Origin: Chlorobiaceae bacterium
GTDB lineage: Bacteria; Bacteroidota; Ignavibacteria; UBA10030; SZUA-254
Direction of reading: 5' to 3'
NCBI GenBank assembly: GCA_013824245.1
Contig: PNNN01000010.1
Location: 1-33,532, forward strand
DNA length: 33,532 bases
Shown here: positions 1-33,532 of the stretch, in pieces
How the letters are laid out: every line of letters begins with the position of its first letter
Numbering within the stretch: the stretch's first letter is position 1
Made by a program: the position numbers and the translations under genes
Notes under the pieces: model-generated
The model's input: only the letters and a program-made list of their open reading frames with translations
Told to the model about the DNA's origin: nothing
Databases searched by the model: none

Positions 1-1176
1 TATGGTCCAAGTTTCGAGTTCGATTATCAAAAAGCATTTCAAAATATACAACAGTTAGTGTTGAGGTATCCAAATAGTGCTGAAGGATATGCCACGCTTG
101 CGCACCTTGCCATGTATGTCGGAGATACGAAGCTTGCGTTGGAAGCCAGCCAACGTTCACTTGAAATTGATTCTGTTTATGCAGGAACAGTCTTCAATAA
201 TATGGGATATGCGCTGGCTCTTTCAGGCAATGCAGTTGAAGCCATGAAATATTTTCATAAAAGCAAAGCGATCCGACCAACTTACTATGCTATCGATGGA
301 TACATTGCGCAATGTTATTGGGTAAAAGAGCAGTATGACTCTGTCGATCAATGTTTGCAGTCAATTTTGCCGGTTGCGGATAATAGGAGAAAAATAATTA
401 CATACTCTCAGCTTGCTTCACTCTACTATTATAGGGGACAGCTTCAAAAAGCAGACAATGTGTGTCGGGATGCGATTGCATTTTGCCAAACAGTGAAACG
501 AACAGGTGATGAAGCGTATTTCCATTACTTGCTTGGGGAGATTGCAAATGACCTTGAGAATTCGGATATCTACAAAACCGAAATGCGTCGGGCTGAACAA
601 TTAAGCGCATCACCTTTCCCGGAGCTTCCGCTGATTAGAGCAAGTTATGCAAGAACCGGACGTTTGAAAGAAGCTGACAGAATTATGAAACATATTTCAG
701 AGCTTAAGAGCGCAGATCCTTATTTTGTGAAACGCCGCAATGATTTTATTCATTTCATTAAGGGGGAAATTCTTTTCGCTGAGCATGTTCCTGATAAAGC
801 GATGAAAGAATTTATGATGATAGAAAAAATCCACAGTGCAGATCCATATTATCTCCTCGCGCAGAAAGGAATTGCATGGTGTCAAACAGAAAGATCGGAT
901 ACCGCCACAATTCGAATGCTTACTAATATTCTTGAACGCAAAGGGGAGATTATTTTTGGATTCGTTCTTGCGATTCGTAATAGTGGATTTTGGATCAGAA
1001 GTTTGCTGCCGGAAATTCACCTTGAAATTGGGAAAATATATATTCGTCAAAACAACCTTGAAGCGGCAAAACTGCATCTTCGGATTTGTTTAAACTGCTG
1101 GCAAGATGCTGATGAGAAATTTCAGAAAGTGAAAGAAGCACAAAAATTGTTGACTCAATTAACGAAGGAGAAATAA
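1..1176 (+). CDS. TPR-repeat protein, 5' end outside window
   Basis: The reading frame is open from base 1, so this is the C-terminal part of a longer protein; the GTG at 58 is only the first start-like codon in frame. The visible 391 residues are helical repeats with TPR spacing, for example the stretches around LALEASQRSLEID and AVEAMKYFHKSKAI, where alternate Ala/Leu/Tyr positions fit paired helices. TPR domains mediate protein-protein contacts. In this lineage such C-terminal TPR arrays often follow a kinase, cyclase or DNA-binding output domain, but the N-terminus is missing and no such domain can be claimed. No membrane segment or T9SS tail is visible. A strong ribosome-binding site for the next gene follows 26 bases after the stop. 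Confidence 0.8.
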   Translation, partial: YGPSFEFDYQKAFQNIQQLVLRYPNSAEGYATLAHLAMYVGDTKLALEASQRSLEIDSVYAGTVFNNMGYALALSGNAVEAMKYFHKSKAIRPTYYAIDGYIAQCYWVKEQYDSVDQCLQSILPVADNRRKIITYSQLASLYYYRGQLQKADNVCRDAIAFCQTVKRTGDEAYFHYLLGEIANDLENSDIYKTEMRRAEQLSASPFPELPLIRASYARTGRLKEADRIMKHISELKSADPYFVKRRNDFIHFIKGEILFAEHVPDKAMKEFMMIEKIHSADPYYLLAQKGIAWCQTERSDTATIRMLTNILERKGEIIFGFVLAIRNSGFWIRSLLPEIHLEIGKIYIRQNNLEAAKLHLRICLNCWQDADEKFQKVKEAQKLLTQLTKEK

Positions 1177-1218
1177 ATCCTTCATATTCAACCACCAATA
1201 TTAAGGAGGGTTAATTAT

Positions 1219-1608
1219 ATGCCCAAAAATATTTTTAGTCTGTGTATCGTATTGCTTGGCTGCGTTGTTATAATTCTAAATGCATGTAGTAGCAGTCGCG
1301 GGTTCAACACTCTTCGCTGGCCCCCCGATACAATAAAAGCCGTTCGTGTTTGGGGAAATATATATGAAGTTACAACCTCACCTGTGGCAAAAGATCCGAA
1401 GATGAATGTTATCCTTATATGGCCTCCCGATACCATAACTCAAGTTAGTACGATACCACCATCTAAACCATGGCCGCCCGATACTATTGAGATTGAAGCA
1501 ATGTTAAAATCTACAAATGTGATTGCGAAAACCATCATCTGGCCCCCCGATACAACAAATTATCCGAGCCAAATTTTAATGATATGGCCGCCTGATACAA
1601 CAAAGTGA
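1219..1608 (+). CDS. Small lipoprotein with five WPPDT repeats
   Basis: I recognise no family for this 129-residue protein. The start is set by a strong Shine-Dalgarno (AAGGAGG, 1203-1209). Residues 5-22 are a hydrophobic signal ending in a lipobox-like LNAC, so Cys23 is the probable lipidated residue. The rest is low in structure signals but contains the exact pentapeptide WPPDT five times, starting at residues 34, 68, 85, 108 and 123, each followed by Ile or Thr. Spacing is irregular (34, 17, 23 and 15 residues). The last copy is two residues from the C-terminus. The codons for the two prolines and the threonine differ among copies, which suggests the peptide is conserved rather than the DNA. 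Function unknown; surface-binding motif and peptide precursor are both guesses. Confidence 0.8.
   Translation: MPKNIFSLCIVLLGCVVIILNACSSSRGFNTLRWPPDTIKAVRVWGNIYEVTTSPVAKDPKMNVILIWPPDTITQVSTIPPSKPWPPDTIEIEAMLKSTNVIAKTIIWPPDTTNYPSQILMIWPPDTTK
1318..1599 (+). repeat. Five copies of a WPPDT-encoding 15-mer
   Basis: Copies lie at 1318-1332, 1420-1434, 1471-1485, 1540-1554 and 1585-1599, all in the lipoprotein frame. Trp (TGG) and Asp (GAT) codons are the same in every copy, while Pro uses CCC, CCT or CCG and Thr uses ACA, ACC or ACT. Confidence 0.9.
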
Positions 1609-1678
1609 TAGATGGTAGAAATTTACCGCCTTCATTAAGCCCAACGAATGTGGGTGGTGTGTACATTGCTTGGATAGA

Positions 1679-1710
1679 TAATTTTTCAAAACAGTATCTT
1701 TGAAAAATTA
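1679..1710. other. 12-bp perfect inverted repeat between genes
   Basis: TAATTTTTCAAA (1679-1690) and TTTGAAAAATTA (1699-1710) pair perfectly around an 8-base loop. It lies 70 bases after the lipoprotein stop in an otherwise featureless gap (1609-1866). There is no GC core and no following T run, so it is a weak terminator at best; a protein-binding palindrome is the alternative. Confidence 0.5.
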
Positions 1711-1866
1711 GTTGAAACGGTTGGGTGTAATCAACAAACCCAACGATTCGAATGGCAGCACAATGTATAGATGAACTTTCCGCAAAAGAAATCTATACAA
1801 ATGGAACTTCTATTTTTTCTTTCCTGTTTTAATATTTAGGTATTGTCCCGTGAAAGGATTTCGCAA

Positions 1867-2325
1867 ATGAAACTTCGCAATTTTATTGTTTACGTACTGT
1901 TGTTTATATCTATCGATTACTACACTTATGCTCAAAATAAGATGAATTACAACAAATTGACACCAGAAGAAGAACGGATAATTATTAATAAAGGCACTGA
2001 GTTGCCATTCACAGGTAGATATACCGATTACAAGGAGAAGGGAACATATTTTTGCAAAAGGTGTAATACACCATTGTACAAATCGGACGATAAATTTGAA
2101 TCGGAATGTGGATGGCCCAGTTTCGATGATGAGATCCCAGGTACGGTAAAACGAATCCCCGATAAAGATGGTATGAGAACTGAAATTGTTTGTGCAAAGT
2201 GCGGCGCGCATCTCGGTCATGTATTTACAGGCGAAAAAATGACGTCGAAAAATGTTCGGCATTGTGTGAATTCGATCTCATTGAATTTTATACCCGTTCC
2301 ACAAAAAAAACAATCCAAAAAATAG
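1867..2325 (+). CDS. msrB: Peptide-methionine (R)-S-oxide reductase MsrB, exported
   Basis: MsrB reduces the R-epimer of methionine sulfoxide in damaged proteins. The ATG at 1867 is preferred over the in-frame TTG at 1843 because GAAAGGA lies 8 bases upstream and the protein then begins with a normal signal peptide (basic MKLR, hydrophobic core, cleavage near YAQ at 21-23), implying a periplasmic enzyme. From this start (152 residues) the zinc site is Cys63/Cys66 and Cys109/Cys112. The GWPSF motif follows Cys81, and the catalytic Cys133 sits in RHCVNSISL. Length and motif order match single-domain MsrB. The next gene encodes a thioredoxin-like lipoprotein that could act in the same compartment. 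Confidence 0.93.
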   Translation: MKLRNFIVYVLLFISIDYYTYAQNKMNYNKLTPEEERIIINKGTELPFTGRYTDYKEKGTYFCKRCNTPLYKSDDKFESECGWPSFDDEIPGTVKRIPDKDGMRTEIVCAKCGAHLGHVFTGEKMTSKNVRHCVNSISLNFIPVPQKKQSKK

Positions 2326-2434
2326 ATCATAATTTAATTACCGATAAAAATCATTTGTAGAAAAACCAGCTTGATAATCGCACGTGATTTTGCGAGATTG
2401 CATAATATCGTGTCTATATTTCGAAAGGTGATTT

Positions 2435-2980
2435 ATGATTAATCTTCAAAAAAATAAATATTTTAGGATCGGTTTGGGATTAATGACAATGTTGACAAGT
2501 TTCGTTTTTCTTACCGGATGCTCGTCGACAAAAAGTATTGTTTCTGTAAAGCCAAACGAACACATGGAAGTGGGATGGACACCCCGTTCCGTATTTCAAT
2601 CTCCGGCATATGCTGCATGGTTCGATACAACCTATACAAATTATCAACCAAGAGAAGAGACAATTAACCGTCTCAAAAATATGAAAGAGAATGTTGAATT
2701 GTTGGTAGTGTACGGTACATGGTGCAGCGACAGCAAGCGTGAGATGCCAAGGTTTTTTAAAATAATTGATGCTGTTGAATTCCCGTCCGATAAAATAACA
2801 TTAATTGCCATTGACCGGACAAAACAGATACCTGCCGGAATTGCCGCCGAATATAATATCACTAACGTGCCAACGTTTCTGATTAAATACCGCGGAATGG
2901 AACTCGGAAGGATAATAGAATCGCCCAAAACCACTTTAGAAGAAGATATTTTTGAATATTTATCTCCTGCATTTCCATAA
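2435..2980 (+). CDS. Thioredoxin-like lipoprotein with WCxxS motif
   Basis: 181 residues. An N-terminal hydrophobic stretch ends in LTGC (lipobox, Cys29), so the protein is probably a lipoprotein facing the periplasm. Residues about 85-178 have a thioredoxin fold signature: beta strand LLVVYGTWC, active site at Cys97, cis-proline in NVPTF (Pro146) and a C-terminal helix. The usual CxxC is CSDS here, so only one redox cysteine remains, which argues against ordinary dithiol reductase chemistry and leaves monothiol, scaffold or binding roles. A Shine-Dalgarno (AAAGGTGA) precedes the ATG. The neighbour is an exported MsrB, so a link to envelope redox repair is possible but inferred only from position. 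Confidence 0.82.
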   Translation: MINLQKNKYFRIGLGLMTMLTSFVFLTGCSSTKSIVSVKPNEHMEVGWTPRSVFQSPAYAAWFDTTYTNYQPREETINRLKNMKENVELLVVYGTWCSDSKREMPRFFKIIDAVEFPSDKITLIAIDRTKQIPAGIAAEYNITNVPTFLIKYRGMELGRIIESPKTTLEEDIFEYLSPAFP

Positions 2981-3198
2981 AACTCGTGCGATATAGCAGG
3001 TTGTCCTAGGATTTACACATATATTTTCGATGAAAGCGAAATCCTTTTTCTTAATACTGCATCCGATAAAAAAAGTGTTACCCGTTTAGAATCTTCAAAA
3101 AATATAAAATCGAAATTCCTCAATACTAAGAAATCAAAAGCATAATTAATTATTTATTATCACAGCTCTAAGCGATATGATTAATACAAGGAGATTCT

Positions 3199-5793
3199 AT
3201 GAAAACTGCCCGCTCGTTAGTTTCGCTTGGTTTTTGGATTGTTTCACTTCTTCTCTTTTCTTTTTCTTTGAATGCACAAGAATACGTTCTGTTGGGTTGG
3301 AACGATCTTGGCATGCATTGTTCGAATAAAGATTTTGCTAAAGTAGTTGTACTTCCACCGTACAACAATGTCAGCGCTCAGCTAATTTTTAAATCTACCG
3401 GAGAACCCCCGCAAGTTGTAAATTCCGGTTATACGATAGAATATTCGATTCCTAATAATACATATTCAGTCGGTAAAACAAATTTCTGGACTTATGCCCA
3501 GCAATTATTTGGTCTATCCTCTCCGTTACCTGATAATATCGGATTAACGGGAAAAGGTTTGACGGGGATCCTTGACAGCAGTGGAAATTATTTCGTGGCA
3601 CATGGAATTCCGATAACACCTTTTGCGGATTCAGACCATGTGAATGAAGCACCGTTTCAATTAATTCATCTTGTAGCCAAAAGTAAATCTAGCGGATCGG
3701 TTTTAGCAGCAACAGATGTTGTAATTCCAGTTAGCAATGAAGTTGGTTGTGTTCAATCCGGATGTCATTCCTCCGAAACATCAATCTTAAACGCACATCC
3801 CGGTGTAACAGGTTTTAATCGCTCCGGTCCAGTTCTATGTGCATCATGCCACGCATCGAATGCTCTAGGAACTACCGGAACATCCGCTGCCAGACCATTC
3901 TCATTGCGGATTCACGAAAAGCATAGCGGTGTTGCAGGACCATCGAATTCAATTTCAACCTGTTACAAATGTCATCCCGGACCAAAGACACAATGCCTGC
4001 GCGATATTATGGGTAAAAATCTTGTTAACCCGATGATATGCCAGGATTGTCACGGAACAATGTCAAATGTTGCGGCGACAATTGAAGCAGGCAGAAGGCC
4101 CTGGCTTGATGAACCCAAATGCGGAGATTGTCATGGCAGCACGCACGCCGAACAACCGGGAAAACTTTTCCGGCAATCTACCGGACATGGCGGATTGTTC
4201 TGTTCTGCATGTCACGGTAGTCCGCACGCAATACAGCCAACAGTCCAGCCAAACGATAATTTGCAAAACATCAGGTTACAAGGAACTGCGGGAACGCTTG
4301 GCAAATGTTCTGTTTGTCATACAACTCCGCCAACCGGCGCCGGTCCGCACGGAATCACAGATACAACTTCATATCAATCGGCTGTTCCTCTCCTATCCTC
4401 TCCTCCGAATGGAACTTTTGGTATTGGAGTGACGCCGTTGTTACAATGGAGCAGCGCATTATATTCAATTAGTTATAATATTCAAATTGCATCGGATTCA
4501 TTTTTCGTAACAATCGTTAAAGATGAATCATTATTAACTACTACATTTTTTCAATCTGCTCTTCTATCGTCGGGGGAAAAATATTTCTGGCACGTGAGAA
4601 GTAAAAATAATACCGGATACAGTAACTGGTCAACTGTTTGGTCGTTTACAACCGGAACCGGAACTACTTCGACTTACTATTTTGGAGGAAGCTGGAATTT
4701 AATATCACTTCCGATGTCGGTTGATAATCGCGCGGTTCGACTTCAATTCCCCCACGCTGTTTCACGCGCCTATGAATATATCCCGGCAAGTGGTTATGCA
4801 CCTCACGATTCGCTAACATTGGGTAAAGGATACTGGCTGAAATTTTCATCTCCCAATAACACGAGTATTACAGGTCAACCATTTACATCAAACACAATTG
4901 ATGTTTCCGAAGGATGGAATTTAATTGGTGCATTATCCGATACGGTCTCAGCAAGCTCGGTAACATCATCTCCGGCAGGAATTATATCATCAATGTTTTT
5001 CGGTTATGATAATGGATATTTGAATTCCGATTACCTGATTCCTGCCCGTGGTTATTGGGTGAAATCATCATCATCAGGTTCTGTGATGTTATCTGCACCC
5101 GGAGCGCAGAGCCAGAAAAAAAATAATTCGCTAACTCAAATGTTGCAAAATTCCGATAAGTTAATCTTACTTGATGCAGCAGGTTTCGAACAAAAATTAT
5201 ATTTAGCACGAAATCTACCATCGGGATTATCTTATTCGTTCCTTGAATCGCCACCACTGCCACCTGAAGGAATTTTCGACGCACGATTTAACTCAAACCG
5301 GTTTATCGAGATTGCTAACAACGCGGCAGAGTTTCCAATTTCTATAAAGTCGGCGGTTTATCCGTTATCTGTAATAATACAAAGCAATTCACCCGATGGC
5401 ACAGTGCTGTTGAATATCGACGGCAAAAATATCGGACAGTCAAATAATTCTTCCACAATCCTCGACAAAGAACCATCATCTTTCTCGCTTGTTGTTAGAC
5501 CGAGCGCGCCTTTGCCAACACAATTTATACTTGAACAGAATTATCCAAATCCGTTCAACCCATCAACAATCGTCAATTATCAATTGCCAATTGCCAATCG
5601 GGTAACAATAAAGGTATACGATATACTTGGTGTAGAAATAGCAACACTTGTTGATGGATATAAAGAAGCTGGAACTTACACGGTTGATTTCGATGCAGGT
5701 ACGATTGCGGGCGGATTGCCGAGCGGAATTTATCTTTACAAGATGAATGTAAATAAATCTACTTATATAAAAAAGATGGTATATATGAGATGA
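3199..5793 (+). CDS. Secreted multihaem c-type cytochrome with T9SS tail
   Basis: 864 residues with a Sec signal peptide (cleavage near LNAQ, residue 26). The N-terminal region carries the motif GWNDLGMHC, which I associate with multihaem cytochrome-type proteins. Six CXXCH haem sites start at residues 214, 255, 281, 308, 335 and 370, and a CX4CH site (CVQSGCH) starts at 184. A fibronectin-III-like segment follows at about 400-490. Then come two 'W-NLISLP'-type segments at about 500-640 and a T9SS type-A sorting domain at about 775-864 with QNYPNPFNPS and a C-terminal GIYLYKM strand. It should be exported by T9SS and held at or released from the cell surface. A role in extracellular electron transfer is plausible. 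The start has a good ribosome-binding site (AAGGAG). Confidence 0.88.
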   Translation: MKTARSLVSLGFWIVSLLLFSFSLNAQEYVLLGWNDLGMHCSNKDFAKVVVLPPYNNVSAQLIFKSTGEPPQVVNSGYTIEYSIPNNTYSVGKTNFWTYAQQLFGLSSPLPDNIGLTGKGLTGILDSSGNYFVAHGIPITPFADSDHVNEAPFQLIHLVAKSKSSGSVLAATDVVIPVSNEVGCVQSGCHSSETSILNAHPGVTGFNRSGPVLCASCHASNALGTTGTSAARPFSLRIHEKHSGVAGPSNSISTCYKCHPGPKTQCLRDIMGKNLVNPMICQDCHGTMSNVAATIEAGRRPWLDEPKCGDCHGSTHAEQPGKLFRQSTGHGGLFCSACHGSPHAIQPTVQPNDNLQNIRLQGTAGTLGKCSVCHTTPPTGAGPHGITDTTSYQSAVPLLSSPPNGTFGIGVTPLLQWSSALYSISYNIQIASDSFFVTIVKDESLLTTTFFQSALLSSGEKYFWHVRSKNNTGYSNWSTVWSFTTGTGTTSTYYFGGSWNLISLPMSVDNRAVRLQFPHAVSRAYEYIPASGYAPHDSLTLGKGYWLKFSSPNNTSITGQPFTSNTIDVSEGWNLIGALSDTVSASSVTSSPAGIISSMFFGYDNGYLNSDYLIPARGYWVKSSSSGSVMLSAPGAQSQKKNNSLTQMLQNSDKLILLDAAGFEQKLYLARNLPSGLSYSFLESPPLPPEGIFDARFNSNRFIEIANNAAEFPISIKSAVYPLSVIIQSNSPDGTVLLNIDGKNIGQSNNSSTILDKEPSSFSLVVRPSAPLPTQFILEQNYPNPFNPSTIVNYQLPIANRVTIKVYDILGVEIATLVDGYKEAGTYTVDFDAGTIAGGLPSGIYLYKMNVNKSTYIKKMVYMR

Positions 5794-5827
5794 TCGGGGT
5801 AACCTTCAAACCTAAGAATTGTACAAA

Positions 5828-6328
5828 ATGGTTACCTTTCAATCAAATGAAACAAAAAGAATATTAGAACTGCAGGGATTGGAGCTTACGAGCTTTACCC
5901 GTCGTGCTATCGCTTTTATCGCCGATCTTATTTTTGCCTCAGTACTTTTTGCAATAGTGGCTTCGCTTCTTGAGCCGTTGCTCCTTAAACTGGGATGGAT
6001 TAGCAGCGATAAAGATATAGTGTTTGCATTAAATCTTAACTGGTACAGCGTTGCCTGGATAGTTATTTATTTTGGTATTTTAACATATATCGGAAGGGGA
6101 AAAACTCCGGGGAAAAAGATATGCGGCATCAGAGTAATATCGCTCGTACACAATAGAATATCGCTGTGGCATTCTATCGAGCGTGCGCTTGGTTACGGCG
6201 CCTCGCTTCTTGAGTTAGGTTTCGGATTTATTCAATATTTCATTCATCCCAACAAGCGTACCGTGCATGATCGAATAGCTGAATCGATCGTAGTTCGTGA
6301 AAAATATTTCAAAAAGAATAATAAATAA
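5828..6328 (+). CDS. RDD family integral membrane protein
   Basis: 166 residues from the ATG at 5828; an in-frame TTG at 5819 is the alternative start, and neither has a clear ribosome-binding site. The RDD family signature is visible: Arg in FTRRAIAFIADL near residues 22-34 with the following Asp, and the late HDRIAESIVV segment. Three hydrophobic segments (about 30-50, 74-95 and 120-145) fit the usual topology, with the loop RGKTPGKKICGIRV between helices two and three. Substrates of most RDD proteins are unknown; some have been linked to ion transport. It follows the cytochrome gene by 35 bases and could be cotranscribed, but nothing shows a functional link. Confidence 0.85.
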   Translation: MVTFQSNETKRILELQGLELTSFTRRAIAFIADLIFASVLFAIVASLLEPLLLKLGWISSDKDIVFALNLNWYSVAWIVIYFGILTYIGRGKTPGKKICGIRVISLVHNRISLWHSIERALGYGASLLELGFGFIQYFIHPNKRTVHDRIAESIVVREKYFKKNNK

Positions 6329-6439
6329 ATTCCCTCTACAACAATAGAATCAGATTAAAAGTTAAGGAATGATTTCAGTGTTATTTTTGTTTGATAATGA
6401 TATCGGTTTAATTCCATGAGTTAACAGGAGCGAAAAATA

Positions 6440-8137
6440 ATGACTCAACATCAAGAACGATTACGGAATAATATTCTATTCGAAACAATTTCCGATTCGG
6501 CATTCCGTGCTGTTGCAGGTAAAATGGAGGAAAAACAATTTCCCGCCGGAACGGTGATATTGGAAGATAATGCAAACGGAAGTGAGCTTTACCTTCTTGT
6601 TGAAGGAAGAGTGACTATTGTGAAGCAAACCAAAACGGGTGAAAATAAAATGCTGGCACTTCTTCATAATGGGGATTTCTTCGGAGAGTTGGAGTTGATA
6701 GACGGTCGCGCGCGTTCAGCGCGTGTTACCGCGCTCGATAACTGTACAGTTTATACGCTTGATAAAAACGATTTTGACGCGCTTCTCATAAAAAATCATC
6801 CGTTCGCGCTTCGGGTAATGCAAGTGCTAAGTTTGCGTTTACGCGCAACCAACAATCACTTCATCAGTGAACTTGAAAAGCATACACAGCAATGGAAGCA
6901 GGAAGTTGATAAACTTGAAAATTTAATTGAAGCTACAAAAAATGTAAACTCTACGCTTGATCTTGATAAGCTTTTGAAAATAATTCTCGATACAGCTTTG
7001 AAAATTGTGGATGGAGATCGCGGAACTCTTTATCTTGTTGATGAGCCGAAAAAAGAATTATGGTCGAAATTATTTGTCGGCAAAGAACGCGTTACAATAA
7101 AACTTCCAATCGGGAAAGGAATTGCCGGATATGTGGCGGCAACGGGGGACACATTGAATATAGAAGAGGCATATACAGACCCCCGGTTCAATCCTGCGAT
7201 TGATAAAAAATCCGGTTACCGTACCAAATCAATACTTTGCATGCCTTTGAAAAATAAAGAGAAAAAAATTGTCGGCGTGCTTCAACTTTTAAATAAGCGC
7301 AAGGGAATCTTCACACAAGACGATGAACATTTCCTGCGCGCGCTTTCCATCCACGCGGCAATTGCAATTGAAAATGCCCGACTATATGAATCCGAAAAAG
7401 CATTTCAGCAAATGCGCGAAGAAGTGCGGCTTGCGGCGAAAATTCAACTTGAACTTCTGCCGAAAACAAATCCAAAGATTCAGTGTTATGATATTGCTGG
7501 AAAATCGATTCCAGCAAAAGCGGTTGGAGGAGATTATTACGATTTTATTTTGCTTGACGAATCACACCTCGGTATTTGTCTGGGTGATGTTTCAGGGAAG
7601 GGCTTACCTGCATCTCTTTTAATGGCGAACCTGCAGGCAACACTTCGGGGACAATCGTTCGGTGAATGTTCTCCGAAGGAGTGTTTGAGCCGCTCGAACA
7701 CTCTATTATACCGCAGTACCAGCGCGGATAAATTTGTAACTTTGTTTTATGGATTGCTCGATATAAAAAATCATAAATTAACTTATTCAAATGCGGGGCA
7801 CGACAATCCGTTTTTGCTGACATCCGGGAATTCAACTAAACGATTGAAAATCGGCGGAATTGTGCTTGGTATTATGGAAAAATTTCCGTTTGAAGAAGAA
7901 GTGGCTGAACTGAAATCGGGTGATCTTATTGCGATCTATTCCGACGGCATTGCAGAAGCAATGAACGGGAAGGATGAAATGTTCGGCGAAGATAGAATCT
8001 TCGAGTTGCTACAAAGTAACCGGAGTGAATCTGCCGAGAAAATTATCGACCTGATTATTGAAGGTGTTAAAAAATTTGCAGGAGCAACCCCTCAATCCGA
8101 TGACATAACTTTGGTGATCATAAAAAGAATTTCTTAA
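6440..8137 (+). CDS. cNMP-binding / GAF / SpoIIE-type PP2C phosphatase
   Basis: 565 residues in three parts. Residues about 10-130 are a Crp-type cyclic-nucleotide-binding beta-barrel, with GDFFGELELIDGRARSA at the phosphate-binding cassette. There is no helix-turn-helix. A coiled linker leads to a GAF domain at about 160-315. Residues about 345-565 are a SpoIIE/RsbU PP2C phosphatase with the metal-binding motifs GGDYYDF (about 363), GDVSGKG (about 381), NAGHDNP (about 451), SDGIAEA (about 501) and SDDIT (about 554). Such proteins dephosphorylate an anti-sigma antagonist in partner switching, with the sensory domains setting activity. No antagonist or kinase gene is in the window. AGGAG precedes the ATG. 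It is a stand-alone gene between intergenic gaps. Confidence 0.92.
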   Translation: MTQHQERLRNNILFETISDSAFRAVAGKMEEKQFPAGTVILEDNANGSELYLLVEGRVTIVKQTKTGENKMLALLHNGDFFGELELIDGRARSARVTALDNCTVYTLDKNDFDALLIKNHPFALRVMQVLSLRLRATNNHFISELEKHTQQWKQEVDKLENLIEATKNVNSTLDLDKLLKIILDTALKIVDGDRGTLYLVDEPKKELWSKLFVGKERVTIKLPIGKGIAGYVAATGDTLNIEEAYTDPRFNPAIDKKSGYRTKSILCMPLKNKEKKIVGVLQLLNKRKGIFTQDDEHFLRALSIHAAIAIENARLYESEKAFQQMREEVRLAAKIQLELLPKTNPKIQCYDIAGKSIPAKAVGGDYYDFILLDESHLGICLGDVSGKGLPASLLMANLQATLRGQSFGECSPKECLSRSNTLLYRSTSADKFVTLFYGLLDIKNHKLTYSNAGHDNPFLLTSGNSTKRLKIGGIVLGIMEKFPFEEEVAELKSGDLIAIYSDGIAEAMNGKDEMFGEDRIFELLQSNRSESAEKIIDLIIEGVKKFAGATPQSDDITLVIIKRIS

Positions 8138-8173
8138 TAGAAACATCTGAAATATTCAGAAAATGTCAGAGTC

Positions 8174-8259
8174 ATTCCGTCCCGCTCTAAAGGCGGGATC
8201 GGAATCTATTCAATTTTAGACCCTGAAACACCTGCCCGCAGCAGGCGGGAGTTCAGGGT
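8174..8259. repeat. Composite intergenic palindromic repeat
   Basis: Two hairpins lie side by side. The first pairs ATTCC-CCCGC with GCGGG-GGAAT across 8174-8205. The second has outer arms ACCCTGAA (8220-8227) and TTCAGGGT (8252-8259), enclosing a GC-rich CCTGCCCGC/GCAGGCGGG core (8231-8249). It lies between convergent genes and could also stop transcription, but there is no T run. The core recurs at 23635-23670 and 23950-23979. Confidence 0.75.
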
Positions 8260-8326
8260 GACTCCGTGAGAATTTTTCAGAAGTCTCTAATAATGATTTC
8301 ACTGAATATTGGAATTCATACTTGGT

Positions 8327-9307
8327 TCATGCAAACATCTCAACATTGCCGCCGGTGTGAATGAAAACAACATTTTCGTTTGGTGAGAATAAGCCACGCT
8401 TTGCATAATCTAAAAGTCCGGCGGCGGCTTTGCCTGTGTAAACATTGTCTAAAACAATTCCTTCTTTCTCGGCAAAAAGCTTGATGGCAGATTCACATGC
8501 TGCCGTTCTCGCGCCGTATGCAGCGCCCATGTAAGAATTATCAAGTATAACATCCTTTTTATCAATGGATACATGCCCCGAAGGGATGGATTCCCAAAGG
8601 AGTTTGCCCGTGTCATGTGCAAGCTCAAACACTTCCTTTGAAAGTTGTTTTTCCGTCTTTGCTACTCCCATTCCAATAATTTTTCCCTGCCAGCCGGTCA
8701 GCTTTTTTCCAACAATCAATCCCGCCTGAGTGCCGCTTGATGAAGAGGTGTGGATAATGGTATTGGTTGTAATTCCCAATCGTTTACAGTCATCGAGAAT
8801 TTCTATAAAGGCAGCCACATACCCCAACGCACCAATCGGGGTTGAGCCGCCGATGGGAAGCCAGCACACATTTTTTCCTTGCGTTTTAAATTTTTCTGCA
8901 AGCAGTTTCCCTTCTCGCTCTAAAATATTCCAATCATCCGATTCAACGAAGTGAATGTTGGCGCCGAAGAGATAAGATAACAATAAATTGCCTGTGGGCT
9001 TTTCGGGTTTCTTTCCACCAAGAATAAGATGAACATCAAGTCCGCTAACTTTACCAGCCGCCGCTGCCATCCGGCAAAAGTTCGATTGGATTGCACCAAC
9101 TGCAATGAGCGTATTCGCCTTCTTACTTATCGCATCGGCAATTAGAAAATCGAGTTTACGGGTTTTGTTTCCTCCAAAAGCGAAACCGGTTAGGTCGTCC
9201 CGTTTGCAATAAATGTTAACTCCGGTTTCCCGTGAAATATTTTCAAGTTTATGAAACGGTGTCGGCAGAATAGAAAACGATTCTTTTAGAAAATTTTCAA
9301 TCTTCAT
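8327..9307 (-). CDS. PLP-dependent D-cysteine desulfhydrase / ACC deaminase family enzyme
   Basis: 326 residues, the usual length for this fold-type II PLP family. The PLP lysine is Lys48 in GGNKTRKLDF, and GAIQSNFCR (71-79) is the substrate-carboxylate loop. The residues that separate subfamilies point to D-cysteine desulfhydrase rather than ACC deaminase: Tyr290-Thr291 in VYTGKAAAGL, where ACC deaminases have Tyr-Glu, and HTGG near the C-terminus. The expected reaction is alpha,beta-elimination of D-cysteine to pyruvate, sulfide and ammonia, though family members act on several small amino acids. It lies 77 bases downstream of the DUF2721 gene on the same strand; no functional link is evident. 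Confidence 0.85.
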   Translation of the reverse strand: MKIENFLKESFSILPTPFHKLENISRETGVNIYCKRDDLTGFAFGGNKTRKLDFLIADAISKKANTLIAVGAIQSNFCRMAAAAGKVSGLDVHLILGGKKPEKPTGNLLLSYLFGANIHFVESDDWNILEREGKLLAEKFKTQGKNVCWLPIGGSTPIGALGYVAAFIEILDDCKRLGITTNTIIHTSSSSGTQAGLIVGKKLTGWQGKIIGMGVAKTEKQLSKEVFELAHDTGKLLWESIPSGHVSIDKKDVILDNSYMGAAYGARTAACESAIKLFAEKEGIVLDNVYTGKAAAGLLDYAKRGLFSPNENVVFIHTGGNVEMFA

Positions 9308-9384
9308 CTTTTCATCCTAATAATTTCATCACTCCAACACTTCATTACCCCATAAGTCCAACCATCTGATCATCCAATCACTTC

Positions 9385-9870
9385 CTATTCTTCTCCGCGC
9401 ACTTCCAATAAAATAATCTTGTAAGAACGGTAAACATCCATACCGTAAAAAACAACAGCAACCAGAACGCAACACATGCCTATGATGAATATGATGAGCG
9501 GAGCGATTTTCAAAAATTCGGTGGCTGTAAATAAATTCAATGCGATAGTAACAGATGATAGAACAAACAATCCGATAGCCAATTGAAGAGAGAGTATCGC
9601 ATTCCTGACGAACTTGCTTCGGTACAAAAGTTCTTCGGTTTGTTTTGAAATGCTCATGAAGCGAATATTATCGGGGTATCCCAAATCGCCTTTCTCGGCA
9701 ATTTGGCGTGAGAATCTTCGCTTTTCATCGTTCAGCAAACGGATGCGGTTTATGATTGTTGAATAGCGATTTCCTAAACTAAGTAAAAGCAAACCCACAG
9801 CAGAAATACCGAGTGCAGGGGCTAAAATTGCTTGAATTGCTTGAATTGCTGTAACTGGTGATTCCGGCAT
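9385..9870 (-). CDS. DUF2721 family membrane protein
   Basis: 161 residues. The N-terminus has the family pattern: a hydrophobic segment (about 12-30, APALGISAVGLLLLSLGNR) followed by the polar NRYSTIINRIRLLNDEK. Two more hydrophobic segments lie at about 88-110 and 122-146, giving three predicted membrane helices. The function of DUF2721 is unknown. The gene starts 187 bases from the divergently transcribed CotH-type gene, so 9871-10057 should hold promoters for both; I see no clear consensus there. Confidence 0.8.
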   Translation of the reverse strand: MPESPVTAIQAIQAILAPALGISAVGLLLLSLGNRYSTIINRIRLLNDEKRRFSRQIAEKGDLGYPDNIRFMSISKQTEELLYRSKFVRNAILSLQLAIGLFVLSSVTIALNLFTATEFLKIAPLIIFIIGMCCVLVAVVFYGMDVYRSYKIILLEVRGEE

Positions 9871-10057
9871 ATGTCATCAATATGTTGTTCAAAATGAATG
9901 TTCTAATATAAAAAAATACTTTGCATTTAGTAAAAAACCATATTTTCGATAAAGTCATTGGTGTGATAAAAACGTTTGAATCTGGAATTGTCAATCTGTA
10001 TATTGTTCGTGATAAGTTATTTACAACTTCGGATCAGAATATTAGATAGGATTTGTC

Positions 10058-12850
10058 ATGAAATACATTTTGTTGGTTTTGATGGGAATCTCGGTCAATT
10101 TGTTTGCGCAAATTGAACAATACAGCGTTACCATGCTTAATGACGATTATCGTCTTTTATTCACACGCGATATTTTTAGTGATTCGCTCATACCTGCATC
10201 GTTTGAATATCAGGGAAGCTACTGGAACGACGCGCAAATTCGTTTCAAAGGACATTCTACCCGTTACTATCCGAAGAAATCTTATCGGGTGAAATTCAAC
10301 AAATCGCATCTGTTTCAGAATATGCAAAGCATTAATTTCAACGCGATGTACACCGATAAATCTTTTTTACGGGAAAAATTAGCATGGGAAATGTACAGCG
10401 AATTGAACCAACTTGCGCCGTATGCTCACCATAGCCGTTTTTCATTAAATGGGAAAGAGGGTTTGTATCTTTTCATAGAGAAGGTTGACAAATATTTTCT
10501 TCCGAACCACGGACGCATTGTAGCTCCCATGTACGAAGCTAACGATACTTACATCAGCGCCGATCTAACAGTTCAACCCGATAGTATTTTGAAAATTTAC
10601 TACGATAAAGAAATTGGCATCGTAACAGATTATTCCGACCTTGCTCAATTGATAGCGGCAATCAACTCTGCGCCAGATGCAAATTTCCGCGATACTGTTT
10701 ATAAATATTTTGATGTCAACAGCGTGCTAAATTGGTTCACCGGCAACATCTTAACGATGATGGGCGATAGTTATAATAAAAATTACCTGCTGTATCGTGA
10801 TACATCAAAAGTAAATCAGCAATGGACGGTTATTCCATGGGATTACGATTTATCATTCGGACGAAGCGGCGACCTCGCCATTCCATATCCGGCTTCGTTA
10901 CTCAACGATGGTTTTGCATATACTTTTCAACCACTGTCTGGTCCGTCTAACGTTCTGAAAGATCGATGGATGGCAACACCGTCGCTTTGGGAAGAGTTAC
11001 GTCTTCATGTTGATTCTTCACTCAATACAATTTTTAACGAAGAACATCTTTATCCACGCATTGATAGTTTGACTGCGCTGGTTGAGAATGATGCCGCCCT
11101 TGATCCGCAAAAATGGGGAACGACGCAAGATTTCTACGATCACGTGGACGCGTTGAAATATTACATCACAGCCCGCAGAAATTATTTAAAGAAAACATTC
11201 ATCAATTTGCCGAGCGGAGAATATAATAGAGTAACGCTTCCGGTTTCTCAAACAGGCGTGCCGTATCATTTTGTTGCATATGATGGTAGACAGATTGCTA
11301 CGTTGTGGTTTACGGAATTTCAGGGATTAGACAGCATTCGTGTGCAAGTGCACCCCGATTCAACTCCGCCCGGTATTCCAAGCCCAACTGATGAAAAATT
11401 CGTTAAACGATGGGTCGAGGTTATTCCGTACCCATCATCAGCACAGTTCACGGCAAAACTTCAATGGATGTACAGCGACGTCTCCTCGCTCGACAGAGAA
11501 GTTGGCGCCGGAGTTCAGGATGAAAGACTTCTTCGTTGTTATGTATATGATGGAAGTTACTGGAATTGTTTATCGTCAAAGGTGAATTACTTTGGAAACT
11601 TTGTGACAGTAGATTCAATCACTCAGAATGATTGTGGAGCAGGTAAGCATTTCGCGTTAATGATGTCGGAAACTTATACACAAAAATGGTTCCGACAATC
11701 GTCAAATTATTGGCAACGTTGGTTTGATATTCAATTTGCCGATACGCTAAATGGATTTGTTGTTGGAGAGCATGGAACGGTTTTAAGAACAACGGATGGT
11801 GGTTTCACATGGTTGGAAAATTCTGTCGGCGTGGCGCTACCATTGAGATCAATTGGAATTGCATCAGCTAATAATATCTTTGTCGCTGGAGAAAATGGAT
11901 TTCTATATAATAGTGCTGATACAGGTAAAAGTTGGTCACGTGTTTTTATATCAGAATCACAAAATATTCGGGGGATTATTTTTGAGTCATCTCAAAACGG
12001 TTGGTTGTATGGAGATAGCTCGTTGTTGATGCAAACAACAGGTGGAGGGTTGAGTTGGACGTCGATGCAGTTAGAAAGCACGAAAAATATAATCGGTTTT
12101 AATAAGTACGATTCATCAAGAACAGCAATCTCTTTCGAAGATGGATCGATTATTTTAACCACCGATGGCGGACAGACATGGATAAGCATGAACATTGGTA
12201 AAAAAATCTATAAAACTGCACCGCACGGAGCAGAGTTGTGGGGAGTGGGCGATAATGGTTTAGTGTTTAAATGTTTATACCCATATGATAAATGGGAAGT
12301 TAAAAGCATTCCAATGAATATTAATTTGAAGGATATTGAATTTTTAAAGACAGGTGAGATATATATTGCAGGTGAAGAGGGAAAAATATTCTATTCGCCG
12401 ACCGGCCGAGCAAACTGGTTTATGCAGTACACCGCCGATTCGCATGATCTTTACGGAATGGCATTCACAGATAGCACGCACGGTTTCGCTGTTGGCAGTG
12501 GAGGAACAATTCTTACAACTTCATCCGCTGGAACAGTTACGAACGTGAAAAATAATATTGTCTCTATTCCATCCCAATTCCACCTTTATCAAAATTATCC
12601 CAATCCGTTCAACCCATTTACAACAATATCTTATGATATACCAAAAACATCAAAAGTTAAACTACAGGTCTTCAATCTTCTCGGTCAAAATGTTGCAACA
12701 CTTGTTGATGAAGTTCAGGATGCAGGATATAAAAAGATTGTCTGGTATGCGAGCAACCATTCGAGCGGTGTTTATTTTTATACTATATCTATAAGTGGGG
12801 AATCGGGAATCTCATTTTATGATGTGCAAAAATTGATTCTTATGAAATGA
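10058..12850 (+). CDS. Secreted CotH-kinase protein with Ycf48-like repeats and T9SS tail
   Basis: 930 residues with a short signal peptide (cleavage near LFAQ, residue 18). Residues about 20-390 are a CotH domain: RFKGHSTRYYPKKSYRVKF near 62-80, REKLAWE near 111, and the metal-binding WDYDLSFGR with Asp262 and Asp264. CotH proteins are atypical kinases that phosphorylate secreted proteins in spore formers; the substrate here is unknown. Residues about 415-545 form an unassigned beta-rich segment. Residues about 550-820 contain Ycf48/BNR-type repeats (GTVLRTTDGGFTW, GSIILTTDGGQTW), a probable beta-propeller. The C-terminus (about 843-930) is a T9SS sorting domain with QNYPNPFNP. Its last four bases overlap the next gene (ATGA), indicating translational coupling. 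Confidence 0.9.
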   Translation: MKYILLVLMGISVNLFAQIEQYSVTMLNDDYRLLFTRDIFSDSLIPASFEYQGSYWNDAQIRFKGHSTRYYPKKSYRVKFNKSHLFQNMQSINFNAMYTDKSFLREKLAWEMYSELNQLAPYAHHSRFSLNGKEGLYLFIEKVDKYFLPNHGRIVAPMYEANDTYISADLTVQPDSILKIYYDKEIGIVTDYSDLAQLIAAINSAPDANFRDTVYKYFDVNSVLNWFTGNILTMMGDSYNKNYLLYRDTSKVNQQWTVIPWDYDLSFGRSGDLAIPYPASLLNDGFAYTFQPLSGPSNVLKDRWMATPSLWEELRLHVDSSLNTIFNEEHLYPRIDSLTALVENDAALDPQKWGTTQDFYDHVDALKYYITARRNYLKKTFINLPSGEYNRVTLPVSQTGVPYHFVAYDGRQIATLWFTEFQGLDSIRVQVHPDSTPPGIPSPTDEKFVKRWVEVIPYPSSAQFTAKLQWMYSDVSSLDREVGAGVQDERLLRCYVYDGSYWNCLSSKVNYFGNFVTVDSITQNDCGAGKHFALMMSETYTQKWFRQSSNYWQRWFDIQFADTLNGFVVGEHGTVLRTTDGGFTWLENSVGVALPLRSIGIASANNIFVAGENGFLYNSADTGKSWSRVFISESQNIRGIIFESSQNGWLYGDSSLLMQTTGGGLSWTSMQLESTKNIIGFNKYDSSRTAISFEDGSIILTTDGGQTWISMNIGKKIYKTAPHGAELWGVGDNGLVFKCLYPYDKWEVKSIPMNINLKDIEFLKTGEIYIAGEEGKIFYSPTGRANWFMQYTADSHDLYGMAFTDSTHGFAVGSGGTILTTSSAGTVTNVKNNIVSIPSQFHLYQNYPNPFNPFTTISYDIPKTSKVKLQVFNLLGQNVATLVDEVQDAGYKKIVWYASNHSSGVYFYTISISGESGISFYDVQKLILMK

Positions 12851-14739
12851 TCCTGCACAACAACAGAATTTTTTCAATCTTATTATTGTTGCTCTTTTTT
12901 GCGAGTTGTTTATCATCTCAAACCCGCACCGATTTATATATCGAAACAGTTCACAGAGACAGTCTGGATGCAACTTATTTTGTTCCAACTACACCGAAAC
13001 CACCCGATGGTTATCCGGCAATTCTTTTCGTGCATGGATTTAGTCTATCGAAAGATTGGGATACATCGAACTGTTCATTTTATTCGAAGGTGGGATACTT
13101 GGCGATGTGCTACAGCGTTCGCGGGCATGGAAAATCCACCGGCGGCTCGACTATCATGTCAATAAAAGAACGATCCGATCTTGCGGAAGTTTTAAATTTT
13201 TTGAAGTCGATTCCTGATGTTGATTCGACGAAGATCGGACTATCCGGCGGTTCACAGGGTGGACTTCACGGTTTGTGGGCAATCGCAGACAGTCTTCCGG
13301 TTAAAGCCGTTTCATCGGATGTTATTGTTCCTCATTGGGCATCGGACATGCTGATGAATGGTTCGGTTCGCAGAACCGTTCTGCTGTTACTTCAAACGAA
13401 TCTTGGTGTTCGTTTCGATCCGATCCGGGATACGCTGTGGAATTTCATTCGCAACGATAATTACGACGCTTTTGCAACGTGCTTCATTCCAGATCGTGAT
13501 GTTGATACTTCGATTCTCAACCGGAAATCAATTCCATCACTGCGTCTTCTCAAGTGGCAGGATCATTATTTCTCCGCCGCCAATGGTATTGCGGCGTTCG
13601 AAAATTACGTCGGACCGAAAAAGATGTATATGGGTACCAGAGGTCACTTCTCGGATGCAGTTGAATCAGAACGATTATACCAAAGCAGCACAGTAACACG
13701 TTGGCTCGACTATTTCTTGCGTGACCAGCAGAACGGTATTCTCGATGAACCTGCTTATTCCTATGCTTACAGTAGTCTTCACATGGATACGTCTGGTTAT
13801 TTCACATGGACGCGTATTGATGAACCTTCCTGGCCCCCCGTCGGAATTGAGACGAGAAAATTTTATCTCGCGGGTGATTCAACGCTTCGGTTTTCCCCAT
13901 CACTCCATCTCGATTCATTCACGATCTTGAACGATTATCTTAATCCGGCTTACACATTCGACACGGCTTACATTGAAGGATTCAAAGGACCGCGTTTCAA
14001 CGTTCTTATACCGCAGCGGACTTTGGTGTTCAGATCGCCTGTACTGTGGGACGACGTTCTTTGGATCGGTGCGCCGAAGATGAAGTTCTTTGTACAATCG
14101 GAGTACGAAAGCTTTCCACTTCATGCACAGATATATGAGGAAGACAATTCTGGAAGGAAATATTTCATCAACCGCATCAACTTCACTGCACGTCACTGGA
14201 TTCCGGGAACAAGCGGATGGATCGAAGTGGAGGGGATCGAACACGCCCACAAATTTTCACGTGGAAGCAAGATACGGATAGAATTAACAAACATTGATAA
14301 AACAAATCGACAGTTTCTTGGTGAATTTCCGTTTGTGGTTCCCATGTTTGCGCAAACAAGTGCAACCATTATCGCGGATGCATCGCATCCGTGCTATGTC
14401 GAACTGCCGATGATCGGAGACCCAACTTCAGTTGCATCAATCAGTAATGGAATCCCTGATCAGTTTGAGCTTTCGCAGAACTATCCTAACCCGTTTAATC
14501 CATCGACAAAAATCAATTATCAATTGCCAATTGATAGTTGGGTAACTATAAATGTGTATAATCTGCTTGGTCAGGAAGTGATGACATTAGTTAATAAGGA
14601 TAAGAAGGTGGGGAAATATGAAATTGGGTTTAACGGAGAGAAGTTATCGAGCGGAGTGTATTTTTATCGGTTGACGATTCAACCGGATCATAATTCGCAG
14701 GTCTTCACAAAAGTCCGGAAGATGATGCTCGTAAAATAA
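12847..14739 (+). CDS. Secreted CocE/X-Pro peptidase-like hydrolase with T9SS tail
   Basis: 630 residues; the start overlaps the CotH-type stop in ATGA. A signal peptide covers about residues 1-24. Residues about 25-290 are an alpha/beta hydrolase core: FVHGFS at 61-66, nucleophile Ser136 in GGSQGG, probable acid Asp239 in WQDHYF and His267 in RGHFSD. Residues about 320-520 fit the jelly-roll C-terminal domain of CocE/X-Pro dipeptidyl peptidases. A T9SS sorting domain with QNYPNPFNPS occupies about 545-630. Family members hydrolyse esters or release dipeptides after proline; the substrate is not predictable. Coupling to the CotH-type protein suggests both are exported together and may act on the same extracellular material. 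Confidence 0.88.
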   Translation: MILHNNRIFSILLLLLFFASCLSSQTRTDLYIETVHRDSLDATYFVPTTPKPPDGYPAILFVHGFSLSKDWDTSNCSFYSKVGYLAMCYSVRGHGKSTGGSTIMSIKERSDLAEVLNFLKSIPDVDSTKIGLSGGSQGGLHGLWAIADSLPVKAVSSDVIVPHWASDMLMNGSVRRTVLLLLQTNLGVRFDPIRDTLWNFIRNDNYDAFATCFIPDRDVDTSILNRKSIPSLRLLKWQDHYFSAANGIAAFENYVGPKKMYMGTRGHFSDAVESERLYQSSTVTRWLDYFLRDQQNGILDEPAYSYAYSSLHMDTSGYFTWTRIDEPSWPPVGIETRKFYLAGDSTLRFSPSLHLDSFTILNDYLNPAYTFDTAYIEGFKGPRFNVLIPQRTLVFRSPVLWDDVLWIGAPKMKFFVQSEYESFPLHAQIYEEDNSGRKYFINRINFTARHWIPGTSGWIEVEGIEHAHKFSRGSKIRIELTNIDKTNRQFLGEFPFVVPMFAQTSATIIADASHPCYVELPMIGDPTSVASISNGIPDQFELSQNYPNPFNPSTKINYQLPIDSWVTINVYNLLGQEVMTLVNKDKKVGKYEIGFNGEKLSSGVYFYRLTIQPDHNSQVFTKVRKMMLVK

Positions 14740-14770
14740 AATCATAATTACTTGATCAAGTAAGGATAAA

Positions 14771-14825
14771 AAAAGCAAACCTCCGGTATCTTCTAAAGTC
14801 AATCATAGTCAGATACCGGAGGTTT
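14771..14825 (-). terminator. Hairpin terminator between convergent genes
   Basis: A perfect 15-bp inverted repeat (14777-14791 with 14811-14825) encloses a 19-base loop, with a GC-rich core CCTCCGG. On the minus strand it is followed by a run of T (seven A at 14768-14774 on the plus strand), so it should terminate the rsmB transcript. It may also stop the hydrolase transcript coming the other way. Confidence 0.85.
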
Positions 14826-14838
14826 AACCTATCAAATA

Positions 14839-16155
14839 CTAATTAGCCCGTTTCAAAACCGCAATAAAAAATCCATCTGTGTTATGTAGATGCGGCATGA
14901 GAGAAACAAACGGAAGTTGGAATGAATATCCCCCCGCGCTAAAAATATTTTCCGATCTGTCCGGCTTGAAATCCGTTTGCTTCAACAAGAATGCATTTAT
15001 TACGTCTTCATTTTCACGCTGTAGTATTGAGCATGTAACGTAAACAAGTCTGCCGCCTGGCTTTGCAAATTGAGAATTGAAAGAAAGAAGCTCGCTCTGT
15101 TTTTCAATATATCTTTGTATTAAAGCTTCTGTTAAACTCCATTTCAATCCCGGGTTACGCCTAATGGTTCCCGTGCCGCTGCACGGTGCATCGATGAGTA
15201 CAACATCAGCTTTCTTAACTAGTTCGTTTGATCGCAAATGCGAGCGGGCAATTGTTCGGATATTTGATATCCCTGCCCGTTTAGATCGAGTCATGAGTTC
15301 GTGTAATCTCTCTGTGTTGGTGTCAATCGAAAAAATATTCCCCTCATTTTTCATTATTGCCGCCATGTGCAACGATTTACCGCCTGCGCCCGCGCACCCG
15401 TCTATAATTGTCATGCCCTGCTTAGGAGCAATGATTTGAGATACGAGCTGACTCCCTTCGTCCTGAATTTCAAACCAACCGTCGCGGAACGATTCCAATG
15501 TTTTTACATTAAACCGTTTTGTCGCAATAAGTCCGTCTGAAGAAATCGGGGTCCGTGTGGTTTCGATCCCCTCATCCCTTAGACGATTCATACATTCATC
15601 GCGATTTGTTTTAAAAGAGTTAACACGCAGTACGGTCGGCGCGGGAATGTTCAGCGATTGAAGCAATGGCTCGGTTTGGTCGCCACACTTTTCAAATAAA
15701 TCTTTCACTAACCATTCCGGAAACGAATAACGATTGCTCAGATAAGTTACCGGATCGTTTGACAAAAAAGGAAGTGTGGAATTCGATTTCATCCACTGAG
15801 TGAATTCTTCGAGATCGACTTTTGGGAATTGAGTTTTCCAGAGATGCGGTGCTATGAACGAATTATTTTCGATTGCTACTGAATATGCCACTGCCTGCGA
15901 CAGATATCGAACATGCGGACCTTCAAGAGATATTGAAGTGGGATTTTGATGAACATATTCTTTTATTAAGGTGCGGATAAATTTCCGATGACGTATCATG
16001 CCGTAAACAATTTCCGAAATGTAACGCCGGTCGCGCGCGCCTAAATATTTTTTTGCGCGGAAAAATTCTGCCGTAATTTTATCCGCCGGCTGATTGTCGG
16101 CATCAATCTGTTCGAGTAATTGTATAACATGCCCGATGAGCGAAGATGCAATCAT
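14839..16155 (-). CDS. rsmB: 16S rRNA m5C methyltransferase, RsmB/NOP family
   Basis: 438 residues, the size of RsmB with its N-terminal NusB-like RNA-binding domain (about 1-150) followed by a NOP2/Sun SAM methyltransferase. Motif I is DGCAGAGGKS (252-261), the SAM-acidic residue is in IFSIDTN, the catalytic pair is Cys325 in DAPCSGTG and Cys375 in VTCSI, and GPKxR-like binding lies in IQDEGSQL. RsmB methylates C967 (E. coli numbering) of 16S rRNA. The start codon overlaps the isoaspartyl peptidase stop (ATGA), so the two genes form an operon read from about 17060. A shorter homologue acting on another site is the main alternative. Confidence 0.9.
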   Translation of the reverse strand: MIASSLIGHVIQLLEQIDADNQPADKITAEFFRAKKYLGARDRRYISEIVYGMIRHRKFIRTLIKEYVHQNPTSISLEGPHVRYLSQAVAYSVAIENNSFIAPHLWKTQFPKVDLEEFTQWMKSNSTLPFLSNDPVTYLSNRYSFPEWLVKDLFEKCGDQTEPLLQSLNIPAPTVLRVNSFKTNRDECMNRLRDEGIETTRTPISSDGLIATKRFNVKTLESFRDGWFEIQDEGSQLVSQIIAPKQGMTIIDGCAGAGGKSLHMAAIMKNEGNIFSIDTNTERLHELMTRSKRAGISNIRTIARSHLRSNELVKKADVVLIDAPCSGTGTIRRNPGLKWSLTEALIQRYIEKQSELLSFNSQFAKPGGRLVYVTCSILQRENEDVINAFLLKQTDFKPDRSENIFSAGGYSFQLPFVSLMPHLHNTDGFFIAVLKRAN

Positions 16156-17060
16156 ACGGCGATGAATGGTTTATTCATGTCGATATTCATATAAGCGCGC
16201 GCCATTCGCGGTGTGTTAAATGCAATGCCGAAGCCGCCTTGCTTATTCAACGCTATTACGCCTCCGAAACCGTCTGCTTTGCGATGAAGAATTTCTATTC
16301 CGCGCTCTGCTGCTTTTTGAGGATTACTGCCGTTCATCTCCATCAAATCGATAACGGTTTTAGCCATTACAACTTTTATCATCGCTTCACCCCATCCGGT
16401 TGTTGATACACCGCCAACTTCGTTATCGGCGTAAGTGCCGCAGCCGATAAGAGGAGAATCGCCGACACGCCCCGGATATTTGTTCGGAGTTCCGCCTGTT
16501 GATGTGCCGGTGCAGATGTTTCCATATTGATCGAGCGCTACAACTCCAACCGTGTCGGATGGACGCACCAATTTTTTAAAAGCATCTTTAGTTTTAAATT
16601 CTTTCTTTGTCCGAAGCGTTTCCCAGCGATCTCGTTCTCGTTGTGTTACAAGCTCTGTCGATTCACAGATGGTGATACCGTGTTCTTTAGCATATTGTTC
16701 GGCGCCGTTTCCAACAAGAAGAATGTGCTCGCTTTCATCCATTATCTTTCTGGCAAGTGTGATCGGATTTTTTATATGATGGACAGCCGCCACTGCTCCG
16801 CACCGGATAGTTTTACCATCCATGATACTTGCGTCAAGTTCAACCTCCCCCAATTGGTTCAAATGCGAGCCGTATCCCGCATCGAATGTTTCGTTATTTT
16901 CCATAATTTGAACAGCTTGCTCAACCGCATCAACCGCGTTCCCACCCAATTTGAGAATTTTCCATCCAACATCAAGCGCGTGTTCAACACCTTTATAATG
17001 AGATTCAACAGCATCATCAGGTATATCCCACGCCCCTCCATGTACAATAATCGATATCAT
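16152..17060 (-). CDS. iaaA: Isoaspartyl peptidase / type III L-asparaginase
   Basis: 302 residues, an Ntn-hydrolase that autocleaves before a threonine. The N-terminal HGGAW, the GNAVDAVEQAV helix and NETFDAGYGS match the alpha subunit. The cleavage site is Asp169/Thr170 in SDTVGVVALD, so Thr170 becomes the N-terminal nucleophile of the beta subunit. GRVGDSPLIGCGTYAD and STTGWGE follow, as expected. It removes beta-aspartyl residues from isoaspartyl dipeptides and hydrolyses asparagine. It starts 185 bases from the divergent thioredoxin gene and is coupled to rsmB by a 4-base overlap. All catalytic elements seem intact. Confidence 0.92.
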   Translation of the reverse strand: MISIIVHGGAWDIPDDAVESHYKGVEHALDVGWKILKLGGNAVDAVEQAVQIMENNETFDAGYGSHLNQLGEVELDASIMDGKTIRCGAVAAVHHIKNPITLARKIMDESEHILLVGNGAEQYAKEHGITICESTELVTQRERDRWETLRTKKEFKTKDAFKKLVRPSDTVGVVALDQYGNICTGTSTGGTPNKYPGRVGDSPLIGCGTYADNEVGGVSTTGWGEAMIKVVMAKTVIDLMEMNGSNPQKAAERGIEILHRKADGFGGVIALNKQGGFGIAFNTPRMARAYMNIDMNKPFIAV

Positions 17061-17245
17061 AAATATAAATAGTAGAAGTAAATATGAATGAAATTACGAA
17101 AAATTGACCGGATAAGCAACGAATTTTAAAAACTTCTGTTTGCCCTTCCTGCAAAATATCATAGAATCTTTTTAAAAATCACCGCATCAAATTTAATGAA
17201 AAGTAAATAGGATTTGAACAACAAAAACAAGCAAAAGATTTGAAT

Positions 17246-17587
17246 ATGAATAAAAATATTATAACAGCAACAGATGAAAACTTTCAGCAAGAGATACTGA
17301 ATTCTGATCTTCCTGTACTTGTCGATTTTTGGGCGCCCTGGTGCGGTCCATGCCGCATGGTTGCTCCAATTGTGGAGGAATTATCGGATGAGTATGCGGG
17401 TAAGTTAAAGGTTGCAAAACTAAACACCGATGAAAACATGGATACCGCCATCAATTACAGCATCAGAAGTATCCCAACACTCGGGATTTTTGTCAACGGT
17501 AAAATGGTCGATTCAATAATCGGTGCAGCACCGAAGAAAATGTTGAAAAATAAAATCGATCAACATGTGAATATTACGGTCAATTAA
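17246..17587 (+). CDS. trxA: Thioredoxin
   Basis: 113 residues from the ATG at 17246; an in-frame TTG at 17240 would add two residues, but the ATG has the better position behind AAAAG. The standard single-domain thioredoxin pattern is intact: [13 protein letters not shown] with the redox pair in WCGPC, the buried lysine strand [10 protein letters not shown] and cis-proline in IPTLGIF. It has no signal peptide, so it acts in the cytoplasm as a general dithiol reductant. The Hsp20 gene begins 12 bases after its stop, so this heads a probable redox/stress operon running to 18986. Confidence 0.95.
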
Positions 17588-17599
17588 GGAGATAAATTT

Positions 17600-18088
17600 A
17601 TGCATAACAATCAAGAAAATATTGCACAACAAGGTAACTCAAGTCATTGGCCCTTCCGCCGTCGCGGATATTTTTCACCCGCTCAGCGCATGCTGAATCG
17701 CTTATATCCGGATGTTGGGGAATATGCTGTTCCCGATAAATGGATGCTTGATGTTGAAACCGATTGGGTTCCAAGCGTTGATATGGTAGAGAAAATAGAT
17801 TCTATAATTATCCGGCTTGATCTGCCCGGTGTGGAGACAGATTCTGTACGTTTAACGATTCATGAAGGGATGCTTCGAATAGAATGTGAACGCCGCGATG
17901 AATTTGAGAATGACGAAGATGCGAAACACTTTTGTTGTGAGAGAAACACGGGAACATTTGCGCGTTTCATCCAGCTTCCAGAAAGCATTGATGCCGAAAA
18001 AGTAACGACTGAATTCAAGAACGGAGTGCTAAAACTGACGTTCGAGAAAAAAGCATCGGCAAAACCACGAGAAATAAAAATATCATAG
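17600..18088 (+). CDS. Small heat shock protein, Hsp20/alpha-crystallin family
   Basis: 162 residues behind a strong Shine-Dalgarno (AAGGAGA). The N-terminal 50 residues are variable and rich in aromatic and basic residues. The alpha-crystallin domain covers about 56-152: PSVDMVEKIDSIIIRLDLPGV, the LRIECERRDEF strand, TGTFARFIQLP and the family hallmark FKNGVLKLTFEK. Such proteins are ATP-independent holdases that keep unfolding proteins soluble. The C-terminal IKIS is an I-x-I oligomerisation motif. It is cotranscribed with the thioredoxin gene, 12 bases upstream. Confidence 0.93.
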   Translation: MHNNQENIAQQGNSSHWPFRRRGYFSPAQRMLNRLYPDVGEYAVPDKWMLDVETDWVPSVDMVEKIDSIIIRLDLPGVETDSVRLTIHEGMLRIECERRDEFENDEDAKHFCCERNTGTFARFIQLPESIDAEKVTTEFKNGVLKLTFEKKASAKPREIKIS

Positions 18089-18171
18089 TATACATTTTCG
18101 GTGTGCGGTAAATCCGGAGCCGTAGCAGCTCGAATCAAATAATCGATCTGAATAATAAAAGGATTTTTTAA

Positions 18172-18420
18172 GTGAACGAAGAGATAATTTCAGATCAAAA
18201 TAAATCGTTGATCACTCCCTCAAGACAGAAAGAGTTGATCGAAAAATATTGTGCCGGAATTGAAGATCGGATACGCGTTACAAGTGCGAAGAACAATGCG
18301 AATGATATTGTTAACGACGCATGTACAGGATTAGAGAAAGAATGTAAAAGCGACGTTATCCGCTCTTTTCTTCAACAGTACGTACGCGATTTATACGAAA
18401 ATCATTGGAATAATAAATGA
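18172..18420 (+). CDS. Unknown 82-residue protein upstream of DUF1858 gene
   Basis: I do not recognise a family. The GTG start is supported by AAAAGGA about 9 bases upstream and by a 4-base ATGA overlap of its end with the next gene. The protein is charged and probably helical throughout, with no signal peptide or membrane segment and three cysteines (in EKYCAG and DACTGLEKEC) that do not form a CxxC pair. Coupling to a DUF1858 protein and the upstream thioredoxin/Hsp20 genes suggests a redox or metal-related role, but this is inference from position alone. Confidence 0.7.
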   Translation: MNEEIISDQNKSLITPSRQKELIEKYCAGIEDRIRVTSAKNNANDIVNDACTGLEKECKSDVIRSFLQQYVRDLYENHWNNK

Positions 18421-18632
18421 TCACCAAAGATATTTCAATTGAAGAACTTGTACAAAGTATACCCGGCTCAGTAACTTATTTGATGGAGAAGGGAATAAAA
18501 TGCCTCGCTTGCGGTGAACCGATTTGGGGAACGCTTGAAAGCGCTTCGAAAGAAAAAGGTTTTTCCGACTCCGATATTCAGCGATTTGTTGAAGAGATAA
18601 ATTCATTGAGCAATGTAATATCTAAATCCTAA
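18417..18632 (+). CDS. DUF1858 domain protein
   Basis: 71 residues, essentially one DUF1858 domain, also found as the N-terminal part of ScdA/RIC-type di-iron repair proteins. Visible signature: IEELVQSIPGSVTYLMEKGIKC followed by ACGEPIWGTL, giving the paired cysteines CLAC and a conserved GEP. The biochemical role of stand-alone DUF1858 proteins is not known to me; the motif suggests cluster or metal chemistry. Translation is coupled to the 82-residue protein by ATGA. Confidence 0.88.
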   Translation: MITKDISIEELVQSIPGSVTYLMEKGIKCLACGEPIWGTLESASKEKGFSDSDIQRFVEEINSLSNVISKS

Positions 18633-18643
18633 ATTCGAATATC

Positions 18644-18673
18644 TGCGCCGGTGGCGCACCAGCCTTTGGCTGG
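18644..18673. repeat. Pair of adjacent short GC-rich palindromes
   Basis: TGCGCC-ggt-GGCGCA (18644-18658) is followed directly by CCAGCC-ttt-GGCTGG (18659-18673). They sit in an AT-rich gap (18633-18749) made mostly of TCTAAA-type simple sequence. The look is that of a dispersed palindromic element rather than a terminator, since no T run follows. Confidence 0.7.
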
Positions 18674-18749
18674 GAAATTCTAAACAAACACTAAATCTAA
18701 ATTTCTAAATCATAAAACATTTTTTACTTTTTAATTTTGAATTAATATT

Positions 18750-18986
18750 ATGCCAGTTTACGATTACAAATGTACCGATTGCGAAAAAACCTACGACGTA
18801 TTTCATAAAGGTCGTGAAATAATTGAAGACGTTGTATGCCCATCGTGTAATTCAACCAACCACAAAAAGCTTATGTCTGTCACACAGATGTCAATGGGTT
18901 CCGATTCCGGCTCAAGTTGTTCCGATGGATCATGTGGTCCGTACACAGGCGGCGGCTGTGCTTCCGGTATGTGCGGGTTGAATTAA
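18750..18986 (+). CDS. FmdB family zinc-ribbon protein
   Basis: 78 residues. The FmdB-type zinc ribbon occupies residues 1-42: MPVYDYKCTDC with the first CxxC and VVCPSCNS with the second. The tail is rich in Ser, Gly and Cys (SCSDGSCGP, GGGCASGMCGLN), as in many family members. Originally noted near formamidase genes as a putative regulator; molecular function remains unclear. No ribosome-binding site is visible upstream. It is the last gene before a strong terminator. Confidence 0.9.
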   Translation: MPVYDYKCTDCEKTYDVFHKGREIIEDVVCPSCNSTNHKKLMSVTQMSMGSDSGSSCSDGSCGPYTGGGCASGMCGLN

Positions 18987-19030
18987 ATCAACAGTTTTTA
19001 GCTCTTTACCTCAATAAAAATCCCGCTATA

Positions 19031-19076
19031 AATCCCTTGTAGGCTCGGAAAGATTCTGAGCCGAGAGGGATTTTTT
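19031..19076 (+). terminator. Intrinsic terminator after the FmdB gene
   Basis: A two-part stem pairs AATCCCT (19031-19037) with AGGGATT (19066-19072) and, inside it, GGCTC (19042-19046) with GAGCC (19058-19062). It is followed at once by a T run ending near 19076. This closes the 17246-18986 transcription unit. Confidence 0.85.
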
Positions 19077-19138
19077 ATTATTTCAGAGGGATGTACGAGT
19101 TGAATCATTTTCATTCCCCGGCTCAATCGTTACAAAAC

Positions 19139-19184
19139 TTGAAACTTGCCGTTAAAATTGTTAAACTAAACAAGATGGTTTAGT
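19139..19184 (+). promoter_or_regulatory. Candidate promoter with operator upstream of xdhA
   Basis: TTGAAA (19139-19144) and TAAACT (19162-19167) are spaced by 17 bases like a sigma-70 promoter. A perfect 7-bp inverted repeat, ACTAAAC (19165-19171) and GTTTAGT (19178-19184) around 6 bases, overlaps the -10 box and the expected start point, 26 bases before the xdhA ATG. That geometry suits a dimeric repressor, TetR-type being one option. Bacteroidota often use another promoter consensus, so this is tentative. Confidence 0.4.
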
Positions 19185-19210
19185 AATTTCATTTTTATCG
19201 ACAGGTATTC

Positions 19211-20647
19211 ATGCGTTCAACAATTTCATTCATTCTTGATGGAAAGATCGTTGATCTTGACTTTAAGAATTCAAAACAATTTTCCCCGACTTCAACCGCT
19301 TTAAATTATCTCAGAAGTTTTCCAGCCCACAAAGGTGTTAAAGAGGGATGTGCCGAAGGTGATTGCGGCGCCTGCACAGTGGTTCTTGCAGAACTTGTTG
19401 ATAATAAAATCACTTTCAGAGCTGTTGATTCATGTTTAATTTTCTTGCCGATGATACACGGGAAACAGTTAATTACAGTTGAGAATTTGAAAACCCCTGA
19501 AGGCATCCTTCACCCTGTTCAGCAATCGATGGTCGATCTTTACGGCAGTCAGTGCGGTTTCTGTACTCCCGGAATAATCATGACGATGTTTGCTTTCTAC
19601 AAAAATTATGACAAACCATCACGCGAACAAATTGATGATGCGCTAACCGGCAATCTCTGTCGTTGCACCGGCTATCGGCCGATTGTTGAAGCAGCAGCAA
19701 AATCGTGTGTACATAATTGTGTTGATCATTTTACAAATGATGAATCAAAAATAATCAAATTTCTAAAATCGATTTCCAAAGAATCGATTCATATTCAAAC
19801 CGACAATCAAAAATATTTCCGACCGGCAAGTCTGGGTGAAGCAATCTCACTCAAGCATCAACATCCTGAAGCAATAATCATCAGCGGTGCGACTGATATT
19901 GCGTTGCGCGTTACAAAAAACCATGAGTTGCTTAAAGAAATTATCGACCTTTCGGGTGTCGAAGAGCTTAAAGTAATTACCCAAACCGATTCATCGATAG
20001 AAATAGGCGCCGGTGTATCGCTGAATGATATTCTCTTGCCGATCGAAAAAGATTTTCCTGCGTTACACGAGATGCTTAAAATTTTCGGTTCACATCAAAT
20101 CAGAAATCTTGCCACGCTTGGTGGTAATCTCGGAAGCGCTTCTCCTATCGGCGATACTCTCCCAATATTAATGGCATATAATGCCGGCGTTGTACTCGAA
20201 AGTTTAAACGGCAGACGTGTAATTCCGCTTAACGATTATATAATCGGTTACAGAAAGACCGTTCGCAAACCTGACGAGCTGATCACTTCTATTATAATAC
20301 CGAAGTTAACTAACGGCTCGATCATAAAATCTTACAAGGTGTCAAAACGGAAAGATTTAGACATATCAACACTTAGTGCCTGTTTCAGGATTGATCTTGA
20401 CGGTAGTATGGTGAAGTCGATAATTCTCGCTTATGGTGGAATGGCTGAGCGAACTAAACGTGCTTTTACGGCTGAACAATTTCTTCTTGGCAAACAGTGG
20501 GAAAGAAAAATTATCGAGAAAGCGATGACTCTAATTGAAAAAGATTTCACACCGATTTCAGATGCAAGGGGAAGCGCGGAGTTTAGATTAAAAGCCGCCC
20601 AGAATTTACTGTTAAAGTTTCTTATTGAGACAAAAGGAACAAATTAA
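19211..20647 (+). CDS. xdhA: Xanthine dehydrogenase, 2Fe-2S/FAD subunit (XdhA type)
   Basis: 478 residues combining both electron-transfer modules, as in two-subunit xanthine dehydrogenases. The plant-ferredoxin-like 2Fe-2S site is Cys47, Cys52, Cys55 and Cys75. The second, helical 2Fe-2S domain uses Cys115 and Cys118 (CGFC) with Cys150 and Cys152 (CRC). Residues about 195-470 are the FAD-binding domain, with ISGATDIALRVTK and LGGNLGSASPIGD contacting FAD. It passes electrons from the molybdenum site to NAD+ or another acceptor. The Mo subunit follows after one intervening gene. A candidate promoter with a palindromic operator lies just upstream. Confidence 0.93.
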   Translation: MRSTISFILDGKIVDLDFKNSKQFSPTSTALNYLRSFPAHKGVKEGCAEGDCGACTVVLAELVDNKITFRAVDSCLIFLPMIHGKQLITVENLKTPEGILHPVQQSMVDLYGSQCGFCTPGIIMTMFAFYKNYDKPSREQIDDALTGNLCRCTGYRPIVEAAAKSCVHNCVDHFTNDESKIIKFLKSISKESIHIQTDNQKYFRPASLGEAISLKHQHPEAIIISGATDIALRVTKNHELLKEIIDLSGVEELKVITQTDSSIEIGAGVSLNDILLPIEKDFPALHEMLKIFGSHQIRNLATLGGNLGSASPIGDTLPILMAYNAGVVLESLNGRRVIPLNDYIIGYRKTVRKPDELITSIIIPKLTNGSIIKSYKVSKRKDLDISTLSACFRIDLDGSMVKSIILAYGGMAERTKRAFTAEQFLLGKQWERKIIEKAMTLIEKDFTPISDARGSAEFRLKAAQNLLLKFLIETKGTN

Positions 20648-20649
20648 AT

Positions 20650-21120
20650 ATGGATTTTACGGTTAATAAAAAAAGTAATTTTATTTTTCTTATTATTTTT
20701 GCGTTGATTTTTTGTATTCATAGTTCTGTCGTTGGACAAAAACAATCCGCGCCATCAGATACCGTCGAACTTACATCTTTAAAACATTGGCCCCAGCCGG
20801 TAAAACAAGTTCCACCCGAATATCCGACGCTTGCACGACAAAATAATGTTGAAGCCGAAATTATGCTCAGCGTTTTAATCGGCAAAGATGGTAAACCGAA
20901 AAAAATTAAAGTTACGAATGTTAAAACTTCTTTTATGAAAGAATCTTCAGTCAAGCAAACTGCATCAACACCTGATCCGAAGTATGCGAAATTATTTCAC
21001 AAACCATCGATTGATGCCGTAATGAAATGGCGGTTCACAAAACCGCTAAAGCCCGACAGCACTACAGCGCTGGTTTGGGTGAATGTGCCGCTGAAGTATC
21101 AGTTAACGACGCAGAAATAA
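20650..21120 (+). CDS. Secreted TonB C-terminal-domain-like protein
   Basis: 156 residues, starting 2 bases after the xdhA stop. An N-terminal hydrophobic segment (about 9-30, ending SSVVGQ) is a signal peptide or anchor. Residues about 45-152 resemble the TonB C-terminal fold: PPEYPTLARQNNVEAEIMLSVLIGKDGKPKKIKV, then DAVMKWRFTKPLKPD and the final strand WVNVPLKYQL. There is no proline-rich spacer, so it is not a classical energy-transducing TonB; proteins with a bare domain of this kind are common in Bacteroidota and often of unknown role. Its place between two xanthine dehydrogenase genes is unusual. Confidence 0.8.
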   Translation: MDFTVNKKSNFIFLIIFALIFCIHSSVVGQKQSAPSDTVELTSLKHWPQPVKQVPPEYPTLARQNNVEAEIMLSVLIGKDGKPKKIKVTNVKTSFMKESSVKQTASTPDPKYAKLFHKPSIDAVMKWRFTKPLKPDSTTALVWVNVPLKYQLTTQK

Positions 21121-21126
21121 TAGAAT

Positions 21127-21163
21127 AATGGATTACTGGAGTAATGGAGTAATGGATTACCCC
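21127..21163. repeat. Short tandem ATGGAGTA-type repeat
   Basis: Two adjacent copies of GGAGTAAT (21138-21145 and 21146-21153), flanked by related TGGATTAC units, begin just after the TonB-like stop. Simple repeats of the same style occur at 31662-31693. Confidence 0.55.
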
Positions 21164-21218
21164 ATCAATCCGAATATAGGTTGAGCAAAAAAAATAATTA
21201 TATGCACAAATACAAAAT

Positions 21219-23633
21219 ATGAAAACGGAAAATCAAATTCCTCACGATTCCGCTGTTGGCCATGTTACAGGCGAAGCAATATATATAGACGACATTCCGG
21301 TAAACGATCAGCTTCTTATCGGCAAAGTTGTTTACAGCCGATATGCACATGCAAAAATAAAATCGTTCGATTTGAGTGAAGCGAAAAAAGTAAACGGTGT
21401 TTATGCTGTATTATGCTACAAAGACATTCCCGGGCACAATCAAATGGGACCGGTTATAAAAGACGAGTCGGTTCTCGCAGAGAATGAAGTTACATTCATC
21501 GGACAAGCAATGTTTCTTATTGCCGCTGAAACCGAAGAGCAATGCCGCGAAGCTGAAAAACTCATCAAGATTGAGTATGAACCGCTCGATGCAATTCTGA
21601 CTATAGAAAAAGCGATAGAAAAAAACAATTTGTTAGGTCCGCCAAGAGAAATGAAACGCGGTGATGCCGACAGCGCATTGAAATCATCTAAGCATATAAT
21701 TAGCGGGGAACTCCGCACCGGCGCGCAAGAACACTGGTATCTTGAAACGCAAGCGTGTTTGTCTGTTCCGGGAGAAGGTAAAGAAATAAATGTTTTTAGT
21801 TCTTCCCAGCACCCGTCCGAAACACAGGCGCTTGTGGCAGAAGTTTTAGGTATAAAAAAGCACGAAGTTGTTGTTGAAGTAAAACGTATGGGCGGCGGTT
21901 TCGGTGGAAAGGAAACTCAGGCAAATCATGTTGCATGTTGGTCGGCTTTGTTGTGCCATGCTACAAAACGTCCGGTGAAAATCCGTTTATTCCGTGATGA
22001 TGATATGATTATGACAGGTAAACGCCATCGTTATCTCACAAAGTATGAAGCTGGTTTTGATGATGATGGATTAATCAATGCAGTGAAACTTGAATTCAAC
22101 AGCGATGGCGGCGCGGCAACAGATCTGTCGTTTGCGATCATGGAACGCACAATGCTTCATGCCGATAATTCATATTACATTCCGAATATGTCGGTAAAGG
22201 CGCTGGTATGGAAAACGAATCTTCCTTCGAACACTGCTTTTCGAGGATTCGGAGGTCCACAAGGTATGGCTGCAATCGAAACGATCATCGATAAGATTGG
22301 TCGCGCACTAAAAAAAGATCCGGCAGAAATCCGACATAAAAATTTTTATGGTCTGAATGATAGAAATATTACTCATTATGGACAAACCGTAGAGCATAAT
22401 CGACTTTACCTTATTTATGATCAGATAATAAAATCTTCCGAATATGAAAAACGTCGCAAAGAGATTAACGATTTCAACATTAAAAATGAATTCTTCAAAA
22501 AAGGTATAGCAGTTACTCCGGTGAAGTTTGGAATTTCTTTTACGACAACATTTCTCAATCAGGCAGGCGCTCTCGTGAATGTTTACACTGATGGGACTAT
22601 ACTTGTCAATCACGGCGGTACAGAAATGGGACAGGGACTCAACACAAAAATGCAGCAGATCGCCGCGGCAGAATTCGGTGTGAGCATAGATCGTGTGAAA
22701 GTAAATGCCACCAATACATCCAAAGTTCCGAACACATCGGCAACCGCCGCTTCATCCGGTTCCGATCTGAACGGTATGGCTGTGAAAAATGCAATCGATA
22801 TAATAAAAGAGCGAATATCTAAAGAGTTGGCACAAATCTGGACTCAACAACCCTCCAACCCTCCAACCCTCCAGCAATCCATCCTTTTCAAAGAGGATTA
22901 TATTTTCGACTCCGATCATCCTGAAAGAAAAATCTCTTTTTCCGATGCAATGCTTCAAATGAACTTGCGTCAGGTGAGTTTGAGTGCGGCGGGATTTTAC
23001 AAAACACCGACAGTCGGATGGGATAAGATTAAAGGACAGGGGAAACCGTTCTTTTATTATTCATTCGGAATGGCAGTTTCGGAAGTGATGATCGATATTC
23101 TTACGGGTCAGTATACGTTATTAAGAACGGATATTTTGCAGGATGTCGGAGATTCTATCAATTCCGGAATCGATATGGGACAGGTTGAAGGCGGATTCGT
23201 TCAGGGTATCGGCTGGTGTACAACTGAAGAAATCAAGTGGGATGCAAAAGGAAATTTGATGAATCATTCTCCGGACACATACAAGATTCCGACCGTACAG
23301 GATATACCGAAAGATTTTCGTGTTAAGTTGATGGAAGGAGTTCCGAATCCTGTCGGTACAATCCGCAGAAGTAAAGCAATCGGTGAGCCGCCGTTTATGC
23401 TTGCACTTTCTGTTTGGCTGGCAATCAAAGATGCGATCTCGGCAGTTGGCAATCATAAGTTTGAACCGGAGTTTTCACTGCCCGCAACAAATGAAACAAT
23501 ATTACTTTCGATTGAGAAATTGAAAGGGAAGTTTCATTCACCAACCCTCTACGAGTCTACAGACTCGAAGAGTCGTAGACCTAACCCCTCCAAAGGAGGG
23601 GAATCAGAGGTCTCCTCTCGAGAGGGGATTTAG
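21219..23633 (+). CDS. xdhB: Xanthine dehydrogenase, molybdopterin subunit (XdhB type)
   Basis: 804 residues, close to the usual size of XdhB. Active-site residues known from bovine and Rhodobacter enzymes are present: GGGFGGKE with Glu232 (bovine Glu802), Arg310 in IMERTM (bovine Arg880), FRGFGGPQ at 341-348, GQGLNTKMQQIAA near the cofactor and the catalytic base Glu723 in IGEPP. It should hydroxylate xanthine or hypoxanthine. Two oddities come from repeats: residues about 544-554 (QPSNPPTLQ) are encoded by a tandem 8-mer, and the last 28 residues or so are encoded by palindromic intergenic-type sequence. Neither removes a catalytic residue. It is separated from xdhA by the TonB-like gene. 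Confidence 0.93.
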   Translation: MKTENQIPHDSAVGHVTGEAIYIDDIPVNDQLLIGKVVYSRYAHAKIKSFDLSEAKKVNGVYAVLCYKDIPGHNQMGPVIKDESVLAENEVTFIGQAMFLIAAETEEQCREAEKLIKIEYEPLDAILTIEKAIEKNNLLGPPREMKRGDADSALKSSKHIISGELRTGAQEHWYLETQACLSVPGEGKEINVFSSSQHPSETQALVAEVLGIKKHEVVVEVKRMGGGFGGKETQANHVACWSALLCHATKRPVKIRLFRDDDMIMTGKRHRYLTKYEAGFDDDGLINAVKLEFNSDGGAATDLSFAIMERTMLHADNSYYIPNMSVKALVWKTNLPSNTAFRGFGGPQGMAAIETIIDKIGRALKKDPAEIRHKNFYGLNDRNITHYGQTVEHNRLYLIYDQIIKSSEYEKRRKEINDFNIKNEFFKKGIAVTPVKFGISFTTTFLNQAGALVNVYTDGTILVNHGGTEMGQGLNTKMQQIAAAEFGVSIDRVKVNATNTSKVPNTSATAASSGSDLNGMAVKNAIDIIKERISKELAQIWTQQPSNPPTLQQSILFKEDYIFDSDHPERKISFSDAMLQMNLRQVSLSAAGFYKTPTVGWDKIKGQGKPFFYYSFGMAVSEVMIDILTGQYTLLRTDILQDVGDSINSGIDMGQVEGGFVQGIGWCTTEEIKWDAKGNLMNHSPDTYKIPTVQDIPKDFRVKLMEGVPNPVGTIRRSKAIGEPPFMLALSVWLAIKDAISAVGNHKFEPEFSLPATNETILLSIEKLKGKFHSPTLYESTDSKSRRPNPSKGGESEVSSREGI
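22851..22874 (+). repeat. In-frame tandem 8-mer in xdhB
   Basis: Three consecutive copies of CCCTCCAR (22851-22858, 22859-22866, 22867-22874). The 24 bases keep frame and add Pro/Ser/Asn/Thr-rich residues in a linker of the Mo subunit. Confidence 0.8.
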
Positions 23634-23670
23634 GCCTGCCCGCCGCACAAAGCACGCTTTGGCAGGCGGG
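23547..23670. repeat. Nested palindromic repeats across the xdhB 3' end
   Basis: Successive hairpins run through the stop codon at 23631-23633. CGAGTCT pairs with AGACTCG around 23553-23568, and CTACGA with TCGTAG outside it. CCCCTCC-aaa-GGAGGGG lies at 23585-23601, and a CTCTCGAGAG palindrome around 23616-23625. A GC-rich element at 23635-23670 begins CCTGCCCGCC and ends GGCAGGCGGG, with inner arms CAAAG and CTTTG. The element sits between GATTTAGG and GGTGTGTC as if inserted there. Confidence 0.75.
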
Positions 23671-23720
23671 GGTGTGTCAATAATTATTACAGGATAAATG
23701 GAAAATATAAAAATAATTAA

Positions 23721-23782
23721 CCACGGATATTCACAGATTTGAATTATCCGTGTTAATCCGTATAATCAGTGTCATCAGTGGT
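23721..23782. repeat. Dispersed CCACGGAT/ATCCGTG-type repeat
   Basis: CACGGATA (23722-23729) and TATCCGTG (23745-23752) form an 8-bp stem, followed by further AATCCGT and ATCAGTG units up to CAGTGGT. Sequences of this style recur between genes in many bacterial genomes. It ends 10 bases before the threonine synthase ATG, so it also forms that gene's leader. Confidence 0.6.
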
Positions 23783-23791
23783 AAATAAAAT

Positions 23792-25075
23792 ATGAAATTT
23801 TCTCCTCCTCAATATGTAAACAATTTGAAATGTCTCGTCTGCGGTTCATCATATTCGCATGGCAACATCTTTACATGTCCACATTGTGGCATCGAAGGCA
23901 TCCTCGATGTTCAATATGATTATGAAGCAATAGTTCAAAATCCGAAATCCCTGCCCGCCGCTTCGCTTCGGCAGGCGGGCGCAATACGCAATCCGCAATC
24001 TTCTGATATTTGGCGATACAAAGATTTGCTTCCTATTTCACAAGAAATTCCGCTACCGCATTTGCATGTTGGCTGGACGCCGGTTTACGATGTGCCCCGG
24101 CTTGCCCGTTATTTCGGACTCAGAAAATTATTCTTGAAAGATGATGGCCGCAACCCGACAAACTCTTTTAAAGATCGCGCAAGTGCAATCGGAGTTATGA
24201 AAGCAATGGAGTTCGGTTTCAATACAATCGCATGTGCGTCAACAGGTAACGCCGCTTCATCGCTTGCCGGATTGTCTGCGGCAGTCGGGTTGAAGAGCTA
24301 CATTTTTGTTCCTGAGCGTGCGCCTGAACCAAAAATTACACAGCTACTCATTTTCGGTGCGACTGTATTCAGGGTAAAAGGAACTTACGAACAGGCATTC
24401 GATCTCAGCAAACAATCTTGCGATCAGTTCGGATGGTACAACAGGAACAGCGGAACGAATCCTTTTCTTGTTGAAGGAAAAAAAACCGCCGGACTCGAAA
24501 TTGCGGAACAAATGAAAGAACATTTACCCGATTGGGTTGTTGTCTCTGTTGGTGATGGCTGTACAATTGGCGGAATAGGAAAAGGTTTACAGGAGATGAA
24601 ACAACTTGGTCTCATCGACAGAGTACCACGGCTATTAGGAGTTCAAGCCGAAGGGGCGAAACCAATTCTCGATGCGTTTGCTTCAGGGAAAGATTTAATT
24701 CCAACAGGTACGAACACAATAGCCGATAGCATTGCAGTCGGCACACCGCGGAATTGGCGGCGTGCGATTCAGCAAGTCAGATCGTCGCACGGTGAAATGG
24801 TTGCCGTATCTGACGAAGAAATTTTAGAAGCTATGCGGGTTACCGCACGGCTTGGCGGTGTGTTCGGCGAACCGGCAGGTGTCGCAGGCGCAGCCGGTTT
24901 AAAAAAAGCCGTTGAACAGAAAATTGTAAAATCTAATGAAACTGCCGTAATAGTTATTACCGGAAACGGACTGAAAGATATCCAATCTGCAAAACAAGCC
25001 GCAGGTAAAGAACATTTAGTAGAGCCAACACTTGATGCCGTTGCAGAGCTTCTTGAAAAACAACTGAAACTATAA
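23792..25075 (+). CDS. thrC: Threonine synthase-type PLP enzyme with zinc ribbon
   Basis: 427 residues. The N-terminal zinc ribbon has Cys14/Cys17 and Cys29/Cys32. The fold-type II PLP core follows: Lys127 in NPTNSFKDRAS binds PLP, STGNAASS (150-157) holds the phosphate, and GDGCTIGGIGKG and GVFGEPAGVAG match threonine synthases. The reaction expected is O-phosphohomoserine to threonine. Residues about 53-69 are encoded by a GC-rich palindrome inserted in frame in the linker after the zinc ribbon. The neighbouring metA favours a real homoserine-pathway enzyme. In E. coli-type purine clusters the same place is taken by another fold-type II enzyme, diaminopropionate ammonia-lyase (YgeX), so a changed substrate is possible. 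Confidence 0.85.
   Translation: MKFSPPQYVNNLKCLVCGSSYSHGNIFTCPHCGIEGILDVQYDYEAIVQNPKSLPAASLRQAGAIRNPQSSDIWRYKDLLPISQEIPLPHLHVGWTPVYDVPRLARYFGLRKLFLKDDGRNPTNSFKDRASAIGVMKAMEFGFNTIACASTGNAASSLAGLSAAVGLKSYIFVPERAPEPKITQLLIFGATVFRVKGTYEQAFDLSKQSCDQFGWYNRNSGTNPFLVEGKKTAGLEIAEQMKEHLPDWVVVSVGDGCTIGGIGKGLQEMKQLGLIDRVPRLLGVQAEGAKPILDAFASGKDLIPTGTNTIADSIAVGTPRNWRRAIQQVRSSHGEMVAVSDEEILEAMRVTARLGGVFGEPAGVAGAAGLKKAVEQKIVKSNETAVIVITGNGLKDIQSAKQAAGKEHLVEPTLDAVAELLEKQLKL
23950..23979 (+). repeat. GC-rich palindrome inserted in the thrC frame
   Basis: Begins CCTGCCCGCC and ends GGCAGGCGGG, with a CTTCG-rich centre. It keeps the reading frame (Leu-Pro-Ala-Ala-Ser-Leu-Arg-Gln-Ala-Gly) and is followed by CGCAATACGCAATCCGCAA-type simple sequence, also translated. 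The same termini occur at 23635-23670 and, shortened, at 8231-8249. Confidence 0.85.
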
Positions 25076-25083
25076 ATCCCTTT

Positions 25084-25122
25084 GCGTCTTTTTCTCGGGA
25101 ATTCCATCGGGAAAAGTGACGC
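25084..25122. repeat. Imperfect inverted repeat between thrC and ssnA
   Basis: GCGTC-TTTTTCTCGG (25084-25098) pairs imperfectly with CGGGAAAAGTGACGC (25108-25122). No T run follows on the plus strand, so termination is unlikely and transcription may continue into the amidohydrolase gene. Confidence 0.4.
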
Positions 25123-25145
25123 TAAGATAAAACATTGGAAAAATT

Positions 25146-26429
25146 ATGCTACTCAAAAACACAACATCGATAGTTCTTGATCCACCTTCGATTGAATCTG
25201 TCGACATTCGTCTTCTCAACTGTGATATCATGGAGAGGGGAAAAAACCTAACACCAAAGAAAGGCGAAGAAGTGCACGACTTTTTAGGCAGGATTGTCAT
25301 GCCGGGACTCGTGAACTCGCATACGCATCTCTATTCGGCGCTTGCAAGGGGGATGTCGTATCCTAAAGAGCCGCCTCAGAATTTTCTTGAAATCTTACAA
25401 AAAATTTGGTGGAAACTTGACCGCGCGCTTGATGAAGATGCAATCTATTATAGTGCGCTTGTCGGAGCAATAGATGCGGTGCGATGTGGAACCACAACGC
25501 TTATCGATCATCATGCATCTCCGAAATCGATCACCGGCTCACTTGATGTTATCAAAGAAGCGATGTGGGAAGTCGGGTTGCGGGGCGTATTGTGTTATGA
25601 AGTAACAGATCGCGGCGGAAAGAAAGAGCGCGACAAAGGTTTGGAAGAAAACGAACGGTTCATTAAAGACAACAAAAAGAATTCACAGTTCCGAGGAATG
25701 GTCGGCGCACATGCCGCTTTCACAATGAGCAATGAAACCATGCGTCTCTGCGGTGAAATGGCTTCGAAGTATAAAGTCGGAGTGCATATTCATGTTGCTG
25801 AAGATAAATCGGATGTAACCGATGCGGAAGAAAACTACCGTTGCAGTGTAATCGATCGTTTGAAAGAAAATGGAATTCTTCGGAAGGATTCAATCCTCGC
25901 TCATGGTGTTCACTTGAATGAAAAGGAAGTTAATGAAGTTAAGAAGGTGGGAAGTTGGTTGATGCACAATCCGCGTTCAAACATGAACAACCGTGTCGGC
26001 TACGCACCGTTGCATTTATTCGGTGAGCGCGTGGGTTTGGGAACAGACGGATTTCCGGCAGATATGTTTGAAGAATCGAAAATAGGATTTTATAAGAGGC
26101 AGGATTCGCGTGCAGACGAAAACGTAAACATGGCTAAGCTTCTGCAAAATGGGCAACGGACAATTTCAGAAATATTCGGTCAGAAATTCGGATCGCTTAA
26201 GAAAGGTTCTCCCGCTGATATAGTTGTACTCGATTATCAGCCGCCGACGCCGATGACTGTAGAAAATCTTGCCGGGCATTTTCTTTTCGGCATGAACTCA
26301 TCGATGGTCGAATCGGTTATGATCGACGGTAAGTGGGTTGTGAAGAACCGTGTTTTGATTGGATTCGATGTGGAATCGGTTTATGAGAAATCGAGAAAGG
26401 TGGCTAAGAAGTTGTGGGAGAAGATGTAA
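25146..26429 (+). CDS. ssnA: SsnA-type amidohydrolase (aminohydrolase)
   Basis: 427 residues of the amidohydrolase superfamily, closest in pattern to SsnA and the TrzN/AtzA/guanine deaminase group. The metal site is His59 and His61 (SHTHLYSALARGM), His216 and Glu219 (HIHVAE), His253 (LAHGVHLNE) and Asp301 (GTDGFPADMFEE); the HNPRSNMNNRVGYAP stretch is also typical. The expected chemistry is hydrolytic deamination or ring opening of an N-heterocycle. In E. coli ssnA lies with ygfK, xdhD and ygfM, and here it lies between two molybdenum hydroxylases, so a purine-derived substrate is likely. It ends 24 bases from the convergent metA stop. Confidence 0.85.
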   Translation: MLLKNTTSIVLDPPSIESVDIRLLNCDIMERGKNLTPKKGEEVHDFLGRIVMPGLVNSHTHLYSALARGMSYPKEPPQNFLEILQKIWWKLDRALDEDAIYYSALVGAIDAVRCGTTTLIDHHASPKSITGSLDVIKEAMWEVGLRGVLCYEVTDRGGKKERDKGLEENERFIKDNKKNSQFRGMVGAHAAFTMSNETMRLCGEMASKYKVGVHIHVAEDKSDVTDAEENYRCSVIDRLKENGILRKDSILAHGVHLNEKEVNEVKKVGSWLMHNPRSNMNNRVGYAPLHLFGERVGLGTDGFPADMFEESKIGFYKRQDSRADENVNMAKLLQNGQRTISEIFGQKFGSLKKGSPADIVVLDYQPPTPMTVENLAGHFLFGMNSSMVESVMIDGKWVVKNRVLIGFDVESVYEKSRKVAKKLWEKM

Positions 26430-26453
26430 ACAACTTTGATTTTAACATTTCAG

Positions 26454-27347
26454 CTACACCCCGCCGTACCGTTTGGAATAGATACTCTTTAGCCACCGTG
26501 CGAAAAACTCATTACCCTCTTCCCACCAAGTATTTTTAGGATTATTCACATCGAAATTTGCCGGAGCGCTCTCGAGTCCTTTTTGTATATCGCGGAAATG
26601 TTCGAAGACAATCCGCTCCGCGTCGTACTCATGATGTCCTAAGTGACCGATGAATCGTCCATCGCCCGATTCGAATATGAAATGTCCGGCTTCTTCAGAA
26701 TGCGCGAGAAGATTGATTTTCCCAGCATCGGCAGCGATGCGTAAATCATTCTCGTTAAATCCGGCATACCTGCTCTGCGGACAATAAAATGTATCGTTCA
26801 ACCCGTCGGTGATCGGATGATTACGGTTCAGATTTTTCGAGGCATACACGCCGAATAATTTTTTAGCGTAATTAATTTTTTCCACACCGAATATTTTCGC
26901 AATAGCAAGTCCGCCCCAGCAAATACCAAGTGTGCTGACGATATTCGTGTTTGCATAACTAAAAATTTCTAACAATTCTTTCCAGTAAGTTACAGCTTCG
27001 AACGGGATCGTTTCAACAGGCGCTCCTGTTATAATCAATCCGTCTAATGGTTCGTTTTTAATTGCTTCCTCAAAAGTCAGATACCATTGTTTTATATAAT
27101 CTTTATCGCTGCTCTTATAGTTATGATTTGTCGCTCTTATCCAAGCCGGAATAACAGAAATATTCGAATTTCCAATTGAACGTAAAATACTAAATTCATA
27201 CTTCTCCGCTTCGGGCATTACATTGAATATGCCGATTCGTAACATGTGTTGAGCCTGAGTTTCTGTAATCTGTTTTTCAATGCATGTAATTCCCTGCTCA
27301 CGCAATAAATCTGTTATAGGATAGTTATTTGGTATTATTAATGCCAT
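26454..27347 (-). CDS. metA: Homoserine O-acyltransferase MetA, probably acetyl-CoA type
   Basis: 297 residues, the usual size. The catalytic Cys143 (LGICWGG) and His238/Glu240 (GHHEYD) align with Cys142, His235 and Glu237 of E. coli MetA. The position that decides acyl-CoA choice (residue 111 in E. coli) is Glu112 here, in TGAPVETIPF. Glu is found in acetyl-CoA-using members and Gly in succinyl-CoA-using ones, so O-acetylhomoserine is the likely product for methionine synthesis. It is the only minus-strand gene in the right-hand cluster and is divergent from the second hydroxylase operon across 92 bases. No riboswitch is visible in that gap. Confidence 0.93.
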   Translation of the reverse strand: MALIIPNNYPITDLLREQGITCIEKQITETQAQHMLRIGIFNVMPEAEKYEFSILRSIGNSNISVIPAWIRATNHNYKSSDKDYIKQWYLTFEEAIKNEPLDGLIITGAPVETIPFEAVTYWKELLEIFSYANTNIVSTLGICWGGLAIAKIFGVEKINYAKKLFGVYASKNLNRNHPITDGLNDTFYCPQSRYAGFNENDLRIAADAGKINLLAHSEEAGHFIFESGDGRFIGHLGHHEYDAERIVFEHFRDIQKGLESAPANFDVNNPKNTWWEEGNEFFARWLKSIYSKRYGGV

Positions 27348-27439
27348 AGAAATAATATACTATCTATTTTTGAAAATCCAATCCTTGGAAATCTCCTCTA
27401 AATTCACGAAATTGATACACTTATTCATAAAAATCGTAA

Positions 27440-29788
27440 ATGAAACACAAAATCATAGGCAAGGGAGAACGCAGAGTAGATGCTCTCGGTAAAGTAACCG
27501 GTACGGCAAAGTATGCCGAGGACTTTAATGTTATGCATCAATTGTATGGTAAAGTACTGCGTGCCAAACATCCTCACGCCAAAATTCTAAAGATCGATAT
27601 ATCTAAAGCGCAAAAACTTGAAGGTGTCGAGGCAGTTCTTACCGCGAACGATATTCCGGGAGATAAAGTTTTCGGCGTTGTGGTGAAGAATCAGGCAATA
27701 CTCGCTCAAGATAAAGTCAGGTATCTCGGTGACGGTGTAGCGCTGGTTGCCGCGAAGACAAAAGAGATTGCCGAACAAGCCGTATCATTAATCGAAGTTG
27801 AATATGAGACACTGCCGATAATTTCGGACTCCGAAGAAGCGTTCAAGCCTGAATCAATAAAAATTCATGGCGATGATAATCAATTTGTACATCATCATGT
27901 AACCAAAGGTGATATTGAGAAAGGTTTTAATGAATCTGATTTTATTATCGAAAAAAAATTCAAGACACAATTTATAGAACACTCGGCTATTGAACCGGAA
28001 GCCGTACTTGCCGAACCGGCTGAGCACGGCGGTGTTATAGTAACGGGATCAGTCCAAAACCTTTTCTCAACTCGACGTTCCGTTGCCGGCGCACTCAAAC
28101 TAGATCTCAACAAAGTTCAGATAATTCAGTCAACACTTGGCGGTTCATTCGGCGGTAAGGATGAAGTAATGACCGCAATGTGTTGTCGTGCCGCTTTGCT
28201 TTGTATGAAAACAGGGAAACCTGTGAAGATGGTTAACACACGCGAAGAGTCGATGATCGAAAGTTACAAACGGCATCCGTATGTTCTCTATTATAAGTGG
28301 GGCTGTAAGAAGAATGGTTCGATCACCGCGATGGAAATAAAATGTATTGCCGATGGCGGTGCGTATGCTTCGATGAGTCCGTTTGTAACATGGCGCTCTG
28401 TTGTTCAGGCAACGGGTCCGTACTACTGCGAGAATGTTAAGACAGATGTTTATGCCGTTTATACGAACAACAATTACACAGGAGCGATGCGCGGTTTCGG
28501 TTCACCGCAGGTGAACTTTGCAATTGAATCGATGATGGATGAACTTGCCGAGAAAGTTGGAAAAGATCCTTTCGAGATTCGTTTGCAAAATGGATTTGAA
28601 ACCGGTGCTGTTACTGCAACAGGACAGAAGCTCAATCATCGTGTGAGCTTGAAAGAAGTTCTAACAAAATCGGCTGAAGCGGCTGATTTTCTGAATAAAT
28701 GGAATCAATATCGCACTTCCAAACAATCTCCGAAGCGCAAAGGTATCGGGCTTGCATGCAGTTATCGCGGTGTTTCGCTTGGCGCTGAAGGAACCGATGC
28801 CGCCGGTACAATTGTCTCGGTTCAAACAGATGGAAGTGTGATTGTCTCTTCAGGAATTACAGACATGGGACAGGGAGCGCAAACGCAGATGTCGCAGATT
28901 GCCGCTGAGGTTCTTGGTATAACGATGGATCGAATCCAATTTTTGAATACGAACACAAGTCGTGTCCCCGATTCCGGACCAACCGTAGCATCGCGCGGTA
29001 CAATCATGGGCGGTGCGGCGGCGAAGAAGGGTGCCGAAATTGTTCGTGCATTTCTGATTAAAACCGCATCCGAGATGACGGGGCTTGATGTTATGTCGTT
29101 AGATTTGAAAGACAATTATCTGATTGATACCAACAACGGTGAACGACTTGCATCGTTCAACGAAGTTGCAGCGGAATGTTTTAACAAAGGCAGACCGATG
29201 TACGGCTTCGGCTGGCATAAATCACCGCAAACATCGTGGGATGAACATCACGGTCATGGTGAAGCGTATTTTACATTTGTTTACGGAGCTAACATTGCCG
29301 AGGTGGAAGTGGATACCGAAACCGGTAAAGTTGATGTTTTGAATTTTGTTTCTTGTCATGATGTCGGCAAGGCGATCAACCGCAATTCGGTGCTCGGACA
29401 GTTTTACGGCGGTGTCGCTATGGGACTTGGTTACGGATTGATGGAGGAATTCAATTTTGAAGATTCAATTCCGAAACAATTGAACTTTGATGAATATTTA
29501 ATCCCAACATCGATGGATGTTCCGAATATCATACCGATAATTGTTGAGAATGAAGACGCGGCGGGACCATACGGTGCAAAATCAATCGGTGAACCTTCGA
29601 ATGAATTGGCGGCGCCTGCAATCATCAATGCAATTTATAACGCTACGGGCAAGCGCATTTATGAAATTCCTGCGACACTCGAAAGAGTTCTACTCGGGCA
29701 TAAGCTTACAAGAAAAGGTGAACGTGGTTCAGTGAAGAAGGAAGAAGTTTTGGCAGATTCGTGCAAGATTAGACCGGAGGGAAGATGA
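27440..29788 (+). CDS. Second molybdenum hydroxylase, Mo subunit
   Basis: 782 residues of the xanthine dehydrogenase/CO dehydrogenase large-subunit family. The N-terminal RVDALGKVTGTAKYAED, the Mo-cofactor motif GGSFGGKD, MRGFGSPQ, DMGQGAQTQMSQIA and the catalytic base Glu718 in IGEPS are intact. At the position of bovine Glu802 it has Asp241 instead of Glu, while an Arg (Arg319 in TWRSV) falls at the spacing of Arg880. The active site therefore resembles a purine hydroxylase but is not canonical. The FAD and 2Fe-2S subunits follow as separate genes, unlike the first hydroxylase. The FAD gene starts in a 4-base overlap (ATGA). The layout resembles E. coli xdhD-ygfM. Substrate not predictable. 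Confidence 0.88.
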   Translation: MKHKIIGKGERRVDALGKVTGTAKYAEDFNVMHQLYGKVLRAKHPHAKILKIDISKAQKLEGVEAVLTANDIPGDKVFGVVVKNQAILAQDKVRYLGDGVALVAAKTKEIAEQAVSLIEVEYETLPIISDSEEAFKPESIKIHGDDNQFVHHHVTKGDIEKGFNESDFIIEKKFKTQFIEHSAIEPEAVLAEPAEHGGVIVTGSVQNLFSTRRSVAGALKLDLNKVQIIQSTLGGSFGGKDEVMTAMCCRAALLCMKTGKPVKMVNTREESMIESYKRHPYVLYYKWGCKKNGSITAMEIKCIADGGAYASMSPFVTWRSVVQATGPYYCENVKTDVYAVYTNNNYTGAMRGFGSPQVNFAIESMMDELAEKVGKDPFEIRLQNGFETGAVTATGQKLNHRVSLKEVLTKSAEAADFLNKWNQYRTSKQSPKRKGIGLACSYRGVSLGAEGTDAAGTIVSVQTDGSVIVSSGITDMGQGAQTQMSQIAAEVLGITMDRIQFLNTNTSRVPDSGPTVASRGTIMGGAAAKKGAEIVRAFLIKTASEMTGLDVMSLDLKDNYLIDTNNGERLASFNEVAAECFNKGRPMYGFGWHKSPQTSWDEHHGHGEAYFTFVYGANIAEVEVDTETGKVDVLNFVSCHDVGKAINRNSVLGQFYGGVAMGLGYGLMEEFNFEDSIPKQLNFDEYLIPTSMDVPNIIPIIVENEDAAGPYGAKSIGEPSNELAAPAIINAIYNATGKRIYEIPATLERVLLGHKLTRKGERGSVKKEEVLADSCKIRPEGR

Positions 29789-30681
29789 AACCTTTCGAGT
29801 ACAGAGCGGTTCACTCGGTTGAAGAAGCGGTATCAGTTTTAGCTGAATACGGCTCAGATGCGCGCATTCTAGCCGGTGGCACAGATTTGCTTATCGAATT
29901 GCGCAAACAGAATGTCAAAACTCCGAAAGTTGTTATTGATATTTCATTCATAAAAGAATTACGCGGTATCGAATCCCCGAATGGTACAGTAATGCTACAA
30001 TCATTGACTACTCATTCAGAGATCGTAAATTCAAAAGTTGTCCAACAATATGCTTCGCTTCTTACGGGAGCTGCATCAGTTATTGGTTCGCCTCAGATTA
30101 GAAACAAGGGAACAGTCGGTGGTAATATCATGAACGCTGCCACATGTGCAGATACAGTTCCGCCATTAATCGCTCTTGGAGCGAAGATAACACTGAAATC
30201 AAAAACCAATTCAAGACAAATCGATCTTTCTGATTTATTCATCAAACCGTATCAGACAAAAGCTAAACCGGAAGAAATTTTGACAGAAATTCAATTTCCA
30301 AAACTTTCATCGAATGTAAAAAGCTCATTCATTAAACTCGGAAGAAGAAACGCGCTATCCATTTCACGATTGAGTGTTGCCGCGATTCTAACTCAAGATA
30401 AAAATGGAAAAATCACTGATGCCCGGATAGTTCCCGGTGCTGCGCTTCCGGTATGGAGACGAGTTACCGAAGCTGAAATATTATTGATTGGAAAAAAACC
30501 ATCGAAAGAATTGTTCACTGCTGCCGGACAAAAAGTATCTGAAGTCATGATTTCGCATACAGGCAGACGCTGGTCAACAGAATATAAAGAACCGGTGATC
30601 GCAACTTTGGTTAGAAGAGCGTTGGAGATGTGTGTGGGGGATTTAAAAGATTTGAAAGATTTAAAAGATTTGAAAGATTGA
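29785..30681 (+). CDS. Molybdenum hydroxylase FAD subunit (YgfM/CoxM type)
   Basis: 298 residues. The PCMH-type FAD-binding motifs are present: ILAGGTDLLIELRK near 32-45 and TVGGNIMNAATCADTVPP near 110-128. The C-terminal CO-dehydrogenase flavoprotein domain contains LGRRNALSISRLSVAA. It accepts electrons from the 2Fe-2S subunit. The start overlaps the Mo subunit stop (ATGA). The final residues are four Asp-Leu-Lys units encoded by a 9-base tandem repeat, and the stop codon itself lies in the fifth repeat unit, so the natural C-terminus was probably just before residue 285. The partner 2Fe-2S gene is displaced 519 bases downstream by a four-helix-bundle gene. Confidence 0.9.
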   Translation: MKPFEYRAVHSVEEAVSVLAEYGSDARILAGGTDLLIELRKQNVKTPKVVIDISFIKELRGIESPNGTVMLQSLTTHSEIVNSKVVQQYASLLTGAASVIGSPQIRNKGTVGGNIMNAATCADTVPPLIALGAKITLKSKTNSRQIDLSDLFIKPYQTKAKPEEILTEIQFPKLSSNVKSSFIKLGRRNALSISRLSVAAILTQDKNGKITDARIVPGAALPVWRRVTEAEILLIGKKPSKELFTAAGQKVSEVMISHTGRRWSTEYKEPVIATLVRRALEMCVGDLKDLKDLKDLKD

Positions 30682-30720
30682 AAAGATTGGAAAGATTGGA
30701 AGAATTGGAAAGATTTGAAT
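30640..30720 (+). repeat. Nine tandem 9-base units at the FAD-subunit 3' end
   Basis: Nine exact-length units of GATTTRAAA or close variants fill 30640-30720. The first four read as Asp-Leu-Lys; in the fifth (GATTGAAAA) the lost T creates the TGA stop at 30679-30681. The rest is untranslated leader for the next gene. Confidence 0.92.
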
Positions 30721-30749
30721 GATTATAAAATATTTTTAGGGGATAACGT

Positions 30750-31139
30750 ATGGGTAAAAAGATTGAGAGGTTTGAGGATTTAGAAGTTTGGCAAAAAGCA
30801 ATAGATATAGCAGTTGATATTTATAGGTTAAGTGAAAGCGGGAAGCTTAGTAAAGATTATGATTCGAAGAGCCAGATTAGACGAGCGGCAAATTCTATTT
30901 CGAACAATATCGCGGAAGGATTTGAATACAACAACAATAGTGAATTTGTTAGGTTTTTGAAATATGCAAAAGGATCAGCAGGCGAAGTAAGGAATCAACT
31001 CCATTTGCTGAAAAAGATAGGATATATAGATGAACCGATTTTTGATTCCATGTATAATAAAATCATTGAGCTATCACAACAAATAGCAAACTTTATTAAG
31101 TATTTAAGAAAATTTGAAACAACCAAAAAACCAAAGTAA
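30750..31139 (+). CDS. Four-helix bundle protein (23S rRNA intervening-sequence family)
   Basis: 129 residues. The family pattern is clear: FEDLEVWQKAIDIAVDIYRL at the start, SQIRRAANSISNNIAEGFEY in the second helix, the EFVRFLKYAKGSAGEVRNQL helix and a last amphipathic helix before a basic tail. Members were first found encoded in intervening sequences of 23S rRNA genes but are also common as isolated genes; the function is unknown. AGGGGA precedes the ATG. It separates the FAD and 2Fe-2S subunit genes of one enzyme and looks like a later arrival, with a tandem repeat directly upstream. Confidence 0.92.
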   Translation: MGKKIERFEDLEVWQKAIDIAVDIYRLSESGKLSKDYDSKSQIRRAANSISNNIAEGFEYNNNSEFVRFLKYAKGSAGEVRNQLHLLKKIGYIDEPIFDSMYNKIIELSQQIANFIKYLRKFETTKKPK

Positions 31140-31199
31140 TAAAATATTTCTCTTAATTTTTTCAATTATTGAATCATTTTAATTATTACAATTATCTCA

Positions 31200-31661
31200 A
31201 TGTCCACAGTTACGATAAATACAAAAATAAACAACCGCAAATACTCGCTCGCAGTTGCTCCAAATACGACGCTTCTCCATTTCCTTCGCGAAGAGCTAGG
31301 ATTGACCGGAACAAAATGCGGTTGCGAAATCGGTGAGTGCGGCGCTTGCACGGTTTTGCTCAACGGTGAAGCGGTGAATTCGTGCCTTGTGCTTGTTCCT
31401 CAAATAGATGGAAAAGAAATTCTCACCGTAGAAGGATTGGCAAAGGATGGCAAGCTTCATCCACTCCAAGAATCGTTCATGGATCACGATGCTGTCCACT
31501 GTGGTTTCTGCACTCCTGGAATGTTGATGAGTGCAAAAGCGTTGCTCGACAAGAATCCCGATCCTGATGAGAAAGAAATTCGAACTGCGATTTCGGGAAA
31601 TTTGTGTAGATGCACGGGATATGTTCAGATTGTAGATGCGATTAAAGAAGTAGTCAAGTAG
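31200..31661 (+). CDS. Molybdenum hydroxylase 2Fe-2S subunit (CoxS type)
   Basis: 153 residues, the size of a stand-alone CoxS/XdhC-type small subunit. The ferredoxin-like cluster is Cys42, Cys47, Cys50 and Cys62 (GCEIGECGACTV). The helical cluster domain has Cys101/Cys104 (CGFCTPG) and Cys136/Cys138 (NLCRCTGY). It links the molybdenum site at 27440-29788 to the FAD subunit at 29785-30681. No clear ribosome-binding site precedes the ATG. A short tandem repeat begins at the base after its stop. Confidence 0.93.
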   Translation: MSTVTINTKINNRKYSLAVAPNTTLLHFLREELGLTGTKCGCEIGECGACTVLLNGEAVNSCLVLVPQIDGKEILTVEGLAKDGKLHPLQESFMDHDAVHCGFCTPGMLMSAKALLDKNPDPDEKEIRTAISGNLCRCTGYVQIVDAIKEVVK

Positions 31662-31693
31662 TTGAGTATTTGAGTAACTGAGTAACCGAGTAA
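31662..31693. repeat. Four tandem 8-base GAGTAA-type units
   Basis: TTGAGTAT, TTGAGTAA, CTGAGTAA and CCGAGTAA follow each other without gaps, directly after the 2Fe-2S subunit stop. Degenerate TTAAG units continue to the Shine-Dalgarno of the next gene. Confidence 0.8.
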
Positions 31694-31716
31694 TTAAGAA
31701 TTAAGGATAGAATCAA

Positions 31717-33532
31717 ATGATAAAAAATAAATCTATTTCGATTGATAAAAAGAAAACAAACCACATTGCTGAATTTCTCACCGACGCACAACTTCGTGCA
31801 GAAATCGAGAAGTGCGAATACTGCGAAGAGAAACCCTGTAAAGAAGCCTGCCCGGTAGATTGCTCACCTGCCGATTTTATTATGGCTGTGAAAGTAGGCA
31901 GCCGCGCTGATTACCGGCGTTCTGCCGCACTCATTATGGGAAGCAACCCTCTTGGTGGAGTTTGCGGTGCAGTTTGTCCAGACACTCATTGCGTGAAGGC
32001 ATGTGTCCACCGTACGTTTGATTCAGCGGTAAACATACCGGCAGTTCAGGCAACGATTATCGAAAAAGCCAAACAACAAGATGTAATGCCTGAGTTTGAA
32101 ACGTTTCCTCTTAACGGTAAAAAGGTAGCAATACTCGGTGCAGGTCCGGCAGGAATCGGTGCGGCAGCCGTCCTTGCTCAGAAGGGATATACTATAGATA
32201 TATTTGATAAGTCAAAAACACCGGGCGGTATGTGTAACCTGATTCCGGATTCAAGATTATCGCCAAATGTTTTGAAAACCGACATAGATTTCTTTTTAAC
32301 TTTAGGAAAAATTTCTTTCAAGGATATTAAAAAATTAACCGCAGGCATGAAAGGGTATGATGCCGTTCTTAATGCAACAGGTTTAGATGAAGTATTTATT
32401 CCTCCTATGATTGGCAGTGAATCAGCAATTGACTGGATGAAGTATCTCAGTAACGCTAACCGATATTCGGTGAAGGGAAAGCGTGTTGCAATAATTGGCG
32501 GCGGAGCGGTTGCGCTTGATTGCGCTGAGGAAGCTCTCGCACATGGCGCTTCGAACGTCGAGATGTTTGCACTCGAAACCTGGTCGGAGATGCCGCTGAC
32601 TGCAAAAGAACGACAAGCAACACAGGAGTTGGGTATTGCTATAACAGGAAGAGTGAGAGTTACAGAAATTCTTAAAAAAGGGAAACTTGTTACCGGATTA
32701 AAAACTATTAAAGTTGTGCTACCGCGCGGTAAGAAGTTCCATCCAAAAAACATAAACGATTTGAAGGGAACAGAACAAATTCTTCCGAACGTGGATTTTG
32801 TAATTATCGCAACCGGAGCGCGTTCTTCTATTCAAAAAACAAATAATGCACGAATGTTTTATACAGGCGACATGGTTACCGGTCCAACTACAGTCGTTGA
32901 AGCAGTAGCCGCGGGTAAAAATTCCGCAATGGAAATTGATGCGTTTATTTCCGGAAGCCGCTATAAACCGGATGTTACAAAAATTGATGGAAAAACAAAG
33001 AGCCGTGTAATAATGCCGGGGCGTGTTATGCTGCCGGTTCCGATAAAAGCTGAATTCTTCGGTCGTGAAATCATATCACCGTTTTTACTCTCTGCGGCGC
33101 CACCTTCCGACGGTTATGAGCAAATGAAAAAAGCTTACGAAGCGGGCTGGGCTGGCGGCGTGATGAAAACTGCCTTTGATAACATTCCGATTCACATCCC
33201 GTCGGAGTACATGTTTGCTTTCTCGAAATCGACTTATGCCAATTGCGACAATGTTTCGGGGCATCAACTTGAACGTGTTTGCCGCGAAGTTAAGAAGTTA
33301 GTCAAGGAATTTCCTGACCGTTTGACAATCGCTTCAACAGGTGGTCCTGTAACCGGAAACGATGAGCTTGATAGCGCAGTCTGGCAATCTAACACAAAAA
33401 AGTTGGAGGCAGCAGATGCTATGGGAATCGAGTATAGTCTTTCATGTCCGCAAGGTGGAGATGGAACAAAAGGCGACATCGTATCTCAGGATGCTGAGTT
33501 GACTGCAAAGATAATAGATTGGATAATGGAAG
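31717..33532 (+). CDS. Fused PreT-PreA dihydropyrimidine dehydrogenase-like protein, 3' end outside window
   Basis: 605 residues are visible and the frame is open at the right edge. Start: ATG with AAGGA (31703-31707) upstream. The N-terminal twin 4Fe-4S domain has Cys33, 36, 41, 45 and Cys83, 87, 92, 96. An FAD Rossmann site (ILGAGPAGIGAA, about 139-150) and an NAD(P)H Rossmann site (IIGGGAVALDCA, about 259-270) follow, as in PreT and GltD. From about residue 440 a dihydroorotate dehydrogenase-like FMN barrel begins (LLSAAPPSDGYEQMKKAYEA, then SCPQGGDG), as in PreA. This is the domain order of mammalian DPD, whereas E. coli splits it into PreT and PreA. It reduces pyrimidines or a related ring with NAD(P)H. 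The position of the mammalian catalytic Cys appears to be Val here. Confidence 0.88.
   Translation, partial: MIKNKSISIDKKKTNHIAEFLTDAQLRAEIEKCEYCEEKPCKEACPVDCSPADFIMAVKVGSRADYRRSAALIMGSNPLGGVCGAVCPDTHCVKACVHRTFDSAVNIPAVQATIIEKAKQQDVMPEFETFPLNGKKVAILGAGPAGIGAAAVLAQKGYTIDIFDKSKTPGGMCNLIPDSRLSPNVLKTDIDFFLTLGKISFKDIKKLTAGMKGYDAVLNATGLDEVFIPPMIGSESAIDWMKYLSNANRYSVKGKRVAIIGGGAVALDCAEEALAHGASNVEMFALETWSEMPLTAKERQATQELGIAITGRVRVTEILKKGKLVTGLKTIKVVLPRGKKFHPKNINDLKGTEQILPNVDFVIIATGARSSIQKTNNARMFYTGDMVTGPTTVVEAVAAGKNSAMEIDAFISGSRYKPDVTKIDGKTKSRVIMPGRVMLPVPIKAEFFGREIISPFLLSAAPPSDGYEQMKKAYEAGWAGGVMKTAFDNIPIHIPSEYMFAFSKSTYANCDNVSGHQLERVCREVKKLVKEFPDRLTIASTGGPVTGNDELDSAVWQSNTKKLEAADAMGIEYSLSCPQGGDGTKGDIVSQDAELTAKIIDWIME

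Follow-up and report, generated by a model that had tools for sequence, protein, structure and literature searches.

A putative oxygen-independent purine and urate degradation operon without YgeX in Ignavibacteria

The 33,532-nucleotide stretch analysed here (hereafter the window) is likely to carry, from position 19211 to its right end, the left-hand portion of an Ignavibacteria operon for the oxygen-independent ('reductive') degradation of purines and urate, in a variant that, judging from sequence comparisons, is devoid of YgeX. The identities of the genes, their linkage, their co-occurrence across genomes and the loss of threonine synthase features from one of their products were observed directly. 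With the usual last enzyme missing and a threonine synthase look-alike present, the cluster hints at an unrecognised enzyme for the last step of the pathway.

Enzymes encoded in the window and to its right

All of the enzymes named in the initial annotation of positions 19211 to 33532, namely a xanthine dehydrogenase (XDH), a fold-type II PLP enzyme, an SsnA amidohydrolase, a second, split molybdenum (Mo) hydroxylase and a PreT-PreA flavoprotein, were recovered by profile matches. XDH is encoded on the + strand by xdhS (19211..20647), specifying the small subunit with its 2Fe-2S and FAD domains (TIGR02963, 572.7 bits; cut-off 467), and xdhL (21219..23633), specifying the molybdopterin subunit (TIGR02965, 1062.8 bits; cut-off 849.5). 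The closest solved protein to XdhL is 1jro chain B (E=2.7e-208), and alignment places Glu, Arg and Glu at the columns of R. capsulatus residues 232, 310 and 730, which we take, in number and role, to be those of the XDH active site; all three columns are kept. With both equivalog models and the active-site columns in agreement, XdhS and XdhL are identified by sequence as a xanthine dehydrogenase (XdhAB). Between the two genes lies one for a TonB C-terminal-like protein (20650..21120, + strand; PF03544, 38.9 bits vs 24.6), a counterpart of which (85%) is found in the same-genus genome G019. The gene of the PLP enzyme (23792..25075, + strand) is followed by ssnA, encoding the aminohydrolase (25146..26429, + strand; NF005540, 504.8 bits vs 444; TIGR03314, 488.4 vs 455.5), and by a metA-like homoserine O-acyltransferase gene on the opposite strand (26454..27347, - strand; PF04204, 274.8 bits), which among the stretches from 16 relatives occurs in G019 only and is probably a passenger.

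The second Mo hydroxylase is split, on the + strand, into a molybdopterin subunit, Mo2L (27440..29788; PF02738, PF20256, PF01315), an FAD subunit (29785..30681; PF00941, PF03450) and a 2Fe-2S subunit (31200..31661; PF01799, PF00111). It scored above no curated cut-off among the models listed, the top model for Mo2L being NF043082 (569 bits, below the cut-off of 780). XDH models score highest for Mo2L among those of NCBIfam, and among solved proteins 4-hydroxybenzoyl-CoA reductase (360.7 bits) and nicotinate dehydrogenase (345) come ahead of XDH (286). Asp, Arg and Glu align with the three XDH active-site columns. Mo2L shares 30% identity with E. coli XdhD and has no aligned counterpart of its Glu606; an identity of 25.63% has been reported for C. 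difficile XdhD itself (PMC12507026). The enzyme is a candidate reductase of urate to 2,8-dioxopurine, and we infer that it, of the two Mo hydroxylases, would be the one taking urate. The run closes with the PreT-PreA fusion (31717..33532, + strand; hereafter PreTA), dihydropyrimidine-dehydrogenase-like by its profile matches and a candidate dearomatising reductase, whose 3' end is missing, as the reading frame runs into the end of the contig at 33532.

Equivalents of YgeW, YgeY, HyuA and XdhC had been anticipated past this end. In G019, the 2Fe-2S gene is followed by genes for PreT, PreA, a CysK-like PLP enzyme, RnfC-like and BMC proteins and YgeY (594.7 bits; cut-off 321), and the run then goes on with a TadA-like deaminase, a short YgeW-like transcarbamylase (261 bits, below the cut-off of 453), an XdhC-family factor (340.2, slightly below 350) and a MocA-like protein (142.9, below 186). 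The expectation was thus borne out in this relative for YgeY, whereas the YgeW-like and XdhC-like proteins fell below their cut-offs; a true YgeW (650 vs 453 bits) is present in the relative G052. A hydantoinase/dihydropyrimidinase (TIGR02033, 604.5 bits vs 393) does exist in the host, but on a separate contig (C7:34033), and a homologue lies inside the cluster in 3 of the 16 relatives (G031, G053 and G052). As for the host assembly itself, neither YgeY (best match E=5.5e-4) nor the CysK-like gene was found in it, which we ascribe to the contig break, and its best YgeW match is a carbamoyltransferase on contig C19 (35% identical, 143 bits); the right-hand genes of the host genome would accordingly be those seen in its relatives. 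Rather than being scattered, the genes form a continuing run in those relatives, and this run in G019, together with the co-occurrence described below, supports the purine/urate reading of the initial annotation by context.

A threonine-synthase-like enzyme linked to SsnA

As its initial description as threonine synthase-like implied, the PLP enzyme scored above the TIGR00260 threonine synthase cut-off (229.5 bits vs 167.1). Its best-scoring model was NF006050 (280.6, below the cut-off of 303), it also matched PF00291, and its top solved matches were threonine synthases (2zsj, 2d1f, 6cgq and 1uim). Yet Leu226 replaces the Arg of the (Y/F)R(L/I/M)EG(Q/K)KT motif, a residue presumed to hold the substrate phosphate in threonine synthase and kept in E. 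coli ThrC, in the three solved threonine synthases displayed (2zsj, 2d1f and 6cgq) and in 17 out of 17 other ThrC-like proteins of the host's order, five of which are encoded next to thrB. In the VGDG family, to which the window enzyme belongs, the Arg column holds Leu in 67 of 70 aligned rows (63 distinct sequences), and Met, Thr and Cys in one row each. Asp255 sits at the Asn of the VGNxGN loop; this Asn is found in the same three structures and in 6 of the 17 other ThrC-like proteins, and the remaining 11 have Gly, so it is chiefly the Arg that carries the argument from charge. VGDG-family proteins group as a separate clade in the tree. A very long branch places E. coli YgeX, rather poorly, inside this family, and given 22% identity over 371 residues the window enzyme does not appear to be an orthologue of YgeX. 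No protein passed the homoserine kinase model TIGR00191 (cut-off 168) in the host genome, G019 or G016 (best scores 48, 35 and 47, respectively). Owing to the substitution of Leu for Arg, the separate clade and the lack of a homoserine kinase above this cut-off, the PLP enzyme is unlikely to be a threonine synthase.

Co-occurrence was surveyed in 98 genomes of the host's order, 48 with SsnA and 50 without, gene positions for this and for linkage being compiled by hand. The ThrC-like enzyme, the CysK-like enzyme and YgeY were each found in 46 of the 48 SsnA genomes and in none of the 50 others; counted by genus, the figures were 25/26, 25/26 and 26/26, respectively, as compared to 0/29 for all three in other genera. 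Homologues above 200 bits of YgeX, to which the PLP enzyme had been likened, accompany SsnA in three genomes only (G055-G057) and are absent from the other 45, the best score in the host genome being 32 bits. In 42 of the 46 ThrC-like-positive genomes, no more than 3 kb of a single contig separates the ThrC-like gene from ssnA, and their grouping is therefore not due to chance. The ThrC-like and CysK-like genes travel together, with 44 genomes harboring both and two harboring each alone; G092 and G079 have SsnA, YgeY and the CysK-like gene, and no ThrC-like orthologue was detected in them. In a wider set of 54 loci with an aligned VGDG family member, the flanking sequence retrieved contained a pathway marker in 46 and none in eight; at 11 loci encoding other ThrC-like proteins, no marker was present. 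Two YgeW-like genes and one for a YqeA-like kinase accompany the ThrC-like gene at one locus each from Caldisericota and Chloroflexota.

Proposed pathway and alternative readings

The pathway assignment draws on gene context, from which the PLP step is likewise inferred, and the order of steps is carried over from the published pathway. XDH (19211-23633) would convert hypoxanthine and xanthine to urate, which the second Mo hydroxylase (27440-31661) would reduce to 2,8-dioxopurine for dearomatisation by PreTA (from 31717) with NAD(P)H, the latter role being a prediction. SsnA may then open the six-membered ring and the hydantoinase the other, and the YgeW-like protein and YgeY may remove the two ureido groups to yield 2,3-diaminopropionate. 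In place of YgeX, the ThrC-like enzyme and its CysK-like partner, the gene of which lies beyond the window's right end in relatives, would release pyruvate and ammonia from this compound; sequence and context suggest that the pair probably carries out this final lyase chemistry. Somewhat tentatively, we propose that a YgeX-less urate pathway is widespread in Ignavibacteria, and perhaps in Bacillota, Chloroflexota and Acidobacteriota with VGDG-family members, and that its last step relies on unrecognised VGDG-family PLP and CysK-like enzymes, the former being captured by the public threonine synthase model. The predicted pocket would match the threonine synthase one except for an altered charge (Arg to Leu, Asp for Asn), fitting a cationic 3-amino side chain and not a phosphate.

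Somewhat doubtful, although to be taken seriously, is the possibility that the pathway is right but that the PLP pair handles another intermediate or side product, such as one enantiomer, or ureido-alanine directly. YgeX occurs together with the ThrC-like gene in one Blautia and three Desulfosporosinus loci, and the pair may therefore do something else; moreover, two co-travelling PLP enzymes exceed what one lyase step requires. Against this stand the rarity of YgeX among the SsnA genomes of the order, where the last step would be vacant without the pair, and the Bacilli locus L078, where the pair is accompanied by YgfK, SsnA, YgeY, YgeW, hydantoinase and XdhD-like genes but YgeX is absent from the 21 kb examined.

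An ordinary threonine synthase gene placed in a purine cluster by accident is a very improbable reading of the PLP gene, even though its product is the sole protein of the host genome above the TIGR00260 cut-off and the metA-like gene, for another homoserine enzyme, lies nearby. In the absence of a kinase of the TIGR00191 type, the only type searched, O-phosphohomoserine would have no obvious source; 21 of the 46 genomes with the VGDG gene also hold a separate ThrC-like protein, with the Arg kept in the 11 of these that were read; and the linkage to SsnA speaks against such an accident. It is also unlikely that the cluster degrades another N-heterocycle, such as a pyrimidine, nicotinate-like or hydantoin compound. 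Such a substrate would suit the kinship of PreTA to dihydropyrimidine dehydrogenase and the solved proteins nearest to Mo2L, but not the XDH models that lead its NCBIfam matches, the genuine XDH and SsnA within one run, or the YgeY and YgeW-like genes that follow in relatives. Nor does it suit the PreTA of the relative G005. The closest solved protein to this PreTA is dihydropyrimidine dehydrogenase 1gt8 (E=8e-51), in which Asn and His, presumably the pyrimidine-binding residues, flank the SCP-motif Cys; the G005 protein has Ser and Gln at these two positions.

Relation to known clusters and exchangeable modules

The anaerobic urate pathway was established biochemically in 2025, and the E. coli reductive uric acid degradation cluster comprises xdhD-ygfM, ygfK, ssnA, hyuA, ygeW, ygeY and ygeX (PMC12507026). 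Shared with it are SsnA, a hydantoinase, an additional Mo hydroxylase that has a dedicated FAD subunit, and a flavoprotein of the dihydropyrimidine dehydrogenase type, as well as, through the host's relatives, a YgeY orthologue and a YgeW-type gene. Unlike the E. coli cluster, the run in the window includes a complete XDH and has PreT-PreA in place of YgfK, and the SsnA genomes of the host's order mostly have the ThrC-like and CysK-like PLP enzymes instead of YgeX. With YgeX, a 2,3-diaminopropionate ammonia-lyase, the window enzyme has in common the PLP fold type II and linkage to the same pathway genes; with threonine synthase it has the fold type in common, but differs in the Arg, in the Asn of the three structures displayed, and in clade and gene neighbours. 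The C. difficile variant (UacX, PF01180, and UacY; PMC12507026) likewise has a dearomatising enzyme of the PydA/dihydropyrimidine dehydrogenase family; compared to UacX by description only, the window enzyme has in addition a PreT (FAD/NAD(P)H) half, or an adjoining PreT gene in relatives, and YgeW-type genes are found in the relatives.

The published SsnA network covers Pseudomonadota, Bacillota, Chloroflexota, Actinomycetota, Spirochaetota and Elusimicrobiota, and the main text of that report does not mention 'Ignavi', 'Bacteroid' or 'threonine' (PMC12507026). YgeX was counted there via the whole PLP fold family PF00291 (PMC12507026), which the ThrC-like protein also matches, and such a replacement would therefore stay hidden. 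Should the pair prove to be the lyase, the name of proteins that score as threonine synthase is wrong, and the last step is actually present where genomes were taken to be devoid of it.

The domain types expected of a dearomatising reductase were present in the PreTA of the window, which scored 143 bits against the YgfK model (cut-off 835) and is not a YgfK. Full-length homologues of PreTA measure 836 residues in G005 and 858 in G004. Across 17 loci of the order (the 16 relatives and the window), the split Mo hydroxylase occurs with PreT/PreA or PreTA in 12, and a selenium-type XDH with the N-terminal half of YgfK occurs instead in four; G011 has neither in the stretch examined, and none of the 17 has both. 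The selenium-type XDH and YgfK models were scored on the G072 proteins only (TIGR03311, 983 vs 830; YgfK model, 384, below 835, covering the N-terminal 430 of 1012 positions). By analogy with E. coli and C. difficile, where XdhD+YgfK and XdhD+UacX likewise swap (PMC12507026), the two sets may be interchangeable modules at one place, which provides a further testable prediction.

In the window, a gene for a putative four-helix-bundle protein, named by look alone and regarded as a passenger (30750..31139, + strand), lies between the FAD and 2Fe-2S genes of the split hydroxylase, which in G019 and G016 have no gene in between. Short GATTTAAAA/GATTTGAAA-type repeats were observed immediately 5' of this gene.

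Gene content of the cluster and its continuation in a relative

The gene set that the initial annotation had assigned to window positions 19211-33532 holds, with the xanthine dehydrogenase (XDH) and SsnA both scoring above curated cut-offs. The window is the entire contig C27 of a genome bin of 3.23 Mb in 76 contigs, and the genes run in the order xdhS, TonB-like, xdhL, ThrC-like (23792-25075), ssnA, metA-like (minus strand), the three genes of the second Mo hydroxylase, including that of its molybdopterin subunit Mo2L (27440-29788), and a PreT-PreA fusion (PreTA, from 31717) that runs past the contig end. None of the listed curated cut-offs was passed by the second Mo hydroxylase in the profile search. 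A probable four-helix-bundle gene (30750-31139) stands between its FAD and 2Fe-2S genes; at 30640-31139 it comes directly behind a series of short GATTTGAAA-like repeats, which also make up the repetitive end of the FAD protein, and two proteins similar to its product (47% and 29%) are encoded inside the cluster of G019, a genome of the same genus.

In G019, the same run lies on a 1.4 Mb contig, with protein identities to the window of 84-96% for xdhS, the TonB-like gene, xdhL, the ThrC-like gene, SsnA and the second Mo hydroxylase, and of 78% for the metA-like gene. The run continues there with an M28-peptidase-like gene (by look), PreT, PreA, a CysK-like PLP enzyme of 482 aa, an RnfC-like gene and a PduT-like microcompartment (BMC) gene, followed by YgeY, a TadA-like deaminase, a YgeW-like transcarbamylase, an XdhC-family factor and a MocA-like gene, some other genes being interspersed. 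PreA and YgeY scored above the cut-offs of their profile models; the RnfC-like, BMC, TadA-like, YgeW-like, XdhC-like and MocA-like proteins scored below theirs, XdhC and RnfC by a narrow margin. The genes predicted to lie to the right of 33532 were thus partly borne out, YgeY, YgeW-like and XdhC-family genes (the last two under cut-off) being present in the relative. The window's own assembly, in contrast, yielded neither the missing part of PreA nor a CysK-like gene nor YgeY, and its top match to YgeW was a carbamoyltransferase only 35% identical, on contig C19; a visible resumption of the cluster on another contig was therefore rejected. Judging by two other relatives, G004 and G005, the sequence to the right of 33532 would hold the end of PreA and then a second SsnA, the CysK-like gene, YgeY, a YgeW-like gene and XdhC/MocA. 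The expected HyuA-type hydantoinase exists in the genome as a dihydropyrimidinase (604.5 bits against a cut-off of 393), albeit on contig C7 rather than in the cluster; homologues of it (56-59%) lie within the cluster in three relatives, G031, G053 and G052.

With the purine/urate interpretation supported by relatives, the cluster very probably degrades purines. The E. coli-type cluster has YgeX, the 2,3-diaminopropionate lyase that ends the published pathway (PMC12507026), whereas this cluster does not and, because YgeX was tested and is absent, was not filed as E. coli type. We regard it as a new form of reductive urate cluster, in which the ThrC-like/CysK-like pair is the novel element; that this pair contains the diaminopropionate lyase is a tentative assignment, to which we give slightly less than an even chance.

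Distribution of the two PLP enzymes

Presence sets for 98 genomes of the order were compiled by hand from match lists. Among the matches listed, SsnA occurred in 48 of the 98 genomes, 39 with the main orthologue (split-gene pieces joined) and nine with only a second type at 39-43%, amidohydrolase matches below about 135 bits being counted as non-SsnA. The ThrC-like gene, the CysK-like gene and YgeY were each found in 46 of these 48 genomes and in 0 of the 50 others, again among the matches listed. Of the 46 ThrC-like positives, 39 reached at least 63%, one (G015) was a fragment and six lay at 40-44%; two of these six were read, and both carried the family motifs. Since genomes within one order cannot count as independent, we also give genus counts, which among the matches listed were 25/26 for the ThrC-like gene, 25/26 for the CysK-like gene and 26/26 for YgeY, versus 0/29 in genera without SsnA. 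The ThrC-like and SsnA genes were at most 3 kb apart on one contig in 42/46 genomes. Homologues of E. coli YgeX above 200 bits were present in 3/48 SsnA genomes and 6/50 others among the matches listed. YgeX is thus absent from most SsnA genomes of this order, and the pathway has two different PLP enzymes linked to it.

The ThrC-like protein belongs to a family defined by VGDG at one place (VGDG family), which was followed through 79 loci: 54 with an aligned family member, 11 with another ThrC-like protein, and 14 without an aligned protein, counted outside both classes (five of them with markers). At least one pathway marker lay in the fetched flank of 46/54 family loci compared to 0/11 loci of other ThrC-like proteins. 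The 54 family loci span Ignavibacteria, Acidobacteriota, Chloroflexota, Bacillota, Spirochaetota, Caldisericota and others, and in loci that include those of Blautia, Desulfosporosinus, Treponema and Chloroflexota the CysK-like gene adjoins the ThrC-like gene. In one locus each from Caldisericota and Chloroflexota, the ThrC-like gene comes with a pair of YgeW-like genes and a YqeA-like kinase. Four family loci (one Blautia, three Desulfosporosinus) carry YgeX too, which speaks against the family simply replacing YgeX. Literature searches found nothing joining threonine synthase to carbamate kinase, hydantoinase and purine together and, judged by listing entries, nothing related on Ignavibacteria and purines.

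Relationship of the ThrC-like protein to threonine synthase

In the named collection searched, the closest relatives of the window protein were from Bacteroidota and Ignavibacteria MAGs, the best (90%) being from isolate DeMMO2_4. A housekeeping threonine synthase was considered as a reading of the gene, its product being the sole protein above the TIGR00260 cut-off in its own genome, to which use of that model was confined; in a single-protein search, no other ThrC-like match above about 50 bits was found in this genome, G019 or G016. That reading was rejected as unlikely. No homoserine kinase scored above the TIGR00191 cut-off in any of these three genomes, and a second ThrC-like protein was found, among the matches listed, in 21 of the 46 genomes carrying the gene. 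The motif (Y/F)R(L/I/M)EG(Q/K)KT or its equivalent has Arg in E. coli ThrC and in each of the 17 ThrC-like proteins outside the family that were read from the order (16 aligned, one read for the motif), five of which adjoin a thrB gene; at this column, the VGDG family has Leu in 67, and Met, Thr and Cys in one each, of 70 aligned rows (63 distinct, given seven identical pairs). For the motif reading, 17 of 20 loci yielded the protein automatically and the motifs of L183, L185 and L186 were read separately. Finally, in a tree built without rows from loci L134-L152 and without rows shorter than 300 aa, the family formed one supported clade (97/99) if the very long branch of E. coli YgeX was set aside. 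YgeX itself fell inside the clade, the family standing alone on one side of a branch in 4% of bootstrap trees, a placement that we take as a putative long-branch artefact. In view of the kinase and single-protein searches, the window's genome, G019 and G016 may be threonine auxotrophs or possibly use another route, although the first has a MetA-like gene.

The family also differs at a second motif, which reads VGNAGN in the three solved threonine synthases compared and VGDG in family members; its Asn column varies among the 17 other ThrC-like proteins (Asn 6, Gly 11). The Arg and Asn of these motifs are presumably the holders of the substrate phosphate, and with both replaced the pocket would be suited to a side chain of positive charge, as in 2,3-diaminopropionate. 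Literature searches found no useful work on active-site residues of threonine synthase or diaminopropionate lyase.

Contig end, interchangeable modules and other loci

Window positions 31227-33532 are 86% identical in DNA to G005, a genome of another family, after stretches at 67-77%, while the DNA match to G019 ends at 31648 and G019 has separate PreT and PreA, 29-33% identical, in place of the fusion. This jump looks like a horizontal exchange of PreTA, which would explain it, or possibly like a chimeric contig end; the last 2 kb of the window are too short for a tetranucleotide composition test. A YgeW-like protein of another relative (G004, L140:4558-5559) is 95% identical to that of G019, compared to 88% for the neighbouring CysK-like protein, 86% for YgeY and 45-46% for XdhC and MocA, which hints at a possible exchange of single cluster genes.

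In the stretches read at 17 loci of the order (16 relatives and the window), 12 loci have PreT/PreA or PreTA together with the split Mo hydroxylase, four (G014, G093, G077, G072) combine XDH of the selenium type with the N-terminal YgfK half (models for both run on G072 proteins), one (G011) shows neither module and none shows both. This swap mirrors that of XdhD+YgfK and XdhD+UacX described in PMC12507026 (commentary: PMC12990295). XdhL agrees with R. capsulatus XDH at the three active-site columns, and Mo2L has Asp, Arg and Glu there; Glu606 of E. coli XdhD lacks an aligned counterpart in Mo2L, whose top score among solved proteins was to 4-hydroxybenzoyl-CoA reductase. In the G005 PreTA the SCP-motif Cys is conserved and the residues next to it are unlike those of dihydropyrimidine dehydrogenase; the window PreTA has the same residues there.

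A microcompartment linked to the urate cluster was considered on account of the RnfC-like and two-domain PduT-like shell genes (both under cut-offs) that lie in G019 between those for the CysK-like enzyme and YgeY (L135:4093-6371); against such a link, BMC matches occur in 67/98 genomes of the order, and in G004 and G005 on contigs other than that of the cluster.

Elsewhere in the assembly, the last 11 kb of contig C13 (L009) encode an FdrA-family protein (NF004760, over cut-off), followed by two genes whose proteins had no NCBIfam match at 1e-20 and by the genes of a Mo hydroxylase with three subunits. Contig C25 (L007, L008) deviates in tetranucleotide composition (r 0.47-0.57 against stretches of the bin and its relatives, compared to 0.64-0.91 between those stretches, and 0.43-0.44 against two Chloroflexota loci) and is therefore probably foreign, of unsure origin. 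It carries a second urate-type cluster with two large Mo hydroxylase proteins, SsnA above the NF005540 cut-off, an LLM-class (F420-type) reductase under cut-offs, and cofC, cofD, cofE and npdG over cut-off, and resembles the F420 variant of the urate cluster reported for Chloroflexota in PMC12507026.
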